DNA from: Maritimibacter alkaliphilus
GTDB taxonomy: Bacteria > Pseudomonadota > Alphaproteobacteria > Rhodobacterales > Rhodobacteraceae
Assembly: GCF_019801605.1 (NCBI RefSeq)
Contig: NZ_JAHVIT010000003.1
Span: forward strand, 186,001 to 250,000
DNA: 64,000 bases
Direction: 5' to 3'
The translations under genes and the position numbers were made by a program. Positions 1 to 64,000 of the stretch are shown here, piece by piece (within the stretch, counting starts at the first letter, position 1; each line of letters starts with the position of its first letter). The notes beneath the pieces are model-generated. The model saw only the letters and a list, made by a program, of their open reading frames with translations, was not told the origin of the DNA and made no database searches.

Positions 1-854
1 TCACCGGCCATCACCGTGTCGTCACCCCAGCCGCCGTCGATGACATCCATGCCGCCGTTGCCGGTCAGCATGTCGCGTCCGGCAAGGCCTGCGATCACAT
101 CGTCGCCGGCGCCACCTTCGATGACGTCGTCACCTTCGGTGCCCGAGACGTCGTTGCCGTCATCGCCCAGCATGACCTCCACGCCGAGGCTGGCCTGCAT
201 CGTGCCGAGCACCTCAAGCGCCTCGTCCAGGCGGGCGATCTCGATGCTGCCGGCTGCCGCGGGCAGGATCGGAACGAAACCATCCTGGCTGCCGTCGATT
301 TCGCCGCCGGTGCCTTCACCGATCCCCGGCTGGACGTTCACGCCATGCAGGACGATCTCGCGCAGGGCCAGCGGCATGATGTCGGCACCGTCGTAGTCAG
401 CGCCGGTCACCGGGCTGCCGAACAGGCTGGCATCGTTGACGTTGAAGCTGCGAATGTAGGTGAAGCTGCCGTCGGCCTCGGTGGTGGGCAGGCCGTCATC
501 GGCCCCCATGGACAGCAGGACGTCGCCATAGCTCGGCACGCCTTCCAGCACTTCGACCATGCCGTCGCCGTCAGCGTCACTGGCAATGGTGGGCGCCATC
601 GAGTCGATCGGGTTGCCGTCCTCGTCAAAGAGGCCGTGGATGTGCTGGGGCACCGGCGCGCCGGCCTCCATGCCGGTCACACGCACCGCAACGGTGAGAA
701 GCTGCGTGCCGTCCTCCTGCGGCTCGCCGAGCGCCAGCACGGCATTGCCGAGCACGCCCGAATTATTCAGGGCTGCAAAGTCGACCGTGTAGGTCGATGC
801 GGCGCCCGAGAGCGACGCGCGAAACTCTTCAAAAGACTGTTCCAAATAGGCCAC
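1..854 (-). CDS. CHRD-like / RTX calcium-binding protein, C-terminus beyond left edge
   Basis: Only the first 284 codons are in the window; the gene runs off the left end. The start is GTG at 854-852, chosen because GGAGG lies 8 nt upstream. Residues ~5-190 resemble a CHRD-type beta domain, with alternating hydrophobic strands and an HIHG motif near residue 69-72 followed by DEDGNP. From about residue 230 the chain becomes glycine/aspartate nonapeptide repeats (GGAGDD, GNGGMD, GGWGDD). In RTX proteins such repeats bind Ca2+ and fold after export by a type I ABC/MFP/TolC system. There is no N-terminal signal peptide, which fits type I export. Inferred role: secreted or surface Ca2+-binding protein. 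No enzymatic motif is visible, and the C-terminal secretion signal would lie outside the window. Confidence 0.8.
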   Translation of the reverse strand, partial: MAYLEQSFEEFRASLSGAASTYTVDFAALNNSGVLGNAVLALGEPQEDGTQLLTVAVRVTGMEAGAPVPQHIHGLFDEDGNPIDSMAPTIASDADGDGMVEVLEGVPSYGDVLLSMGADDGLPTTEADGSFTYIRSFNVNDASLFGSPVTGADYDGADIMPLALREIVLHGVNVQPGIGEGTGGEIDGSQDGFVPILPAAAGSIEIARLDEALEVLGTMQASLGVEVMLGDDGNDVSGTEGDDVIEGGAGDDVIAGLAGRDMLTGNGGMDVIDGGWGDDTVMAG

Positions 855-1599
855 AACAATTTCCTCCGTTGGTTGCGTCCGGAGTCACGTAGCGTCAAAG
901 GGTCGAGTTTCAGACGTCTCCGGTCACGACGGCGTGAGGGCCGCGTGAGTAAAAAACATTCAATTTCAAAGGCTTGTTTCCATACTGTCCGTTTAAACCT
1001 GTAAGGCGCTGAATTTGAAACAATGTTTTGAAATATATCTTTAAGTGCGGATTTCGTGAATAATTCCCAGAGGGCCAAACAGGGACTGAAAAAAATTTCG
1101 CCCAACAGCCGATTTTTTTCCGGCGCAGGTGAAACTCGCCCCCGATCCGCGCCGCCGCCTCGGTTTCAGCGGGCACTTCGCGGCACCATTTCGGCGCATT
1201 TTCACCCGGCCCGCCTATTGCGGCGCGGGGCAGCGGCGCGGCCAATGGCGGTCGGCTGCTCGGCCCCGGCACCAGACATGGAGAACGGGCCGCCCGGTCG
1301 GACGGCCCCCGGTCCTGTCGCGAAAGGTCCGGCCCCGGACAGGCGGCAAGGCCGGAGCGACCGTGCGACCGGCCCTCGCCCGGTGGCGGCCATACGCGCC
1401 AATAGCCCCGCCGCCTGCGCAAGGTCGCGATTTCCCCGCCCTGCCTTGCAATTCCCCCTGTATCCATCCCATAAGCGCAACAAATCGCCACTCCGCCCGG
1501 CGTCTGAGAACCAAAAGCAACGGGAGGGAGCGGGTGCGCGATTGTTTGTTGCCCCGGGCGCTGCCCCATTGCGCCCCTCAGACCCGTTTGGGAGGATAC
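855..1599. other. 745-bp intergenic region between divergent genes
   Basis: I find no gene here. The first ~200 bp (about 940-1060) are clearly AT-richer than the surroundings and probably hold the promoter of the leftward RTX gene. An imperfect A/T-rich inverted repeat lies at about 1089-1120 (AAAAAAATTTCG ... CGATTTTTTTCC). Upstream of dctP, TTGCAA (1446-1451) and CATAAG (1470-1475) are 18 nt apart and could be a sigma-70 promoter, but the match is weak. A patch at 1230-1262 with CCAATGGCGGTCGGC faintly resembles the dispersed repeat at 20656, too degraded to call. Confidence 0.4.
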
Positions 1600-2586
1600 A
1601 TGACCTACTACGTGAAAGCGGCCGCCCTGGCCGCCCTGACGCTTGCCGGCTCGGCCCTGCCGCTGGCCGCCGAGATCAAGCCCGTGACCCTGCGCCTCGC
1701 GCATGTGGTGAACGAGCAGGACGCCTACCACGCCGCCGCCGTGAAGTTCCAGGAACTGGTCGGCGAAGCCTCCGACGGGGCGATCACCGTCGAGATCTTT
1801 CCCAACGCCACGCTGGGCGACGAGCGCACGCTGCTGGAAGGCATGCAGATCGGCACCGTGGACATGGGCCTGATCACCAACGGGCCGGTCTCCAACTTCC
1901 TCGAGGAGATGGCCGTCTTCGAACTGCCCTTCCTCTTCCCCTCCCCCGAGAAGGCCTATGAAGTCCTCGACGGCGAGATCGGCCAGGAACTGCTGGACCG
2001 GCTGTCGGAAGTGAACCTCAAGGGCCTCGCCTATGCCGAACGCGGCTTCCGCAACCTGACCAACTCCAAGAAGGCCGTGACGACGCCGGAGGACCTGAAG
2101 GGCCTGCGCATCCGCGTCATGGAAAACCCCGTCTACATCGACACCTTCCGCGAACTCGGCGCCGACGCCATCCCGATGGCCTGGACCGAAGCGCTGACCG
2201 CGATGCAGCAGGGCACCATCGACGGGCAGGAAAACCCGGTGAACGTGGTCTACTCCTTCAAGCTGAACGAGACCCAGACCAACATGACCCTGACGCGCCA
2301 CACCTATGCGCCCGCCGTCTTCGTCATGGGCATGCCGAAGTGGGGCCAGCTCTCGGAAGAGGTGCAGCAGATCGTGACCGACGCCGCCCGCGAAGCGGCC
2401 CAGTACGAGCGTGACCTGAACGCCGAAGCCGCCGCCGAGCAGCTGACCGCGCTGAAGGACGCCGGCATGACCGTGGAAGAGAACCCCGACCTCTCCGCCT
2501 TCTCCGCCGCCATCGCTCCGGTCTACGAGAAGTACGGCGCCAAGTTCGGCGACTACCTGCCGCGCATCCAGGAGGCGCTGAAGTAA
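1600..2586 (+). CDS. dctP: TRAP transporter solute-binding receptor (DctP family)
   Basis: This 328-residue periplasmic receptor starts at ATG 1600 with GGAGG 4 nt upstream. An N-terminal signal peptide (about residues 1-24, ending PLAA) is followed by the DctP fold. The conserved ligand-carboxylate segment LKGLRIRV (about 167-173) and the signature MQQGTIDGQENP (about 202-213) are present. DctP receptors bind organic acids and pass them to the DctQM permease in a Na+/H+-driven, ATP-independent process. It is the first gene of dctPQM. The substrate cannot be read from sequence; the adjacent IclR-led amide/lactam catabolic operon suggests a related carboxylated compound. The symbol is a family label and does not imply C4-dicarboxylates. 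Confidence 0.93.
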   Translation: MTYYVKAAALAALTLAGSALPLAAEIKPVTLRLAHVVNEQDAYHAAAVKFQELVGEASDGAITVEIFPNATLGDERTLLEGMQIGTVDMGLITNGPVSNFLEEMAVFELPFLFPSPEKAYEVLDGEIGQELLDRLSEVNLKGLAYAERGFRNLTNSKKAVTTPEDLKGLRIRVMENPVYIDTFRELGADAIPMAWTEALTAMQQGTIDGQENPVNVVYSFKLNETQTNMTLTRHTYAPAVFVMGMPKWGQLSEEVQQIVTDAAREAAQYERDLNAEAAAEQLTALKDAGMTVEENPDLSAFSAAIAPVYEKYGAKFGDYLPRIQEALK

Positions 2587-2587
2587 G

Positions 2588-3130
2588 ATGCTCAAGGGGC
2601 TGGCGTGGATCGACCGGATGGTCGGCACGGTGCTGAAACCCGTCGTCTTCGCCGGCATGGCCGGGCTGACGGCGGTGATCACGCTGCAGATCGTGTCGCG
2701 TCTCTTCTTCACCTCCGTCAGCTGGACGGAGGAAGTGGCGCGCTTCCTGCTGATCTGGATCACCTTCATCGGTGCCACGCTGGCCTGGCAGCAGGGACGG
2801 CACATCGCCGTCACCCTGCTCCGGGACAACCTGCCCCCCATGCTGCGCCGGATCACCTCCGGCGTGGCGATCCTCGTGGCGATCGTGTTCCTTCTGACGC
2901 TGACCAGGATCGGCTGGCAGTACATGAACATGCAGAGCTTCCAGAAGTCGCCCTCGCTGCGGCTCAAGATGACTTACGTCTATGCCGTCATGCCCGCCGC
3001 CGCCCTCGTGATGGCCGGGCTTTCCGCGATCGACCTGATCCGCCTGATCGCCGGCCTGCCGCTGCGCGAGGCCCACGTGGAGATGGACGAGACGCTGGAA
3101 CATGACCTCGCCCCGGAGGACCGGACATGA
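2588..3130 (+). CDS. dctQ: TRAP transporter small permease (DctQ family)
   Basis: A 180-residue, four-helix integral membrane protein, the usual length for the small TRAP subunit. It starts one base after the dctP stop and overlaps dctM by 4 bp, so it is translationally coupled on both sides. The middle carries the family pattern SWTEEVARFLLIWITFIGA, with hydrophobic segments near 15-37, 48-67, 88-107 and 130-150. It scaffolds the large DctM subunit in the inner membrane. The acidic C-terminal tail (EMDETLEHDLAPEDRT) is soluble and probably cytoplasmic. Confidence 0.92.
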   Translation: MLKGLAWIDRMVGTVLKPVVFAGMAGLTAVITLQIVSRLFFTSVSWTEEVARFLLIWITFIGATLAWQQGRHIAVTLLRDNLPPMLRRITSGVAILVAIVFLLTLTRIGWQYMNMQSFQKSPSLRLKMTYVYAVMPAAALVMAGLSAIDLIRLIAGLPLREAHVEMDETLEHDLAPEDRT

Positions 3131-4374
3131 GCCTCGTTCTCGCCGGTCTCTTCGTTCTCTTCCTCCTGCTGGGCCTGCCGGTCGCCATCGTGATCGGCGC
3201 GGCCACCATGACGGCGCTGAACCTCTCGGGCATGCCGCTGATGGTGGTGCCGCAGCAGATGTTCTCGGGCATCAACTCCTTCGCGCTCGTCGCCGTGCCG
3301 ATGTTCGTCCTCGCCGGCGATATCATGGCACAGGGAGAGATCTCGAAACGCCTCGTGGCCTTCGCCGACAGCCTCTTCGGCTTCATCAAGGGCGGCCTCT
3401 CCATCGTCTCGGTGCTGGCGGGGATGTTCTTTGCCGCGATCTCGGGCTCAGGGGCGGCCACTACGGCGGCCGTGGGCGCCAGCCTCGTGCCGGAACTCAA
3501 GCGCAAGGGCTATGACCCGGCCTCCGCCGCCTCGCTCATCGCCGCCTCGGGCACCATCGGCGTGGTCATCCCGCCCTCGGTCCCGATGATCATCTACGCG
3601 GTGATCGCGCAGGAAAGCGTGCGCGCCCTCTTCCTCAACGGCTTCATCCCCGGGGTCGCCATGGGGATCGGCCTGATCGCCGTGGCCCTGTGGCAGGGGC
3701 ACAAGCGCGCCTACCCGCGGGGCACGGCGCTGAACCTGCGCACCATCGGGCGGACGTTCCTCTCCGCCAGCTGGGGCCTGATGGCGCCCGTGATCATCCT
3801 CGGCGGCATCTTCTCGGGGCAGTTCACCCCCTCCGAGGCCGCGGTCGTCGCGGTGAACTACGCGATCCTCGTCTCGCTCTTCATCTACCGCGACATGTCG
3901 CTGAAGCAGCTGTACCAGATCATGATCCGCGCCGGTGTCACCACCGCCGTGATCATGTTCGTCATCGCCGCCTCCTCGGTCCTCAGCTGGACCCTGTCGA
4001 GCTGGCAGGTGCCGAACCAGATCGCCGAATACGCGCTGTCGCTCTCCTCGAACACCTACGTGCTGCTGCTGATCATCATGGTGGTGATCCTGCTGGCCGG
4101 CGTCTTCCTCGAAACGGCCTCGGCGCTGATCATCCTGACGCCGATGCTGCTGCCGCTGGCGGCACAGCTGGGTCTGGGCACCGTGCACTTCGGCATCATC
4201 ATCGTGGTGGGCCTCGCCATCGGCATGGTCACGCCCCCGGTGGCGATCAACCTCTTCGTCGCCTCCACCACCTCGGGCCTGCCGATCGAGCGGATCACCC
4301 GCGCCGTGCTGCCCTATCTGGCGGTTCTGGTGCTGGTCTACCTGCTGATCGCCTTCGTGCCGCTGGCCTTCTGA
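3127..4374 (+). CDS. dctM: TRAP transporter large permease (DctM family)
   Basis: A 415-residue, roughly 12-helix transport subunit. Family motifs are clear: GLPVAIVIGAATM near the N-terminus, ISGSGAATTAAVGASLVPE (about 99-117), IAASGTIGVVIPPSVPMI (about 138-155), SGQFTPSEAAVVAVNYA (about 230) and GMVTPPVAINLFVAS in the last third. DctM carries the ion and solute path of TRAP systems. The ATG overlaps the dctQ stop (ATGA). A short palindrome CCCCGCGCGGGG follows the stop directly, and a clearer hairpin follows at 4451. Confidence 0.94.
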   Translation: MSLVLAGLFVLFLLLGLPVAIVIGAATMTALNLSGMPLMVVPQQMFSGINSFALVAVPMFVLAGDIMAQGEISKRLVAFADSLFGFIKGGLSIVSVLAGMFFAAISGSGAATTAAVGASLVPELKRKGYDPASAASLIAASGTIGVVIPPSVPMIIYAVIAQESVRALFLNGFIPGVAMGIGLIAVALWQGHKRAYPRGTALNLRTIGRTFLSASWGLMAPVIILGGIFSGQFTPSEAAVVAVNYAILVSLFIYRDMSLKQLYQIMIRAGVTTAVIMFVIAASSVLSWTLSSWQVPNQIAEYALSLSSNTYVLLLIIMVVILLAGVFLETASALIILTPMLLPLAAQLGLGTVHFGIIIVVGLAIGMVTPPVAINLFVASTTSGLPIERITRAVLPYLAVLVLVYLLIAFVPLAF

Positions 4375-4450
4375 CCCCGCGCGGGGCGTGATTCGCGCCC
4401 CCTGCCCGGCCAGATGCCCATCTTGCGTGCATATTTGAGAATAAATTTAG

Positions 4451-4472
4451 CGGCCCCGTGAGGGGCCGTTAT
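4451..4472 (+). terminator. GC hairpin after dctM
   Basis: CGGCCCC-GTGA-GGGGCCG forms a perfect 7-bp stem followed by TTATG. The T-tract is short on this strand. On the opposite strand the hairpin is followed by CTAAATTTATT, so it may act in either direction. It lies 77 bp after dctM and 244 bp before the IclR gene, consistent with separating the two transcription units. Confidence 0.5.
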
Positions 4473-4655
4473 GCGTTCGTTCAGGCGTATTTTGCGACCT
4501 GAAACTCCCCCTCGGCGCGAGGCCGCGCGGGTCAATTCTACAACGGTCAAATGGATGTAACGGGCCTGTGACGGCCTGCCCCGCGCAGTGCCTCGCAGCG
4601 CGGTCGGCGTCTGGTCGTGCGCGGCCGATGCTGCGCTGCCGCAACCCACACGGGT

Positions 4656-4721
4656 GTTGACAGACGGCCCTGCCGTTCCGTCAACTGGTTACAGACGCGA
4701 ACAAGGTTCACATATATGAAC
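4656..4721 (+). promoter_or_regulatory. Two inverted repeats before and across the IclR start (candidate operators)
   Basis: Site 1 (4656-4685) is a nested inverted repeat: GTTGAC and GTCAAC arms enclose ACGG/CCGT arms. Site 2 (4706-4721) has arms GTTCA and TGAAC around CATATA, and its right half covers the IclR start codon at 4716. IclR-family regulators bind short palindromes near their own genes. Inferred: autoregulation and control of the downstream operon. The start-codon overlap would let a bound regulator block expression directly. No matching pair is seen upstream of dctP. Confidence 0.45.
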
Positions 4722-5519
4722 AATCAAGTCAAGTCCGCCGCAAGGGTCCTCGACGTGCTGGAGCTGCTCTCCCGCCAGCCGGAGCCGATGCGCCTGAACG
4801 AGCTTGTGGCCCGGCTGGGCTTTCCCAAGTCCTCGGCCTACGGGCTGCTCTCGACCCTCGTGGCGCGTGGCTACGTCAAGAAGGACAGCGCCGACCGCTA
4901 TGCCATCGTGGAGACCTTCCGCCAGGGCTTCGGCTGGGTCGGCGGGCTGGAGGGCTTCCTGACCTCCGTCGCCGCCCCTGTGGTGGAAGAGATGCGCGAC
5001 CTGCTGGACGAGACGGTCTTCGTCTGCGTCCGCACCCCGGAACAGAACGCCCGACTGGTGACCAAGGCCGTCAGCCGCCAGCCGATCCGCTACGACGCCT
5101 CGGACCAATCCTCGCTGCCGGGCTACGGCACGGTGATGGGCCGGGTCCTGCTGGCCTTCCAGCCGGATGAGGTGATCGACGACTACTTCGCCCGGACCGA
5201 GCTGCGCGCCTTCAACGACCGGACCCCCACGGACGAGGCCACGATCCGCGCGGCCCTCGCCCAGATCCGCGCCGACGGCTTCGGCACCATCGTCGACGAA
5301 TACGCCACCGGCGGGGCCGGCATCGCCGCCCCGATCCGCAACGCGGAAAGCAACGTCGTGGCCGTGATCGACGTGGCCACCGTGACCGCCCGCTACGAAC
5401 AGCGCCGGGACGAGATGCTGGCCGCCGTGCTGGAGGGCGCCGCCCGGATCAGCGCGCGGCTCGGCTATCGGCCCGGCCCCGAAGACAACCAGACACTGAC
5501 ACCACAAGGAGACGCGTGA
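4716..5519 (+). CDS. IclR-family transcriptional regulator
   Basis: A 267-residue regulator with an N-terminal winged HTH (about residues 5-65, including LNELVARLGFPKSSAYGLLSTLVARGY) and a C-terminal IclR effector domain (about 80-255, including GTVMGRVLLAF and GGAGIAAPIRN). ATG 4716 is chosen because the protein begins there with the usual KSAARVLDVLELL segment; upstream in-frame codons encode nothing IclR-like. No strong ribosome site precedes it, so the transcript may be nearly leaderless. Its stop overlaps hyuA (TGATG). It heads the 16-kb catabolic operon and is the likely substrate-responsive switch; the effector is unknown. Confidence 0.88.
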   Translation: MNNQVKSAARVLDVLELLSRQPEPMRLNELVARLGFPKSSAYGLLSTLVARGYVKKDSADRYAIVETFRQGFGWVGGLEGFLTSVAAPVVEEMRDLLDETVFVCVRTPEQNARLVTKAVSRQPIRYDASDQSSLPGYGTVMGRVLLAFQPDEVIDDYFARTELRAFNDRTPTDEATIRAALAQIRADGFGTIVDEYATGGAGIAAPIRNAESNVVAVIDVATVTARYEQRRDEMLAAVLEGAARISARLGYRPGPEDNQTLTPQGDA

Positions 5520-7576
5520 TGGGTTATCGCGTGGGCGTGGACATCGGCGGCACCTTTGCCGACTTCTGCGCATTCGATGAAACGGCGGGCAGCATGGGCA
5601 CCGTCAAGGTTCTGACCACCCCCGACAAGCCGGGACAGGAGGTCATCGATGGCCTGAAGGCGCTGGAAGACCGCTTTGGCATCGCACCCGGCGATATCTC
5701 GTATTTCACCCATGGCACTACCGTGGGCATCAACTCGATCATCATGCGCAAGGGCATCCGCCTTGCCATGTTCACCACCGAGAACTTCTGCGACGTGCTG
5801 GAACTGGCGCGCCTCAAGATGCCCGATCCCTACCACCTGCTGTCCTCCCGGCCCGAGCCGCTGGTGACCCGCGACCTCGTCTTCGGCGTGGCGGAACGGA
5901 TGCTGGCCGACGGCACCGTGGACAGCCCGCTGGACGAGGACAGCCTGCGCGCCGCCGTGGCGGCAGCCAAGGCACGCGGGGCCGAAGGTGTGGTGATCTC
6001 CTTCCTGCACAGCTACCGCAACCCGGCCCACGAACAGCAGGCCAAGCGCCTGATCGCCGAAATCGCACCCGAGTTGCATGTCTTCACCTCGCACGAGGTG
6101 CGCCCGATCATCCGGGAATACGAACGCTCCTCCACCGCCGTGATCCACGGCTATGTGCAGCCCCGCGTGTCCCAGTACCTTGGCGCGCTGCAAGAGGCGC
6201 TGTCTGGCATCGGCGTGACGCCCGAGCCGATGATCACCAAGTCGAACGGCGGCATCATGTCGGTCGAGGTCGGCAAGACCGCCTGCGTCGAGATGCTGCT
6301 GTCGGGCACGGCGGCGGGCGTCATGGGCGCGGCCTTCGTCGCGCGCGAGGCCGGCGAGGACAAGGTGCTGAGCCTCGACATCGGCGGCACCTCGGCGGAT
6401 GTGGCGATCATCACCGGCGGTCAGCCCGGCTATGGCATGAACGAGGTCGTGGGCGATTTCCCGATCTTCGTGCCCACCGTCTCGGTCACCTCCATCGGCG
6501 AGGGCGGCGGCTCCATCGCGCGGATCGACGCGGCGGGTATGCTGACCGTGGGGCCGGACAGCGCGGGCTCCACCCCCGGGCCTGCGGCCTATGGCCGGGG
6601 CGGCACGCAGGCGACGATCACCGATGCCTTCGTGACGCTGGGCCTGCTGGACCTTTCCGCGCTTGGCTATGGCATGGTCTCGGTCGACCGCGACAAGGCC
6701 GTCGAGGTGATCCAGCCGCTGGCCGACAGCCTCGGCAGCACGCTGGAGGAAACCGCCGAGGGCATCGTGGGCATCGCCGTCTCGGGGATGTTCCGCGAGG
6801 TGTCCAAGCTGTGTTCGCGCCGGGGCATCGACGTGGGCGAGTTCTCCCTGCTGGCCTTCGGCGGCGGCGGCCCGATGATGGCCTGCTTCCTTGCCCGCGA
6901 CCTCGGCATGAAACGCGTGATCGTGCCCCCCTCCCCCGGCGTCCTTTCGGCGCTCGGCGGGCTGACGGCGGATGTGCGCAACGATTTCACCGAAACCGCC
7001 TACTACGACCTCGCCCCCGCCAATGCCCCGCGCATGGGCGAGACCATCGCCCGGCTGACCGAAAAGGCCCGCCGCTGGATGGTCGAAGAACAGCACTACG
7101 AGGGCAGGCCGGTCTTCCACGCCTCGGGCGAGATGCGCTACCGCGGGCAAAGCTTCGAGATCGAGGTGCCCATCGACCCCGCCACGCTGGCCAAGGGCGA
7201 CATCACCCCGGTGGCCGAGGCCTTCCACGCCGAGCACCGCCGCCTCTATGGCCATGCCGACCCCGAGGCGCCGATCCAGATCATCGCGATCAACCTCGTG
7301 GTGACCGGCCATTCGGCCAAGCCGACCCTGCCGCGCAGCACGCCCCAGCCGAAGACGGTGACGGCGCAGGCCAGCATGTCGGCCTGGCTGGACGGCGCAC
7401 GCCGCGAGGTGCCGCTTTTCAAGCGGAACGACCTGACGCCCGGTGCCACCTTCGTCAGCCCCTGCGTGATCGCGCAGGACGACACCACCACCATCGTGCC
7501 CGCCGGCTTCAGCGGCGAGGTCGATGGCCATGGCAACCTGATCCTCACCCTCGCGGAGACCGCCGATGCGCACTGA
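5519..7576 (+). CDS. hyuA: Hydantoinase/oxoprolinase subunit A (ATP-dependent lactam hydrolase)
   Basis: A 685-residue member of the HyuA / 5-oxoprolinase N-terminal family. ATG 5519 is preferred over GTG 5516 because GGAG ends 7 nt before it. Actin-like phosphate-binding loops are seen at VDIGGTFADF (about 7-16) and LDIGGTSADVAI (about 285-296). GEGGGSIARID and FGGGGPMMA are family signatures. Together with HyuB, such enzymes open 5-membered cyclic amides (5-oxoproline, N-methylhydantoin and similar) using ATP, with the A subunit supplying the phosphorylation site. It overlaps hyuB by 11 bp. The substrate is not deducible; the GGT gene in the same operon makes a 5-oxoproline-like or gamma-lactam substrate plausible. 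Confidence 0.9.
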   Translation: MGYRVGVDIGGTFADFCAFDETAGSMGTVKVLTTPDKPGQEVIDGLKALEDRFGIAPGDISYFTHGTTVGINSIIMRKGIRLAMFTTENFCDVLELARLKMPDPYHLLSSRPEPLVTRDLVFGVAERMLADGTVDSPLDEDSLRAAVAAAKARGAEGVVISFLHSYRNPAHEQQAKRLIAEIAPELHVFTSHEVRPIIREYERSSTAVIHGYVQPRVSQYLGALQEALSGIGVTPEPMITKSNGGIMSVEVGKTACVEMLLSGTAAGVMGAAFVAREAGEDKVLSLDIGGTSADVAIITGGQPGYGMNEVVGDFPIFVPTVSVTSIGEGGGSIARIDAAGMLTVGPDSAGSTPGPAAYGRGGTQATITDAFVTLGLLDLSALGYGMVSVDRDKAVEVIQPLADSLGSTLEETAEGIVGIAVSGMFREVSKLCSRRGIDVGEFSLLAFGGGGPMMACFLARDLGMKRVIVPPSPGVLSALGGLTADVRNDFTETAYYDLAPANAPRMGETIARLTEKARRWMVEEQHYEGRPVFHASGEMRYRGQSFEIEVPIDPATLAKGDITPVAEAFHAEHRRLYGHADPEAPIQIIAINLVVTGHSAKPTLPRSTPQPKTVTAQASMSAWLDGARREVPLFKRNDLTPGATFVSPCVIAQDDTTTIVPAGFSGEVDGHGNLILTLAETADAH

Positions 7577-9578
7577 TCCCGTCACCCTCAAAGTGCTGGA
7601 GAACCACGCGCAGGCCGTGGCCGAAAGCATGGCCTTCACCCTCTTCCGCACCGCGCATTCGACCTTCGTGAAAGAGACCGAGGATTTCACCACCGGCCTC
7701 GTCACGCCCTCGGGCATGACTTTCGCCAGCCCGCGAGACCTTGGCGCCACGTGGTTCATCGGCCTTGATTACAAGGGCGCGCTGGAGATGATCGACGACT
7801 ACGAGGAGGGCGACATCTGCGTGACGAACGACCCCTACTCGGGCTTCGTCTGCACCCATACGCCGGACATGCACATCTGGAAGCCGATCTTCTGGGAGGG
7901 CGAGATCATCGCCTTTGCCGTCGGCCATATCCACAACACCGACATGGGCGGCGCGGTGCCCGCCTCGCTGTCGCGGGCCAATACCGAGGTCCATCAGGAG
8001 GGCATCCGCTTCCGCCCCACCAAGCTGATCAGCCGGGGCGTGATGAACGACCAGCTCATCGAGACGATGATGCTGAACGTCCGCATGCCCGATCAGAACC
8101 GGGGCGACCTGAACGCGCAGATCGCCGCCGTGAACACCGGCGAAGCCAAGATGCACGAGATGATCCGGAAGTTCGGCGTCGAGACCGTAAAGAACGGCAT
8201 CGAGGACCTGCTGGACGTGGGCGAGGCGCGGGCGCGTGCCGTGATCTCGGGCCTGCCCGACGGCGACCACCGCTTTGTCGATTACCTTGACGAGGACGGG
8301 CCGGGCGGCGTGCCGGTGCGGCTGGAACTGACGCTGAAGGTGCGCGGGGATGAGGTCATCATGGACTTCACCGGCTCCGATCCACAGCTGAAATCCGCCC
8401 TCAACATGCCCACCGGAGGCAATCCCCGGCACATCCTGCTGATGGTGGGCTACAACTACTGTCTCTACACGCTCGACCCGTCGATCCCGCTGAACGGCGG
8501 CATCCTCAGGGCGGCGACATGCGTCGTGCCCGAGGGCACGGTGCTCAATCCCCAGTACCCTGCTGCAGTCGGGATGCGCTCGCTCACCTGCGGGCGGCTG
8601 CAGGGGGTCATCATGGGGGCGTTCCACGCCGCCGCCCCGGACCGTCTGCCCGTGGGCGCGGCGGGCGGCGGCGGGATCGTGAACGTCAAGACCTTCGACG
8701 CCGCCAGCGGCAAGCTCTCCATGGCCTCGATCGACCCGGTGACGGGCGGCGCGGGCGGCTCGGCGCTTGGCGATGGCACCGACGGGTCGGGGGCCAACTC
8801 GGCCTTCCTCAAGAACACCCCGGTCGAGATCAACGAGGTCGAGGTGCCGATCAAGTTCCGCCGCTATGGCCTCGTGCCCGACAGCGGCGGCCCCGGCACC
8901 GCGCGGGGCGGCATGGCGACAGAGCTGGAGGTGGAGGTCTTCACCCCGGACACCGTGATCACCGCGCGCAACCGCGACCGCACGATCTTTGCCGCCTGGG
9001 GCGGCGCGGGCGGGCAGCCCGGTGCGCCCTCGCTCTTCACCCGGGTGACGCCCAAGGGCGAGGAGATCAACCTCGGCAATACCGACGTCGTGACCATGGG
9101 GCCGGGCGACGTGTTCAACCTGACCTCGGGCGGCGGCGCGGGCTATGGCGATCCCTTCGCGCGCCCGGTGGATCTGGTGGTGCGCGACGTGCTGCGCGGC
9201 TCGGTCACGCCCGAGAAGGCCAAGGCCAGCTATGGCGTCGTCGTGGACCGCGAGGGCGTGCTGGATGCCGCCGCCACCAAGGCCCTGCGCGATGCCCATG
9301 TGGCCCCCGCCCCCACGACCTTCAGCTACAACGAAAGCCGCCGCGCCTACGAGGCGATCTGGACCGATGCCAACTACGCCGCGCTGACGCAGGCGCTGAC
9401 CATGATGCCGGTGCACTGGCGCCACTTCGTCAAACGCGAGGTCTTCGACCGGATCGAGGCCCTGCCCGAAACCGCCCGCAAGGGCGACGGAAGCGAGGTC
9501 TGGGAGGCCGTGGAAGCCGTGAAGACCCGCGTGCCGGGCCTCGCCCGGTCGATGCAGGTGCAGGAGGCGGCGGAATGA
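7566..9578 (+). CDS. hyuB: Hydantoinase/oxoprolinase subunit B
   Basis: A 670-residue HyuB-family protein, partner of HyuA. It opens with DPVTLKVLENHAQAVAESMAFTLFRTAHS and carries the motifs NDPYSGFVCTHTPDMHIWKP (about 87-106) and VGHIHNTDMGG (about 118-128), whose His/Asp residues are probable catalytic or metal ligands. A glycine-rich C-terminal segment (LTSGGGAGYGDP) is typical of the family. The gene overlaps hyuA by 11 bp and the next SDR by 4 bp, so the subunits should be made in step. At 670 residues it is longer than many HyuB proteins (~500-600), because the region after the GYGDP motif extends about 140 residues. Confidence 0.9.
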   Translation: MRTDPVTLKVLENHAQAVAESMAFTLFRTAHSTFVKETEDFTTGLVTPSGMTFASPRDLGATWFIGLDYKGALEMIDDYEEGDICVTNDPYSGFVCTHTPDMHIWKPIFWEGEIIAFAVGHIHNTDMGGAVPASLSRANTEVHQEGIRFRPTKLISRGVMNDQLIETMMLNVRMPDQNRGDLNAQIAAVNTGEAKMHEMIRKFGVETVKNGIEDLLDVGEARARAVISGLPDGDHRFVDYLDEDGPGGVPVRLELTLKVRGDEVIMDFTGSDPQLKSALNMPTGGNPRHILLMVGYNYCLYTLDPSIPLNGGILRAATCVVPEGTVLNPQYPAAVGMRSLTCGRLQGVIMGAFHAAAPDRLPVGAAGGGGIVNVKTFDAASGKLSMASIDPVTGGAGGSALGDGTDGSGANSAFLKNTPVEINEVEVPIKFRRYGLVPDSGGPGTARGGMATELEVEVFTPDTVITARNRDRTIFAAWGGAGGQPGAPSLFTRVTPKGEEINLGNTDVVTMGPGDVFNLTSGGGAGYGDPFARPVDLVVRDVLRGSVTPEKAKASYGVVVDREGVLDAAATKALRDAHVAPAPTTFSYNESRRAYEAIWTDANYAALTQALTMMPVHWRHFVKREVFDRIEALPETARKGDGSEVWEAVEAVKTRVPGLARSMQVQEAAE

Positions 9579-10324
9579 TCAGCTTCGACTTCTCCGGCCA
9601 GACCGTCCTCGTGACCGGGGCCGCCCGCGGCATCGGGGCGGGCATCGCGGCCGAATTCGCCGCCGCAGGCGCCCGCGTCGTGGCCGCCGATATCCTCGCC
9701 GACGAGCTGGCCGCCTTTGCCGCCGCCCATCCGGGTGTCGAGACGGAGGTGATCGACCTTGGCGATTTCGAGGCGGTCAAGGCGCGCTTTGGCGATCTGG
9801 CCCCCGATGTGGTGGTGAATTCCGCCGGCGGCGTGCGCGGCAACACCAAGAAACCTCTGGAAGAGGTCACGGACGAAGAATGGATGTCGATCTATGACGG
9901 CAATGTCATGTCGGCCTTCAACCTGATCCGCGCCGTGATCCCGGCCATGAAGGCGCGCGGCTCGGGCCGGATCGTGACGATCTCCTCCGGCGCGGGGCTG
10001 AAACCCAGCCTGACCGGCATCCAGTCTTATTGCTCGGCCAAGCACGGGCTGATCGGCCTGACCCGCCAGATGGCGCTGGAGCTGGGGCCCTTCGGGATCA
10101 CCGTGAATTCCGTCGCGCCGGGCTTCCTGCGCACCTCGCCCGACTATGAAAAGCAATGGGCGGGCTACGGCGAGGAGGGCCAGAAACGCATGGTCGAGAA
10201 CATTGCCATGCGCCGTCTGGGTGAGCCCGCCGACATCGCCGCTGCCTGCGCCTTCCTCGCCTCGGACCGGGCGGGGTTCATCACCGGGCAGGTGCTGCCC
10301 GTATCTGGCCACCCCTTCCCCTAA
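9575..10324 (+). CDS. Short-chain dehydrogenase/reductase (SDR)
   Basis: A 249-residue classical SDR. It has the cofactor loop TGAARGIGAG (14-23), NSAG (82-85), catalytic Ser at 137-138 (ISSGAG) and YCSAK with Tyr152/Lys156. AADILADE after the second strand, with an acidic residue, favours NAD(H) over NADP(H). It is ATGA-coupled to hyuB. Presumed to oxidise or reduce a hydroxy/keto intermediate of the same pathway; the substrate is unknown. A second SDR lies further down the operon at 16928. Confidence 0.88.
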   Translation: MISFDFSGQTVLVTGAARGIGAGIAAEFAAAGARVVAADILADELAAFAAAHPGVETEVIDLGDFEAVKARFGDLAPDVVVNSAGGVRGNTKKPLEEVTDEEWMSIYDGNVMSAFNLIRAVIPAMKARGSGRIVTISSGAGLKPSLTGIQSYCSAKHGLIGLTRQMALELGPFGITVNSVAPGFLRTSPDYEKQWAGYGEEGQKRMVENIAMRRLGEPADIAAACAFLASDRAGFITGQVLPVSGHPFP

Positions 10325-10336
10325 GGACCTGAGATC

Positions 10337-11227
10337 ATGAGCATATCTGAAAACCCCTGGGAATGGCCCGAAGAGGTCTGGCGCGGCAAGGTCGATCGCG
10401 TGCGCGCCGGTGAAAGCCTCAAGCCCGCCACCTGGCCCGGTGGCGCCAAATGCGCCGTCGCCATGTCCTTCGACGTGGACCACGAGACGAACGAGCTGCG
10501 CGACGGTGGCAAGTCCATCGGCGCCATGAGCCGCGGCCAGTACGGCAACCGGCAGGGCATTCCGCGCGTCATGGAGATCATCCGCCGCCACGACATCAAG
10601 GCCAGCTTCTATGTCCCCGCCGTGGTGGCGCAGCTCTACCCCGAGGAGACCCGCATGTTCGTGGCCGAGGGCCACGAGGTCGGCATCCACGGCTGGATCC
10701 ACGAACGCAACTCGGTCCTGCCCGAGCCGGTGGAACGCGATCTTCAGATGCGCTCGGCCGATATGCTGGAAAAGATCAGCGGCGCGCGCCCGGTGGGCAT
10801 CCGCACGCCGTCGTGGGATTTCTCGCAGGCCACGCTGGAAATCACCCGCGACATGGGGCTGAGCTATGACAGCTCGCTCATGGCGGATGTGGATTGCTAC
10901 CGCCTCCTGCTCGACGGCGCGGACACCGGCGTGGTGGAACTGCCCGTCGAATGGATCCGCGACGACGCCGTCTATTTCAACATGAACCGCTTCTCGGCGC
11001 TACGCCCCTACACGCCGCCCGAGGCCGTCTTCGACATCTTCTCGAAGGAGTTCGAAGCCGCCTACGCCGAGGGCGGGCTGTTCCAGCTGACCATGCATCC
11101 GCACATCACCGGCTATCGGTCGCGGGTCTGGATCTTCGAAGAGCTGATCAAGCTGGCAAAGGCAAAGGGCGACGTCTGGTTCGCCACCCATGCCGAGATC
11201 GTGGACTGGGTGAAGGCCAACGGCTGA
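10337..11227 (+). CDS. NodB-fold 'polysaccharide deacetylase' of the PuuE / cyclic-imide hydrolase type
   Basis: A 296-residue protein with no signal peptide, so cytoplasmic and unlikely to act on cell-wall polysaccharide. Metal-site motifs are SFDVDHE (about 44-50) and HGWIHE (118-123), with RTPSWDFS and a late MHPHITGYRSR. Length and motifs fit the subgroup containing PuuE allantoinase, HpPgdA and bacterial cyclic-imide hydrolases (~293 residues), which open cyclic amide or imide rings without ATP. In this operon it would be a second ring-opening amidohydrolase beside HyuAB. The exact substrate is inferred only from context. Confidence 0.82.
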   Translation: MSISENPWEWPEEVWRGKVDRVRAGESLKPATWPGGAKCAVAMSFDVDHETNELRDGGKSIGAMSRGQYGNRQGIPRVMEIIRRHDIKASFYVPAVVAQLYPEETRMFVAEGHEVGIHGWIHERNSVLPEPVERDLQMRSADMLEKISGARPVGIRTPSWDFSQATLEITRDMGLSYDSSLMADVDCYRLLLDGADTGVVELPVEWIRDDAVYFNMNRFSALRPYTPPEAVFDIFSKEFEAAYAEGGLFQLTMHPHITGYRSRVWIFEELIKLAKAKGDVWFATHAEIVDWVKANG

Positions 11228-11343
11228 CCCCCGCCCCGTCATCCCCACGCGGCCCCGCACGGGCCCTTGCCGTCCCGGTCCCTCCCCGGTGCGGCCAAGA
11301 CAAAGACAACAAATCAACGTCAACCAACAGAGAGATAAACGCC

Positions 11344-12897
11344 ATGAAACATCACGTTCTGGCGCTGTGCTCCGCACTTGCGCTGATGACCCCGACCCTG
11401 GGTGTGGCCCAGGATCGCTATGTTCATGCCAACAACTCCGCCTATGACACGCTCGATCCGCACACCGTGCGCGACGTGGCCCGCGTGGCGTCGCGGCTCA
11501 ACTTCTACGACGGGCTCTACCGCTGGGTGGACAATCCCCCGCAGCTGATCCCGTGGCTGGCCACCGATCACTCGGTCTCCGAGGACGGCCTGACCTGGAC
11601 CTTCAACCTGCGCGACGACGTGACCTTCCACGACGGCACCAAGATGACCGCCGAGGATGTCGTCTATTCCTTCGAGCGGATGCTGGAGCTGAAGCGGGGC
11701 GCGGGCTCGCTCTTCCTGCCGATGATCGACCCGGGCCAGACCGTGGCCGTGGACGACACCACCGTCGCCTTCACCCTCAAGGAACCCTCCGCGATCTTCG
11801 CGGCGCTGGTGCCCGATATCCTCGTGGTGAACTCCACGCTGGTGAAGGAAAACGAGGTCGATGGCGACTGGGGCCAGGCCTACATGATCGACCACGTCGC
11901 GGGCTCGGGCTCGTACATGCTGCAACGCTATGACCCGGCGCGCGGCTTCATCGGCGAACGCTTTGCCGATCACTTTGCAGGCTGGGGCGAGAAGTACTTC
12001 GACGAGATCGAATTCCGCACCGTGCTGGAAACCAACACCCGGATCCAGGGCCTGATGCGCGGCGACTACCAGGGCCTCGACGGCTACCTCGCCCCCGACC
12101 AGGTGGAGCGCCTGCGCGCCGACGAGGATGTGCAGATCATGGAAGAAGAATCCATGCGCGTCTTCCACATCGCGATGCACAACGGCCGCGCGCCCCTGGA
12201 CGACAAGAACTTCCGCATGGCGATGGTGCATGCCTTCGACTACGACGGCTACATCAACGAGATCATGCAGGGCACCGTCGCCCGCAACCCCACGATCATG
12301 CCGGGCAACCTCTGGGGCGCACCGGACGTGCCGGGCTACGACTACGACCTCGAAAAGGCGCAGGAATACCTCGACGCCTACAAGGCCGAACATGGCGACG
12401 ACATCCGCACGATCAAGATCGGCACGCTGGCCGGCTTCTCGGAAACCGAACAGGCCGCGGCGCTGATGCAGAACGGGCTCTCGCAGCTCGGCATCGAGGT
12501 GGAGATCGAGAGCTCGCCCTGGCCGGTGATCTCCTCGGCGATGCAGAACCCCGACACGATGCCCGACATGGTGCCCTACTGGAAGTCGACCTACTACGTC
12601 GATCCGAACAACTGGGTGGGTGAGCTCTATGCCTCGCGCTATGCGCCGACGCGGAACGTCTCGGACTACCACAACGACGCGGTGGACGAGAAGCTGGAGC
12701 AGGCCCTGATCATCACCGATCAGGACGCGCGCGCGCAGCTCTACGCCGACGCCACCACGCAGATCTACGAGGATGCCGCCGGTATCTGGATCTACAACAC
12801 CAAGTGGTTCGGCCCCTATGCCTCCAACGTGAAGAACGTCCGCTTCTGCCCGGTTGGCAACGGCCAGGACATGCGGTGGGCCTACCTCGAGGAGTGA
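11344..12897 (+). CDS. Dipeptide/oligopeptide-type ABC transporter substrate-binding protein (family 5)
   Basis: A 517-residue periplasmic receptor with a signal peptide (about 1-22, ending GVAQ). The family-5 (DppA/OppA) pattern is seen: DTLDPHTVRDVARVAS, then LIPWLATDHSVSEDGLTWTFNLRDDVTFHDG and TAEDVVYSFERML. It captures the compound imported by the permease/ATPase genes that follow. The relatives include receptors for peptides, nickel, opines and glutathione, so the fold alone does not fix the ligand; the gamma-glutamyltransferase in this operon points toward a gamma-glutamyl or peptide-like ligand. It is separated from the permease by a hairpin at 12922. Confidence 0.92.
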   Translation: MKHHVLALCSALALMTPTLGVAQDRYVHANNSAYDTLDPHTVRDVARVASRLNFYDGLYRWVDNPPQLIPWLATDHSVSEDGLTWTFNLRDDVTFHDGTKMTAEDVVYSFERMLELKRGAGSLFLPMIDPGQTVAVDDTTVAFTLKEPSAIFAALVPDILVVNSTLVKENEVDGDWGQAYMIDHVAGSGSYMLQRYDPARGFIGERFADHFAGWGEKYFDEIEFRTVLETNTRIQGLMRGDYQGLDGYLAPDQVERLRADEDVQIMEEESMRVFHIAMHNGRAPLDDKNFRMAMVHAFDYDGYINEIMQGTVARNPTIMPGNLWGAPDVPGYDYDLEKAQEYLDAYKAEHGDDIRTIKIGTLAGFSETEQAAALMQNGLSQLGIEVEIESSPWPVISSAMQNPDTMPDMVPYWKSTYYVDPNNWVGELYASRYAPTRNVSDYHNDAVDEKLEQALIITDQDARAQLYADATTQIYEDAAGIWIYNTKWFGPYASNVKNVRFCPVGNGQDMRWAYLEE

Positions 12898-12921
12898 TCC
12901 CCTCTGACGCCCCCCTCTGAC

Positions 12922-12939
12922 GGCCCCCTCCGGGGGGCC
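12922..12939 (+). terminator. Intra-operon hairpin after the substrate-binding protein gene
   Basis: GGCCCCC-TCC-GGGGGGCC forms a strong stem 24 nt after the receptor stop, with no T-tract. A stable hairpin between a binding-protein gene and its permease genes commonly protects the upstream mRNA from 3' decay or thins downstream transcription, giving excess receptor. I read it as such an attenuating or stabilising element rather than the operon end, because the permease starts 90 nt later in the same direction. Confidence 0.55.
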
Positions 12940-13028
12940 TGATCGGGGCGCCGCGGCCTCTCTCCCCGTCACGGTGCCTCGCCCTCTTCACCCAGCAAGA
13001 CCTTCCCAGCCCGATCGGAGCTTCCTCC

Positions 13029-14033
13029 ATGCGCAGACTGGAAATCATCCTGTCCCGCCTCGTCTGGTTCATTCCTACCCTCTTCGGCCTCGTCTTCGTG
13101 GTCTTCTTCATCTCCAACGTGATCCCGACCGACCCGGCGCGGATCATTGCGGGCGAGAACGCGACCGAGGTACAGGTGCAGGCGCTGCGCGCCGAGATGG
13201 GCCTCGACCAGCCGCTTCACGTCCAGTTCGGCCGCTATGTCGCCGACCTCGCCACAGGGGACCTCGGCAAGAGCCTCTATACACAGAGGGCGATTTCCGA
13301 AGACCTGCTGCACCGGCTGCCCGCCACGCTGGAGTTGACCATGGCCGCCATGGTCCTTGCCATCGGGCTTGGCGTGCCGCTCGGCGTCATCTCGGCGGTG
13401 AAGCGCAATTCCATGATCGACCAGACCCTGCGGGTGCTCTCGGTCTCGGGCCTCGCCGTGGCCAGCTTCTGGCTGGCGATGGAGCTTCAGATGTATTTCT
13501 CGACCAAGCTGGGCTGGACGCCGCTCAACGGCCGGATCGCCGGCTGGGGACCGGAGGAGATCACCGGCTTCTACCTGCTCGACTCGCTGCTCACCGGGGA
13601 CTGGGCCTCGTTCTGGGACACGCTGCACCACATGCTGCTGCCCGCGATCACGCTGGCCCTTCCGGCCGCCGCCACGCTGGTGCGCTTCACCCGCGCGGGC
13701 GTGCTGGAGGTGATCAACTCCAACTTCGTGCTCTACGAACGCGCCATGGGCTTTCCCACCACGCTGATCACGTGGAAATACGTGCTGCGCAACGCCCTGA
13801 TTTCCACCGTGACCCAGATCGGCCTGATCTTCGGCTCGCTCTTTGCCGGCGCCGTGGTGGTCGAGGCGGTCTTTGACTGGCCGGGCCTTGGCACCTACGC
13901 GGTGCAGTCGATCCTGCAATCGGACACCAAGGCGATCCTCGGCTTCTCGATCATCGTCGGCGTCGTCTTCATCGGCGTGAACCTCCTCGTCGACATCATC
14001 CACACCTTCATCGACCCGAGGACCCTGAAATGA
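13029..14033 (+). CDS. ABC transporter permease, DppB type
   Basis: A 334-residue inner-membrane permease with six predicted helices. The N-terminus MRRLEIILSRLVWFIPTLFG and the long periplasmic loop after TM1 (DPARIIAGENATEVQVQALR) are typical of DppB/OppB proteins. The ATPase-coupling EAA-like loop is near YERAMGFPTTLITWKYVLRN. It overlaps the DppC-type gene by 4 bp. It pairs with the next gene to form the membrane channel for the operon's importer. Confidence 0.93.
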   Translation: MRRLEIILSRLVWFIPTLFGLVFVVFFISNVIPTDPARIIAGENATEVQVQALRAEMGLDQPLHVQFGRYVADLATGDLGKSLYTQRAISEDLLHRLPATLELTMAAMVLAIGLGVPLGVISAVKRNSMIDQTLRVLSVSGLAVASFWLAMELQMYFSTKLGWTPLNGRIAGWGPEEITGFYLLDSLLTGDWASFWDTLHHMLLPAITLALPAAATLVRFTRAGVLEVINSNFVLYERAMGFPTTLITWKYVLRNALISTVTQIGLIFGSLFAGAVVVEAVFDWPGLGTYAVQSILQSDTKAILGFSIIVGVVFIGVNLLVDIIHTFIDPRTLK

Positions 14034-14872
14034 CCGCTCTGAAACGGCTTCTGGCGGACCGGGCCGCGACCATCGGGGCCGCCCTCATCCTCGGCCTGAT
14101 CCTCGTCGCGATCTTCGCGCCCGTCCTGGCCCCCTACCCCGAGGACGTCACCGCCTTCCACCTGACGGAACGGCTGCAACCGCCCTCGGCCGACCACCTC
14201 TTCGGCACCGACAGGATGGGCTCCGACGTCTTCTCGCGCATCCTCTTCGGGGCGCGGATCACCATCACCATCGCGGTCATCGCCGTGGGCGTCTCGGTCG
14301 GGATCGGCGTGCCCATCGGGCTGATCGCGGGCTACTACGGCGGCTTCCCGGGCGGGTTCCTGATGCGGACCTCGGACATCTTCCTCGCCGTGCCCCAGAT
14401 CGTGCTGGCCATCGCCATCGCGCAGACCCTTGGGCCCTCGGTCGAGAACGTCATCCTCGCACTGTCGCTGACCTACTGGCCGTTCTGGGCCCGCCTCGTC
14501 TACGCCGAGACGAAGTCGCTCAAGGCGCAGACCTTCGTCGAGGCGGCGCTCGCGCTTGGCGCTTCGGACTGGCGGGTGATGGTGCTGCACATCCTGCCCA
14601 ACACCGCCTCCGCGATCATCGTGCGGACCTCGATCGGCATGGGGGCCACGATCCTCACCGCCGCCGCCCTCGGCTTCCTCGGCCTTGGCGCGCCGCCGCC
14701 GACACCCGAATGGGGCCGGACCATTTCCGAGGCGCGCGAGTTCCTGCCGGAAGCCTGGTGGTACGCCGCCGCCCCCGGCCTTGCGATCTTCCTTGTCGTC
14801 ATGGGCTTCAACCTGCTGGGCGATGGCCTGCGCGACATCCTCGACCCGAAACTGAGAAAGGGAAGCCGATGA
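14030..14872 (+). CDS. ABC transporter permease, DppC type
   Basis: A 280-residue permease. The family features are LQPPSADHLFGTDRMGSDVFSR before TM2, and the coupling loop VEAALALGASDWRVMVLHILPN. The end LGDGLRDILDPKLR is characteristic of DppC/OppC. Overlaps of 4 bp on both sides tie it to the DppB and DppD genes. It forms the second half of the transmembrane channel. Confidence 0.94.
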   Translation: MTALKRLLADRAATIGAALILGLILVAIFAPVLAPYPEDVTAFHLTERLQPPSADHLFGTDRMGSDVFSRILFGARITITIAVIAVGVSVGIGVPIGLIAGYYGGFPGGFLMRTSDIFLAVPQIVLAIAIAQTLGPSVENVILALSLTYWPFWARLVYAETKSLKAQTFVEAALALGASDWRVMVLHILPNTASAIIVRTSIGMGATILTAAALGFLGLGAPPPTPEWGRTISEAREFLPEAWWYAAAPGLAIFLVVMGFNLLGDGLRDILDPKLRKGSR

Positions 14873-15924
14873 CCGACGCGCTCCTGACCGTCGAGGGCCT
14901 GTCCCTCGGGTTCCGCGGGGATGGGGGCTTTGCCCATATCCTCGACGGCGCCAACATGACCATGAAGCGGGGCGAGATCATGGGCCTCGTGGGGGAAAGC
15001 GGCTGTGGCAAGACCACGCTGGCCAGTGCCATCCTCGGCGTGCTGCCGCGCCACGCGCTGGAGATCCGTGGCGGGCGCATCCGCTTCGACGGCATCGACA
15101 TGCTGGATGCCGCGCAGGGCGCGCAGCAGCAGGCCGTCCGGGGCCGCCGCGTGACCTTCATCCCGCAGGATCCCTTCACCTCGCTGAACCCGGTCTTCAC
15201 CATCGGCCAGCAGATCGAGGAATTGATGAAGTGGAAATCACCGCGCCGCCCCGTGGGCCCGTCGCGTGCGCCGACCCTGCTGACGCCCTATCCCCGCGCC
15301 CGGCGCAAGGCGGACCGCGAGAAGATCATGGAGATGCTGAACCTCGTCCAGCTGCCCCGGCCTGAACAGCTGCTGAAGAAGTACCCGCACGAGGTCTCGG
15401 GCGGACAGCGGCAACGGCTGATGATCGCCATGGCCCTCCTGCCCGAGCCCGACCTGATCATCGCTGACGAACCGACCACCGCGCTCGACGTGACGATTCA
15501 GGCGCAGATCCTTGGCCTGCTGCGCAATCTCGCCAACGACCGGGGGGTGGCGGTGATGCTGACGACCCATGACCTCGGCTCGGCCTACGAGATCTGCGAC
15601 CGGATCACCGTGATGTACGCCGGTCAGGACGTCGAGGCTGCCCCGGTGGCCGAGTTCTTCAACCGCCCGACGCATCCCTACACCGCCAAGCTGCTGGCCT
15701 CGCTGCCCGAGGGCGGCGGCGGCATGACCGGCATCCCCGGCGAGTTGCCCAGCTTCTACGCGCCGCCGCCGGGCTGCCGGTTCCAGACCCGCTGCGACCG
15801 CGCGACCGAGGCCTGCCGCACCCGTCCCGCGCCCGACTTGGCCGGGCCGGCCCATGTGGTGCGCTGCGCCCATCCGCTGTTCCAGACCACCCCCGCCACC
15901 CCGCTGAAGGAGGTGCAGGCATGA
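14869..15924 (+). CDS. ABC transporter ATPase, DppD/OppD type
   Basis: A 351-residue ATPase starting at ATG 14869, inside the previous gene's stop (ATGA). Walker A is GESGCGKTT (42-50), the signature VSGGQRQRL, and Walker B LIIADEPTTALD. The C-terminal oligopeptide-ABC extension with Cys residues (PPPGCRFQTRCDRATEAC...RCAHP) matches the 4Fe-4S-like Cys cluster region of DppD/DppF proteins. An extra insertion of about 25 residues (RPVGPSRAPTLLTPYPRARR) lies between the Q-loop and signature. It works with the next gene as a heterodimer. Confidence 0.93.
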   Translation: MTDALLTVEGLSLGFRGDGGFAHILDGANMTMKRGEIMGLVGESGCGKTTLASAILGVLPRHALEIRGGRIRFDGIDMLDAAQGAQQQAVRGRRVTFIPQDPFTSLNPVFTIGQQIEELMKWKSPRRPVGPSRAPTLLTPYPRARRKADREKIMEMLNLVQLPRPEQLLKKYPHEVSGGQRQRLMIAMALLPEPDLIIADEPTTALDVTIQAQILGLLRNLANDRGVAVMLTTHDLGSAYEICDRITVMYAGQDVEAAPVAEFFNRPTHPYTAKLLASLPEGGGGMTGIPGELPSFYAPPPGCRFQTRCDRATEACRTRPAPDLAGPAHVVRCAHPLFQTTPATPLKEVQA

Positions 15925-16931
15925 CAGACGCCCCGATCCTGACCGTGTCGGACCTGACGGTCCGCTTCCCGATCCGCGGCCCCTTCGCCCGCAAGCTGGG
16001 CGAGATCAAGGCCCTCGACGGGGTCGGCTTCGACCTCGCGCAGGGGGAAATCCTCGGCCTCGTGGGGGAATCCGGCTGCGGCAAGTCCACGCTCGGCAAG
16101 ACGCTGATGGGCATTCAGGCGCCCACTTCCGGGTCGATCACCTTCGAGGGCAAGGAGATCGCGGGCCGTACCCCGCGCGAGGCGCGCGCCCTGCGCCGCC
16201 GCCTGCAATATGCCTATCAGGACCCCGGCGCCTCGCTCGATCCGCGCTGGAAGATCGGCAAGTCTCTGGAAGAGCCGCTGATCATCCACACCGACCTGCC
16301 CCGCAAGGAGCGGCTGGCCAAGGTGCGCGAGATCCTGACCTCGGTCGGCCTGCCGGCCGGTCACGCGGACCTTTTCCCGCATGAGATCTCGGGCGGGCAG
16401 CAGCGCCGGGTGGGCCTTGCCCGCATCCTGATGCTGAACCCCGAGGTGGTGATCCTCGACGAGCCGACGGCGGGCCTCGACGTGTCGGTGCAGGCCACGG
16501 TGCTGCGGCTCTTCCGCGACCTGCGCGAAACCTTCGACCTGACCTACATCTTCATCTCGCACGACCTGTCGGTGGTGCGGCTCATGTGTCACCGGGTGGC
16601 GGTGATGTACCTTGGCCGCATCGTCGAAGTGGGCCCGGTGGAGGAGCTGATGGACAGCCCCAAGCACCCCTATACCCAGTCGCTGTTGGCCGCGATCCCC
16701 AAGGTCAACGGCCCCCGCGTGACCGAGAACTTCTGGCTTGAGGGCGAACCGGCGGATGCCTCGAACCTGCCGCCAGGCTGCCGGTTCCAGGGCCGCTGCC
16801 CCCATGTGAAACCGATCTGCCGGCAGGAAGACCCCGCCGACCGCACCGTGGGCGCCCAGACCGTCGCCTGCCATTTCGCGGGCGAGGTCTTCCCGCCCGT
16901 CCCCACTCCGAAGGAAAGTACCCCCGCATGA
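15921..16931 (+). CDS. ABC transporter ATPase, DppF/OppF type
   Basis: A 336-residue ATPase. It has Walker A GESGCGKSTLGK, signature ISGGQQRRVGLAR and Walker B VVILDEPTAGLDVSVQ. The C-terminal Cys-containing tail (GCRFQGRCPHVKPIC) is present. Its ATG lies in the preceding stop, and AAGGAGG ends 7 nt upstream. It is the last component of the importer and is 4-bp coupled to the SDR that follows, which ties transport and catabolism into one transcript. Confidence 0.93.
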   Translation: MTDAPILTVSDLTVRFPIRGPFARKLGEIKALDGVGFDLAQGEILGLVGESGCGKSTLGKTLMGIQAPTSGSITFEGKEIAGRTPREARALRRRLQYAYQDPGASLDPRWKIGKSLEEPLIIHTDLPRKERLAKVREILTSVGLPAGHADLFPHEISGGQQRRVGLARILMLNPEVVILDEPTAGLDVSVQATVLRLFRDLRETFDLTYIFISHDLSVVRLMCHRVAVMYLGRIVEVGPVEELMDSPKHPYTQSLLAAIPKVNGPRVTENFWLEGEPADASNLPPGCRFQGRCPHVKPICRQEDPADRTVGAQTVACHFAGEVFPPVPTPKESTPA

Positions 16932-17671
16932 GCAAGACAGCCATCGTCACCGGCGGCGGTCGCGGCATCGGCCGCGGCTGCGCCCATGAACTGGCCCGGC
17001 AGGGCTGTGACATCGTTCTGGCGGACCTGATCCCCGAGGATCTCGCCAACACCAAGGCCGAGATCGAGGCCATGGGCCGGACCTGCCGCACCTATGTCGC
17101 CGACGTGGCCGACTTTGCCCGCGCGCAAGAAATCGTGGCCGAGGTCGAGGCCGAAACCGGCCCCGTCGCCGTGCTGGTCAACAACGCGGGCAAGTCGAAC
17201 ACCGACGGCATCTGCGAGATCACCGAGGAGAGCTTTGACCGCACCATCGCGATCAACCTCAAGGGCTGCTTCAACTGGACCCGGGCCGTGGCACCGGGGA
17301 TGATGCAGGCGCAGGCCGGGCGCATCGTCATGATGTCGTCGATCAACGCCTATACTGGCGGGGTGACGTCGGCTGTCTCGAAATTCGCCTACACCACTGC
17401 CAAAGCTGGACTTTTGGGCATGACCAAGGCCTTGGCCAAGGAAATGGCCCCCCATGTTCTGGTCAATGCCGTCTGCCCCGGTATCATCGAAACCGAACGG
17501 TCCAACGACCTGATCCGCGCCCGCAAGGACGAGTTGCAATCCGGGATCTCCCTCCAGCGGACCGGGACGCCCGCCGACGTGGCACAGGTCGTGGCCTTTC
17601 TTGCCCTGAGCGAACCCTGTTTCGTGACCGGCGAAGACATCAAGATCGACGGTTTCCAATGGGTGATCTGA
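16928..17671 (+). CDS. Short-chain dehydrogenase/reductase (SDR), second copy in operon
   Basis: A 247-residue classical SDR with TGGGRGIGRG (8-17), NNAG (85-88), Ser137/138 (MMSSIN) and YTTAK with Tyr155/Lys159. LADLIPED after strand 2 suggests NAD(H). It resembles the SDR at 9575 in length and motifs but differs in most side-chain-lining residues, so it probably handles a different step. Coupled to the DppF-type gene by ATGA. The codon choice near 17390-17420 (ACTGCCAAAGCTGGACTTTTG) is a little AT-richer than its neighbours. Confidence 0.88.
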   Translation: MSKTAIVTGGGRGIGRGCAHELARQGCDIVLADLIPEDLANTKAEIEAMGRTCRTYVADVADFARAQEIVAEVEAETGPVAVLVNNAGKSNTDGICEITEESFDRTIAINLKGCFNWTRAVAPGMMQAQAGRIVMMSSINAYTGGVTSAVSKFAYTTAKAGLLGMTKALAKEMAPHVLVNAVCPGIIETERSNDLIRARKDELQSGISLQRTGTPADVAQVVAFLALSEPCFVTGEDIKIDGFQWVI

Positions 17672-17705
17672 CCCGCCGCCGGTGAGCGCACCTGAAGGAG
17701 CCGCA

Positions 17706-18947
17706 ATGACAGACGTCCGCACCGCCGCCGCACCCTCGTGGGTGCCCATCGTGGTGACCGTCACCCTCGTGCAGGCGGTGCTGGCCCTGATGATCCGGGT
17801 GCTGCCCCTGCTGGGGATGCCCCTGACACAGGCCAGCGGCGTCCCGCCCGAGGCAGTGGGACAGCTGTCCTCGGCGGCGGCCTTCGGCTCGATGTGCTTC
17901 TTCCTCTGGGGGCCGACGGTGCTGGTGCGCTTCTCCTCGCTGCAACAGCTGCAACTGGGGTGCGTCACCTCGGCGGCGGCGCTGCTCTTCTGCCTCTTCA
18001 ACCGGTGGGAGGCGATGCTGCTGGCCAGTTTCGTCATCGGGCTGGGCTATGGCACCGCCACGCCGGCAGGCGCCGACCTGCTGATGAAGGTGGTGCCCAA
18101 GGCCCGGCGCGCGACGATCTTCTCGGTCAAGCAAGCGGGCGTGCCGCTTGGCGGTCTGGCCGCCGGGCTGCTGCTGCCCTTCGTGGCGCTGCATTTCGGT
18201 GGCGTACCGGCGGCGATGATCACGGCCTGCGTGCTCGCGCTCGGCTCTGCCGCGGCACTCGCGCTCTGGAAGGGCGCGATGGACGACAGCCCGCCGCCGA
18301 CCCGCGCCCTGCCCTTCCGCGACCTCGCGCTTGCGCCGGTGCGGCTGATCGCCCTGCTGATGCGCGACCGTCAGTTGCGGCTGCTGACCGCGGCGGGCTT
18401 CTGCCTCGGCGTGGCGCAGGGCATCCTGATGGCCTTCTATGCCGTCTTCCTGTCCGACCACGCGGGCTGGTCGCTGGCCGCGGCCGGGGCGGGTTTCGCC
18501 CTGTTGCAGGGCGCGGGCGTCGCCGGGCGGATCACCATGGGCTGGCTCTCGGACCGGATCGGCGATCCGGTGCGCGCCCTCTCGGGGCTGTGCTTCGTCT
18601 CGGGCATCACCATGGCGCTGCTGGCCACCATCGGCCCGAACAGCCCGGTGGCCTGGATCGTCCTGCTCTCGGTTCTGGCCGGGATCACCGTGATCTCGTG
18701 GAACGGGGTCTTTCTGACCGGGCTGGCTGAAACCGCCCCCGAGGGCCGCGTGGGAGAGATCACCGCCGCCGGGACCTTCGTCCTCTTCAGCGGCTATGTC
18801 CTCTGCCCCGTGCTGATCCAGACCGTGTTCGCCGCCACCGAAGGCTATGCCACCGGGCTGGTGATTTCGGGGCTCGCCCCCGTTCTCGCCGGCACCGCCC
18901 TGATGATCGGCGCCCGCAGGCGCCGCGATGACAAGACGAAAGGCTGA
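17706..18947 (+). CDS. MFS transporter
   Basis: A 413-residue, 12-helix major-facilitator protein. ATG 17706 is used because AAGGAG ends 5 nt upstream. The loop between helices 8 and 9 carries GWLSDRIGDP, the MFS motif-A pattern, and the first half ends in AMDDSPPPTR, the usual central cytoplasmic loop. It could be a third uptake route or an exporter of a breakdown product (the operon already has an ABC importer, and a TRAP system is next door). Substrate unknown. It is followed 2 nt later by the GGT gene. Confidence 0.85.
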   Translation: MTDVRTAAAPSWVPIVVTVTLVQAVLALMIRVLPLLGMPLTQASGVPPEAVGQLSSAAAFGSMCFFLWGPTVLVRFSSLQQLQLGCVTSAAALLFCLFNRWEAMLLASFVIGLGYGTATPAGADLLMKVVPKARRATIFSVKQAGVPLGGLAAGLLLPFVALHFGGVPAAMITACVLALGSAAALALWKGAMDDSPPPTRALPFRDLALAPVRLIALLMRDRQLRLLTAAGFCLGVAQGILMAFYAVFLSDHAGWSLAAAGAGFALLQGAGVAGRITMGWLSDRIGDPVRALSGLCFVSGITMALLATIGPNSPVAWIVLLSVLAGITVISWNGVFLTGLAETAPEGRVGEITAAGTFVLFSGYVLCPVLIQTVFAATEGYATGLVISGLAPVLAGTALMIGARRRRDDKTKG

Positions 18948-18949
18948 CC

Positions 18950-20524
18950 ATGAGCAACTTCTCCAAGACCCAGAAAATCCACAAGGACGTCATCTGGACC
19001 GAGGGCGGCGTGGTCGCCTCGCAGCACCGCAAGGCGGCCGAGGTGGGCGCCGCCGTGCTGGCCGCAGGCGGCGATGCCATCGACGCGGCGGTCGCCACCT
19101 CCTTTGCCGTGGGCGTGGTGGAGCCGTGGATGTCCGGGCCCATGGGCGGCGGCATGATGACCCTCTGGCGCGCCGACGAGGAACGCGCCGAGACGATCGA
19201 GTTCGGGATGCGTTCGCCCGCCGGGCTGAAGACCGAAGACTACCCGCTGGAGCCCGGCGCCAAGGCGGGCGATCTCTTCCCCTGGACCCGCGTGAAGGGC
19301 GACCGCAACGTCTATGGCGCCACCGCCGTCGCGGTGCCCGGCACCGTCGCGGGGATGGAGCTGGCCCATGGCAAATACGGGCGCAAGGCCTGGGCCGAGC
19401 TGCTGGCGCCCGCCGTGGCCCTGGCCGGTGAGGGGATGCTGATCGACTGGTACGCCTCGCTGATGATCGCCTCCGCCACCCGGCAGCTGGCGCAGGACAA
19501 GGACGCCGCCGATCTCTTCCTCGTGGACGGGCAGTGGCCCAACATCGCGGGCTGGACCGCCCTGTCGGATGCGCGGCTGAACCAGACCGCCCATGCCGCC
19601 ACGCTGCAACGGCTGGCCGAACATGGCGCGCGGGACTTCTACGAGGGCGAGGCCGCCCGGATGCTGGTCGAGGACGTGCAGGCCAAGGGCGGGTCGCTCG
19701 CGCTGGAGGACCTTGCCGCCTACCGTGCCGTGGCCTCCGAGCCGCGCACGATCCGTTACCGCGACGCGGTGATCCATGCGCCCTCGGGTCTCTCGGCCGG
19801 GGCCGAACTGGTCAAGGCGCTGGAGGCGATGGAGGCCGGCTTCACCCCCGGTGACACCCCCTCGCCCGAGAGCTATGCCACCATGGCAGGCGCGCTCGGG
19901 GCCGCGTATCGCGACCGGCTGGAACATGGCGGCGACACTGGCGAGAGCCCGCAGGCCCCCGCCTGCACCACCACCTTCAGCGTGGTGGACCGGCACGGCA
20001 ACATGGTGAACGTGACCCAGACCCTGCTGTCGATGTTCGGCAGCCACGTGGTCTCCCCCCAGACCGGGATGCTGCTGAACAACGGGATCATGTGGTTCGA
20101 CCCCGAACCGGGCAAGCCGAACTCGCTGGCGCCGGGCAAGCGCTGCCTGATGAACGTCTGCCCCACGGTGGGTCAGGCGGGCGACCGGATGTTCGCCATC
20201 GGCGCCTCGGGCGGGCGGAAGATCCTGCCGGCGGTGACGAATCTGACCAGCTTCATCGCGGATTTCGGCATGGATCTGGACGAGGCGATCCACACGCCCC
20301 GCATCGACGCCTCGGGCGCCAGCGGCACCGTGGTGGACGAGGACCTGCCCGGCGCGGTGGGTGAGGCGCTGGCCGCGCTCGGCCCGGTGAAGAAGGCCAA
20401 GCGCACGGTGCACCCCTATGCCTTCGCGGTGCCTGCGGGCGTGATGCGCAAGGCGGGCCGGAACTGCGGCGCGACCGAGATCATGACCCCCTGGGGCGAT
20501 GCGATCCGCGAAGAGGAGGTGTGA
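18950..20524 (+). CDS. Gamma-glutamyltransferase family protein without signal peptide
   Basis: A 524-residue Ntn-hydrolase of the gamma-glutamyltranspeptidase family. The autoprocessing/nucleophile region is CTTTFSVVD, with Thr340 aligning with the catalytic Thr of the TTHYSVVD motif in characterised GGTs. Downstream GSHVVSPQTGMLLNNGI and GASGGRKILPA match the small subunit. The N-terminus (MSNFSKTQKIHKDVIW) shows no signal peptide, unlike the periplasmic E. coli enzyme, so a cytoplasmic enzyme acting on imported substrate is inferred. Family members cleave gamma-glutamyl bonds or related amides (glutathione hydrolases, cephalosporin acylases). It is the last gene of the operon. Confidence 0.87.
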   Translation: MSNFSKTQKIHKDVIWTEGGVVASQHRKAAEVGAAVLAAGGDAIDAAVATSFAVGVVEPWMSGPMGGGMMTLWRADEERAETIEFGMRSPAGLKTEDYPLEPGAKAGDLFPWTRVKGDRNVYGATAVAVPGTVAGMELAHGKYGRKAWAELLAPAVALAGEGMLIDWYASLMIASATRQLAQDKDAADLFLVDGQWPNIAGWTALSDARLNQTAHAATLQRLAEHGARDFYEGEAARMLVEDVQAKGGSLALEDLAAYRAVASEPRTIRYRDAVIHAPSGLSAGAELVKALEAMEAGFTPGDTPSPESYATMAGALGAAYRDRLEHGGDTGESPQAPACTTTFSVVDRHGNMVNVTQTLLSMFGSHVVSPQTGMLLNNGIMWFDPEPGKPNSLAPGKRCLMNVCPTVGQAGDRMFAIGASGGRKILPAVTNLTSFIADFGMDLDEAIHTPRIDASGASGTVVDEDLPGAVGEALAALGPVKKAKRTVHPYAFAVPAGVMRKAGRNCGATEIMTPWGDAIREEEV

Positions 20525-20655
20525 GGGCTGGGGCCTGTGTTCCCAGTTTGATGCACATGGGGTTGCGGGGCCGATAGGCGAACAACGCTGGCGCGGTGCA
20601 GTTCCTGTGTTTCAAGCGACCGCGCGGCGTCTCCTCTTTCCCCGCGCTCTCCACT

Positions 20656-20783
20656 GAAGTTCCGCCCGGCCGTGAGGCCGGGCAGCGCCGACCCGCCCCC
20701 CGTCGCCATTGGGGCTCGAACCAATGGCGCACCAATGGCGACCGGCGCTATTGCGCCACCCCGCGGGACGGCGCTGCCCTGCG
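20656..20783 (+). repeat. Dispersed ~127-bp intergenic repeat, copy A
   Basis: This copy matches, nearly base for base, the reverse complement of 54147-54273. Internal structure: GCCCGGCC-GTGA-GGCCGGGC stem, then CGCCATTGG ... CCAATGGCG inverted words and a CACCAATGGCG repeat, then CCACCCCGCGGGACGGCGCTGCCC. The 20525-21030 gap contains no credible gene; short open frames across the repeat in both copies give the same glycine/proline/alanine-rich peptide, which only reflects shared DNA. Likely a non-autonomous palindromic element (REP/MITE-like). No flanking target duplication could be identified by eye. Confidence 0.75.
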
Positions 20784-20878
20784 TGGTGGATCGAAAGGTC
20801 CTGCCCCATGTTGTGCGGGGCCCACGGGGGCCCGCTCCCCCGCGGGACCGCGCTGCCCTGCGTGGTGGATCGAGAGGT
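20759..20878 (+). repeat. Direct repeat of the 3' end of the dispersed element
   Basis: About 41 bp (20759-20799, starting CCCCGCGGGACGGCGCTGCC) recur at 20837-20878 with four or so differences, 78 bp apart. The intervening DNA has its own inverted words (GGGGCCCACGGGGGCCC). The second unit looks like a partial extra copy of the dispersed element's tail, suggesting past unequal recombination or a nested insertion. Confidence 0.65.
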
Positions 20879-20978
20879 GGTGCGCGGTCCTGAGTCAGAT
20901 GTGGGCGCGCTCCGTTCCGATCAGAGCATATGCTGACAACGCTGCGGCAGTCCCCCGCCCCACCAACTCCGCAAAACG

Positions 20979-21009
20979 AAAAAAGCCGGGCCGCCCCGCG
21001 CGCCCGGCT
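20979..21009 (-). terminator. Rho-independent terminator of the MYG1-family gene
   Basis: On the minus strand AGCCGGGC and GCCCGGCT form an 8-bp stem around a GC-rich loop, followed by TTTTTTCGTTTT. It lies 22 bp after the leftward gene's stop. It would also keep leftward transcription out of the repeat region and the GGT gene. Confidence 0.8.
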
Positions 21010-21030
21010 CTCCTCATCGCTCACACGATG

Positions 21031-21969
21031 TCACTCCGCCTTCGCCGCCTCGGCTTCCGCCTCGGCCACCGCCAGCCGCGCCATTTCCATCACCGCCTCG
21101 CGGCTCGAGGCCATGGCAAGGAACCGGCCCTTGTGGCAGAACTTCGCGCCCTTCACGCCCGAGGCCTCTTCCAGCGCCGCATCGGTCAGACCGGCCCATG
21201 CGGCGGGCAGGTCCGCGCGCAGCTCGAAGCCCTCGTCGCCCAGCCGGATGCCGCCCAGCGACCAGTCGTCGCCACGCGGGTTCACCACGAAGAGCAGGTG
21301 ATCCGCCCCCGCCTTCTCGACGCCGGCGCGGAACGGCATGCCCATGGGCAGTTCGAGGATGCGCCCCTCGCCCGCCGCCTCGATCGAGGCCATGACCATC
21401 GACTCGGCCCGCCGCTTGGCGGCCTTGCGGGCGATGGAGGCCTCGACGAAGGAGCGTGCCACGGCGAGCGCCGCGTGGAAGGCCGCGTCATCGGCGCCCG
21501 GCGTCGTGTCGTCGAAGACCGGTTTCAGGCTTTCCAGCAGCACCGGCAGGGTCAGCGCGGACAGCGGCCCCGCGACGCCCGCGTTCAGCGCGCCGTTGTC
21601 CATCAGGTCGACCGGCAGGACGAAGCCCCGGTCGAAGGAGGCGTGCACGCCGTCGATGTCCTCCTCCGGCACGGCGAGCGCGCGCAGGTAGTCGCGGCCG
21701 AAGTGCAGCCAGACGAGGCCGAAGGAGCTGTAGGGCTGGCCATCCTCGCGCAGCGGCGCCTCGCGCTGGTGGTGGTCGAAGATGCCCGCCTCCGCGTCAT
21801 AGGCCAGACCGACGTCATAGATGATCCGCCCCTCTGCCGGGGTGATCCACGCGGCATCGCGGGTGCGCAGGATGCGCGCCTCCGGGTGCAGCCGGGTCAG
21901 GATGACCGAGGACAGCAGCTCGTCGGCATGGAAACCGCCGGAGTGGGTGACAAGATGGGTAATGGACAT
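21031..21969 (-). CDS. MYG1-family protein (UPF0160, DHH-like phosphoesterase fold)
   Basis: A 312-residue protein. The N-terminus has the family hallmark THSGGFHADE (8-17) and a later FDHHQRE (about 64-70), the metal-binding motifs shared with DHH phosphoesterases. Eukaryotic MYG1 is a 3'-5' RNA exonuclease of nucleus and mitochondria; the role of bacterial homologues is unsettled. The C-terminal GRFLAMASSREAVMEMARLA segment matches the MYG1 C-terminus, so the protein is full length. It sits alone between its own terminator and the hydrolase/lol genes, 87 bp from the next gene. Confidence 0.85.
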   Translation of the reverse strand: MSITHLVTHSGGFHADELLSSVILTRLHPEARILRTRDAAWITPAEGRIIYDVGLAYDAEAGIFDHHQREAPLREDGQPYSSFGLVWLHFGRDYLRALAVPEEDIDGVHASFDRGFVLPVDLMDNGALNAGVAGPLSALTLPVLLESLKPVFDDTTPGADDAAFHAALAVARSFVEASIARKAAKRRAESMVMASIEAAGEGRILELPMGMPFRAGVEKAGADHLLFVVNPRGDDWSLGGIRLGDEGFELRADLPAAWAGLTDAALEEASGVKGAKFCHKGRFLAMASSREAVMEMARLAVAEAEAEAAKAE

Positions 21970-22056
21970 GAAAGCTTCCCGGATGCGATGCGACCCACGG
22001 GCCCTAGCATTCCCGGCGGCGCTGCGAAAGCACCCGATCCGGGGGACATGCAGACC

Positions 22057-22775
22057 TCACGCCCCGGGATGCGCCTCCGACAGCTGCGCGGCCCAGTCCG
22101 CGATCGCCGCGCAGGCCGCGGCGAGGTGGTCCTGCTGGGTCAGGCCGGTCAGTCTCTTGCGCGGTTTCAGGTCGTGCTCGCCGTCCTCGAACCACGTCAC
22201 GGCAATCTGCGGCGACAGGGCATAGCCGGCGACCTCCTCGCGGGTGCCGAAGGGATCGCGGGTGCCCTGACAGATCAGGGTCGGCACCGCGAGGTCCTCA
22301 AGATGCGCGACGCGCAGCTTTTCGGGCTTGCCGGTCGGGTGGAACGGATAGCCGAGACAGAGCAGCCCGGCGACCCGACCCTGCGCATGCAGGTCACCGG
22401 CGATCAGGCTTGCCACGCGGCCGCCCATGGACTTGCCCCCGATGATCAGCGGCCCCTCAGGGGCAAGCGCGTCGATGGCGGCGCGGAACTCCTCCTGCAG
22501 CAGGTCCACCTTGGGCGGCGGGCGCTTCGATCCGCCGGTCCGGCGGCTGGACATGTAGGCGAACTCGAACCGCGCCACCCGCAGGCCGCGGGCGGCCAGA
22601 CCGTCCGCCACCGCGGTCATGAAGGGCGTGTCCATCGCCGCCCCCGCCCCATGGGCCAGCAGCACGGTGGTCCGCCCCGGTCCCGCACCGTCGATCCGGA
22701 AGTCAGGCCCAGTGCCGGACTCCGCGTCGGGGCCAGTGTGGGGCGCAGTGCCCGGTGCGGTATCCCGCCCGGTCA

Positions 22776-22776
<1 letters not shown>
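22057..22776 (-). CDS. Alpha/beta hydrolase of the Tex30/KANL3 type
   Basis: A 239-residue hydrolase. The oxyanion-side HGAGA is at 42-46, the nucleophile elbow GKSMGG has Ser116, the likely acid is Asp in GTRDPFG, and the likely His is in GEHDLKP. These are the signatures of the small Tex30/KANL3-like alpha/beta hydrolase group. The first 25 residues are low-complexity (T/G/P/D) and may be extra to the fold; a later start is possible. It overlaps lolD (TGATG), so it is co-translated with the lipoprotein-sorting genes, though a functional link is not evident. Substrate unknown. Confidence 0.8.
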
Positions 22777-23460
<684 letters not shown>

Positions 23461-23468
<8 letters not shown>

Positions 23469-24747
23469 AGCGCAGGGCCTCCACGGGGTTCATCCGGGCG
23501 GCGCGGCGCGCGGGGAAGATGGTGACGACGAAGGACAGCCCCAGCGACAGGCCGACGGCCGAGAGCACGTCGTTCAGCTCCAGCTTGGCGGGCACCTGGT
23601 AGATGCCGCGGATCGCCGGATCCCAGACCCCGCCCCCGGCGATGTAGTTCACCACGGTGAAGATCTGGTCGATGTAGATCGCGAAGAGGCAGCCCAGCAC
23701 GACGCCCACGGCGGTGCCGATCAGCCCGGTGAAGGCGCCGCAGATGAAGAAGACCCGCAGGACCGAGCCCTCGGTCAGGCCCATGGTACGCAGGATGCCG
23801 ATGTCGCGGCCCTTGTTCTTCACCAGCATGATCAGGCCCGAAACGATGTTCATCGCCGCGATCAGCACGAGGATCGACATGAGGATGAACATCACGTTGT
23901 CCTCCACGTCGAGCGCACGGAGGAAGCCGCCCTGCGCATCGCGCCACGTCCAGAGCAGCGCCTTGTCCCCGGCCGCGGCCAGGAGCGCGGTGTCGAGCTT
24001 GTCGACGGTCTCGGGGTCGTCGACCATGACCTCCAGCTCATCGGCCACGCCGTCGCGGTTGAAGAAGGTCTGCGCCTCGGCGAAAGGCATGTAGACCCGC
24101 GTCCGGTCGATGTCGTAGCGCCCGGCGGTGAAGATGTAGGTGACCTCGTAGACCTTGGTCCGGGGCGAGGTGCCGAAGGCCGTCTTGACCCCGTCGGGCG
24201 AGATCAGCTTGACCTTGCCGCCCACGTCCACCCCCAGTTCCCGCGCCACGCCCGAGCCGATCGCGATCCCCTCGCCGAAGCGGGAGAAGTCGCCGCGCGC
24301 CTCCAGCGGCTCGGCGATGCGCGGCACGGTCGAGAGGTTTTCGGGCGTGATGCCGAAGACCTCGACGCCCGCGTTGCGGCCCCGCACGTTGGCCATCACC
24401 TGGCTGCGCACGAGGGGGGCAACGCGGCTGACGCCGGGCACGGCGCGGACGCGCTCTGCCATCTCCTCGTAGTCAGGCAGGGTGCGGTCGACATAGCCGC
24501 TCTCGGTGCGGACCCCGGCGGAATAGACTGTCACATGGGCGTTCGCGCCCAGGATCGTATCGACGAATTCCTCGCGGAAGCCAGAGCGCACTGCCAGCGT
24601 GGCGATCAGGGCCCAGACGGCCAGCGTGATCCCGATCAGCGAGATCCATGTCATCACGCTAACACCCCCTTCCGAGCGCCGGGCCCGCAGGTAGCGCCAG
24701 GCGATCAGCCATTCGAAGGGGGCGAAGGGGGAAACTCTGCTCTGCAT
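23461..24747 (-). CDS. lolC: Lipoprotein-releasing ABC transporter permease, LolC/LolE type
   Basis: A 428-residue membrane protein. ATG 24747 is chosen because the conserved beginning [14 protein letters not shown] follows it. There is one helix near residues 30-50, a large periplasmic domain (about 55-270) and three C-terminal helices. [26 protein letters not shown] and the end [18 protein letters not shown] are LolC/E signatures. Only one permease gene is present beside lolD, as in alphaproteobacteria with a single LolC/E-type subunit that probably homodimerises. Confidence 0.9.
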
Positions 24748-25026
24748 CTGGTCCGTGGCTCCGCCGGGTCTGGTGCTTGATCCGGGCGGAAGGTGTCGTC
24801 TGCGCACGGGAAGGTCAAGCGCGGGCGGAGCCTTGCAGCCTCAAACCGGCGTCATCGGCGCCGGCCCGCTTCGCGCGGTCCTGCACAGAATAGGTCCGGA
24901 ATTGCGGAATGGTGCGGCAGACGCGGGGCCCCTACCTTCGCGTCAACACAGGCCGGGACCCTACGGCGAAACGACACGGCCGCGCCCCACGAAGGCGCGC
25001 GGGCCCACCCGAGAAAGGACAAGACG

Positions 25027-25515
25027 ATGACTTCCTGTACCGCCCCTGCCGGCGCCCGCGTCGGCCACGTCCACCTCAAGGTCTCCGACCTCGACCGCGC
25101 GATCGCCTTCTACGGCGACGTGCTGGGGTTCGAACTGCAACAGCGCTACGGCGCCAAGGCCGCCTTCCTGTCGGCCGGGGGCTACCACCACCACATCGGC
25201 CTGAACACCTGGCACAGCGAAGGCAGCGAACCGGCGCCGGAGCACTACCCGGGCCTCTTCCACTCCGCCTTCCTCTACCCCACGCGCCGCGACCTCGCGA
25301 ATGTGCTGAAACAGCTGCGGGCCAAGGGCGTCGCCCTCGACGGTGCCTCGGACCACGGGGTGAGCGAGGCGCTCTACCTCCGCGATCCCGATGGCAACGG
25401 GGTGGAGCTCTACTGGGACCGGCCGCAGGCAGACTGGCCCCGGGACGAGGCCGGTGACCTGGTGATGTTCACCCGGCGCCTCGATCTCGACGCGCTTCTG
25501 GCCGAGGCTGACTGA
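25027..25515 (+). CDS. VOC (glyoxalase/extradiol dioxygenase fold) metalloprotein
   Basis: A 162-residue protein starting at ATG 25027 with AAGGA upstream. Two beta-alpha-beta-beta-beta modules are seen: GHVHLKVSDLDRAIAFYGDVLGF (13-35) and SEALYLRDPDGNGVELYWDRP (about 115-135). Metal ligands are probably His15, a His of GGYHHHIGLN (about 57-64) and Glu in NGVELY. The form is that of catechol-2,3-dioxygenase-like VOC proteins. No partner gene identifies a substrate; it stands alone between lolC and the aminotransferase. Confidence 0.83.
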   Translation: MTSCTAPAGARVGHVHLKVSDLDRAIAFYGDVLGFELQQRYGAKAAFLSAGGYHHHIGLNTWHSEGSEPAPEHYPGLFHSAFLYPTRRDLANVLKQLRAKGVALDGASDHGVSEALYLRDPDGNGVELYWDRPQADWPRDEAGDLVMFTRRLDLDALLAEAD

Positions 25516-25914
25516 AGCCGGGTGGGTTGCGGCCAGACGGCGACCAGACGACGGCCAGACCCCGGCTCGACGCGCCGGTGCGCCCGCCGCCTGCCATGAA
25601 ACGTTCATCTTGCCGTTACCGGGCTGCCACCGATCCGTCATGAAGCGCCCCTAGCGTGCCGGTGGCCCGCATGCCTCTACACCGCCCTGCCTGCCCCGCG
25701 CTCGTGTCCCCAGCACAAATACGGCAAGGCCCGCAGGTGCTTGCCGGTGATTTCCGGCCACCGCGTCCGGTGGCCCCCGACCATTCTTGCTGCCGATTTC
25801 ATCATCGAACGCCCCCGGCCCCGCGCCGGGGGCAATTCGGCCTCCCGCCCGGGGGGCCTTCCCCCTGCCGCCGCCTCTTGTCATAAGGGGCGCGCGACAA
25901 GAAGGAGCAAGACG
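25516..25914. other. 399-bp intergenic region
   Basis: No gene is seen. The right third is a run of C/G-rich partial inverted repeats (CCCCCGGCCCCGCGCCGGGGG at about 25813-25833, then GCCCGGGGGGCC at 25847-25858) just upstream of the aminotransferase; a structured 5' leader is possible. AAGGAG (25902-25907) is the ribosome site of the next gene. Confidence 0.4.
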
Positions 25915-26790
25915 ATGGCAGCCGGAACCGGTATCCGCACCTACTACAACGGCACCTGGCACGAAGGCGACGTGCGCGTCCTCGGCGCGAGCGATCACGC
26001 GATGTGGCAGGGCTCCAGCGTCTTCGACGGGGCGCGGCTCTTCGACGGTCTGACCCCGGACCTCGCCAAACACTGCGCCCGGGTGAACCGCTCGGCCGAG
26101 TCGATGTGGATCAAGCCCACCGTCGCCCCCGAGGAAATGGTCGAGATCGCGCTGGAAGGCCTGCGCGCCTATCCCAAGGGTGCCGCCGTCTACATCCGCC
26201 CGATGTACTGGGCCACCGATGGTGACGAGACCGTTCTGGTGCCCAAGCACACCGAGGATGCCACCGGCTTTGCCATCGCGCTGGAGGAGATCCCCATGGC
26301 CCCCGCGGAGGCCGCCACGACCCTGTGCAAGACCTCCTTCCGCCGCCCCGTGCTGGCCGATGCGGTCTGCAACGCCAAGGCCGGTGCGCTCTACCCCAAC
26401 AACGGGCGGATGCTGCGCGAGGCCCGCGCCCGCGGCTTTGCCAATGCCCTCGTGACCGATGCCATGGGCAACGTGGCCGAAAGCGCCACCGCCAACGTCT
26501 TCATGGTGCGCGACGGCGAGGTCTTCACCCCGATCGCCAACGGCACCTTCCTGTCGGGCATCACCCGCGCACGGCATATCGAGAACCTGCGCGAAGATGG
26601 CTTCACGGTGACCGAGACCGTCCTGTCCTACGCCGATTTCGAAGCGGCGGACGAGGTCTTCCTCTCGGGCAACCTGAACAAGGTGACCCCGGTCAGTGCC
26701 TTCGAGGATCGCCAGTACCAGATCGGCCCGGTGACCAAGCGCGCGCGGGAGCTGTACTGGGACTGGGCGCAGGGCGACCTGAAGGTCTGA
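25915..26790 (+). CDS. ilvE: Branched-chain amino acid aminotransferase (PLP class IV)
   Basis: A 291-residue class IV aminotransferase. ATG 25915 has AAGGAG 7 nt upstream. The PLP lysine is Lys155 in VCNAKAGALYPNN, and Glu189 lies in GNVAESATANVF (PLP N1 contact). The phosphate-binding segment is GTFLSGITR. The family transfers the amino group between leucine, isoleucine or valine and 2-oxoglutarate. D-amino-acid transaminases and 4-amino-4-deoxychorismate lyases share the fold, so specificity rests on overall similarity to BCATs. Followed by a strong terminator. Confidence 0.82.
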   Translation: MAAGTGIRTYYNGTWHEGDVRVLGASDHAMWQGSSVFDGARLFDGLTPDLAKHCARVNRSAESMWIKPTVAPEEMVEIALEGLRAYPKGAAVYIRPMYWATDGDETVLVPKHTEDATGFAIALEEIPMAPAEAATTLCKTSFRRPVLADAVCNAKAGALYPNNGRMLREARARGFANALVTDAMGNVAESATANVFMVRDGEVFTPIANGTFLSGITRARHIENLREDGFTVTETVLSYADFEAADEVFLSGNLNKVTPVSAFEDRQYQIGPVTKRARELYWDWAQGDLKV

Positions 26791-26814
26791 TCCACGCCCC
26801 CGACCGAATGACAG

Positions 26815-26845
26815 CGGCCCGCGTCTCGCCAGACGCGGGCCGTTT
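26815..26845 (+). terminator. Rho-independent terminator after ilvE
   Basis: A perfect 12-bp stem CGGCCCGCGTCT / AGACGCGGGCCG with a CGCC loop is followed by TTTGCGTTT. The convergent gene ends 22 bp further, so it separates two opposing units. Confidence 0.85.
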
Positions 26846-26866
26846 GCGTTTCCCCGGACCTGAGCC

Positions 26867-27586
26867 TCAGCCCTGCAGCGGATCGCCCGAGACCCGCACG
26901 AGGCGGGTCAGATCGCCCAGCCTCTCCTGCTGGCGGCCCTCACCATCGAAGTTCGCGGGCGAGAGCCAGACGTCGTAGGCCTCCTTCAGCGCGGGCCACT
27001 GGTCATCGGTGATGGCGAACCACGCGGTGTCACGGCTGCGACCCTTGACGATCAGGTGCTTGCGGAAGGTGCCCTCGTAGCTGAACCCCAGCCGCTGCGC
27101 CGCCCGGCGCGAGGGCATGTTCAGCGCATCGCATTTCCATTCATAGCGGCGATAGCCCGCATCGAAGGCCCACTGCATCATCAGCGCCATCGCCTCGGTC
27201 GCGGCGCGGGTGCGTTGCAGGGCGGGCGCATAGTGGATGTTGCCGACCTCGATGGACCCGGCCTCGGGCGCGATCCGCAGGTAGGAGGTGACGCCGACGC
27301 AGGCTTTCGTCTCGAGGTCCCAGAGCGCGAAGAACTTCGGATCGGTTCCACCTTCGACCCCGTGCATCCAGCGGTGATAGGCGGCGGCGGAATGGAACGG
27401 ACCATAGCCCATGTAGTCCCAGATCCAGTCCTGCCCGTCGAACTGGTCATGCAGCAGCGCCGCGTGACGCTCGGCCTGCAGCGGTTCCAGCCGAACGCAG
27501 CGGCCCTCCAGCACAAGGTCGGCGGGCGGGGCGGGCGGCACCTGCCAGCCCTCGACGACGGGCCCGCGGGGGCGGTCCTCACGCAT
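26867..27586 (-). CDS. GNAT N-acetyltransferase, RimJ/RimL-like
   Basis: A 239-residue acetyltransferase. ATG 27586 is preferred over an ATG three codons earlier because AAGGA sits 8 nt before it. The order of elements fits the RimJ/L group acting on N-termini or small amines: VLEGRCVRLEPLQAERHAALL, then GSIEVGNIHYAPALQRTRAATEAM for the acetyl-CoA loop, then YRRYEWKCDALNMPSRRAAQRLGF and FEGTFRKHLIVKGRSRD. No partner gene points to a target. Confidence 0.85.
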   Translation of the reverse strand: MREDRPRGPVVEGWQVPPAPPADLVLEGRCVRLEPLQAERHAALLHDQFDGQDWIWDYMGYGPFHSAAAYHRWMHGVEGGTDPKFFALWDLETKACVGVTSYLRIAPEAGSIEVGNIHYAPALQRTRAATEAMALMMQWAFDAGYRRYEWKCDALNMPSRRAAQRLGFSYEGTFRKHLIVKGRSRDTAWFAITDDQWPALKEAYDVWLSPANFDGEGRQQERLGDLTRLVRVSGDPLQG

Positions 27587-27613
27587 TCTCGGCATCCTTC
27601 TCTACGGTCTCTC

Positions 27614-27659
27614 GGGGCCGTCAGGCCCCCGGGTTAGTCTGTCGGGGCCCTCCGGCCCC
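27614..27659. repeat. Tandem GGGGCC/GGCCCC hairpins
   Basis: Two identical 6-bp stems, GGGGCC-GTCA-GGCCCC at 27614-27629 and GGGGCC-CTCC-GGCCCC at 27644-27659, lie 30 bp apart in the gap between the leftward acetyltransferase and the rightward micro-gene. The same stem type occurs at 4451. They look like small dispersed palindromes rather than terminators, since no T-tract follows. Confidence 0.55.
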
Positions 27660-27811
27660 GGATTTCGCGCCACCTTATCAGCGCCGCAACCGGGCGGAAG
27701 AGCCCCCCTCCACCGCGCCCGCAAAAGACGCGATCCCCGGCGCAAATCCTCCCCAATGCCGCCACAATGCGCGCCGATAAGCAGGCTGTCAGATTTAAAG
27801 AGGATAATGTT

Positions 27812-27928
27812 ATGAAGCAATTTGGCAGCAACGGCCGTCGCCTTCCCCGTATCGGGATCGACACCGTCATCCTTGCTGCCGGAGCACTCTCGCTGATCTA
27901 CGCCATCGTGCTGCTCAGCCAGACCTGA
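27812..27928 (+). CDS. 38-residue single-span membrane peptide
   Basis: ATG 27812 follows AGAGGA by 7 nt. The product begins with a basic segment (KQFGSNGRRLPR) and has one hydrophobic helix (about residues 15-35, IDTVILAAGALSLIYAIVLL). Good ribosome site, positive-inside charge and clean helix argue for a real small protein. I do not recognise a named family. The AT-rich stretch AGATTTAAAGAGGATAATGT just before it may include the promoter or leader. It lies upstream of, and separate from, the hemerythrin gene. Confidence 0.6.
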   Translation: MKQFGSNGRRLPRIGIDTVILAAGALSLIYAIVLLSQT

Positions 27929-27994
27929 CCCGGAGCAAGGCCGGCCCGTTCAGAAGACACCGCGGGCAGAATGCCCACGCCGCGCCCTTTATCC

Positions 27995-28020
27995 GGAACC
28001 GAACGCCCCCCTCCTCCGTT
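27995..28020 (+). promoter_or_regulatory. GGAAC-N17-CGTT promoter (EcfG/ECF-sigma type)
   Basis: GGAAC at 27995-27999 and CGTT at 28017-28020 are 17 bp apart, the consensus of the alphaproteobacterial general-stress sigma factor EcfG. A start of transcription near 28027 would give a ~26-nt leader with AGGAGG before the hemerythrin ATG at 28053. A second promoter of this type precedes the SH3/DUF1236 gene at 59105. Confidence 0.55.
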
Positions 28021-28052
28021 GCACGACAGACAGCAACCGACAGGAGGGGCCC

Positions 28053-28532
28053 ATGCCGTCCATCTACGACGCCATCAAGGAAGACCACGACCGCCATCGC
28101 GAGTGGCTGAACACGATCGCCGAAACCTCGGGCGACAGTGACACCCGCCGCGAGGCCTGGGATGCCTTCTACAACGACATCAAGTCCCACTCGGCCGCGG
28201 AGGAAGAGACCTTCTACTCCAAGCTGATGGAGGACACCTGGGGCCAGGACGCCGCCCGCCACTCGGTCCATGAACATGCCGAGATGGACGAGATCCTCGA
28301 AGAGCTGCGCGAGATGGACATGTCCTCGCCCGGCTGGCTGACCCGCTTCAAGACCCTCAAGCACGACTACGAACACCATATGGAAGAGGAGGAAGACGAG
28401 GTCTTCACCCGCGCCAAGAAGGTGATCGGGGCCGAGCACAACGACGCCTTCGGCAAGAAATTCCTCGACCACAAGGCGACCGAGGAGAAGCTCGTCGAGA
28501 AGAAACGCGAAGACGCGCTGCACGACGATTGA
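28053..28532 (+). CDS. Hemerythrin HHE-domain protein
   Basis: A 159-residue all-helical protein. Di-iron ligand motifs in order are EDHDRHREW (His12, His15), HSAAEEETFY (HxxxE type), HEHAEMDEI and KHDYEHHMEEEEDEV. AGGAGG precedes the ATG. Bacterial HHE proteins bind O2, NO or iron, and are often made under oxidative, nitrosative or general stress. The candidate EcfG-type promoter just upstream supports a stress role. The C-terminal tail is highly charged (KATEEKLVEKKRED). Confidence 0.9.
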   Translation: MPSIYDAIKEDHDRHREWLNTIAETSGDSDTRREAWDAFYNDIKSHSAAEEETFYSKLMEDTWGQDAARHSVHEHAEMDEILEELREMDMSSPGWLTRFKTLKHDYEHHMEEEEDEVFTRAKKVIGAEHNDAFGKKFLDHKATEEKLVEKKREDALHDD

Positions 28533-28731
28533 GCCTTTTCCGACAGGCGCCTCCGGCCTGAACCGGCCGGGGGTGTGCCGTCGCGCGGGGCCGCGCCCCG
28601 CCGCGCCGGACTTTTCCACTGCTTTTTCGCGCAATCGCGCGTCACGGACGTCCAAGCCGGTTGCCGTGACCGGCGTGTTCCCCTATCGTTCCCGGATGAC
28701 AGCTTCCCCAAGGCCGGGCTATATCTAGGAC

Positions 28732-29364
28732 ATGTCCAGCACCCCCTCTCAAGATTTGCGCGACTTCCTTGGCAAGGATCGGTTCGCCTGCGTCATGGCC
28801 GATCCGCCGTGGCGGTTCGCCAACCGGACCGGCAAGGTCGCTCCGGAACACAAGCGGCTGTCGCGCTATCCCACGATGACGCTGGAGGATATCTGCGCGC
28901 TGCCGGTCGAGGAGCACCTCGAGGACCGGGCGCATTGCTACATGTGGGTGCCCAATGCCCTGCTGCCCGAAGGGCTTCAGGTGCTCTCCGCCTGGGGGTT
29001 CGAGTACAAGTCCAACATCGTCTGGCACAAGATCCGCAAGGACGGCGGCTCGGACGGGCGCGGCGTGGGCTTCTACTTCCGCAACGTGACCGAGCTGCTG
29101 CTCTTCGGCACCCGGGGCAAGAACGCCCGCACCCTGCCACCGGGCCGCAGCCAGGTGAACATGCTCCAGACCCGCAAGCGCGAACATTCACGCAAGCCGG
29201 ACGAACAGTACGAGCTGATCGAGAGCTGCTCCTGGGGCCCCTACCTCGAACTCTTCGGCCGCGGCGTGCGCGACGGCTGGACGGTCTGGGGCAACCAGGC
29301 GGATGCGGATTACAAGCCGAACTGGAAGACCTATTCCTACAACTCGGGCGTGGCGGCGGAATAA
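28732..29364 (+). CDS. MT-A70 family DNA adenine methyltransferase
   Basis: A 210-residue adenine-N6 methyltransferase. The catalytic DPPW is at residues 24-27 (VMADPPWRFA). YPTMTLEDICALPV, AHCYMWVPNALLPEGL, FEYKSNIVWHKI and the late LELFGRG...DGWTVWGNQ are MT-A70 signatures, the last forming the SAM site in these permuted enzymes. The next gene, convergent and 161 bp away, is a BglII/BstYI-like endonuclease, so the pair is probably a type II restriction-modification system with this enzyme as the protecting methylase. No phage or mobility genes flank it. Confidence 0.88.
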   Translation: MSSTPSQDLRDFLGKDRFACVMADPPWRFANRTGKVAPEHKRLSRYPTMTLEDICALPVEEHLEDRAHCYMWVPNALLPEGLQVLSAWGFEYKSNIVWHKIRKDGGSDGRGVGFYFRNVTELLLFGTRGKNARTLPPGRSQVNMLQTRKREHSRKPDEQYELIESCSWGPYLELFGRGVRDGWTVWGNQADADYKPNWKTYSYNSGVAAE

Positions 29365-29525
29365 ACCCGCCCGCGCCGGAGGGCCTCGCGCCGCCCTGCG
29401 GGGCGCATGACCCGCGCGTGGTCCAAAGCCCCCGCCTCGGCCCCCGCCTCGAGGCCTCCCTCGCAGGGTCCCGTCAGTCCCGTCGTCCAACCCCGCCTTG
29501 ACGCCCGCCGCAGAGTGCGCGCGCC

Positions 29526-30296
29526 TCAGAAGAGCCGCGGCTCCTCCTCCGGGGCCTCCCCTGCCTCGCGCACCGTGCCCTCCGGCAGGCCGATCAACAG
29601 CAGCGGACAGGGATTGCCCACGCCGCGGGCCACCCGGGCCTCCAGCTTGGACCAGTGGGTCGAGGATGGACCATACTTGTCCATCACGAAGAACCGCGCA
29701 AAGGCCGTGGCAAAGTCATCGCCCTGCGCCTGCGCCTTGGCGACGAAGTTGCGCTGCCGGGCGGTGCGCTCCTTCATGCCGTAGGCCAGCAGCCCCTCCT
29801 CCGAGGAGATGCCCGCCCGCTTGAGGAACCCCTCCACCGTGCCCGCCATGGCGGCCTGAAGCGCCGCCCCCCGGGTCACGATGATCCCGACCGAGATGAT
29901 CGACTGCGCGTGCAGCCGCTGGAAGTTCTCGAGATCCCGGTCAAAGAACGGGTCCTTGTTGTTCCACTCGATCTCCAGCGCCAGCAGCCCCTTGGGCCCG
30001 CGGCGAATGTGGTCGATCTCGTGGCTGGTGCCGTCGCCGACGGGGACGCCGTCCACCGTGGTCTCGATCCGGAAGTTGTGCTTGGCCCACCCGGCAGAGG
30101 ACAGCTCGCGCCGCATCCGCTGGGTCGATTTCGCCTCGCCCCCGCCCGAGGCGATCAGCTCCGCCGCCGGGATCGAAACGCGCATCAGGGCGCCGATCAG
30201 CTCCGCCGTCTCGGTGGGGAAATCCACGCTGAGAATCGCCTCCGCGTGGTTCTTGGTCAGAACGTCGAACCCGGCATCCCGGAGGGCATCGAACAT
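29526..30296 (-). CDS. BglII/BstYI-like type II restriction endonuclease
   Basis: A 256-residue protein. ATG 30296 is chosen because GGGGA lies 6 nt upstream; a TTG eight codons earlier is possible. The likely active site is Asp95 in SHEIDHIRRG and Glu108-x-Glu110 in LLALEIEWNNKD, the D...E-x-E/Q arrangement of the BamHI/BglII branch of PD-(D/E)xK nucleases. MRRELSSAGW and DRDLENFQRLH also match the BglII-like family. The recognition sequence cannot be told from sequence. The gene is convergent with the MT-A70 methylase, allowing independent control of nuclease and protection. Confidence 0.8.
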   Translation of the reverse strand: MFDALRDAGFDVLTKNHAEAILSVDFPTETAELIGALMRVSIPAAELIASGGGEAKSTQRMRRELSSAGWAKHNFRIETTVDGVPVGDGTSHEIDHIRRGPKGLLALEIEWNNKDPFFDRDLENFQRLHAQSIISVGIIVTRGAALQAAMAGTVEGFLKRAGISSEEGLLAYGMKERTARQRNFVAKAQAQGDDFATAFARFFVMDKYGPSSTHWSKLEARVARGVGNPCPLLLIGLPEGTVREAGEAPEEEPRLF

Positions 30297-30328
30297 GGGC
30301 TGTCCCCGCGCGTGGTGCAAATCCTGTG

Positions 30329-30362
30329 AAAAAGGCCGACCCGCGAAATCGGGGCCGGCCTT
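30329..30362 (-). terminator. Rho-independent terminator of aspS
   Basis: On the minus strand AAGGCCGGCCCCG...CGGGTCGGCCTT forms a long stem (one mismatch) and ends in TTTTTCAC. It lies 43 bp after the aspS stop and 33 bp before the endonuclease start, so aspS is insulated from the nuclease gene. Confidence 0.8.
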
Positions 30363-30404
30363 GAGAGCTTAATCCTCATCTGGCGCAGGACGCCACGGCG
30401 CGGA

Positions 30405-32186
30405 TCATTCCTGCGGGATGACCCGCAGGTTCAGTTCCATCAGCTGCTCCGGCGTCGGCTCGGAGGGCGCGCCCATCATCAGGTCCTCGGCCCGCTGGTT
30501 CATCGGGAAGAGGATCACCTCACGGATGTTCTGCTCCTCGGCCAGCAGCATGACGACGCGGTCGATGCCGGTGGCGCAGCCGCCGTGCGGGGGGGCGCCG
30601 TACTGGAAGGCGTTGACCATGCCGCCGAAGCGCTTGATCACTTCCTCGTTCGGGTAGCCCGCCAGTTCGAAGGCCTTGAACATGATCTCCGGCTTGTGGT
30701 TCCGGATCGCGCCCGAGACCAGCTCGTAACCGTTGCAGGCGAGGTCGTACTGGAAGCCCTTGACCTCCAGCGGATCGCCCTGCAGCGCCTCCATGCCACC
30801 CTGCGGCATCGAGAAGGGGTTGTGCTCGAAGTCCAGCTTGCCGGTTTCCTCGTCCTTCTCGTAGATCGGGAAGTCCACGATCCAGGCAAAGGCGAACCGG
30901 TTCAGATCGGTCAGGCCCAGTTCTTCGCCGATGACGGTCCGGGCCTTGCCCGCGACGGTCTGGAAGGACTTCGGCTTACCGCCGAGGAAGAAGGCCGCGT
31001 CGCCCACGCCGAGGCCCAGTTGCTGGCGGATCGCCTCGGTGCGCTCGGGGCCGATGTTCTTGGCCAGCGGACCGGCGGCTTCCATGCCGTCGGCGCCGTC
31101 ACGCCAGAAAATGTAGCCCATGCCCGGCAGACCTTCCTTCTGGGCGAAGGCGTTCATGCGGTCACAGAACTTGCGGCTGCCGCCCTTGGGCGCGGGGATG
31201 GCGCGGATCTCGGTGCCTTCCTGCTCCAGCAGCTTGGCGAAGATGGCAAAGCCGGAGCCTGCGAAATGCTCGCTCACGACCTGCATCTTGATCGGGTTGC
31301 GCAGGTCGGGCTTGTCAGTTCCGTACCAGAGCGCGGCATCGGCATAGGAAATCTGCGGCCAGCTCTCGGGGGCGTCGACGGTCTTGTCGCCGCCGAACTC
31401 CTCGAAGACGCCCGCCAGAACCGGCGAGATCGTGTCGAAAACGTCCTGCTGGGTGACAAAGCTCATTTCCATGTCGAGCTGGTAGAAGTCGGTGGGCGAC
31501 CGGTCGGCGCGCGGGTCCTCGTCGCGGAAGCAGGGCGCGATCTGGAAATACTTGTCGAAGCCCGAGACCATCAGCAGTTGCTTGAACTGCTGCGGCGCCT
31601 GCGGCAGCGCGTAGAACTTGCCGGGGTGCAGACGCGAGGGCACGAGGAAATCGCGCGCGCCTTCCGGCGAGGAGGCGGTGATGATCGGCGTCTGGTACTC
31701 GCGGAAGCCCTTGTCCCACATCCGCTTGCGGATCGAGGCCACGACGTCCGAGCGCAGGGTCATGTTCTTCTGCATCACCTCGCGGCGCAGGTCGAGGTAG
31801 CGATAGCGCAGCCGGGTCTCTTCCGGGTACTCCTGATCGCCGAAGACCATCAGCGGCAGTTCCTTCGCGGCGCCCAGCACCTCGATGTCGCGGACGAAAA
31901 CCTCGACCTCGCCGGTGGGCAGCTTGGGGTTCACGAGGTCCTCGGCACGGGCTTTCACCTCGCCGTCGATCCGGATGCACCACTCCGAGCGCACCTTCTC
32001 CACCTCGGCGAAGACCGGGCTGTCGGGATCGCAGAGGACCTGCGTGGTGCCGTAGTGGTCGCGCAGGTCGATGAAGAGGATGCCGCCGTGATCGCGCACC
32101 CGGTGCACCCAGCCCGAAAGGCGGACGGTCTCGCCCACGTTGGCTTTGGTCAGAGCGGCGCAGGTATGGCTGCGAAAGGCGTGCAT
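30405..32186 (-). CDS. aspS: Aspartate--tRNA ligase
   Basis: A 593-residue class IIb synthetase of the bacterial type, with N-terminal OB anticodon-binding domain ([21 protein letters not shown]), class II core and GAD insertion (about 290-420). Motif 2 is [20 protein letters not shown]; motif 3 is [17 protein letters not shown] 32186 follows AGGAAGAGACC and gives the family-typical [12 protein letters not shown] start. The product charges tRNA-Asp; many alphaproteobacterial forms are non-discriminating and also charge tRNA-Asn. I cannot assess that here because no Gat or AsnRS gene is in view. Confidence 0.96.
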
Positions 32187-32499
32187 GGTCTCTTCCTTCG
32201 GGATGGCGCGAAACGCGGTTCGGAACAGGGGCCGATACACATGGATGCGCGCGGAAAGTCAAGGATTGGCCCTGCGGGCCAAGCCTCCGGCGGGGATATT
32301 TGCGGCAAGAAAAGCTATGGGACCCTGCCTCGGAGGGCGAGGGGACGCCGGAATCATTCTCTTGCGTCAACACTCCCCGCCGGAGGCCGCCCGGTCCCTC
32401 CGCAGGAGGGGCCGGGCAAAACATCGTGTGCGCCGCAGGCGCGCCGTCGGGTCAGACCCGCCTGCCCCGTGCGGGCGGCGGGCCGGTCCGGGGCAGCCC
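32187..32499. repeat. Intergenic region with GC palindromes between yebC and aspS
   Basis: No gene is seen in these 313 bp. It contains the Rhodobacterales-style word GGCGGGGATATTTGCGGC (32290-32307), and a strong inverted repeat GCCCGGTCCCTCC-GCA-GGAGGGGCCGGGC at about 32388-32416 with one mismatch. A second GC inverted cluster (CGGGTCAGACCCGCCTGCCCC, 32449-32469) follows. On the minus strand no T-tract follows the stems, so I read them as palindromic repeats rather than a terminator of yebC. Confidence 0.5.
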
Positions 32500-33240
32500 T
32501 CAGAGCTGCTCCATCACGTCGTCGGAGGCTTCGAAGTTCGCGGTGACGCGCTGCACGTCATCGTCATCCTCGAGCGCATCGATCAGCTTCATCAGCTTCT
32601 GCATGCCTTCGAGGTCCATGTCGGTGGTGGTGGTCGGCTTCCAGATCAGCTTGGTCGAATCCGATTCGCCCAGCTGTTCCTCCAGCGCGTTGGCCACCGC
32701 CGCGAGATCGGTGTCCGCGCAGTAGACCACGTGCCCGTCCTCGGAGCTTTCCACGTCCTCGGCGCCGGCTTCGATGGCCGCCATCATGACGTCATCGGCA
32801 TCGCCCACGCTGGCGGGGTAGACCACCTCGCCCTTGCGTTCGAACATGAAGCCGACCGAGCCGGTCTCGCCGAGGTTGCCCCCGTTCTTGGAGAAGGTCG
32901 AGCGCACGTTCGAGGCGGTCCGGTTGCGGTTGTCGGTCATCGCCTCGACGATGATCGCCACGCCGTTGGGGCCATAGCCCTCGTAGCGGATTTCCTCGTA
33001 GTCGTCGCCGTCGCCCGCCTGCGATTTCTTGATCGCCCGTTCGATCACGTCCTTGGGGACCGAGCTCGACTTGGCTTCCTTCACCGCGAGGCGCAGGCGC
33101 GGGTTCTTGTCAGGATCGGGGTCGCCCATCTTGGCGGCCACGGTGATCTCTTTCGAGAGCTTGGAAAAGAGCTTCGACCGGGCGGCGTCCTGCCGCCCCT
33201 TGCGGTGCTGGATGTTCGCCCACTTAGAATGGCCCGCCAT
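32500..33240 (-). CDS. yebC: YebC/PmpR-family protein
   Basis: A 246-residue member of the near-universal YebC family. The start [19 protein letters not shown] and [15 protein letters not shown] are diagnostic, with [15 protein letters not shown] in the second domain and a C-terminal acidic stretch. Members have been described as DNA-binding regulators (PmpR), and more recently as ribosome-associated factors that relieve proline-rich stalling; which applies here is not visible. It is followed in the same direction, 313 bp later, by aspS; yebC-aspS proximity is common but the gap suggests separate transcripts. Confidence 0.95.
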
Positions 33241-33617
33241 GGCTGCCCTCCGTCGTCTGTTAGATCTGGTATCAGGATTGTCGTGCAGTTCGCGCGTCCA
33301 TATCCCATGCGGGGGCCGGCCTGCAATATCCCGCGGGGGTCCGCCGCCCGGGAAGCGCAGGAAACCGGGGATATTCCGCCCTGAAACCACCTGCCGCACG
33401 GCTCGGCACCGGTCCTGCCCCATCGATTGGCCGGGCGACCTGCACCGGACCTAGCGCGCCGCCGCCCGTCTCGACGTCGCCCGAAAGGCCTCTGGACGGG
33501 GCCCGCGGGTCTTCCGCCGCCGACGGGGCCACGGGACCGCGGCCCTTGCCCGGCGCTCGGGCCGCGCTACGCTCTGGATGCCGTGCCGCGGGATACGGCT
33601 TCACTTTCAGGGCGCCC
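33241..33617. other. 377-bp divergent promoter region (yebC / SLC13)
   Basis: No gene is seen. It separates leftward yebC from a rightward transporter, so both promoters should lie here. Features are GC-rich with no clear -35/-10 pair; short CCCGCGGGGG words near 33340 are the only notable structure. Confidence 0.35.
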
Positions 33618-35393
33618 ATGACCTACGAACAGACCACGCTTTTCGCCATCTTCTTCGCCGTCTTCGCCCTGCTGCTCTGGGGCCGCTGGCGCTATGACCT
33701 CGTGGCCTTCACCGCGCTCATGGCGGGGGTCGCCCTCGGCGTGGTGCCGGAGGAGGACGCCTTCACCGGCTTCGGCCACGAGGCGACCATCGTCGTGGCC
33801 CTCGTCCTCGTGGTCTCGGCGGGGCTGGTGCGCTCCGGCGCGGTCTACCTGATCACCCGGACGCTGGTGGACAGTTCCCGGCGGCTCGGCACCCATATCG
33901 CGATCATGGGCGGGATCGGCGGGGTGCTCTCGGCCTTCATGAACAACGTCGCCGCCCTCGCGCTGCTGATGCCGGTGGACATCCAGACCGCGCACAAGGC
34001 GGGCCGCTCCCCGGGGCTCAGCCTGATGCCGCTGTCCTTCGCCACGATCCTCGGCGGCATGGCCACGCTGATCGGCACGCCGCCCAATATCATCATCGCC
34101 TCCTACCGCGAGAAGGCGCTCGGCGAGTCCTTCCGGATGTTCGACTTCGCCCCGGTGGGCGGGATCACCGCGCTGGCCGGTCTGGCCTTCGTGGCACTGA
34201 TCGGCTGGCGCCTGATCCCGACCCGCGAGGACGCGAGTGCCGCGGGCAGCGGCGACCTCAAGCCCTACGTGGCCGAGCTGACGATCCCCGAGGGCAACAA
34301 GCAGATCGGCAAGCGCGTGGCCGAGCTGACCGAGATCGCCGACAAGGCCGACGTGGCCATCATCGGCCTGATCCGCAACGACCGGCGGCTCTACGGCAAC
34401 GCGCGCCACAACCTGCTTCAGGCAGGCGACGCGCTGGTGCTGGAGGCCACGCCCGGCGCGCTGGAGGAATTCCGCTCCGCGCTTGCGCTGACCTTCTCGG
34501 ACGAGAAGCGCGAGGAGCTGCTGCGCGCCGATGGCGAGGGGCTCGACATGCTGGAGGTCGTGGTCCCCGCCGAGGCGCGGATCAACGGGCGCACCGCGCA
34601 GGAGATCGGGCTGAGCTGGCGCCAGCGGGCCGTCCTGCTGGGCATCTCGCGGCAGGGCCGCCGCATCACCGAACAGGTCCGCAAGACCGAGGTGCAGCCG
34701 GGCGACATCCTGCTGTTGCTGGTACCCAAGGACACCGGCCCCGACGTGATCGACTGGCTGGGCTGCCTCACGCTGGCCAGCCGTGGCCTCGCCGTGACGC
34801 AGGACCGCATGACATGGGCGGCCATCGGGCTTTTCGCCGGGGCGGTGGCGATTGCCAGTTTCGGCCTGCTGAGCCTGCCCATTGCGCTTGGCCTCGTGGT
34901 GATCAGCTACCTTCTGCTGCGCATCGTGCCGATCAACGAACTCTACGATCACATCGAATGGCCGGTCGTGGTCCTGCTGGGCTCGATGATCCCGCTCGGC
35001 TCGGCGCTGGAGGACTCCGGCGGCACGCAGCTCATCGCTGGTTGGCTGGTGCAGCTGACGCAGGGCTGGCCCGCATGGGCGATCCTGACCGCGCTGATGC
35101 TGGTGACGATGACGCTGTCCGACGTGCTGAACAACACCGCCACGACCATCGTCGCGGCCCCGATCGGCATCCAGATGGCGCAGGCACTGGATGTCTCGGC
35201 CGATCCCTTCCTGATGGCGGTGGCGGTGGCGGCCTCCTCGGCCTTCCTGACGCCGATCGGGCACAAGAACAACACGTTGATCCTCGGCCCCGGGGGCTAT
35301 CACTTCGGGGATTACTGGCGCATCGGCCTGCCGCTGGAGATCCTCGTGGTGGCGGTCTCGATCCCGACGATCCTGCTGGTCTGGGGGTTCTGA
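33618..35393 (+). CDS. SLC13-type anion transporter with two TrkA-C (RCK_C) domains
   Basis: A 591-residue membrane protein. N-terminal helices with SAGLVRSGAVYLITR and FMNNVAALALLMPV, then the SLC13/CitT-like LIGTPPNIIIASYRE. Residues ~210-390 form two soluble TrkA-C modules (ELTIPEGNKQIGKRVAEL; VVPAEARINGRTAQEIGL), and the second transporter half ends in AFLTPIGHKNNTLILGPGGYHFGDYWR. Such proteins carry divalent anions (sulfate, carboxylates) with Na+ or H+; the RCK_C modules are probably ligand-sensing. Convergent with a paralogue whose stop is 4 bp away. Confidence 0.88.
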   Translation: MTYEQTTLFAIFFAVFALLLWGRWRYDLVAFTALMAGVALGVVPEEDAFTGFGHEATIVVALVLVVSAGLVRSGAVYLITRTLVDSSRRLGTHIAIMGGIGGVLSAFMNNVAALALLMPVDIQTAHKAGRSPGLSLMPLSFATILGGMATLIGTPPNIIIASYREKALGESFRMFDFAPVGGITALAGLAFVALIGWRLIPTREDASAAGSGDLKPYVAELTIPEGNKQIGKRVAELTEIADKADVAIIGLIRNDRRLYGNARHNLLQAGDALVLEATPGALEEFRSALALTFSDEKREELLRADGEGLDMLEVVVPAEARINGRTAQEIGLSWRQRAVLLGISRQGRRITEQVRKTEVQPGDILLLLVPKDTGPDVIDWLGCLTLASRGLAVTQDRMTWAAIGLFAGAVAIASFGLLSLPIALGLVVISYLLLRIVPINELYDHIEWPVVVLLGSMIPLGSALEDSGGTQLIAGWLVQLTQGWPAWAILTALMLVTMTLSDVLNNTATTIVAAPIGIQMAQALDVSADPFLMAVAVAASSAFLTPIGHKNNTLILGPGGYHFGDYWRIGLPLEILVVAVSIPTILLVWGF

Positions 35394-35397
35394 GCCC

Positions 35398-37176
35398 TCA
35401 GAGCGGCCAGAACACCGGGATCAGCGCCGAGACGATGACCCCCATGGAGAGGTTGAGCGGAATGCCGACCTTCAGGAAGTCCGAGAACTTGTAGCCGCCC
35501 GGGCCGTAGACCAGCGTGTTGGTCTGGTAGCCGATGGGCGTGGCGAAGGAGGCGGAGGCCGCGATCATCACTGCCATCACCAGCGGGCGCGGGTCGATGC
35601 CCATGGCCTGCGCGAGGCCGATGGCAATGGGCGTCACCACCACGGCGACGGCGTTGTTCGACACCAGTTCCGTCAGCACGGAGGTCAGCAGGTAGATCGC
35701 CCAGATCACCACCACGCCGGGCAGGTTCTGCAACAGGGGCGCGATCGCGCTCACGATGAGCTCCACGGCCCCGGAGGCCTCCAGCGCCGCGCCGATGGCC
35801 AGCATCGAGAAGATCAGCGCCAGCAGGCGGCCGTCAACGAAGGAGAAGGCCTCGTCCGCGTCGATGCAGCGCGTCAGCAGCACGGCGGCCACGGAAAAGA
35901 CGGCCAGCATCAGGATCGGCGCCACGCCGAAGGCGGCAAGGCCCACGATCATGAAGAGCGAGAGGATCGCGATCGGGGCATGGCCGCGGCGGAAGGCCCG
36001 GACGTCCGGCTTGGAGACGTCGACCATGTTCATCTCCTGGCTCAGGCGGCGGATGTCGTCCGGCGCGCCTTCCAGCAGCAGCGTGTCGCCCACCCGCACC
36101 ACGAGGTCGTCGAGCTGCCGGCCGATGTTCTGGTTCCGGCGGTGCACGGCCAGCGGATAGACCCCGAAGCGCCGGCGCAGCCGCATGGAGCCCAGTGTCC
36201 GCCCCACCATCTTGCAGTCCGGCGCGATCAGCACCTCCACGGTGGTGGTCTCGATCGCGGCCACCTGGTCGACGCGCTTGAGCCCCTTGTTGCGCTGCAG
36301 GCTCAGCAGTTCCGTGATCCGGCTGCGCAGCACGACACGGTCGCCGACCTGCAGGATCACGCCCTGAAGATTGCGCCGCAGCGAGTCGTCGCCCCGGATC
36401 ACGTCGATCAGCCGCACGCCCTCGCGCTTGAACAGCTGGACCGAGGTCACCTCGCGGCCGATCAGGTTCGATTCCGGCGGGATGACCGCCTCGGTGAAGA
36501 ACTTCATCTTCGACTTGTCGGACAGCAGGCTGGCCATGCTGTCCCGGTTCGGCAGCAGCCAGCGGCCGACGGTCAGCAGGTAGACCATGCCCCAGGCCAC
36601 GACGATCAGGCCGATGGGCGTCACCTCGAAGATCGAGAAGGGCGCGAGGCCCTGCGCCCGCGCCACGCCGTCCACCAGCAGGTTCGTCGAGGTGCCGATC
36701 AGGGTCAGCGTGCCGCCCATGATCGCGCCGTAGCTGAGCGGGATCAGCAGCTTCGACGCCATGATGCCGAGCTTGCGCGACAGCTGCACGAAGACCGGGA
36801 TCATGACCACCACAACCGGCGTGTTCGACACCACGGCCGAGGCCGCCACGACGAAGGTCATCATCGCCGCGATGGCGAGGCGCGGATGGGTTTCGGCGTA
36901 TTTCTCGGCGGTCCGGGTAAAGGCATCCAGCGCGCCGGTCCGCACGAGGGCGCCCATCACGATGAACATCGCCGCGATGGTCCAAGGCGCGGGATTCGAC
37001 AGAACGTCCACCGCCGCGTCATAGGGCAGCACGCCCGTGAGCAGCAGGACGCAGACCCCGGCAAGCGCCACGACCTCGGTGGGATAGATTTCCCGCACGA
37101 AAAGAACGAACATCGCGCACACGACCAGCAGCGCGAGGATCGCCTCGCCGTTCTGCGACATCTCGAACAGGTTCAT
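35398..37176 (-). CDS. SLC13-type anion transporter with two TrkA-C domains, paralogue
   Basis: A 592-residue protein with the same architecture as its convergent neighbour: MGALVRTGALDAFTR, SNTPVVVVMIPVF, LIGTSTNLLVDGVAR, two TrkA-C modules (about 205-390), then ELVSNNAVAVVVTPIAIGLAQ and ASFATPIGYQTNTLVYGPGGYKFSDF. Matching positions differ enough (for example TPPNII versus TSTNLL at the re-entrant motif) that the substrates may differ. The N-terminal half is close to the common bacterial 'SLC13 family permease'. Only 4 bp separate the two stop codons, with no terminator between, so transcripts may overlap. Confidence 0.88.
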   Translation of the reverse strand: MNLFEMSQNGEAILALLVVCAMFVLFVREIYPTEVVALAGVCVLLLTGVLPYDAAVDVLSNPAPWTIAAMFIVMGALVRTGALDAFTRTAEKYAETHPRLAIAAMMTFVVAASAVVSNTPVVVVMIPVFVQLSRKLGIMASKLLIPLSYGAIMGGTLTLIGTSTNLLVDGVARAQGLAPFSIFEVTPIGLIVVAWGMVYLLTVGRWLLPNRDSMASLLSDKSKMKFFTEAVIPPESNLIGREVTSVQLFKREGVRLIDVIRGDDSLRRNLQGVILQVGDRVVLRSRITELLSLQRNKGLKRVDQVAAIETTTVEVLIAPDCKMVGRTLGSMRLRRRFGVYPLAVHRRNQNIGRQLDDLVVRVGDTLLLEGAPDDIRRLSQEMNMVDVSKPDVRAFRRGHAPIAILSLFMIVGLAAFGVAPILMLAVFSVAAVLLTRCIDADEAFSFVDGRLLALIFSMLAIGAALEASGAVELIVSAIAPLLQNLPGVVVIWAIYLLTSVLTELVSNNAVAVVVTPIAIGLAQAMGIDPRPLVMAVMIAASASFATPIGYQTNTLVYGPGGYKFSDFLKVGIPLNLSMGVIVSALIPVFWPL

Positions 37177-37390
37177 GTCAGACTCCGGCTCCCCTCAGAC
37201 GGTTCTATGGGGCGAGCCCCCTGTCTTTCAAGCGACCTTTTCAGTGCCGGAAGCATGCAACCTGCGGAGGACGCGGACAAAACGCGGCGCAGGCAGGTCT
37301 TTGCAAGGGTCGGATGGCTCGGCGCGTGACGGCCGCAGGCCCCGAAGAGACGGGGCCATGGCCGGGCACGCGCCCGGCCTTCAGTCCCTG

Positions 37391-38203
37391 TCACGGCCCG
37401 GATTGTTCCAGCCGCCCGCCCTGCCGCACCATGCAGATGCGCGTGGCCTGACCGGTGCGGTCGTCGGTCTCGACATAGACACCCGACAGCGTGGCCTCGC
37501 CCGCCGCGGGGGTGAACCGGGACTTGGGCATCCCGGTGATGAAACGCCGCAGGGGTTCGGCCTTCTCCATCCCGATGACGCTGTCGTAGTCGCCGCACAT
37601 GCCCGCGTCCGACAGCAGCGCCGTGCCGCCGGGCAGGATCTGCGCATCCGCCGTGGGGACATGGGTGTGGGTGCCCACCACGAGGCTCGCCTTGCCGTCG
37701 CAGTAGTGGCCCATGGCCATCTTCTCGGAGGTCGCCTCGCAGTGCACGTCCACGATCGAGGCCTGCACCAACCCGCCGCGCGGGTGGGTCTTCAGCACCG
37801 TCTCCATGGCCGAGAAGGGATCGTCGAAGGGCCGCTTCATGAAGACCTGCCCCAGCACCTGCGTCACCAGCACCTTGCGCCCGCCCCGCGCCTCGAAGAC
37901 GCGGAAGCCCTTGCCGGGGGCGCCCTTGGCGTAGTTCAGGGGCCGGATGATGCGCGGCTCCTTCTCGATGTACTGCAGCATGTCCTTCTGGTCGAAGGCA
38001 TGGTCGCCCAGCGTCAGGCAGTCCGCGCCCGCGTCCAGAAGCAGCTTGGCGTGGTCCCCGGTCAGCCCGGCCCCGTTCGAGGCGTTCTCGCCGTTGACCA
38101 CCACGAAGTCGAGCCGCCAGTCCTCGCGCAGCTTGGGCAGTCTCTCGACCACCGCGGCGCGGCCGGCCCGGCCCATCACGTCACCTAGAAATAGAAGTCT
38201 CAT
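37391..38203 (-). CDS. YmdB-type metallophosphoesterase (TIGR00282 family)
   Basis: A 270-residue calcineurin-like phosphoesterase. Metal-site motifs are GDVMGRAG (Asp8), NGENASNGAGL (Asn/Glu near 38-40), LTLGDHAFDQ and GTHTHVPTADAQIL. The best-studied relative, B. subtilis YmdB, hydrolyses 2',3'-cyclic nucleotides and affects biofilm and RNA decay. Length and motif set are complete. It is separated by 115 bp from the following leftward histidine-phosphatase homologue, so the two may share a transcript. Confidence 0.88.
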   Translation of the reverse strand: MRLLFLGDVMGRAGRAAVVERLPKLREDWRLDFVVVNGENASNGAGLTGDHAKLLLDAGADCLTLGDHAFDQKDMLQYIEKEPRIIRPLNYAKGAPGKGFRVFEARGGRKVLVTQVLGQVFMKRPFDDPFSAMETVLKTHPRGGLVQASIVDVHCEATSEKMAMGHYCDGKASLVVGTHTHVPTADAQILPGGTALLSDAGMCGDYDSVIGMEKAEPLRRFITGMPKSRFTPAAGEATLSGVYVETDDRTGQATRICMVRQGGRLEQSGP

Positions 38204-38318
38204 GGCACAGCGTTACGTCGCAGAACCGCCCGGGGCAAGAGCCTCGCGGCAGCTGCCATCGCGTCGCGGGTGCCGTGACCGGCCCGCGACGGCCATGACG
38301 GGCACGGAGGCCATCGCC

Positions 38319-38825
38319 TCACCCGCGCTCTGCCGGCACACGGCGGCGCTCCAGCTTCACCCGGCCTGTGGCGTCGCTTTCGAGGATGAACAGATCGCCG
38401 TAGTCGACCGGCGGCGGATCCGGCTGCGCCAACGTATCCCAGATCACGGCGAGGTTGTTCTTGTTGCCGACCCAGACCACGCTCCGGCCCGCGCCCCGTC
38501 GGATCAGCTCGGCCGTGGGGTCCTCGACGCTGAGGGTCTCAAGCGGCAGGCCCCGGGCCGCGGCCAGCGGGGCGGCCGTCTGCTCGTTGCGGTGAATGCC
38601 GGGAGTATAGATCGCATCGACGGGAAGCCCCTCCAGCGCGGTCACCAGCGCGCGGGCCCGGGCCTCACCCTTGTCGGTCAGGACCTCGCCCGCACGGTCG
38701 GCGTGGCGCAACACGATGAGCCGGCTGTTCGGCGCCATCCGTTCCCGCCCGGACAGGGCGCAGCCTGCCGCCCCGACTAGCCCGAACCCCGCGGCCATGC
38801 GGATGATCCTCCGGCGAGATACCAT
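38319..38825 (-). CDS. Lipoprotein-like histidine-phosphatase homologue lacking the distal His
   Basis: A 168-residue protein. The N-terminus has twin-arginine-like SRRRIIRMAAG followed by a possible lipobox GAAGC (Cys22), so Tat and/or lipoprotein export is likely. The phosphatase motif RHADR (40-44) and GIHRNEQTAAPLA are family-typical. Where active enzymes have VGH, this protein reads VWVGNKNNLAV, so the second catalytic His is Asn. That suggests loss or change of phosphatase activity, perhaps a binding role. Inferred location: periplasm, membrane-anchored. Confidence 0.75.
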   Translation of the reverse strand: MVSRRRIIRMAAGFGLVGAAGCALSGRERMAPNSRLIVLRHADRAGEVLTDKGEARARALVTALEGLPVDAIYTPGIHRNEQTAAPLAAARGLPLETLSVEDPTAELIRRGAGRSVVWVGNKNNLAVIWDTLAQPDPPPVDYGDLFILESDATGRVKLERRRVPAERG

Positions 38826-39010
38826 CGCCCCCTCCCTCGCAACACCGGGGCCACGGCCCCTTTCAAGGCTCGAGGGTAACGCAGGGGCCGCGCGAAAATC
38901 CAGTCCTTAGACCCTGATCCGCCCCGCCGGGGACCGGGGCGGGGCCGCGATCCCCTGCTGTGCCAGACCGCGCGAGGCCGAGGCGGATGGGCACCGGGTC
39001 ACGCCAACGC

Positions 39011-39037
39011 AAAACGGGCCGGGAAACCCCGGCCCGT
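39011..39037 (-). terminator. Terminator of the pyrimidine operon
   Basis: On the minus strand ACGGGCCGGG and CCCGGCCCGT form a 10-bp stem with a 4-nt loop followed by TTTGCG (TTTTGCG including the last stem base). It starts 25 bp after the last gene (substrate-binding protein) of the leftward operon. Confidence 0.82.
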
Positions 39038-39061
39038 TGCGTCGCCCCGAGGGGGGCGTGA

Positions 39062-40051
39062 TTACTTCAGCGCCTCATCGGTGATGTCGAGCGTGTAGGC
39101 GCCTTCCGGGGCCTTCGAGATGACGGGGTCCGAACCGCCGGCCAGCAGCGTGTCGACGGTCCGCTGGTAGTCGTCCACGTCCAGCGCGCCGGTGGAGCCC
39201 GCGGTCAGCTTGGCGATCTCGCTCATCATGCGGACCTGGTGCGCTTCGGTCTGGGCGCCGGTCTCATCGTAGTCCAGCACGATCTCGGCCGCGTCGGTCG
39301 GGTTCTCCTCGGCCCATTTCCAGCCCTTCATGGAGGCGCGCACGAAGCGGACCATCTTGTCCTTGAAGGCCGGGTCCGAGAGGTTGTCTTCCAGCACGTA
39401 CATGCCGTCTTCCAGCGTGGCGACGCCCTGATCCTCGTACTTGAAGGTCACCAGTTCATCCTCGGAGACGCCCGCGTCCAGAACCTGGCCATACTCGTTG
39501 TAGGTCATGGTCGAGATGCAGTCCGCCTGACGCTGGATCAGCGGATCGACGTTGAAGCCCTGCTTCAGCACGGTCACGCCGTCATCGCCGCCGTCGGTCG
39601 AGATGCCTTCCTGGCTCATCCACGACAGGAAGGGATATTCGTTGCCGAAGAACCAGACGCCGATGGTCTTGCCCTTGAAGTCCTGCGGACCGGTGATACC
39701 GGTGTCCTTCCAGCAGGTCAGCATCAGGCCGGAGGATTTGAACGGCTGCGCGATGTTCACCACCGGCAGGCCCTTTTCACGGGCGGCCAGGGCGGAGGGC
39801 ATCCAGTTCAGCATCACGTCGGCCCCGCCGCCTGCCAGAACCTGCGGCGGCGCGATGTCGGGGCCGCCGGGCAGGATCGTCACGTCGAGGTCTTCCTCTT
39901 CGTAATAGCCCTTCTCCAGCGCCACGTAGTAGCCCGCGAACTGGGCTTGGGTGACCCACTGCAGCTGCAGCTTCACCTCGTCGGCGGCGAAGGCCATGCC
40001 CGGCGCGGCCAGGGCGAGCGCCGTCGCGGCACCGGTCAGAAACGTCTTCAT
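39062..40051 (-). CDS. NMT1/THI5-like ABC substrate-binding protein, probably pyrimidine-related
   Basis: A 329-residue periplasmic receptor with signal peptide (about 1-23, ending MAFAA). The NMT1/THI5-like start VKLQLQWVTQAQFAGYYVALEKGYY is diagnostic; this family binds pyrimidine-like rings, riboflavin or related compounds. It ends the leftward operon that encodes dihydropyrimidinase and carbamoyl-beta-alanine amidohydrolase and lies under a RutR-type operator, so uracil/thymine or a dihydropyrimidine is the likely ligand. That is inference from context. Confidence 0.87.
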   Translation of the reverse strand: MKTFLTGAATALALAAPGMAFAADEVKLQLQWVTQAQFAGYYVALEKGYYEEEDLDVTILPGGPDIAPPQVLAGGGADVMLNWMPSALAAREKGLPVVNIAQPFKSSGLMLTCWKDTGITGPQDFKGKTIGVWFFGNEYPFLSWMSQEGISTDGGDDGVTVLKQGFNVDPLIQRQADCISTMTYNEYGQVLDAGVSEDELVTFKYEDQGVATLEDGMYVLEDNLSDPAFKDKMVRFVRASMKGWKWAEENPTDAAEIVLDYDETGAQTEAHQVRMMSEIAKLTAGSTGALDVDDYQRTVDTLLAGGSDPVISKAPEGAYTLDITDEALK

Positions 40052-40099
40052 CTTGTTACTCCCATGGTTGGTCTAGTCCCCCGCTCTTGCGGGGTGTCG

Positions 40100-40945
40100 T
40101 TACCCTCTTTGCGAGGGATGCCAGAAGGTGACCCGCTTCTCGATCAGGGCCACGGTCCCGTAGAAGGCAGAGCCGGCAATGGCGGCCACCACAATCTCGG
40201 CCCAGACCATGTCGAGCGCGAGCTGCCCCACGGATGTTGAGATGCGGAAGCCCATGCCCACAATGGGCGATCCGAAGAATTCCGCCACGATGGCGCCGAT
40301 CAGCGCCAGCGTCGATGAGATTTTCAGCCCGTTGAAGAGGAAGGGCATGGCCGCCGGAAGGCGCAGCTTGAAGAAGCCCTGCCAGTAGGAGGCGGCATAG
40401 GTCTTCATCAGGTCGCGCTGCATGGCCGAGGTCTCGTTCAGCCCGGCGACGATGTTCACCAGCATCGGGAAGAAGACCATGACGACGACCACCGCCGCCT
40501 TGGACTGCCAGTCGAACCCGTACCACATCACGAGGATCGGCGCGGTGCCCACGATCGGCAGCGCCGCCACGAAGGAGCCCACCGGCAGCAGCCCGCGGCG
40601 CAGGAAATCGCTCCGGTCCACGAGGATTGCCGTGGCAAAGGCCGCAAGGCAGCCGATGACATAGCCCGAGAGCGCGCCCTTCACGAAGGTCTGCACGAAA
40701 TCGGCCCAGAGGGTCGGGATCTCGCTCAGGAACCGCGCGGCGATGACGCTGGGGGCGGGCAGGATCACGAGCGGGATGTCGAGGCCCCGCACCAGCAATT
40801 CCCAGACCGCCAGCAGGGTCAGCCCGAAGATCACCGGCACCGCCAGTTTCACGCCCGCGCTCTCCGCGCCCGGGCCGTTGGCCAGTTTCACGTTCAGCGC
40901 CCAGGCGAGCGCCCAGAGGAGCAGAGCTGCAATCACCAGGGTCAT
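40100..40945 (-). CDS. ABC transporter permease (pyrimidine importer, second)
   Basis: A 281-residue BPD-type permease starting at ATG 40945, which overlaps the stop of the previous permease (ATGA). About seven hydrophobic spans are seen; the coupling loop is DLMKTYAASYWQGFFKLRLPAAMPFLFNG. It resembles TauC/SsuC/ThiX-type permeases that pair with NMT1-like receptors. It lies 48 bp upstream of the receptor gene. Confidence 0.88.
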   Translation of the reverse strand: MTLVIAALLLWALAWALNVKLANGPGAESAGVKLAVPVIFGLTLLAVWELLVRGLDIPLVILPAPSVIAARFLSEIPTLWADFVQTFVKGALSGYVIGCLAAFATAILVDRSDFLRRGLLPVGSFVAALPIVGTAPILVMWYGFDWQSKAAVVVVMVFFPMLVNIVAGLNETSAMQRDLMKTYAASYWQGFFKLRLPAAMPFLFNGLKISSTLALIGAIVAEFFGSPIVGMGFRISTSVGQLALDMVWAEIVVAAIAGSAFYGTVALIEKRVTFWHPSQRG

Positions 40946-41859
40946 CGGCCCAGCCCCATCCGTTTCAGCGTGCCCCTCTCGAGGCCCGAGATCACCGCCA
41001 CCAGGAGCGCCGCGAGGATCGCCGTGGCAAAGAGCGCCGACCAGATCTGGATCGTCTGCCCGTAGTAGCTGCCCGTCAGCAGCCGCGCACCGAGGCCCCG
41101 CACCGCGCCGGTGGGCAGTTCGCCCACGATGGCCCCCACGAGGCTCGCCGCGATGCCGATCTTCAGCGAGGCGAAGAAATAGGGCACCGAGCCCGGCAGC
41201 CGCAGCTTCCAGAACACCGCGCCCTTGCTGGCGGAATAGGTCTTGAGCAGGTCGAGTTGCATCTGGTCCGGGCTGCGCAGCCCCTTCACCATGCCCACGA
41301 CCACCGGGAAGAACGAGAGGTAGGCCGAGATAAAGGCCTTGGGCAGCAGCCCCTGGATGCCGACCGAGTTCAGCACCACGATGATCATCGGCGCGATGGC
41401 GAGGATCGGGATGGTCTGGCTGGCAATGGCCCAGGGCATCACGGACATGTCCATCGCCCGGCTGTGGACGATCCCCACCGCCAGCACGATGCCCCCGACC
41501 GTACCGATGGCAAACCCCAGCAGCGTGGCCGACAGCGTGACCCAGCCGTGGAAGACAAGGCTGCGCTTGGAGGTGATCTTCTTGTCGATCACCGTGTCGT
41601 AGAGCTCCACCAGCACCTGGTGCGGGGCGGGCAGCCGTGGCTTGTCCTGTGCCAGCGTGTCGCCCCATTGATCCGGATTGCGCAGCGCCAGCCCGATGGC
41701 CGAGAGGTCACGCCGCGCAGCAGCCCCCTCGGGCTCGATGACGGCGCCCTCACGCTCGGCCATGGTCAGGGCGAACTTGATGTTCATCGGCACGCAGGCC
41801 GCGTACCAGAGCGCGATGATCACCGCCACGACGGTGAGAACGGGAACGATGGAGCGCAT
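40942..41859 (-). CDS. ABC transporter permease (pyrimidine importer, first)
   Basis: A 305-residue permease. ATG 41859 is chosen because the hydrophobic start MRSIVPVLTVVAVIIALWY follows directly; an earlier ATG would add a charged stub. A periplasmic insert of about 60 residues after TM1 (EREGAVIEPEGAAARRDLSAI) is unusual for this family. The coupling loop is DLLKTYSASKGAVFWKLRLPGSVPYFFAS. Two distinct permeases suggest a heterodimeric channel. It is 342 bp from the upstream ATPase gene, a gap filled by an inverted repeat. Confidence 0.88.
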   Translation of the reverse strand: MRSIVPVLTVVAVIIALWYAACVPMNIKFALTMAEREGAVIEPEGAAARRDLSAIGLALRNPDQWGDTLAQDKPRLPAPHQVLVELYDTVIDKKITSKRSLVFHGWVTLSATLLGFAIGTVGGIVLAVGIVHSRAMDMSVMPWAIASQTIPILAIAPMIIVVLNSVGIQGLLPKAFISAYLSFFPVVVGMVKGLRSPDQMQLDLLKTYSASKGAVFWKLRLPGSVPYFFASLKIGIAASLVGAIVGELPTGAVRGLGARLLTGSYYGQTIQIWSALFATAILAALLVAVISGLERGTLKRMGLGR

Positions 41860-41894
41860 CAGACAGCCCCCGCGGCGCAGGTGGCCCACCGGGC

Positions 41895-41969
41895 TTCATC
41901 TTTCCCCAAGTACTCAATGCGCTGCGCCCGAGGCAGGGCCTGCGCAGTGAGTATTTTTAGAAAGATGAA
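41895..41969. repeat. Long imperfect inverted repeat inside the pyrimidine operon
   Basis: Left arm TTCATCTTTCCCCAAGTACT (41895-41914) continues CAATGCGCTGCGCC; the right arm, read in reverse complement, is TTCATCTTTCTAAAAATACT continuing CACTGCGCAGGCC. About 32 bp per arm with a short GC loop. It lies in a 342-bp gap (41860-42201) that has no gene. The word CAAGTACT...CATCTTTC reappears inverted at 50852-50872. In RNA it would form a strong stem between the ATPase and permease cistrons. Confidence 0.7.
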
Positions 41970-42201
41970 AGGATTGTCGCGTTTCATGGGCGGGCGGTAC
42001 AGGCTGGAGAGCCGATGACCGTGAAAGGTGAAGGCGGAGCCCGCCTCCCCACCCAAAGCGCGGGGCGGCACCGGGGTGCGCCGGGCAACCGGCACACTTC
42101 GGGCCGCAACGGGTGCGACGGCGCGGGCGCTGTTTCCCCTTTGGCGCGTGGAGCAGGCAGATGGCCCAGAGACGCAGCAGGTCGCACTCGGAGCGAAGCG
42201 A

Positions 42202-42984
42202 TCAGTCATAGGCATGCCCCGCGCGCAGGCCCTCGCGGACGCGGTGGGCGATTTCGAGGAATTCCGGCGTATCGCGGATGTCGAGCGGGCGCTCCTTCGG
42301 CAGTGGGCTCTCGATCACGTCGGTGATCCGGCCCGGGCGCGGCGACATGACCACGATCTTGGTGGAGAGGTAGACCGCCTCGGGGATCGAATGGGTGACG
42401 AAGCCGATGGTCTTGCCGGTGCGGGCCCAGAGCTTCAGCAGTTCCTCGTTGAGGTGATCGCGGACGATCTCGTCCAGTGCTCCGAAGGGCTCGTCCATCA
42501 GCAGGATGTCGGCGTCGAAGGCCAGCGCCCGGGCGATCGAGGCCCGCTGCTGCATCCCGCCCGACAGCTGCCACGGAAACTTGCCGCCGAAGCCCGCGAG
42601 GTCGACGAGGTCGAGGACCCGCGCGACGCGCTCCTCCTGCTCGGCCTTGGAGAAGCCCATGATCTCCAGCGGCAGCTTGATGTTCTTGGCGATGGTCCGC
42701 CACGGGTAGAGCCCCGCCGCCTGGAAGACATAGCCGTAGGCGCGCTTGCGCCGGGCCTCGTCCGGGGTCATCCCGTTCACCGTCAGGCTGCCGCCCGTGG
42801 GCGTCTCCAGCGCCGCCACGCAGCGCAGGAAGGTGGTCTTGCCGCAGCCCGAGGGCCCGATGAAACTGACGAAATCCCCCTGGTCGATGGAAAGGGTCAC
42901 GTCCTTCAGCGCCTGCACCGGCCCGTCGGCGGTCTGGAACGTGAGGTCGAGATGTTTCGCTTCTATGACAGTGGCTTGGCTCAC
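42202..42984 (-). CDS. ABC transporter ATPase (TauB/SsuB-like, pyrimidine importer)
   Basis: A 260-residue ATPase. The start is GTG 42984, with GGGAG 6 nt upstream; longer frames add an unlikely Arg/Pro-rich extension. Walker A is GPSGCGKTTFLR, signature LSGGMQQRASIARAL, Walker B ILLMDEPFGALDE. MSPRPGRI near the end is typical of nitrate/taurine/pyrimidine-type importer ATPases. It lies 97 bp after hydA in the same direction. Confidence 0.9.
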   Translation of the reverse strand: MSQATVIEAKHLDLTFQTADGPVQALKDVTLSIDQGDFVSFIGPSGCGKTTFLRCVAALETPTGGSLTVNGMTPDEARRKRAYGYVFQAAGLYPWRTIAKNIKLPLEIMGFSKAEQEERVARVLDLVDLAGFGGKFPWQLSGGMQQRASIARALAFDADILLMDEPFGALDEIVRDHLNEELLKLWARTGKTIGFVTHSIPEAVYLSTKIVVMSPRPGRITDVIESPLPKERPLDIRDTPEFLEIAHRVREGLRAGHAYD

Positions 42985-43081
42985 GCCTGTCTCCCTTGTG
43001 CCGGCAATGCCCCTGCGGGTCTGGCCGGTCGGTTCTTGCCGGGCCCGTGCTGGCGGACCCGGATATTGCACTGCGTCCGGC

Positions 43082-44542
43082 TCAGATACCGGCGGGAATG
43101 TTCAGCGGATCGCGCTGGACCGAGCGGGGCGAGTTCAGCTCCTTCCACTTCGACAGCGCCTTGTGCGCCGAGGGGAAGGCCGGACGCGGCACGAAACGGC
43201 CCCGGCCCGGCTGCGGTTGCGAGTTCTGGCCCCAGGCCCAGATCACCTCGCCCCGCGAGAGGGTGAAGCGCGCCTGCGCCGAGACCTCCATGCCCTCGAA
43301 GACGTTGTAATCGAGGATCGAATGGTGGTTCGAGGCCGAGATCGTCTTGGTGATCTTCGGGTCCCAGACCACGATATCCGCATCCGCGCCTTCGACGATC
43401 GCGCCCTTCTTGGGATAGATGTTCAGGATCTTCGCCACGTTGGTCGAGGTGACGGCGACGAATTCCTCGGGCGTCAGGCGGCCAGTCTCGACGCCCCGGG
43501 TCCAGAGCACGGCGAGGCGCTCTTCCAGCCCGTTGGTGCCATTGGGGATCTTGGTGAAATCGTCGAGCCCCATCATCTTCTGCTTCGAGGAGAAGGCCGC
43601 GTGGTCGGTGGCCACCACCTGCAGCGAACCCGACTGGAGGCCGGCCCAGAGACCGTCCTGATGCTCCTTGCCGCGGAACGGCGGCGACATCACCCGGCGG
43701 GCGGAATGCAGCCAGTCCTCGCTCAGGTACTCGTCATCATCCAGCGTCAGGAACTGCGCCAGCGGCTCGCCGTAGACGCGCATCCCCTTCTGGCGCGCGC
43801 GCCGGATCGCCTCATGCGCCTGCTCGCAGGAGACATGCACGATATAGAGCGGCACGCCCGCCGCATCGGCGATGGTGATCGCCCGGTTCGCGGCCTCGCC
43901 CTCGAACTCGGCGGGGCGCGAGCGCGCGTGCCATTCCGGCCCGGTCTTGCCCTCGGCGAGGAACTTCTTCTGCATCAGGTCCACGAGGTCGCCGTTCTCG
44001 GCATGGACCATGGGCAGCGCCCCCAGTTCCTTGCAGCGCGCGAAGGAGGCGAACATCTCGTCGTCCTCGATCATCAGGGCGCCCTTGTAGGCCATGAAGT
44101 GCTTGAAGGAGTTCACGCCCGCGTCCACGGCATCCTTCATCTCGGCAAAGATCTGTTCGTTCCAGCCGGTGATCGCCATGTGATAACCGATGTCGGAGCA
44201 GATCTGCGGCGCCGACTTGCGGTGCCACTCCTGGATCGCGTTCTTGATCGACCCGTCCTCGCCCGGCAGGCAGAAGTCGATTAGCATCGTGGTCCCGCCC
44301 ACGGCAGCGGCCCAGGTGCCGGTCTCGAAGGTCTCCGCCGCCGTGGTGCCCATGAAGGGCATCTCGAGGTGGGTATGCGGGTCGATCCCGCCCGGGATCA
44401 CGTAGGCGCCCGAGGCGTCGATATATTCATCGCCCTTCAGGTCCTCGCCGATCTCCTTGATGGTCTCGCCCTCGATCAGCACGTCCGCTGCGCGCTGCCG
44501 GTCCGCGGTCAGGACGATGCCGCCCTTGATCACCTTGCTCAT
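43082..44542 (-). CDS. hydA: Dihydropyrimidinase (D-hydantoinase)
   Basis: A 486-residue cyclic amidohydrolase. Zn ligands are HTH in GIDPHTHLEMP (His56, His58), carboxylated Lys153 in FKHFMAYKGA, His180 in MVHAEN, the His of VHVSCEQAH and Asp in VVATDHAAF. It hydrolyses 5,6-dihydrouracil/dihydrothymine to N-carbamoyl-beta-amino acids, the second step of reductive pyrimidine breakdown. The next step is encoded immediately upstream, and the importer follows. Dihydropyrimidine dehydrogenase (step one) is not in the window. Confidence 0.94.
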   Translation of the reverse strand: MSKVIKGGIVLTADRQRAADVLIEGETIKEIGEDLKGDEYIDASGAYVIPGGIDPHTHLEMPFMGTTAAETFETGTWAAAVGGTTMLIDFCLPGEDGSIKNAIQEWHRKSAPQICSDIGYHMAITGWNEQIFAEMKDAVDAGVNSFKHFMAYKGALMIEDDEMFASFARCKELGALPMVHAENGDLVDLMQKKFLAEGKTGPEWHARSRPAEFEGEAANRAITIADAAGVPLYIVHVSCEQAHEAIRRARQKGMRVYGEPLAQFLTLDDDEYLSEDWLHSARRVMSPPFRGKEHQDGLWAGLQSGSLQVVATDHAAFSSKQKMMGLDDFTKIPNGTNGLEERLAVLWTRGVETGRLTPEEFVAVTSTNVAKILNIYPKKGAIVEGADADIVVWDPKITKTISASNHHSILDYNVFEGMEVSAQARFTLSRGEVIWAWGQNSQPQPGRGRFVPRPAFPSAHKALSKWKELNSPRSVQRDPLNIPAGI

Positions 44543-44596
44543 CTCTTGTCTCCCTGATGTCCGCCGGGGCGTTTGCCGCCCCTGTCATCCACTGTT

Positions 44597-44645
44597 CCCA
44601 AATATCCCGGGGGGCCGCCGTCAGGCGGCGGGGGCAGAGCCCCCT
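44597..44645. repeat. GC palindromic intergenic repeat between hydA and the amidohydrolase gene
   Basis: The 114-bp gap contains CCCAAATATCCCGGGGGGCC, then GCCGCCGTCAGGCGGC (inverted) and GGGGGCAGAGCCCCC (inverted). The same composition (…AAATA/AAGTACT next to C/G runs and GGGGGC…GCCCCC stems) is found at 50810-50872, so it is a member of the same short repeat family. Confidence 0.55.
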
Positions 44646-44656
44646 CCCCCGAGGCC

Positions 44657-45907
44657 TCAGGCGGTGATCTCCGCCGTCTCGACCACCGCGTGCAGCAGCA
44701 CGTCGGCGCCCGCCGCGGCCCATTCCTTGCTGATCTCCTCGGCCTCGTTGTGGCTGAGCCCGCCCACGCAGGGGCACATGATCATCGTCGCCGGCGCCAC
44801 CTTGGCGGCCCAGCAGGCATCGTGCCCGGCGCCGGAAATGATGTCCATGTGACTGTGGCCCAGCGTTTCCGCGGCACTGCGCACCCGCGAGACGAGTTCG
44901 GGCGCGAAGGTCACCGGGTCGAAATGGCCGACAGGCTCGATCGCGCAGCCAACGCCCAGTTCCTCGCAGATCGCCGCCCCGCGGGTTTCGATCTCGGCCC
45001 GCATCCGGTCCAGCTTGGCCTGATCGGGGGTGCGGATGTCGACGGTGAAGACCACCTTGCCCGGCAACACGTTGCGCGAGTTCGGGGTGAACTTCATCTG
45101 GCCGACACCGCCCACGGCGCCGGGCTGGGCGGCCATGGCCACTTCCTGCACCATCTCGAGGATCCGCCCCATGGCGAGGCCCGCGTTCACCCGCATCTCC
45201 ATCGGGGTCGAGCCGGTGTGCGCTTCCTTCCCGGTCAGGGTGAACTCCAGCCACCACAGACCCTGACAATGGGTCACGACGCCGATGGATTTCTCCTCTG
45301 CCTCGAGGATCGGCCCCTGTTCGATATGGTATTCGAAATAGGCGTGCATCTTGCGCGCGCCGACCTCTTCGTCACCGACCCAGCCGATGCGCTTCAGCTC
45401 GTCACCGTAGGACGCGCCTTCGAGGTCGGTGCGCCCATAGGCATAGTCCATGTCGATCTCACCGGCGAAAACGCCCGAGGCCATCATCGCCGGGGCAAAA
45501 CGTGCCCCTTCCTCGTTCGCCCAGTTGGTGATGACGATGGGATGCTTGGTCTGGACTTCCAGGTCGTTGAGCGTGCGCACCAATTCCAGCGCGGCCAGCA
45601 CCCCCAGAACGCCATCGTATTTCCCGCCCGTGGGCTGGGTGTCGAGGTGGCTGCCCACGTAGACCGGCAGCGCGTCGGGGTCGGTGCCGGGGCGCGTCAT
45701 GAACATGGTGCCCATCTTGTCGACGCCCATGGTGCAGCCCGCGGCCTCGCACCATGTCTGGAACAGGGCGCGGCCCTCGGCATCCTCGTCGGTCAGGGTC
45801 TGGCGGTTGTTGCCGCCCGCGACACCGGGGCCGATCTTCGCCATCTCCATGAGGCTGTCCCACAGCCTGTCCGCATTGATCCTGAAATTCTCACCGGGAG
45901 CTGGCAT
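44657..45907 (-). CDS. Zn-dependent amidohydrolase: N-carbamoyl-beta-alanine amidohydrolase type
   Basis: A 416-residue M20-like hydrolase starting at ATG 45907 (AAGGA 5 nt upstream). Motifs are YVGSHLDTQPTGGKYDGVLG (metal His/Asp), WANEEGARFAP (catalytic Glu pair), EYHIEQGPILE, and SGAGHDACWAAKVAPATMI near the end. The family includes beta-ureidopropionase, L-carbamoylases and allantoate amidohydrolase. Beside dihydropyrimidinase and rutR, the third step of uracil/thymine breakdown (N-carbamoyl-beta-alanine to beta-alanine, CO2 and NH3) is the best reading. It is first in the RutR-controlled operon. Confidence 0.9.
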   Translation of the reverse strand: MPAPGENFRINADRLWDSLMEMAKIGPGVAGGNNRQTLTDEDAEGRALFQTWCEAAGCTMGVDKMGTMFMTRPGTDPDALPVYVGSHLDTQPTGGKYDGVLGVLAALELVRTLNDLEVQTKHPIVITNWANEEGARFAPAMMASGVFAGEIDMDYAYGRTDLEGASYGDELKRIGWVGDEEVGARKMHAYFEYHIEQGPILEAEEKSIGVVTHCQGLWWLEFTLTGKEAHTGSTPMEMRVNAGLAMGRILEMVQEVAMAAQPGAVGGVGQMKFTPNSRNVLPGKVVFTVDIRTPDQAKLDRMRAEIETRGAAICEELGVGCAIEPVGHFDPVTFAPELVSRVRSAAETLGHSHMDIISGAGHDACWAAKVAPATMIMCPCVGGLSHNEAEEISKEWAAAGADVLLHAVVETAEITA

Positions 45908-45966
45908 GATCGTCCTTCCTGTCGTTCCGGCCGGTCGCCCCCAAAAGGTACGCCGGCCTGTCGCAT

Positions 45967-45982
45967 TTGACCAAACGGTCAA
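45967..45982. promoter_or_regulatory. RutR operator between rutR and the pyrimidine operon
   Basis: TTGACCAAACGGTCAA is a 16-bp inverted repeat with 6-bp arms. It matches the published E. coli RutR consensus TTGACCAnnTGGTCAA at all but one fixed position. It lies 59 bp upstream of the amidohydrolase start and 163 bp upstream of rutR. Inferred: RutR represses this operon until uracil or thymine binds it, and may control its own gene as well. Confidence 0.82.
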
Positions 45983-46145
45983 AGTCACGCTATCAAAGGG
46001 CAGTAGCCAGTCAAGAAAATCGCCGCCGCGCCGGACGGAACGGTCCGACACCGGGGCAAGTGATCAATTTGTGATCAGTCTGGACAAGCCCCTCCCCGCC
46101 CGGAACAATTGCCCACATTAAGATTAGAAGACGAGACAAGTTTTC

Positions 46146-46766
46146 ATGAACCAAACCGCCGGCACCACGCGTATCCAGCGGCGCAATACAGCGGCCATCA
46201 CCGAAGCTGCCCTGGAAGTGTTTTCCGCCAATGGGTTCCGCGGCGCGACCGTCGACCAGATCGCCAAGGCGGCGGGCCTGTCGAAGCCCAACCTGCTGTA
46301 TTATTTCCCCTCCAAGGAGGCGATCCACCAGCACCTTCTGGCCACGCTGATGGACACATGGCTCGACCCGCTGCGCGAGATGGACCCGGAGGGCGATCCA
46401 CTGGAAGAAATCCTCGCCTACATCCGCCGCAAACTTGAGGCGAGCCGCGATTTTCCGCGCGAATCACGTCTTTTCGCCAATGAGATCGTGCAGGGCGCGC
46501 CGCATATCCTGCCCACGCTGGAGGGCGAGCTGAAGGATCTGGTGGACGAAAAAGCCAAGGTTTTGAGCAGATGGATGGAGGAAGGCCGCATTCAGCGGGT
46601 CCATCCCTACCACCTGATCTTCTCGATCTGGTCGCTTACGCAGCACTACGCGGATTTCGACGTGCAGGTGCGTGCGGTGCTCGGCAGCGGCGACACCGAC
46701 CCCTTCCCCGAGGCCGAGGATTACGTGATCACGCTCTTTACCCGGATGCTGGCGCTTAAACCTTAG
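46146..46766 (+). CDS. rutR: Pyrimidine-responsive TetR-family regulator RutR
   Basis: A 206-residue TetR regulator. The N-terminal HTH is at about 15-60 ([27 protein letters not shown]). The C-terminal part ([39 protein letters not shown]) carries the RutR-type ligand domain, including the Trp/His/Tyr block near residues 157-167. RutR binds uracil/thymine and releases DNA. It is divergent from the operon it should control, with a near-consensus operator between them. It converges with truA with 4-bp stop overlap. Confidence 0.92.
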
Positions 46767-47530
46767 GCAAAGGGATCGTCGGGGTAGCCCACTCCCGCAA
46801 GGTAAAGTCCGTGCGGCGGACACACCGGGCCGCAGCGGCTGCGGTCCGCCGCCTCAAGCGCGTCCTTCACTCTCTCCGGCGCCCATGAGCCCGCGCCGAC
46901 ACGCTCCAGCGTGCCGACGATGGAACGGACCTGGTTGTGCAGGAAGCTGCGCGCCCGCAGGCGGAAATGCAGCTCGGGCCCGCACTGGCCCTCGACCTCC
47001 TCGATGGTGATCTCGTCCAGCGTCTTCACCGGGCTGGCAGACTGGCAGATGGAACTGCGGAAGGTGGTGAAATCGTGATGCCCGATCAGGTGCGCCGCGC
47101 CCTCGCGCATCGCCTCGGCATCCAGTTGCTGCGCCACCTGCCACACCAGCCCGTCGATCAGCGTGGCCGGCGCGCGGCGCATCAGCAGCCGGAAGACATA
47201 CCGCCGCTCCATGGCCGAGAAACGGGCGTGCCAGTCCTCCGCCACCTCGGCGCAGGCCACGATGGCCACCGGCGAAGGCTTCAGGTGATAGTTCAGCGCC
47301 CCGGCCAGCTTGAACGGGTCCCAGTCCTTCTGCAGATCGCAATGGGCCACCTGCCCCGTGGCATGGACGCCCGCGTCGGTCCGCCCGGCGGCGGCAATCG
47401 TGTGCGGCCCCGGCTCCAGCTTCGCAAGCGCGGCCTCGATCGCCCCCTGCACCGAGGGCTGGTCGGCCTGCCTCTGCCATCCGGCAAAGGGCGCACCGTG
47501 GTATTCGACTTTCAGGGCATATCTGGGCAT
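46763..47530 (-). CDS. truA: tRNA pseudouridine(38-40) synthase TruA
   Basis: A 255-residue pseudouridine synthase. Catalytic Asp52 is in [14 protein letters not shown]. The start [19 protein letters not shown] and FHNQVRS-like [17 protein letters not shown] are diagnostic. It converts uridines 38-40 of tRNAs. Its stop overlaps that of rutR by 4 bp (convergent), and its start is 175 bp from the divergent ycjX gene. Confidence 0.95.
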
Positions 47531-47705
47531 GGCGCCCGATAGCGCGAAGCGGCCCTGCCCGGCAAGGGCCATGGCCCCCTGCGCCCCTCCCCGCCCCGGC
47601 CCCGCGCCCCTGCTGCGGGTCCTGACACTGGTCACACGCCCCGTGCGCCCCTATCTTGAGGTCAATGGACAGGACGGCAGGGTACGGCAAGTGGTGATCG
47701 GGGCA

Positions 47706-49106
47706 ATGGCCGAGGGCGTGAGCCGCTCGGTCGAGGCAGTGGGCGACCGGGTCTCGGAGACCTTCTTCGAGCCGGTGATCCGGCTGGGGGTCACGGGGCT
47801 TGCGCGCTCCGGCAAGACCGTCTTCATCACCTCGCTGGTGGCCAACCTGCTGGACCGCGGGCGGATGCCGCAGCTGGCCGCTGCCGGTGACGGGCGCATC
47901 GCCGCCGCCTACCTGCAACCACAGCCAGACGACACGCTGCCCCGTTTCGACTACGAGGCCCACATGGCCGCCCTGACGGGCGCCGAGCCGCACTGGCCAG
48001 ACAGCACCCGTACCGTCAGCCAGCTGCGCCTCTCCCTGAAGGTGCGCCCCACCGGCCTGCTCGGTGGCCTGTCCGGGCCGCGCACCGTGCATCTCGACAT
48101 CGTGGATTATCCCGGGGAATGGCTGCTCGACCTCGGCCTGCTGGAGAAATCCTACGCGGAGTGGTCGCAGGAGGCGCTGGACCGGATCGCCTCCCGCCCC
48201 GCGGCCGAGGCCTTCCTTGAGCAGGCCGCCCGGATGTCGGGCCGACGCGATTGGGAGGAGGCCGATGCGCAGGCCCTCGCCCGCGGGTTCACCGCCTACC
48301 TCGAAGGCGCGCGCAAGGCCGGGTTCTCCGACCTGACGCCGGGCCGGTTCCTGCTGCCGGGCGAGATGGAGGGCTCTCCGGTCCTGACCTTCGCGCCGCT
48401 GCCACCCGAAAGCGACGCCCCCCGCCGCGGGCTCTGGCGCGAGATGGAGCGGCGCTACGAGGCCTACAAGTCCAAGGTGGTGAAGCCCTTCTTCCGCGAT
48501 CACTTCGCCCGGATCGACCGGCAGGTGGTGCTGGTCGATGCGCTCGGCGCGATCCACAAGGGGCCACAGGCGGTCGAGGACCTGCGCCGCACCATGGCCG
48601 ACATCCTCGGGGCCTTCCGGCCCGGGCGGAACGCCTTCCTGACCCGCATCCTCATGGGCAAGCGGGTGGAGAAGATCCTCTTTGCCGCCACCAAGGCCGA
48701 TCACCTGCACCATTCCCAGCACGGCCGGTTGACCGGGATCATGCAGGCGCTGGTCCGCGATGCCGCCGACCGTGCGAATTTCGCGGGCGCGAAGACACAT
48801 GCCATGGCCATCGCCGCCCTGCGCGCCACGGTGGAAGAGACGATGACCCACGAGGGCGAAAGCCTCGACTGCGTGCGCGGGCGGCTGATGGAGACCGGCA
48901 AGCTGGCCGCGCTCTATCCCGGCGACCTCCCGGAGGACCCGGCGCGCCTGCTGAACCCGGCGCGGGCCGGCGAGGCGCAGTGGCTCGACGGGGATTACCA
49001 GATCATGGGCTTTGCCCCGGCGCCCCTGCGGCTGAAACCCGGCGAGGGACCGCCGCACATCCGCCTCGACCAGGCGGCGCAATTCCTGATCGGGGACCGG
49101 CTGTGA
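47706..49106 (+). CDS. ycjX: YcjX-family P-loop protein (DUF463)
   Basis: A 466-residue GTPase-like protein. The P-loop is GLARSGKTVF (31-40), with LDIVDYPGEWLLDL (switch/Walker B region) and VLVDALGAIHKG later; AATKADHLHH carries the base-recognition T/NKxD-like motif. The start at ATG 47706 is uncertain (GTG codons 4-5 triplets upstream are possible), but the length fits the family. In E. coli YcjX pairs with YcjF near the phage-shock genes; the function is unknown. The next two genes overlap by 4 bp each. Confidence 0.88.
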   Translation: MAEGVSRSVEAVGDRVSETFFEPVIRLGVTGLARSGKTVFITSLVANLLDRGRMPQLAAAGDGRIAAAYLQPQPDDTLPRFDYEAHMAALTGAEPHWPDSTRTVSQLRLSLKVRPTGLLGGLSGPRTVHLDIVDYPGEWLLDLGLLEKSYAEWSQEALDRIASRPAAEAFLEQAARMSGRRDWEEADAQALARGFTAYLEGARKAGFSDLTPGRFLLPGEMEGSPVLTFAPLPPESDAPRRGLWREMERRYEAYKSKVVKPFFRDHFARIDRQVVLVDALGAIHKGPQAVEDLRRTMADILGAFRPGRNAFLTRILMGKRVEKILFAATKADHLHHSQHGRLTGIMQALVRDAADRANFAGAKTHAMAIAALRATVEETMTHEGESLDCVRGRLMETGKLAALYPGDLPEDPARLLNPARAGEAQWLDGDYQIMGFAPAPLRLKPGEGPPHIRLDQAAQFLIGDRL

Positions 49107-49594
49107 CCCGCCCCGCGCGGCCGAAAGGCCCGCCCGAGGCCCTGCGGGCCGGTGCGCCGCGCCGCGCGCGGGTCTGGCATACGCCCGCGCTGACGCGGGT
49201 GCTGTGGTCCTTCACCCGTGCGACGCCCTGGCTGCCGCAGGTGCGCAGCCGCCGGACCGACCTGCGCGTCATGCATCGCATCGTGCGCGACGGCTGGGTG
49301 CGCCATATCCGCGACCGCCGCGGCGTGGTCGCCTTCATCGCGCGGCAGGGCGAGGTGATCCACGCGCTCTACGTCCATCCCCGCGCCCGCCGCCGGGGTC
49401 TGGGCGGGCGCCTGCTGGAGGAGGCCAAGCGCGAGAGCGACCGGCTGATCCTCTGGACGCTGGAGGCCAATGCCGCCGCGCGCGCCTTCTACACCGCCCA
49501 AGGTTTTACCGAGGCCGGACGCGGCATGGGCGAGGGCAACGACGAGGCCCTGCCCGACATCAAGATGGTCTGGACGAGGGAGGCGCAGGAATGA
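49103..49594 (+). CDS. GNAT N-acetyltransferase between ycjX and ycjF
   Basis: A 163-residue protein starting at GTG 49103 inside the ycjX stop (GTGA). The acetyl-CoA loop is LYVHPRARRRGLGGRLLEEAK (R-x-x-G-x-G pattern), followed by LWTLEANAAARAFYTAQGFTEAGRG. The basic N-terminal 45 residues are low-complexity (R/A/P) and may be an added segment. It is wedged in the ycjX-ycjF pair by two 4-bp overlaps, which suggests a real link to that system or a clade-specific insertion. Target unknown. Confidence 0.85.
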   Translation: MTRPARPKGPPEALRAGAPRRARVWHTPALTRVLWSFTRATPWLPQVRSRRTDLRVMHRIVRDGWVRHIRDRRGVVAFIARQGEVIHALYVHPRARRRGLGGRLLEEAKRESDRLILWTLEANAAARAFYTAQGFTEAGRGMGEGNDEALPDIKMVWTREAQE

Positions 49595-50643
49595 GCCCCG
49601 ACACGCGTGACGACAAGAGCGACGACGACAGGTCCCCGCGCGGGCCCCGCCGCGGGCCACGGCTTTTCGAACTGGACGAGGGCGAGGCCCGGCCCGGACC
49701 CGACAGCGCACCGCCGGTCCCCGATCCCGTGGCCCCCGCCCCCGAGGGCCGCGCGATGCAGACCGTCGCCACGCTGGCCGCACGCCGCCCCTCGCGGCTG
49801 GCGCGGTGGTTCTGGTCGCTGCTGGTCACGCTGATCGGTGTGGTGATCTCGGTCGCGGCCTGGAGCTTCGTCACCGGGCTGATCGCGCAGGTGCCCCTGC
49901 TGGGGCTCGCGGTGGCAGTGCTCTTTGCCGCCTTCGTGCTGGTGCTGCTGGCGATCGCCGTCAAGGAGATCGCCGCCTTCTCGCGCCTCGCGCGGATGGA
50001 CCGGCTGCACGAGGAGGCCGTGGCCACGCTGGCCGAGGCCGACCTCGGCCGCGCCCGCAAGCTGGTGAAGCAGCTCGAGGGGGTCTTTGGCCACCGGCCC
50101 GAGCTGACCCTCGCACGCGAGACCCTCGCCCGGCAGGGGCCGGAGCAGTTCGATGCCGCCGCCCTGCTGGGCCTGACCGAGGCACAGCTGATGGCCCCGC
50201 TCGACGCTGCCGCCCGGCGCGAGGTGGAGGCCGCGGCCCGGCAGGTCGCCACGGTGACCGCGCTGCTGCCGCTGGCACTGGCCGACGTGGTCACGGCGCT
50301 GACCGCGAACCTGCGGATGATCCGGCGCATTGCCGAGATCTATGGCGGGCGGTCGGGCACGCTGGGTTCGCTCCGGCTGACGCGGGCGGTGATGACACAC
50401 CTGGTGGCCACCGGCGCCGTGGCGGTGGGCGATGACCTGATCGGCTCGGTCGCGGGCGGGCACCTGCTGACGAAACTGTCGCGCCGCTTCGGCGAGGGCG
50501 TGGTGAACGGGGCGCTGACCGCCCGCGTGGGCATCGCCGCCATGGAGGTCTGCCGCCCCCTCCCCTTCGACCGGCTGCGCAAGCCGCGGGTGACGAACGT
50601 GCTGCAACGGGCGCTGACCGGGCTCTTCGACCGGGAGACCTGA
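49591..50643 (+). CDS. YcjF-family membrane protein (DUF697 / TIGR01620)
   Basis: A 350-residue protein. The first ~65 residues are hydrophilic and disordered-looking (D/R/P-rich), followed by two close transmembrane helices (about 73-97 and 100-122). The DUF697-type C-terminal domain includes VTALLPLALADVVTALTANLRMI and GRSGTLGSLRLTRAVMTHL. It is the usual partner of YcjX. The ATG overlaps the acetyltransferase stop. Function unknown; envelope stress has been proposed for the E. coli pair. Confidence 0.85.
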   Translation: MSPDTRDDKSDDDRSPRGPRRGPRLFELDEGEARPGPDSAPPVPDPVAPAPEGRAMQTVATLAARRPSRLARWFWSLLVTLIGVVISVAAWSFVTGLIAQVPLLGLAVAVLFAAFVLVLLAIAVKEIAAFSRLARMDRLHEEAVATLAEADLGRARKLVKQLEGVFGHRPELTLARETLARQGPEQFDAAALLGLTEAQLMAPLDAAARREVEAAARQVATVTALLPLALADVVTALTANLRMIRRIAEIYGGRSGTLGSLRLTRAVMTHLVATGAVAVGDDLIGSVAGGHLLTKLSRRFGEGVVNGALTARVGIAAMEVCRPLPFDRLRKPRVTNVLQRALTGLFDRET

Positions 50644-50654
50644 GGCAGGAGGGA

Positions 50655-50873
50655 CCAAGAATTTTCGAAAATTCTTGGGAAAATTCTTCGAAGAAATTTC
50701 GGGGCCGACGGAAAGGTCCGGGGCGCGGCCACGTCTGGGCCCCCGGAAAATTCGAATTTTCCGGACCGGACTTTTGAAAAAGTCCGTGCGGGCTGTCTGC
50801 GACAGCCCGGCGGGGGCGCTGCCCCCGCCCGCCTGCGGCGGGCGCCCCCGGAGTACTTGGGGAAAGATGAGGT
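50655..50873. repeat. Cluster of stacked palindromes after ycjF
   Basis: In order: a perfect 24-bp palindrome at 50655-50678 (half-site CCAAGAATTTTC); a TTCTTCGAAGAA core at 50684-50695; a perfect 22-bp palindrome at 50743-50764 (half-site CCGGAAAATTC); CGGACTTTTGAAAAAGTCCG at 50767-50786; GGGCTGTC-TGC-GACAGCCC at 50790-50808; GGGGGC-GCT-GCCCCC at about 50812-50826; and a final GC block ending AGTACTTGGGGAAAGATGAG (50852-50871). The last part matches the arms of the repeat at 41895. No gene is seen. They could form a multi-stem terminator, or be nested REP-like elements. Confidence 0.75.
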
Positions 50874-50935
50874 GCTGCGGCCATGTCCCCCGCTGGGTGC
50901 TGGACCATCGCAGGGGCTTTGCCTATAAGGCGCCC

Positions 50936-50986
50936 ATGACACGGATACCGGCGCTGATCATTCGAATTAGTCGCCCGGCGCTCTGA
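50936..50986 (+). CDS. Ile-rich leader peptide of ileS (16 codons)
   Basis: A 16-codon frame (MTRIPALIIRISRPAL) with AAGG 5 nt before the ATG. Four of 16 residues are isoleucine (ATA, ATC, ATT, ATT), against roughly one in twenty in typical proteins, and three of the codons are rare in this GC-rich DNA. It ends 86 bp before isoleucyl-tRNA synthetase, and its stop lies within the first of two hairpins. This is the expected form of a ribosome-mediated attenuator sensing charged tRNA-Ile, as pheM does for pheST. Not previously known to me for ileS. Confidence 0.55.
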   Translation: MTRIPALIIRISRPAL

Positions 50987-51044
50987 GACCTCGGAGCGGC
51001 CGGGACAAGGCGCATGGGCTGCCGCGCCGCCCTCATCCTCATTT
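50974..51044 (+). promoter_or_regulatory. Candidate attenuator hairpins in the ileS leader
   Basis: Hairpin 1 (50974-51004): CCCGG-C-GCTC pairs with GAGC-GG-CCGGG across the leader stop codon. Hairpin 2 (51009-51028): GGCGC pairs with GCGCC, followed by CCTCATCCTCATTTT (51031-51044). A ribosome stalled at Ile codons (about 50945-50968) would sit just before hairpin 1 and could favour an alternative fold. The T-tract after hairpin 2 is interrupted, so it may be a weak or Rho-assisted terminator. Confidence 0.4.
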
Positions 51045-51072
51045 TCCCAATTCGACGAAGGACAGACCATCC

Positions 51073-53991
51073 ATGTCCGCCGAGACGCCTGACTACAAGA
51101 CCACGCTGAACCTCCCCGAAACCGACTTTCCGATGCGCGCGGGACTTCCCAAGCGCGAGCCGGAATGGCTCGCCCGCTGGGAGAAGATCGGCGTATACGA
51201 CCGCCTGCGCGAGAAGGAGGGCCGCACGCCCTTCACGCTGCATGACGGCCCGCCCTATGCCAACGGCCACCTCCACATCGGCCACGCGCTGAACAAGACG
51301 ATCAAGGACATGATCGTCCGCTCGCACCAGATGATGGGCCATGACGCGCGCTATGTCCCCGGCTGGGACTGCCACGGCCTGCCGATCGAGTGGAAGATCG
51401 AGGAGCAGTACCGCGCCAATGGCAAGAACAAGGACGAGGTGAACATCGTCGACTTCCGGCAGGAATGCCGCAAGTTCGCCGAGGGCTGGGTCGAGATCCA
51501 GCGCGAGGAGTTCAAGCGCCTCGGCATCACCGGCAACTGGGACGATCCCTACCTGACCATGGACTTCCATGCCGAGCGGGTGATCGCCGAGGAGTTCATG
51601 AAGTTCCTCATGAACGGCACGCTCTACCAGGGCTCGAAACCCGTGATGTGGTCGCCGGTCGAGAAGACCGCCCTGGCCGAGGCGGAGATCGAGTACCACG
51701 ATCACCAGAGCCACACGATCTGGGTGCCCTTCGAGGTGGTCTCCGGTCCGCTCTCGGGCGCGAAGGCCGTGATCTGGACCACGACGCCCTGGACCATCCC
51801 GTCCAACAAGGCCGTCGCCTACAATCCCAAGATCGCCTATGGCCTCTACGAGGTCACGGGCACGCCCGAGGAATGCTGGTGCGCCGTGGGCGACCGCTAC
51901 CTGCTGGCCGATGCGCTGGCAGAGGAGACCCTCGGCAAGGCGCGCCTCGAAGCGGGCCAGTGGACCCGCGTGGGCGACGTGGCGGTCGAGGACCTTGCCG
52001 CCTCAGTCATGAAACACCCCTTCGCCGGTCTGGATGGCGCAAACGGCTTCTGGGACTACGAGGTCCCGATGATCGACGGCGACCACGTGACCGACGACGC
52101 GGGGACGGGCTTTGTCCATACCGCGCCCAGCCACGGGGCCGACGACTACGAATGCTTCGTCAAGCGCAACTGGATCGACCGGATGACCCACAACGTGGGC
52201 GAGGAATCCGAGTTCCTGCCCCATGTGCCGTTCTTCGCGGGCCTTCAGGTCTTTGACCGCAAGGGCAAGGAAGGCAAGGCGAACGGTGCGGTTATCGCAA
52301 AGCTTCAGGCAGTGGCGGAGGACGCAAATAACCCGAACGGCGGCATCATCGCGCGCGGCCGGGTCAAGCACTCCTACCCGCACTCCTGGCGCTCCAAGGC
52401 ACCGGTCATCTTCCGCAACACGCCGCAGTGGTTCGCCGCGATCGACCGCGACGTGAACGACGGGCAGGACCAGAACGGCAAGACGATCCGCCAGCGGGCG
52501 CTGACCTGCATCGACCAGGTGAAGTGGACCCCGCAGTCGGGCCGCAACCGCCTCTATTCGATGATGGAAAGCCGCCCCGACTGGGTGCTCTCGCGCCAGC
52601 GGGCCTGGGGTGTGCCGCTGACCTGCTTCGTCCGGAAGGACAGGCTGCCGACCGACCCGGACTTCCTGCTGCGCGATCCGGCCGTGAACGCGCGCATCGC
52701 CGAGGCCTTCGAGGTCGAGGGCGCGGATTGCTGGTACGAGGACGGCGCCAAGGCCCGCTTCATCGGCGATGCCGCCGATCCCGAGGCCTATGAGCAGGTC
52801 TATGACGTGCTGGACGTGTGGTTCGACAGTGGCTCGACCCACAGCTTCGTGCTGCGCGACCGTCCCGACGGGACCGAGGACGGCATCGCGGATGTCTACA
52901 TGGAGGGCACCGACCAGCACCGCGGCTGGTTCCACTCCTCCCTGCTGCAATCGGTGGGCACCACCGGCCGCGCGCCCTATCGCAACGTGGTCACCCATGG
53001 CTTCACGCTGGACGAGAAGGGCAACAAGATGTCCAAATCGCTCGGCAACACGATCGTCCCCGAGGAGGTCGTGAAGCAATACGGTGCGGACATCCTGCGG
53101 CTCTGGGTGGCGCAGGCCGATTACACCGCCGACCAGCGGATCGGCCCGGAGATCCTGAAAGGGACCGCCGACAGCTATCGCCGGTTGCGCAACACCATGC
53201 GCTTCATGCTCGGCTCGCTCAGCGACTTCCGCGAGGAGGACCGCGTGGCGCCCGCCGACATGCCGGAACTGGAACGCTGGGTGCTGCACCGCCTGTCGGA
53301 GCTCGACGAGGTCGTGCGCCAGGGGTATCGCAGCTTCGACTTCCAGGGCGTGTTCCAGGCGGTGTTCAACTTCTGCACCGTGGAGCTGTCGGCCTTCTAC
53401 TTCGACGTGCGTAAGGACGTGCTCTACTGCGACGGCGAGACGACCCGCGCCCATGCAGCGCGCACCGTGCTGGACCTGCTGTTCCATCGCCTGACCACCT
53501 GGCTGGCGCCGGTGCTGGTCTTCACGATGGAGGACGTCTGGCTGTCCCGCTTCCCGGGCGAGGACAACTCGGTCCACCTGCAGGACATGCCCGACACCCC
53601 CGCCGACTGGCGCGACGATGCCCTGGCGGCGAAATGGGCCAAGGTCCGTGCCGCCCGCCGCGTGGTGACCGCCGCGCTGGAGGTGCAGCGCACCGACAAG
53701 GTCATCGGCGCCTCGCTGGAGGCCGCCCCGGTGGTCCACATCGAGGATGCAGAGATGCTGGCGGCGCTGAAGTCGGTGTCCTTCGAGGATATCTGCATCA
53801 CCTCCGACCTGTCGCTGACCGGCGACGCGGCCCCGGCCGAGGCCTTCCGTCTCTCCGAGGTGCCGGGCGTCGGCGTGGTCTTCGAGAAGGCCGAGGGCGA
53901 GAAATGCCAGCGGTGCTGGAAGATCCTGCCGGATGTGGGAACGCATGCCCACGCCCATGTCTGCAAGCGCTGCGACGAGGCACTTGGCTGA
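51073..53991 (+). CDS. ileS: Isoleucine--tRNA ligase
   Basis: A 972-residue class Ia synthetase. It has HIGH (68-71, in NGHLHIGHALNKTIKDM), the editing domain (CP1) between about 190 and 400 including VIWTTTPWTIPSNKAVAY, KMSKS (about 650-654 in EKGNKMSKSLGNTI), and a C-terminal zinc-finger module CQRC...CKRC. ATG 51073 gives the expected N-terminus. The product charges tRNA-Ile and edits valine. A 16-codon Ile-rich leader upstream suggests control by isoleucyl-tRNA level. Confidence 0.96.
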   Translation: MSAETPDYKTTLNLPETDFPMRAGLPKREPEWLARWEKIGVYDRLREKEGRTPFTLHDGPPYANGHLHIGHALNKTIKDMIVRSHQMMGHDARYVPGWDCHGLPIEWKIEEQYRANGKNKDEVNIVDFRQECRKFAEGWVEIQREEFKRLGITGNWDDPYLTMDFHAERVIAEEFMKFLMNGTLYQGSKPVMWSPVEKTALAEAEIEYHDHQSHTIWVPFEVVSGPLSGAKAVIWTTTPWTIPSNKAVAYNPKIAYGLYEVTGTPEECWCAVGDRYLLADALAEETLGKARLEAGQWTRVGDVAVEDLAASVMKHPFAGLDGANGFWDYEVPMIDGDHVTDDAGTGFVHTAPSHGADDYECFVKRNWIDRMTHNVGEESEFLPHVPFFAGLQVFDRKGKEGKANGAVIAKLQAVAEDANNPNGGIIARGRVKHSYPHSWRSKAPVIFRNTPQWFAAIDRDVNDGQDQNGKTIRQRALTCIDQVKWTPQSGRNRLYSMMESRPDWVLSRQRAWGVPLTCFVRKDRLPTDPDFLLRDPAVNARIAEAFEVEGADCWYEDGAKARFIGDAADPEAYEQVYDVLDVWFDSGSTHSFVLRDRPDGTEDGIADVYMEGTDQHRGWFHSSLLQSVGTTGRAPYRNVVTHGFTLDEKGNKMSKSLGNTIVPEEVVKQYGADILRLWVAQADYTADQRIGPEILKGTADSYRRLRNTMRFMLGSLSDFREEDRVAPADMPELERWVLHRLSELDEVVRQGYRSFDFQGVFQAVFNFCTVELSAFYFDVRKDVLYCDGETTRAHAARTVLDLLFHRLTTWLAPVLVFTMEDVWLSRFPGEDNSVHLQDMPDTPADWRDDALAAKWAKVRAARRVVTAALEVQRTDKVIGASLEAAPVVHIEDAEMLAALKSVSFEDICITSDLSLTGDAAPAEAFRLSEVPGVGVVFEKAEGEKCQRCWKILPDVGTHAHAHVCKRCDEALG

Positions 53992-54077
53992 CAGGACCGG
54001 TGATCAGGGCCAGTGGCCGGGACCGGTGACTGGGCCTATGATCAGGGCCCTCGCACAAGCCTGATGAGACGAGTTCG

Positions 54078-54104
54078 AAAACCCCGCTTCGGCGGGGTTT
54101 TTCT
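54078..54104 (+). terminator. Rho-independent terminator of ileS
   Basis: AAAACCCCGC-TTCG-GCGGGGTTTTTC: a perfect stem with a UUCG tetraloop and a T-run, 87 bp after ileS. The intervening bases contain a short repeat, GGACCGGTGATCAGGGCC (53994-54011) echoed at 54020-54036 and 54040-54049. Confidence 0.93.
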
Positions 54105-54146
54105 TTGTGCCCATGTGCCGTCCCCTTCCAACGGCCCGAATTGCAA

Positions 54147-54273
54147 CGAAGGGCAGTGCCGTCCCGCGGGGTGGCGCATAGCGCCGGTCGCCATTGGTGC
54201 GCCATTGGTCCGAGCACCAATGGCGACGGGGGGCGGGACGGCGCTGCCCGGCCTGAGGCCGGGCGGGGCCTTC
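54147..54273 (-). repeat. Dispersed ~127-bp intergenic repeat, copy B (inverted)
   Basis: Read on the minus strand this copy aligns with 20656-20783: GCCCGGCC-TGA-type stem, CGCCATTGG...CCAATGGCG, CACCAATGGCGACCGGCGC, then CCACCCCGCGGGACGG. Only around ten or so differences and a one-base gap are seen. It lies just past the ileS terminator, again outside genes, in a 540-bp gap (54105-54644) that has no credible gene. Confidence 0.75.
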
Positions 54274-54386
54274 AGAGGGGACGACTCGCTGACCGGCAAC
54301 GCTGGCGAGAGGGGGCGCGGCGAAGCGAAGTCGGCCCAATCACAAGAACGTATCTCACATCCGGTGGGCCGCCTCACCCGTGCACG

Positions 54387-54458
54387 GTCTCGGGGTCTCG
54401 GGGTCTCGGGGTCTCGGGGTCTCGGGGTCTCGGGGTCTCGGGGTCTCGGGGTCTCGGG
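54387..54458. repeat. Octamer tandem array (GTCTCGGG) x9
   Basis: Nine perfect copies of GTCTCGGG span 72 bp with no interruption. No gene covers the array; frames reading across it give a G/L/S/V repeat peptide without support. It begins 187 bp before the small membrane protein start at 54645. Uninterrupted short arrays like this change copy number by slipped-strand pairing, so the length should vary between strains. Confidence 0.9.
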
Positions 54459-54644
54459 GAGAGATGTCGCTCGACGCCCGGGGCGTCCAGAGGCAGATTG
54501 CGCATCCTCCCTCCCCACTCCGGCAAACCTCCGCCCACCGCCTCGCATCCCTGCGGCGGCCCGCCGCAGCGGGACGGAATGTCGCTTTGCGCGACGCGGC
54601 GGAAACCCCCATCTCCCTCACATCTTCTCATTCCGGAGCCCTCA

Positions 54645-54884
54645 ATGACCGACGCCTCCCGCCCGGCCCCCCGTGGCCTCGTCTATTCGATCCCCGTCAT
54701 CGGCTGGTTCGCCCGTGACCTCGCCCGCGACTTCAAGGGCAATGCGCCCTACCTGCTCGTCATCCTCGCCACGCTGCTGATCCTCGCGATCAAGACCTGG
54801 GGCCTCGTTGCCCTCGGGCTCACCGCGCTCGCGATGGTGCCGGTGATGTTCACGATCCTGATCCTGATCACCGTCGGCAAGTAG
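54645..54884 (+). CDS. Small membrane protein (79 residues)
   Basis: ATG 54645 follows GGAG by 6 nt. A ~20-residue N-terminal segment (SRPAPRGLVYSIPVIGWFARDLARD) is followed by two hydrophobic helices (about 34-50 and 53-76, LLVILATLLILAIKTWGLVALGLTALAMVPVMFTIL). I do not recognise a named family. It stands between the ileS terminator and the UbiH-type gene, co-directional with the latter (119-bp gap), so the two may share a promoter. Confidence 0.75.
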   Translation: MTDASRPAPRGLVYSIPVIGWFARDLARDFKGNAPYLLVILATLLILAIKTWGLVALGLTALAMVPVMFTILILITVGK

Positions 54885-55003
54885 CCCGCGCCGCTTTGCC
54901 GCTTTCCCCTCCCCGTCCCGCGCCCTAGATAGGGGCCAAGCCGCCCCGCATGGGGGCGGGGCCACCTGCGCCCGCATCGGGGCGCCAAGCGGAGGCAGCG
55001 CCG

Positions 55004-56203
55004 ATGGACCAGCGTTACGACATCCTCATCTCCGGCGGCGGCGTCGCGGGCCTGACCGCGGCCTGCGTCATGGGCGCCGCCGCGTTCTCCGTGCTCTGCG
55101 TCGATCCCGCCCCGCCCGTCACCGATGGCGGGGCCGAGGGCGCGGACCTGCGCACCACCGCCTTCCTGCAACCGGCCCGCTCCCTGCTGGAGGAAGCGGG
55201 GCTCTGGGCGCGCCTCGATCCCCATGCCGCCGCGCTGCAGATCATGCGCATCGTGGACGCGGGCGGGACCGAGCCCACGGCCCGCCTCGTGCGCGACTTC
55301 GAGGCCTCGGACCTCGGCGACCTGCCCTTTGGCTGGAACCTGCCCAACTGGCTGCTGCGGCGCGAGATGCTGGCCCGGATCGAGGAGCTCGCCAACGTCA
55401 CCTTTCGCCCCGGCACGGGGACAGAGAGCCTGCTGACCCGCGAGACGGAAGCCTTCGTGCGCCTGACCGACGGCAGCCGCATCCGCACGAAACTGGTGCT
55501 GGCCGCAGACGGGCGCAATTCACCCATGCGGCAGGCGGCAGGCATCGGCGCGAAGACGATCCGCTACGGGCAGAAGGCCCTCGCCTTCGCCGTGTCGCAT
55601 CCCGTCCCGCATGAGAATGTCTCGACCGAGGTGCACCGCTCCGGCGGGCCCTTCACGCTGGTCCCCCTGCCCGACCGCGACGGCGGCCCCTGTTCGGCCA
55701 TCGTCTGGATGGAGGACGGGGCCGAAGTAGACCGGCTGGCACAGCTGCCGGTCGAGGCGTTCGAGGCCGCGATGATGGAGCGCTCCACCGGCATCCTCGG
55801 GCCCCTGACGCTGCTGACGCGGCGCTCGGTCTGGCCGATCATCTCTCAGGTCGCGGACCGCATGTCGGGCCAGCGGGTCGCCCTGATGGCCGAGGCCGCC
55901 CATGTCGTGCCGCCCATCGGGGCGCAGGGGCTGAACATGAGCCTCGGCGACCTGCGCTGCCTGCGCGACCTTGCGGTGGCGCGTCCGGCAGGTCTGGGTG
56001 ACCGGCAGATGATGGAAGACTACCACCGCGCCCGCCATGGCGAGGTAACGCTGCGGGCCGCCGGCATCGACATGCTGAACCGCGCCTCGCAAATCCACGC
56101 GCAGCCCCTGCGCGACCTGCGCGCGGCAACGCTGGGGGCGCTCTACGGTGCGGCCCCGGTGCGGCGGATGCTGATGCAGATGGGTCTTGGCGCAAAAGGC
56201 TGA
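55004..56203 (+). CDS. UbiH/UbiF/COQ6-family FAD-dependent monooxygenase
   Basis: A 399-residue flavoprotein. ATG 55004 follows GGAGG by 8 nt. The dinucleotide motif GGGVAGLTAA is at 11-20, the second motif LVLAADGRNSPMRQAAG near 165-181, and the flavin-ribose motif GQRVALMAEAAHVVPPIGAQGLNM near 286-308 (with AEAAH where GDAAH is usual). These mark aromatic-ring hydroxylases of ubiquinone synthesis. Which ring position it modifies cannot be assigned. Terminator follows immediately. Confidence 0.87.
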   Translation: MDQRYDILISGGGVAGLTAACVMGAAAFSVLCVDPAPPVTDGGAEGADLRTTAFLQPARSLLEEAGLWARLDPHAAALQIMRIVDAGGTEPTARLVRDFEASDLGDLPFGWNLPNWLLRREMLARIEELANVTFRPGTGTESLLTRETEAFVRLTDGSRIRTKLVLAADGRNSPMRQAAGIGAKTIRYGQKALAFAVSHPVPHENVSTEVHRSGGPFTLVPLPDRDGGPCSAIVWMEDGAEVDRLAQLPVEAFEAAMMERSTGILGPLTLLTRRSVWPIISQVADRMSGQRVALMAEAAHVVPPIGAQGLNMSLGDLRCLRDLAVARPAGLGDRQMMEDYHRARHGEVTLRAAGIDMLNRASQIHAQPLRDLRAATLGALYGAAPVRRMLMQMGLGAKG

Positions 56204-56226
56204 GGGTCTCCCCTCAGCCTTTTTTT
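56197..56226 (+). terminator. Rho-independent terminator after the UbiH-family gene
   Basis: AGGCTGAGGG-TCTC-CCCTCAGCCT followed by TTTTTT; the stem includes the gene's stop codon (56201-56203). The convergent exporter gene ends 38 bp further on. Confidence 0.92.
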
Positions 56227-56263
56227 AAGTCTTCGACAGAACTGTCCGGCGAAGTGCCGGGGA

Positions 56264-58060
56264 TCACTCCGCGGCGATGCCGTCGGTGAACTGCAGCCGC
56301 GCGAGGCGGGCATAGAGACCGTCCTGCGTGACCAGCTGATCGTGCGAGCCCTGTGCCACGATGCGGCCCTCTTCCATCACCACGATGCGGTCGGCCTTCT
56401 TCACCGTCGCGAGGCGGTGCGCGACGATCAGCGTGGTGCGGTCCTTCGACAGTTCGTCCACCGCGTGCTGCACCAGCCGCTCGCTCTCGGCGTCCAGCGC
56501 CGAAGTCGCCTCGTCCAGCAGCAGCACCGGCGCGTCGCGCAGGATCGCCCGCGCGATGGCGATGCGCTGCTTCTGCCCGCCCGAGAGCATCACGCCCCGT
56601 TCGCCCACCGGGCTGTCGTAGCCCTGCGGCAGGGCCACGATAAAGTCATGGGCCGCGGCGGCCCGCGCGGCGGCCTCGACCTCGGCATCCGAGGCCCCGG
56701 GGCGACCGAAGCGGATGTTCTCCCGCGCGGAGGCTGCAAAGATCACCGGGTCCTGCGGCACCAGCGCCAGCGACTGGCGCAGCTCGTGGCGGGTGATCTC
56801 GGAAATATCCGTGCCATCAAGGGTGATGCGGCCTGCCGCCGGGTCGTAGAAGCGCAGGATCATCTGGATGATCGTCGACTTGCCCGCCCCCGAGGGGCCG
56901 ACGAAGGCCACCGTCTCGCCGGGCTGGATCGTCAGGTCGATGTCCTCCAGCGCCGATTGCGTCGGGCGCGAGGGATAGCGGAAGCTGACGCTCTCGAACC
57001 TCAGACCGCCGCGCACCGGCGCGGGCAGCGCGACAGGGCTCACCGGATCGGTAACACTGTCCTGCGCCCGCAGCAGTTCGACCAGACGTTCGGTCGCACC
57101 GGCGGCGCGCTGCAGTTCGCCCCAGATCTCGGAGAGCGCACCGACCGCGCCCGCGACCATGACCGCATAGATCACGAATTGCACCAGCGCGCCGGAGGAC
57201 ATGGTGCCCGCCCGCACGTCATGGGCCCCGATCCAGAGCACGCCGACGACGCCGGTGAAGATCAGGAAGATCACGATCACCGTCATCAGCGCCCGGGTCG
57301 AGATGCGGCGGCGGGCGGCGTCGAAGCTCTGCTCCGTCACCGTGTCGAAGGCCGCGCGCGAGGGTGCCTCGTGGGTGAAGGCCTGCACCGTCTGCACCGA
57401 CAGAAGAGCCTCGGAGGCATTGCCGGAGGATTGCGCGATCCAGTCCTGGTTCTCGCGGCTGAGCGCCCGCAGGCGGCGGCCCAGCACGAGGATCGGCACG
57501 ATCACCAGCGGGACGATCAGCAGCACCAGCCCGGTCAGCTTGGCCGAGGTGAAGAGCATCAGCACCATGCCGCCCGCAAAGATCAGCATGTTGCGCAGCG
57601 CAATCGAGACGGAGGAGCCGATCACCGACTGGATCAGCGTCGTGTCCGTCGTGATCCGGCTGAGGACCTCGCCGGTCATGTGGCTTTCGTAGAAGGTGGG
57701 GCTCATGCCGATGACACGGCCGAAGACGGCCTTGCGGATATCGGCCACCACCCGCTCGCCCAGCCGGGTGACAAGCGCATAGCGCAGCCCGGTGCCAAGC
57801 GCGAGAAGTGCGGCAATGCCGATGGCCGCGCCGAAGTAGATATCGAGGATCTGGGTCTCGCCCGCGCCGAAGTTGTCGATCACCCGGCGCACGGCCATGG
57901 GCAGGATCAGCGAGACGCAGGCCGTGAGCACAAGGGCGAGGATCGCGCCGGCCATCAGCCGGCGATAGGGGGCGATGTAGGGCCAGAGCTCGCGCAGGGC
58001 GCCCACGTTGCGGGACTTGTCCCGGTCGGCTGCGGCCGGGTCCACGGGTCTGCGCGCCAT
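56264..58060 (-). CDS. MsbA-type ABC exporter (fused TMD-NBD)
   Basis: A 598-residue half-transporter starting at ATG 58060 (a GTG two codons earlier is closer to the GGGAG site; either is possible). Six helices in residues ~30-320, then the nucleotide domain: Walker A GPSGAGKSTIIQ, signature MLSGGQKQRIAIARAI, Walker B PVLLLDEATSALD, and H-loop VAHRLATV. It forms a homodimer. Relatives export lipids, peptides or drugs; no partner gene specifies the cargo. DUF-free N-terminus. Confidence 0.9.
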   Translation of the reverse strand: MARRPVDPAAADRDKSRNVGALRELWPYIAPYRRLMAGAILALVLTACVSLILPMAVRRVIDNFGAGETQILDIYFGAAIGIAALLALGTGLRYALVTRLGERVVADIRKAVFGRVIGMSPTFYESHMTGEVLSRITTDTTLIQSVIGSSVSIALRNMLIFAGGMVLMLFTSAKLTGLVLLIVPLVIVPILVLGRRLRALSRENQDWIAQSSGNASEALLSVQTVQAFTHEAPSRAAFDTVTEQSFDAARRRISTRALMTVIVIFLIFTGVVGVLWIGAHDVRAGTMSSGALVQFVIYAVMVAGAVGALSEIWGELQRAAGATERLVELLRAQDSVTDPVSPVALPAPVRGGLRFESVSFRYPSRPTQSALEDIDLTIQPGETVAFVGPSGAGKSTIIQMILRFYDPAAGRITLDGTDISEITRHELRQSLALVPQDPVIFAASARENIRFGRPGASDAEVEAAARAAAAHDFIVALPQGYDSPVGERGVMLSGGQKQRIAIARAILRDAPVLLLDEATSALDAESERLVQHAVDELSKDRTTLIVAHRLATVKKADRIVVMEEGRIVAQGSHDQLVTQDGLYARLARLQFTDGIAAE

Positions 58061-58294
58061 ATTCACTGTCTCCCCTGCTTCACGGAACAGGAGGACGCCC
58101 CCGCCCGCCTGTGCGCGGCTGTCATGCAGGGCGGGGCCACGCGGGTCAAGGGGACAGCATGCCGCTCACGCGGGTTTGCCCGGCTGCGACATGACCCACG
58201 AGATGCAAAGAGCCCGGCCCGCTATGCGGACCGGGCCCTGCACGCCGTCCGGGCGCGGCGTGCGGGTCGTCAGAGGCCGGGAGCGCCCGCGGGG

Positions 58295-58360
58295 CGCACG
58301 ACCTGCTGTCGCGTGCGGTTAGAGCACGACTTACGATCGCGTGCGGTTAGCGCACGACCT
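58295..58360. repeat. 28-bp tandem duplication at the 3' end of the SH3/DUF1236 gene
   Basis: On the plus strand CGCACGACCTGCTGTCGCGT... (58295-58322) and AGCACGACTTACGATCGCGT... (58323-58350) are diverged copies, and a third partial copy CGCACGACCT (58351-58360) lies in the coding end. The copies carry the gene's last codons and stop, so the tail was duplicated downstream and drifted. The surrounding 58061-58346 gap has no gene. Confidence 0.75.
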
Positions 58361-59009
58361 GAACCACTGTGCGGTCAGCGGGATTCACGATCGCCGGCAC
58401 GCCGTTCATATAGACGTAGGAGTAATCGCTCTCCGGCACGGGCTGGAGCTGGACTTCCTGCGGCACGCCTGCGCCCACGACCACTTCACCGTTCAGGTAG
58501 ACCGGCTGGGTCGGGTTCTGGCGCACGTAGGTCGTCACCTCGTCACCGGGCTGCGAGGCGGAGCCCGCAACGGCACCCGCGATGGCGGCACCCGCGACGC
58601 CGATCGGGCCGGCGGCCAGCGAGGCGGCAAGGGCACCGGCTGCGGCACCCCCGACCAGCGCGCCTTCTTCCTTGGTGCCGTCCTTCTCGACGGTCTGGAT
58701 GTCGAGTGCCTGACGGTTGTCATAGACCACGACCGGGTCTGGCGTGCCGCTCATCGACGCGGTCAGGTAGGGGCTGTAGGCCCAGCCTTCCTGGCCGTTG
58801 TAGCTGACCTCGCACCATTCGCCGGTGCCGTAGCATTCGGTGATCGATACGGGGGACTGGTTCGGGATCACGCCGATGACGGCGGATTGCGACGAGGGGC
58901 CTGCGCGCAGGTTCAGGTCGGTGACGGCAGTCGCATCGGTGGCTGCGAAGGCTGCGGTGGTCGTCGCCAGAACGCCGGCGGTGGTGAGGGTAACGAGTTT
59001 ACCGAACAT
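58347..59009 (-). CDS. Secreted SH3 / DUF1236 protein
   Basis: A 220-residue protein. ATG 59009 has GGAG 6 nt upstream. Signal peptide about 1-22 (ends TTAAFA). An SH3b domain covers residues ~27-85 (DLNLRAGPSSQSAVIGVI, CYGTGEWCEVSYNGQEGWAYSPYL), a glycine-zipper hydrophobic segment 118-150 (ALVGGAAAGALAASL...), and a DUF1236 domain from ~165 (VYLNGEVVVGAGVPQEVQLQPVPESDYSYVYMNG). Predicted envelope protein. A GGAAC-N16-CGTT promoter sits upstream, consistent with stress control. Confidence 0.88.
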   Translation of the reverse strand: MFGKLVTLTTAGVLATTTAAFAATDATAVTDLNLRAGPSSQSAVIGVIPNQSPVSITECYGTGEWCEVSYNGQEGWAYSPYLTASMSGTPDPVVVYDNRQALDIQTVEKDGTKEEGALVGGAAAGALAASLAAGPIGVAGAAIAGAVAGSASQPGDEVTTYVRQNPTQPVYLNGEVVVGAGVPQEVQLQPVPESDYSYVYMNGVPAIVNPADRTVVQVVR

Positions 59010-59080
59010 GGGTGTCTCCTCTTCAGACAAGTCTTCGTTGGCTGGCCGGGGCCTCCTCGCCGCCGGCATCGTGAGGGGAG

Positions 59081-59105
59081 AACGGCGGCCGGCGCGGTCT
59101 GTTCC
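59081..59105 (-). promoter_or_regulatory. GGAAC-N16-CGTT promoter (EcfG/ECF-sigma type)
   Basis: On the minus strand GGAAC (59105-59101) and CGTT (59084-59081) are exactly 16 bp apart. A start near 59074 would give a ~65-nt leader before the SH3/DUF1236 ATG at 59009. Matches the EcfG consensus used in the alphaproteobacterial general stress response. The rest of 59010-59444 holds no gene; a GGAACTTTAGGAGGTTC imperfect palindrome lies at 59199-59215. Confidence 0.55.
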
Positions 59106-59390
59106 CCCCCTTTTCTGGCGGGACCGGGGCTCAGGCGATTAGGCGCTGAGAGGGAGCGCAGAAACAGGCGGGAGCGCGCGCAGGCGAATTTTGCGTGGAA
59201 CTTTAGGAGGTTCAGCGGCGCGGTCTGATGCGGCACGTCCCGACGTGGTCGGTACGGCGGGCCGCCCGGTACGATGGCCACAGGCCGCGAGACCCAGCCC
59301 GGGCCGGACACGGTGAGCAGAGCAGGCCGAGCGGACCGGCTTCTGGAGCAGCCCCCGAAAGAGGCTGCCGCCCACAGGCAATCTATCAAA

Positions 59391-59425
59391 ACAAAAGGGC
59401 CGCCCGGTCTCCCGGACGGCCCTTT
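59391..59425 (-). terminator. Rho-independent terminator of the right-hand ABC operon
   Basis: On the minus strand AAAGGGCCGTCCGG-GAGA-CCGGGCGGCCCTTTTGTTTT: a long stem with one mismatch and a T-rich tail, 20 bp after the last ATPase gene. Confidence 0.88.
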
Positions 59426-59444
59426 CGGTGTCTCTCTTCGCCGC

Positions 59445-60197
59445 TCAGCGCACGCTGCCCAGCGAGCTTTCCAGCAGGTGCTGCGTGTAGGCATGGCCCG
59501 CGCTCAGCTTGCGCATGTTCTCCACGTCCAGTTCCTCGACGATCTCGCCGAACTGCATCACGGCGATCCGCTCGCACATGTGCCCGATCACGCCGAGGTC
59601 GTGCGACACCATCAGGTAGGTCAGCCCGAACTCCGCCCGCAGGTCGGTCAGCAGGTTCAGGATCTCCGCCTGAACCGAGACGTCGAGCGCCGAGGTCGGT
59701 TCGTCCAGCAGCAGGATGCGCGGCTCGGACGCCAGCGCCCGCGCGATGGCCACCCGCTGCCGCTGCCCGCCGGACAGCTGGTGCGGATAGCGGAAGCGGA
59801 ACCCGCCGCCGAGGCCCACCTGCTCCAGCAGGCGGTTCACCCGGTCGTTCACGTCCTTGAAGCCATGGAGCTTGAGCACTTCGCTCAGCACCTGGTCCAC
59901 GGTCATGCGCGGATGCAGCGAGGCGTAGGGGTCCTGGAAGACCATCTGTACGGTCTTGTAGAAGGCTCCGTCCCGCTTGCGGCCCAGCACCTTGCCGTCG
60001 ACCTCCATCCGGCCGTCCCAGTCATCCACGAGACCGACCAGCGTGCGCAGCACGGTGGACTTGCCGGACCCGGATTCGCCCACCAGGCCGAAGCTCTCGC
60101 CCTTGGCGATCTTGAGGGAGACGTTCTTGACCGCGTGGTTGCGGTCGTCGCCTTCGCCGAACCAGACGTTCAGCGCGTTGATGTCGATCGCACTCAT
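59445..60197 (-). CDS. ABC transporter ATPase, OppF-like
   Basis: A 250-residue ATPase, starting at ATG 60197 in the stop of the upstream ATPase gene (ATGA). Walker A GESGSGKSTVLR, signature LSGGQRQRVAIARAL, Walker B ILLLDEPTSALDVSVQ. Shorter than most OppF/DppF proteins because the Cys-containing C-terminal extension is absent; it ends at HAYTQHLLESSLGSVR. It pairs with the next ATPase and terminates the operon. Confidence 0.9.
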   Translation of the reverse strand: MSAIDINALNVWFGEGDDRNHAVKNVSLKIAKGESFGLVGESGSGKSTVLRTLVGLVDDWDGRMEVDGKVLGRKRDGAFYKTVQMVFQDPYASLHPRMTVDQVLSEVLKLHGFKDVNDRVNRLLEQVGLGGGFRFRYPHQLSGGQRQRVAIARALASEPRILLLDEPTSALDVSVQAEILNLLTDLRAEFGLTYLMVSHDLGVIGHMCERIAVMQFGEIVEELDVENMRKLSAGHAYTQHLLESSLGSVR

Positions 60198-61051
60198 AGC
60201 AGGGCACTCACCGATGGGGCCTCGCGCCACGCCGGATCGCGCGTCAGCACCTCCAGCCGCGGGCGGGGATGGACGAGATCGGGCACCGAGTTCAGCAGGC
60301 CCTGGGTATAGGGATGCTTGGCCTCGTGCAGCTTGGAAGCCTCGCAGACCTCCACGATCCGCCCGGCATACATGATCACGACACGGTCGCAGAACTTGGA
60401 GACGAGGTTCAGGTCATGGCTGATGAAGATCAGCCCCATGCCCCGGTCCTTCACCAGCTTGTCCATGATCTCGAGCACCTGAAGCTGGACAGAGACGTCC
60501 AGCGCCGAGGTGGGTTCGTCCGCGATCAGGATCTCGGGGTTCGGGATCAGCATCATGGCGATCATGATCCGCTGCCCCATGCCGCCCGACACCTCGTGCG
60601 GGTAGAGCCCCATGACCCGCTCGGGATCGCGGATCGCCACGGCGTCCAGCATCTCCAGCGCGCGTTTGCGGGCCTCCGCCTGAGAGACCTTCTCATGGGT
60701 GCGCAGGGCCTCGATGATCTGCTGGCCCACGGTCATCACCGGGTTCAGCGAATACTTCGGATCCTGCATGATCATCGAGATATGGCGGCCCCGGATCTTG
60801 CGCATCGCCTTGTCGGAGGCGCCCAGCAGGTCGGTGCCGTTCATCTCCATCCGGTCGGCCTCGACCCGGCCGGGCTTGCGGATCAGCTGCAGCACGGCCC
60901 GCCCCGTCATGGACTTGCCCGAACCGGACTCGCCCACGATGCCGAGGCGCTCGCGCCCCAGCGAGAAGGAGATGCCGCGCACCGCGTCGAAGACGCCGTT
61001 GCGGGTCGGGAATTTCACCCAGAGGTTCTCAACGTCCAGAAGATGGCTCAT
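60194..61051 (-). CDS. ABC transporter ATPase, OppD-like
   Basis: A 285-residue ATPase: Walker A GESGSGKSMTGRAVL, signature VSGGMGQRIMIAMML, Walker B ILIADEPTSALDVSVQ. The C-terminal end HPYTQGLLNSVPDLVHPRPRLEVL is the beginning of the OppD tail, but it stops before the Cys-rich segment. Both ATPases of this operon lack that extension, which sets the system apart from the one at 14869-16931. Overlaps both neighbours by 4 bp. Confidence 0.92.
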   Translation of the reverse strand: MSHLLDVENLWVKFPTRNGVFDAVRGISFSLGRERLGIVGESGSGKSMTGRAVLQLIRKPGRVEADRMEMNGTDLLGASDKAMRKIRGRHISMIMQDPKYSLNPVMTVGQQIIEALRTHEKVSQAEARKRALEMLDAVAIRDPERVMGLYPHEVSGGMGQRIMIAMMLIPNPEILIADEPTSALDVSVQLQVLEIMDKLVKDRGMGLIFISHDLNLVSKFCDRVVIMYAGRIVEVCEASKLHEAKHPYTQGLLNSVPDLVHPRPRLEVLTRDPAWREAPSVSALL

Positions 61052-61983
61052 CGTCCGGCCTCCTTCGGGTCCAGCACGTCGCGCAGACCGTCACCCAGAA
61101 GGTTGAAGGCCAGCGAGATCGAGAAGATGGCGAGACCGGGGATCGTGGCGACCCACCAGTAGTCGAGGATGTACTTGCGTCCCTCGGCGATCATGGCGCC
61201 CCATTCCGGGCTCGGCGGCTGTGCCCCGAGGCCGAGGAAGCCGAGGCCCGCCGCGGTCAGGATGATGCCCGCCATGTCCAGCGTGACGCGGATCACCAGC
61301 GAGGAGATGCAGAGCGGCCAGATGTGGCGCATGATGATCCGCAACGGACCTGCCCCCTGAAGGCGTACCGCGTGGATGAAGTCCGAGTTGCGGATGGTCA
61401 GCGTCTCGGCCCGGGCGATCCGCGCATAGGGTGGCCAGGCGGTGAGCGAGATCGCCAGCACGGCGTTCTCGATCCCGGCCCCGAGCGCGGCCACGAAGGC
61501 GAGCGCAAGGATCAGCCGCGGGAAGGCGAGGAAGATGTCGGTGAACCGCATCAGGGTCACGTCCACCCAGCCGCCGGCATAGCCCGCGATGGTGCCCACG
61601 ATCAGACCCAGCAGCGGCGCCACGAGGGCCACCAGCAGCACGATGTAGATCGAGATCCGGGCCCCGAAGAGCAGCCGCGAGTAGATGTCGCGGCCGAGGC
61701 TGTCGGTGCCGAAGATATGGCCGTCCGCGCCCGGCGGCTGAAGCCGGTTGCCGAGGTTCTGCACGAAGGGATCATGCGTCGCCAGCAGCGGTGCGAAGAC
61801 CGCGCAGAGGATGATGAAGAGCAGGATGACCAGCCCGACCATCGCCAGCGTGTTGGACCGGAAGCGGAGCCAGCCGTTGAACCAGGCCGCCGCCCGCGCC
61901 TGCGCGCGCGAGGCGGGCACATCCGCCGTCAGCCAGGCACGCCAGCCGAGGGTCTCTTGGGGTTTTGCTGTGGGCAGTGTCAT
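61048..61983 (-). CDS. ABC transporter permease, OppC-like
   Basis: A 311-residue permease. LQPPGADGHIFGTDSLGRDIYSRLLFGARIS and the coupling loop FIHAVRLQGAGPLRIIMRHIWPL are OppC signatures, with the usual LLGDGLRDVLDPKE ending. The N-terminal cytoplasmic extension is about 40 residues. Overlaps the OppB and OppD genes by 4 bp. Confidence 0.93.
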   Translation of the reverse strand: MTLPTAKPQETLGWRAWLTADVPASRAQARAAAWFNGWLRFRSNTLAMVGLVILLFIILCAVFAPLLATHDPFVQNLGNRLQPPGADGHIFGTDSLGRDIYSRLLFGARISIYIVLLVALVAPLLGLIVGTIAGYAGGWVDVTLMRFTDIFLAFPRLILALAFVAALGAGIENAVLAISLTAWPPYARIARAETLTIRNSDFIHAVRLQGAGPLRIIMRHIWPLCISSLVIRVTLDMAGIILTAAGLGFLGLGAQPPSPEWGAMIAEGRKYILDYWWVATIPGLAIFSISLAFNLLGDGLRDVLDPKEAGR

Positions 61984-63038
61984 TTCGCCCTCGGATCGAA
62001 GAAGCGGTACAGCAGGTCGGAGAAGATGTTCAGCGCCACGAAGACCGTGCCGATGACCACCGTGCCGCCGAGCACCGAGTTCATGTCATTGGAAAGCAGC
62101 GAGGTGGTGATGTAGCTGCCGATGCCGGGCCATGCGAAGATGATCTCGGTCAGGACCGAGCCTTCGAGCAGGTTGGCATAGGCCAGCGCGATCACCGTGA
62201 TCAGCTGAATGGCGATGTTGCGGAAGGCGTGTTTCCAGACCACGTCCCATTCGCTCAGGCCCTTGACCCGCGCGGTGGTGACGTATTCGGCGTTCAGCTG
62301 TTCCAGCATGAACGACCGTGTCATCCGGCTGATGTAGGCCAGCGAGTAGTAGCCAAGCAGGCAGGCCGGCAGGATGATATGCGAGAGCGCGTCCTTGAAG
62401 ACGGTCCAGTCGCCCGCGATCAGCGCATCGATCAGCAGCAGGCCGGTCCGCTCGGGAACGAGGCCCTGGTAGAAGACCCCCAGACGGCCCGGTCCCGCGA
62501 CCCAGCCGAGAATGCCGTAGAAGATCAGCAGGCCCATCATGCCAAGCCAGAAGATCGGCATGGAATACCCGATGAGGCCGACGAAGCGCGAGATCTGGTC
62601 GATCCAGCTGCCGCGGTAGACCGCGGCCAGCACGCCCAGCGGAACGCCGAGGACGACGCCGATCAGCGTGCCCAGCGTGGCCAGTTCCAGCGTGGCGGGG
62701 AAGACGCGGGCGATGTCCTCGCTCACGTCCTTGCCGGTGCGGATCGAAGTGCCGAAGTCGCCCTGCAGCACGTCGGTGACATAGATGCCGAACTGCACCA
62801 GCAGCGGCTTGTCGAGCCCGAGCGCGAGGTAGGCCTCGTCGTATTGCGCCTGTGTGGCCCGCTCGCCGATGACGGCGAGAACCGGGTCGATCGGCATGAC
62901 GCGCCCGATCATGAATGTCACGAAAAGAAGACCGAGCAGCGTGATCGCCACGGTCGCGAACGTGGTCAGCGTCTTGCGGAGCCACGAGGGGACGGGCAGC
63001 CTGCGCTGCCCGCCCGTCTGGGATGTTGTCTGTGCCAC
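61980..63038 (-). CDS. ABC transporter permease, OppB-like
   Basis: A 352-residue permease starting at GTG 63038, 12 bp after the receptor stop. The segment DPVLAVIGERATQAQYDEAYLALGLDKPL after TM1 is the OppB/DppB periplasmic loop, and LNAEYVTTARVKGLSEWDVVWKHAFRN the coupling loop. An extra ~25-residue loop (WVAGPGRLGVFYQGLVPERTG) between TM3 and TM4 is longer than in the DppB copy at 13029. Confidence 0.92.
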   Translation of the reverse strand: MAQTTSQTGGQRRLPVPSWLRKTLTTFATVAITLLGLLFVTFMIGRVMPIDPVLAVIGERATQAQYDEAYLALGLDKPLLVQFGIYVTDVLQGDFGTSIRTGKDVSEDIARVFPATLELATLGTLIGVVLGVPLGVLAAVYRGSWIDQISRFVGLIGYSMPIFWLGMMGLLIFYGILGWVAGPGRLGVFYQGLVPERTGLLLIDALIAGDWTVFKDALSHIILPACLLGYYSLAYISRMTRSFMLEQLNAEYVTTARVKGLSEWDVVWKHAFRNIAIQLITVIALAYANLLEGSVLTEIIFAWPGIGSYITTSLLSNDMNSVLGGTVVIGTVFVALNIFSDLLYRFFDPRAK

Positions 63039-63050
63039 TGTCTCTGCGAC

Positions 63051-64000
63051 TTACTTCGTGATGACCCAGTAGGAGACGGCGGTGGTTGCCCCACCGGCCA
63101 CGAAGTTCTCCACGTTGGCGGCCATAGCGTTCTGTTCGATCTGCTGGAACATCATGCCGAAGGGGCTGACCTGCTGGAACTCCTTCTGAAGCTCGAGATA
63201 CATCTCTTTCCGCTTCTCGGTGTCGTTCTCGACCACGGCGGCGAGGGTCTCTTCGCTCATCTCGGGGATGCCCCAGGCGTTGCGCCATGCCAGCAGGCCG
63301 GTTGCGCCCGCTTCATCCGCGTTGTCGGGGTTGTAGGCGAAGGTGCCGGCGTTGGTGTTGGGGTCGGGATAGTCCGGGCCCCAGGCGCCGACGTAGATGT
63401 CATGCTCGCGCGCACGGTAGCGGTCGAGGGTCTGGGCGCCGGTGCCGACGATCAGTTCCACGTTGATGCCGATCTGGCCCCAGGTGTTCTGAAGCGACTG
63501 CGCGATGTCGATCCGCTCCTGCGCTTCGCGCACCGAGATCTTCAGGTCGAACCCATCGGGATAGCCGCTTTCGGCCATCAGCGATTTCGCCTTCTCGATG
63601 TCGAAGTTGAAGGGCTTGTCTTCCAGCGCGCCCAGGAAGGTCAGCGGCAGGAAGGCCTGGTGCACGGTGTACTGCCCCTTGAGGAAGCTGTCGGCCATGC
63701 CCTTGTAATCGACGGCGAGTTTCATCGCCTCGAGGACCTTGGGATCGGTCAGCGCCTCGACCTTCTGGTTCGCGGACCAGTACATCAGGCGGCCGCGCAG
63801 CTCGTCCACGACCTTGACGTCGGCGTTGCCTTCGAGGCCGGCCACGTCTTCGGGCGAGAGGTTGCGCGCGATGTCGATGTCACCGCGTTCCAGCTGCAGA
63901 CGCTGGGTGGCGGATTCCTGGATGTGCTGCACGATCACCCGTTTCATCGCCGGCTCGTCGCCGCCGTAGTTCGGGTTCAGGTCCATCATGACCGACTCGT
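63051..64000 (-). CDS. Oligopeptide-type ABC substrate-binding protein, N-terminus beyond right edge
   Basis: The C-terminal 316 codons of a family-5 receptor; the signal peptide and first domain lie outside the window. Segments such as KRVIVQHIQESATQRLQLERGDIDIA, VLEAMKLAVDYKGMADSFLKGQ and SLMAESGYPDGFDLKIS are characteristic. ATGs seen near 63989 are internal. It heads the leftward importer operon ending at the terminator 59391. Ligand unknown; the PDPNTNAGTFAYNPDN segment is where family members vary around the ligand. Confidence 0.9.
   Translation of the reverse strand, partial: ESVMMDLNPNYGGDEPAMKRVIVQHIQESATQRLQLERGDIDIARNLSPEDVAGLEGNADVKVVDELRGRLMYWSANQKVEALTDPKVLEAMKLAVDYKGMADSFLKGQYTVHQAFLPLTFLGALEDKPFNFDIEKAKSLMAESGYPDGFDLKISVREAQERIDIAQSLQNTWGQIGINVELIVGTGAQTLDRYRAREHDIYVGAWGPDYPDPNTNAGTFAYNPDNADEAGATGLLAWRNAWGIPEMSEETLAAVVENDTEKRKEMYLELQKEFQQVSPFGMMFQQIEQNAMAANVENFVAGGATTAVSYWVITK

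Follow-up and report, generated by a model that had tools for sequence, protein, structure and literature searches.

A conserved 13-gene operon of Maritimibacter alkaliphilus that may serve the breakdown of a small cyclic amide

The window analyzed here is a 64,000-nucleotide stretch of DNA from Maritimibacter alkaliphilus, a member of a mostly marine family. We confirm that 13 consecutive plus-strand genes in the window form a real operon, one uncharacterized catabolic unit. A first-pass annotation had named the families of all 13, and every one is present, by Pfam match or, for the permeases and ATPases, by position and annotated relatives. Its description of intracellular enzymes together with a complete dipeptide-type importer is likewise supported. 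The first gene encodes an IclR-family regulator (4716..5519; Pfam IclR_C and HTH_IclR). It is followed by the HyuA/CapA-type subunit of an ATP-dependent cyclic-amide hydrolase (5519..7576, with an alternative GTG start at 5516; Hydantoinase_A), the HyuB/CapB-type subunit (7566..9578; Hydantoinase_B at residues 4-530 of 670), and a classical short-chain dehydrogenase, SDR1 (9575..10324; adh_short_C2, with TGAARGIG and YCSAK motifs). Next are a NodB-fold amidohydrolase of predicted cyclic-imide-hydrolase/HP0310-like type (10337..11227; Polysacc_deac_1, metal residues and structure model) and a dipeptide-type solute-binding protein of family 5 with a hydrophobic leader (11344..12897; SBP_bac_5). 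The remainder of the ABC importer comprises permeases B (13029..14033) and C (14030..14872) and ATPases D (14869..15924) and F (15921..16931). The operon ends with a second short-chain dehydrogenase, SDR2 (16928..17671; adh_short, with TGGGRGIG and YTTAK), an MFS transporter of uncertain start codon (17682..18947; MFS_1), and an Ntn hydrolase with the fold of gamma-glutamyltransferase (GGT) that has lost most of the gamma-glutamyl pocket (18950..20524; G_glu_transpept), for which we propose an amidase role on a ring-opened product.

The genes are closely packed. Between IclR and GGT there are 12 junctions, seven of which overlap by 4 or 11 bp; the IclR-HyuA overlap shrinks to 1 bp if HyuA starts at the ATG at 5519. 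Three junctions are gaps of 2-12 bp, and wider gaps separate NodB from the binding protein (116 bp) and the binding protein from its permease (131 bp). Because five of the 12 junctions are gaps, the earlier statement that nearly all of the genes overlap was too strong. The sole terminator-like site on the plus strand falls within the SDR2 coding sequence, and Rfam and tRNA searches of the window gave zero matches. TRAP transporter genes do lie upstream, as had been noted, at about 1600-4374 and 341 bp from IclR. We found no TRAP match upstream of four other operons of this type (9.9, 9.8, 7.4 and 4.4 kb read), and therefore reject the TRAP transporter as a member of the unit.

We looked for the same gene set and order in other genomes. 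Genes in these loci were called as the longest open reading frames and matched to a panel of window proteins and annotated proteins from plasmids; the distances given are therefore approximate, and names extend only to genes in the panel. The order IclR-HyuA-HyuB-SDR-NodB-ABC(5)-SDR-MFS-GGT is kept in two relatives, G098 (locus L035) and G068 (L037), with protein identities to the window operon of 72-93% and 59-91%, respectively (75% and 59% for the MFS transporter). Two further operons are partial: Paroceanicella profunda (L135), read over 26.9 kb, keeps the order of every gene except GGT, and Palleronia aestuarii (L152) keeps it with neither MFS nor GGT within 20.9 kb. The IclR orthologue is first in all four. 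Since GGT is thus unseen in two of the five window-type operons, it is not obligatory.

As had been proposed, two amide hydrolases with unrelated folds are predicted to open rings. By motif match, HyuAB carries the ATP motifs (DxGGTxxD, DxGGT and GxxPGP) and a putative Asp-His-Asp-His metal site. In GTG-start numbering, HyuA has DIGGTFAD at 9, DIGGTSAD at 288 and GSTPGP at 351, and the metal motif pieces of HyuB are ETED at 37, THTPD at 97 and HNTDMGG at 123. The closest solved structure to HyuA is N-methylhydantoinase 7hk5 (E 2e-126). On the caprolactamase NCBIfam profiles, the HyuA/HyuB pair scores 454.5 and 260.6 bits against cut-offs of 1000, and HyuB extends about 140 residues past its Pfam domain. 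The solute-binding protein (hydropathy 1.95 at residue 5) has DppA as its closest solved structure; structure searches with this protein, SDR1 and SDR2 returned broad family matches only.

The NodB-fold protein is predicted to have an intact metal site. D46, D48, H118, H122, R156 and H254 are invariant in all 28 aligned rows, which comprise the window and 27 of the 39 relatives listed. Its structure model best matches 3rxz (TM-score 0.84) and HP0310 (3qbu, 0.80), followed by PuuE (3cl6), suggesting that it resembles HP0310, a cyclic-imidase relative. Passages of PMC3084791 report no activity of HP0310 on the compounds its authors tried. PuuE allantoinases, as described in part of PMC10967932, are metal-independent, having lost the two aspartates of MT1 together with the second histidine of MT2. 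All of these ligands are present in the window protein, which scores 66.2 bits on the PuuE profile TIGR03212, below the 424.6 cut-off. We therefore reject identity as a PuuE allantoinase; of the earlier label "PuuE/cyclic-imide-hydrolase-like", the HP0310-like fold with its metal site stands, and PuuE-like does not.

The GGT-like protein has no hydrophobic stretch at its N-terminus (best 15-residue hydropathy 1.29, versus 2.4 in L144, the leader-bearing GGT of the same genome), in agreement with the claim that it is leaderless. Its structure model has a pLDDT of 90.8. We aligned the window protein with 25 of the 41 relatives listed. The nucleophile T340, at the putative self-cleavage site, and the oxyanion glycines G421 and G422 are present in 26 of 26 rows, and the window protein also keeps Thr358. 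These features, together with a dipeptide-type importer, would allow the substrate first proposed, a gamma-glutamyl conjugate that is imported whole and stripped of its gamma-glutamyl group by GGT in the cytoplasm. However, of the six residues with which E. coli GGT binds gamma-glutamate at its alpha-amino and alpha-carboxyl groups (R114, N411, Q430, D433, S462 and S463), five are replaced in the window protein, and nearly throughout its subfamily. The Asn411 column is Leu and the Ser463 column is Asn in 26/26 rows; Gln430 is Gly (24/26) or Ala (2/26), Asp433 is Trp (24/26) or Tyr (2/26), and Ser462 is replaced by Met or Ala in 24 rows and kept as Ser in two. The arginine is ambiguous: the Arg114 column holds G, N, Q or S, yet an Arg two residues away (Arg88) occurs in 21 of the 26 rows and may still serve to bind a carboxylate. 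The control L144 keeps the arginine, D433, S462 and S463. Its columns for Asn411 and Gln430 both hold Glu, and neither position can therefore be called strict. On the NCBIfam equivalog TIGR00066, the window protein scores 276.6 bits, below the 357.85 cut-off, while L144 passes with 416.1 bits. On the pocket-residue counts, we reject gamma-glutamyl chemistry as the main reading and consider it highly improbable. Since most of the glutamate-binding residues are lost, the GGT-like protein more likely completes the breakdown of an opened ring.

GGT-fold proteins can act on other amides. HpxW (5hft) converts oxamate to oxalate and ammonium (PMC5270733, in part), and HyuAB relatives include hydantoinases (PMC8453981, in part). 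The operon might accordingly cut a hydantoin-type ring, with an SDR making a 2-oxo amide and the GGT-like protein acting as HpxW does. RraA-type and 2-hydroxyacid dehydrogenase genes, which accompany the window's GGT family elsewhere, would suit such a ureide route. However, HpxW matches the window protein at only 51 bits, compared with 163 bits for L149, a GGT-family paralogue from the window's own genome, leading us to reject HpxW orthology. In addition, the metal ligands missing from PuuE allantoinases are intact in the NodB protein. We regard this route as improbable. LmbA2991 structures match the window protein at 38 bits.

The pairing of GGT with NodB recurs elsewhere, indicating that the pairing in the window is meaningful. 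In 10 of 10 loci of one kind, nine from the bacterial family of the window and one from G306, a single ABC importer has SDR, NodB and a member of the window's GGT family lined up between its permease genes and its ATPase genes. In three betaproteobacterial loci, NodB and GGT are neighbors beside a tricarboxylate-receptor-like gene, which is identified as TctC by Pfam in L157 and by panel match alone in the other two, L153 and L159. Across wider samples, NodB adjoins GGT in one of 57 other GGT-positive genomes of the class sample, and the two share a cluster in 12 of 49 GGT-positive genomes of the order sample, the window's own included (nine with NodB adjacent to GGT, three with the window-type operon). 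Among the five window-type operons, GGT was seen in only three.

This distribution bears on whether the transcript serves two functions, with IclR to SDR2 forming the pathway and MFS and GGT appended later for a separate purpose. In the stretches read, Paroceanicella has no GGT and Palleronia has neither gene. In the GGT tree (48 of 53 rows; L095, L128, L147, L149 and L164 omitted), the window-type copies nest together with those of L036, L034 and L039, whose stretches, as far as read, have no NodB or Hyu match. Yet NodB and GGT are coupled in two other genetic settings, and GGT starts just 2 bp after MFS in the window. We therefore judge a split of this kind quite improbable.

We also surveyed the surroundings of NodB in 80 loci, those of the best matches among at least 568 relatives; one pair, L173 and L186, overlaps on a single contig, and 6 kb on both sides was available for only 53 of the 80. 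The NodB tree was built on 50 rows out of 125, drawn from the window and 47 loci picked by hand. Within these best 80, GGT occurs in only three loci. An asparaginase-2/isoaspartyl-peptidase gene occurs in 17, none of which has GGT; its distance to NodB is 6 kb or less in only nine of the 17. An SDR lies near NodB in 37 of the same 80 loci (≤6 kb), and on the same strand within 300 bp in 19; a ketopantoate-reductase-type gene lies within 6 kb in 19. The RraA-type, 2-hydroxyacid dehydrogenase and ketopantoate-reductase-type partners suggest small hydroxy or oxo carboxylates.

Partners of NodB or GGT in relatives include asparaginase-2/isoaspartyl-peptidase, carboxypeptidase M32 or M20 peptidase genes, and dipeptide-type importers recur with either protein. 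These would be expected if the operon salvaged damaged or modified peptides, importing aspartimide/isoaspartyl-type or cyclic dipeptides, opening the imide or diketopiperazine, and finishing with an amidase or peptidase. The SDR, ketopantoate-reductase-type and RraA partners would then have no obvious role, and the betaproteobacterial pair in L157 adjoins a TctC receptor and no peptide importer. We consider peptide salvage an improbable explanation. In 14 other loci, GGT lies downstream of an ABC importer, and all 14 have an M20 peptidase alongside, which fits a peptide-like substrate as well. Conservation of the whole operon in relatives supports a cyclic amide; the two of five operons in which GGT was not seen, the sparseness of NodB-GGT pairs in the samples and the lack of HP0310 activity on the compounds tried are counterpoints.

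The reading we favor, with a probability of roughly 45%, is that the 13 genes work as one catabolic unit that degrades a small cyclic amide, with a cyclic imide or lactam as the most likely substrate. Uptake into the cytoplasm would be through the dipeptide-type ABC importer, and possibly also the MFS carrier. There, an SDR would oxidize a carbon that bears a hydroxyl group or belongs to a carbinolamide. Ring opening at an imide C-N bond would fall to the NodB-fold enzyme, which is predicted to depend on metal, and HyuAB would open a lactam- or hydantoin-type ring with ATP. Finally, the GGT-fold enzyme, presumably self-cleaving, would use Thr340 to hydrolyze the open-chain half-amide to ammonia or an amine and a carboxylate. 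The reactions, their order, GGT self-cleavage and the substrate class are all inferences.

A broader possibility, which we hold as a tentative and rather unlikely extension, is a general bacterial module for hydroxylated cyclic imides, in which an SDR would act together with a metal-requiring imidase of the NodB fold and a half-amidase of Ntn type that can be interchanged. The half-amidase would have been recruited from two Ntn families, the GGT-fold and asparaginase-2/isoaspartyl types, and the transporters swapped among ABC, tripartite tricarboxylate and MFS types. Such a module would span Alphaproteobacteria and Betaproteobacteria, with Actinomycetota having the dehydrogenase-NodB-MFS part only. 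Literature searches on imidases with half-amidases and on the co-occurring gene names found nothing relevant.

Damaged peptides, pigments, alkaloids, drugs and polymers all give rise to cyclic imides and lactams. A bacterial route, once defined, would supply enzymes for the breakdown of these compounds and give a testable function to several co-occurring unknown families. If the cyclic-amide reading is true, a subfamily annotated as GGT is not a gamma-glutamyltransferase, and many of the NodB-fold proteins labeled "polysaccharide deacetylases" open the rings of small molecules. If the module exists, it would be the prokaryotic counterpart of the fungal HxnW-HxnM-HxnN steps, and the names gamma-glutamyltransferase and polysaccharide deacetylase would be wrong for many proteins that now carry them. 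The betaproteobacterial NodB-GGT pair is small enough for direct assay.

Several known systems share parts of this operon. The window NodB protein has the fold of PuuE allantoinase and, putatively, its small-ring opening, but it retains the two MT1 aspartates and the second MT2 histidine that PuuE lacks. The GGT-like protein shares the fold, nucleophilic Thr and oxyanion glycines of gamma-glutamyltransferase (EC 2.3.2.2), but it has no leader, most of its pocket residues are replaced, and it falls below the equivalog cut-off. HpxW and LmbA are precedents for GGT-fold proteins with non-gamma-glutamyl chemistry, although both match the window protein weakly (51 and 38 bits). HyuA and HyuB share the ATP and metal motifs of caprolactamase CapAB, as given in part of PMC8453981; compared with CapAB and other ATP-dependent lactamases and hydantoinases, the pair scores under the cut-offs and has a longer B subunit. 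Passages of PMC9304392 describe the HxnW-HxnM-HxnN steps of the nicotinate route of A. nidulans, which, like the pathway predicted here, lead from an SDR to an HP0310-like cyclic imidase and on to a hydrolase of the ring-opened half-amide. HxnN is of the fatty-acid-amide-hydrolase type, whereas the proposed amidase of the window is Ntn; those passages name no HyuAB or ABC importer, and the operon, unlike the fungal route, has no pyridine hydroxylase. HxnM is described there as a genetically defined fungal cyclic imidase whose closest structural homologue is HP0310. By analogy, and with the HxnM likeness resting on the HP0310-type fold, the predicted logic of the window pathway resembles the HxnW-HxnM-HxnN steps.

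The operon runs on the plus strand from an IclR regulator gene (4716) to a GGT-family gene (ending at 20524), and ORF calls together with family searches recover its 13 genes. The first-pass annotation described nearly all of them as coupled by overlaps. This holds for 7 of the 12 junctions, where the overlap is 4 or 11 bp; another three are gaps of 2-12 bp, and two gaps, of 116 and 131 bp, flank the binding-protein gene. The first likely gene 3' of GGT (ORF 21031-21969) is encoded on the minus strand, so the unit probably ends at GGT. A TRAP transporter had been grouped with the operon, but 341 bp separate the two, and no TRAP match was found upstream of the operon in four relatives (9.9, 9.8, 7.4 and 4.4 kb read). 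We therefore do not count it as a member. HyuB (7566-9578) extends about 140 residues past its Pfam Hydantoinase_B domain, which ends at residue 530 of 670, and several relatives with about 54% identity align with it over almost the full length.

All 13 genes are present in identical order in two other genomes (G098 and G068). On a Paroceanicella profunda plasmid the operon is complete except for GGT in the stretch read, and in Palleronia aestuarii both MFS and GGT are missing from the stretch covered. GGT was seen in three of the five loci of this type, the window included. A search of 292 genomes of the order gave close HyuB relatives (E<=1e-150) in 10, three of them within the 13-gene operon.

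The GGT-like protein had been proposed to act on a gamma-glutamyl substrate. It has the GGT fold by Pfam, and its predicted model (pLDDT 90.8) best matches the B. licheniformis and E. coli GGT precursors and a cephalosporin acylase. In E. coli GGT, the gamma-glutamate carboxyl is described as held by Arg114, Ser462 and Ser463, the amino group by Asn411, Gln430 and Asp433, and the carbonyl as contacted by Gly483-Gly484 (PMC6769717). We aligned the window protein with its relatives (26 rows). The nucleophile Thr340, Thr358 and both oxyanion-type glycines are kept in every row. However, the column of Asn411 holds Leu (26/26), that of Gln430 Gly (24/26) or Ala (2/26), that of Asp433 Trp (24/26) or Tyr (2/26), that of Ser463 Asn (26/26), and that of Ser462 Met (14/26), Ala (10/26) or Ser (2/26). 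Arg114 has no counterpart in its own column (0/26), but 21 of the 26 rows have Arg88 two positions further along, so the arginine position alone is ambiguous. The window protein scores 276.6 bits, below the GGT equivalog cut-off of 357.85. GGT-family matches occur at eight places in this genome, the window's included, and one of them (L144), which carries a leader peptide, passes the same cut-off with 416.1 bits. In the alignment L144 keeps the Arg, Asp433 and the Ser-Ser pair, though its residues in the columns of Asn411 and Gln430 are both Glu. Taken together, the residues, the score and the L144 control argue strongly, although not conclusively, against a gamma-glutamyl substrate.

The NodB-fold protein had been labeled PuuE/cyclic-imide-hydrolase-like. 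Metal-independent PuuE allantoinases are described as lacking both MT1 aspartates and as having the second MT2 histidine replaced by tryptophan (PMC10967932). All 28 rows of our alignment (28/28) share Asp46, Asp48, His118, His122, Arg156 and His254. Since the metal residues that PuuE has lost are present, and the protein scores 66.2 bits against a PuuE cut-off of 424.6, we rejected a PuuE-type identity. The structures nearest to the model are 3rxz and HP0310 (3qbu), with PuuE next. 3RXZ and 3QBU are reported as the two among eight NodB1.2 proteins with all five active residues (PMC10967932), and HP0310 is given as the nearest structure to HxnM, a fungal cyclic imidase (PMC9304392). However, the authors of the HP0310 study report that the protein showed no activity on the compounds they tried (PMC3084791), so the likeness is a lead rather than proof. 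Elsewhere in the genome (G000:C1:1396500-1402500), a tandem pair of NodB-fold genes with 31-32% identity to the one in the window adjoins a second dipeptide-type binding-protein gene and an ATPase gene.

Outside the 13-gene operon, NodB and GGT occur as direct neighbors. In 10 of 10 loci of an ABC-embedded type, nine from the window's own family and one from another (G306), the order is binding protein, permease, permease, SDR, NodB, GGT, ATPase, ATPase. NodB adjoins GGT on three betaproteobacterial contigs (71-73% and 59-60% identity to the window proteins, respectively), and a neighboring gene resembles a tricarboxylate receptor; Pfam identifies it as TctC in L157, and in L153 and L159 it matches the panel weakly. 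Against a tight link stand the low co-occurrence counts: GGT and NodB share a cluster in 12 of 49 GGT-positive genomes of the order sample and in 1 of the 57 GGT-positive genomes that the class sample holds apart from the window's own. Of the 80 surveyed NodB loci, the best of at least 568 relatives, just three contain GGT. In one genome (G168), a 79%-identical GGT lies at C235:41126-42697, where the stretch read matches neither NodB nor Hyu; C99 separately carries an ABC-embedded SDR-NodB-GGT unit.

In the GGT tree, the ABC-embedded and betaproteobacterial groups each form a supported clade, and a third position is taken by the window-type copies, which group with relatives not seen beside NodB. 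In the NodB tree, window-type and betaproteobacterial proteins share one supported nine-row clade, far from the ABC-embedded ones; GGT-linked rows require three changes, all forced by starred branches. It follows from the trees that the coupling changed more than once, by loss or by gain.

GGT has other settings. One recurrent unit lacks NodB: in all 14 loci of this kind (14/14), GGT is accompanied by IclR and M20 peptidase genes and by an ABC importer of the dipeptide type. The GGTs of these loci (L031, L032 and L033 among them) belong to the pocket-poor family and are 57-63% identical to the window's. At four further loci (L123-L126), a GGT relative lies with TRAP transporter genes and with members of two gene clusters: Pfam assigns one to RraA (checked in L124), and the other is a 2-hydroxyacid dehydrogenase (checked in L128 only; GhrA-like, below its cut-off).

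NodB likewise has other partners. In the 80 NodB loci surveyed, the best of at least 568 relatives, an asparaginase-2/isoaspartyl-peptidase gene occurs in 17, all with a creatininase-family gene (17/17) and none with GGT (0/17). Nine of the 17 loci have the asparaginase-2-type gene within 6 kb of NodB, and five have it on the same strand at 300 bp or less. These names were assigned by resemblance to annotated plasmid proteins, and Pfam identifies the L136 references as Asparaginase_2 and Creatininase. Of the same 80 loci, 19 have an SDR no more than 300 bp away on the same strand and 37 have one within 6 kb; 19 have a ketopantoate-reductase-type gene within 6 kb, and five contain HyuA. HyuAB is about 6 kb or less from NodB on two annotated plasmids. 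On Sulfitobacter, Alloyangia and Sagittula plasmids (L136, L140, L142), SDR, NodB and isoaspartyl peptidase/asparaginase genes stand in a row, accompanied by creatininase-family and 2-dehydropantoate-2-reductase genes and a divergent ABC importer.

The GGT fold and asparaginase-2 are both Ntn hydrolase families. The simplest common theme would be that NodB opens a ring and an Ntn-type hydrolase, GGT-fold or asparaginase-2, then cuts the open amide. The SDR may make or use an oxidized ring carbon. By motif positions, HyuAB has the ATP and metal motifs described for caprolactamase (PMC8453981), and it could act upstream by opening a lactam or hydantoin form, or else act on a second ring. An open-access library, searched by co-occurring gene names and by imidase/half-amidase, gave no description of such an operon; this is weak evidence of absence, as the library covers only a minority of subscription-journal papers. 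The enzyme families are all known, and what is new is the gene combination and the re-purposed GGT family. The proposed role of the SDR would resemble that of HxnW in the fungal HxnW-HxnM-HxnN steps, where HxnW is described as acting before HxnM and HxnN (PMC9304392). For GGT-fold enzymes with other chemistry, precedents are LmbA, reported to cleave a C-C bond (PMC5519988), and HpxW, reported as an oxamate amidohydrolase (PMC5270733, citing Hicks and Ealick 2016).
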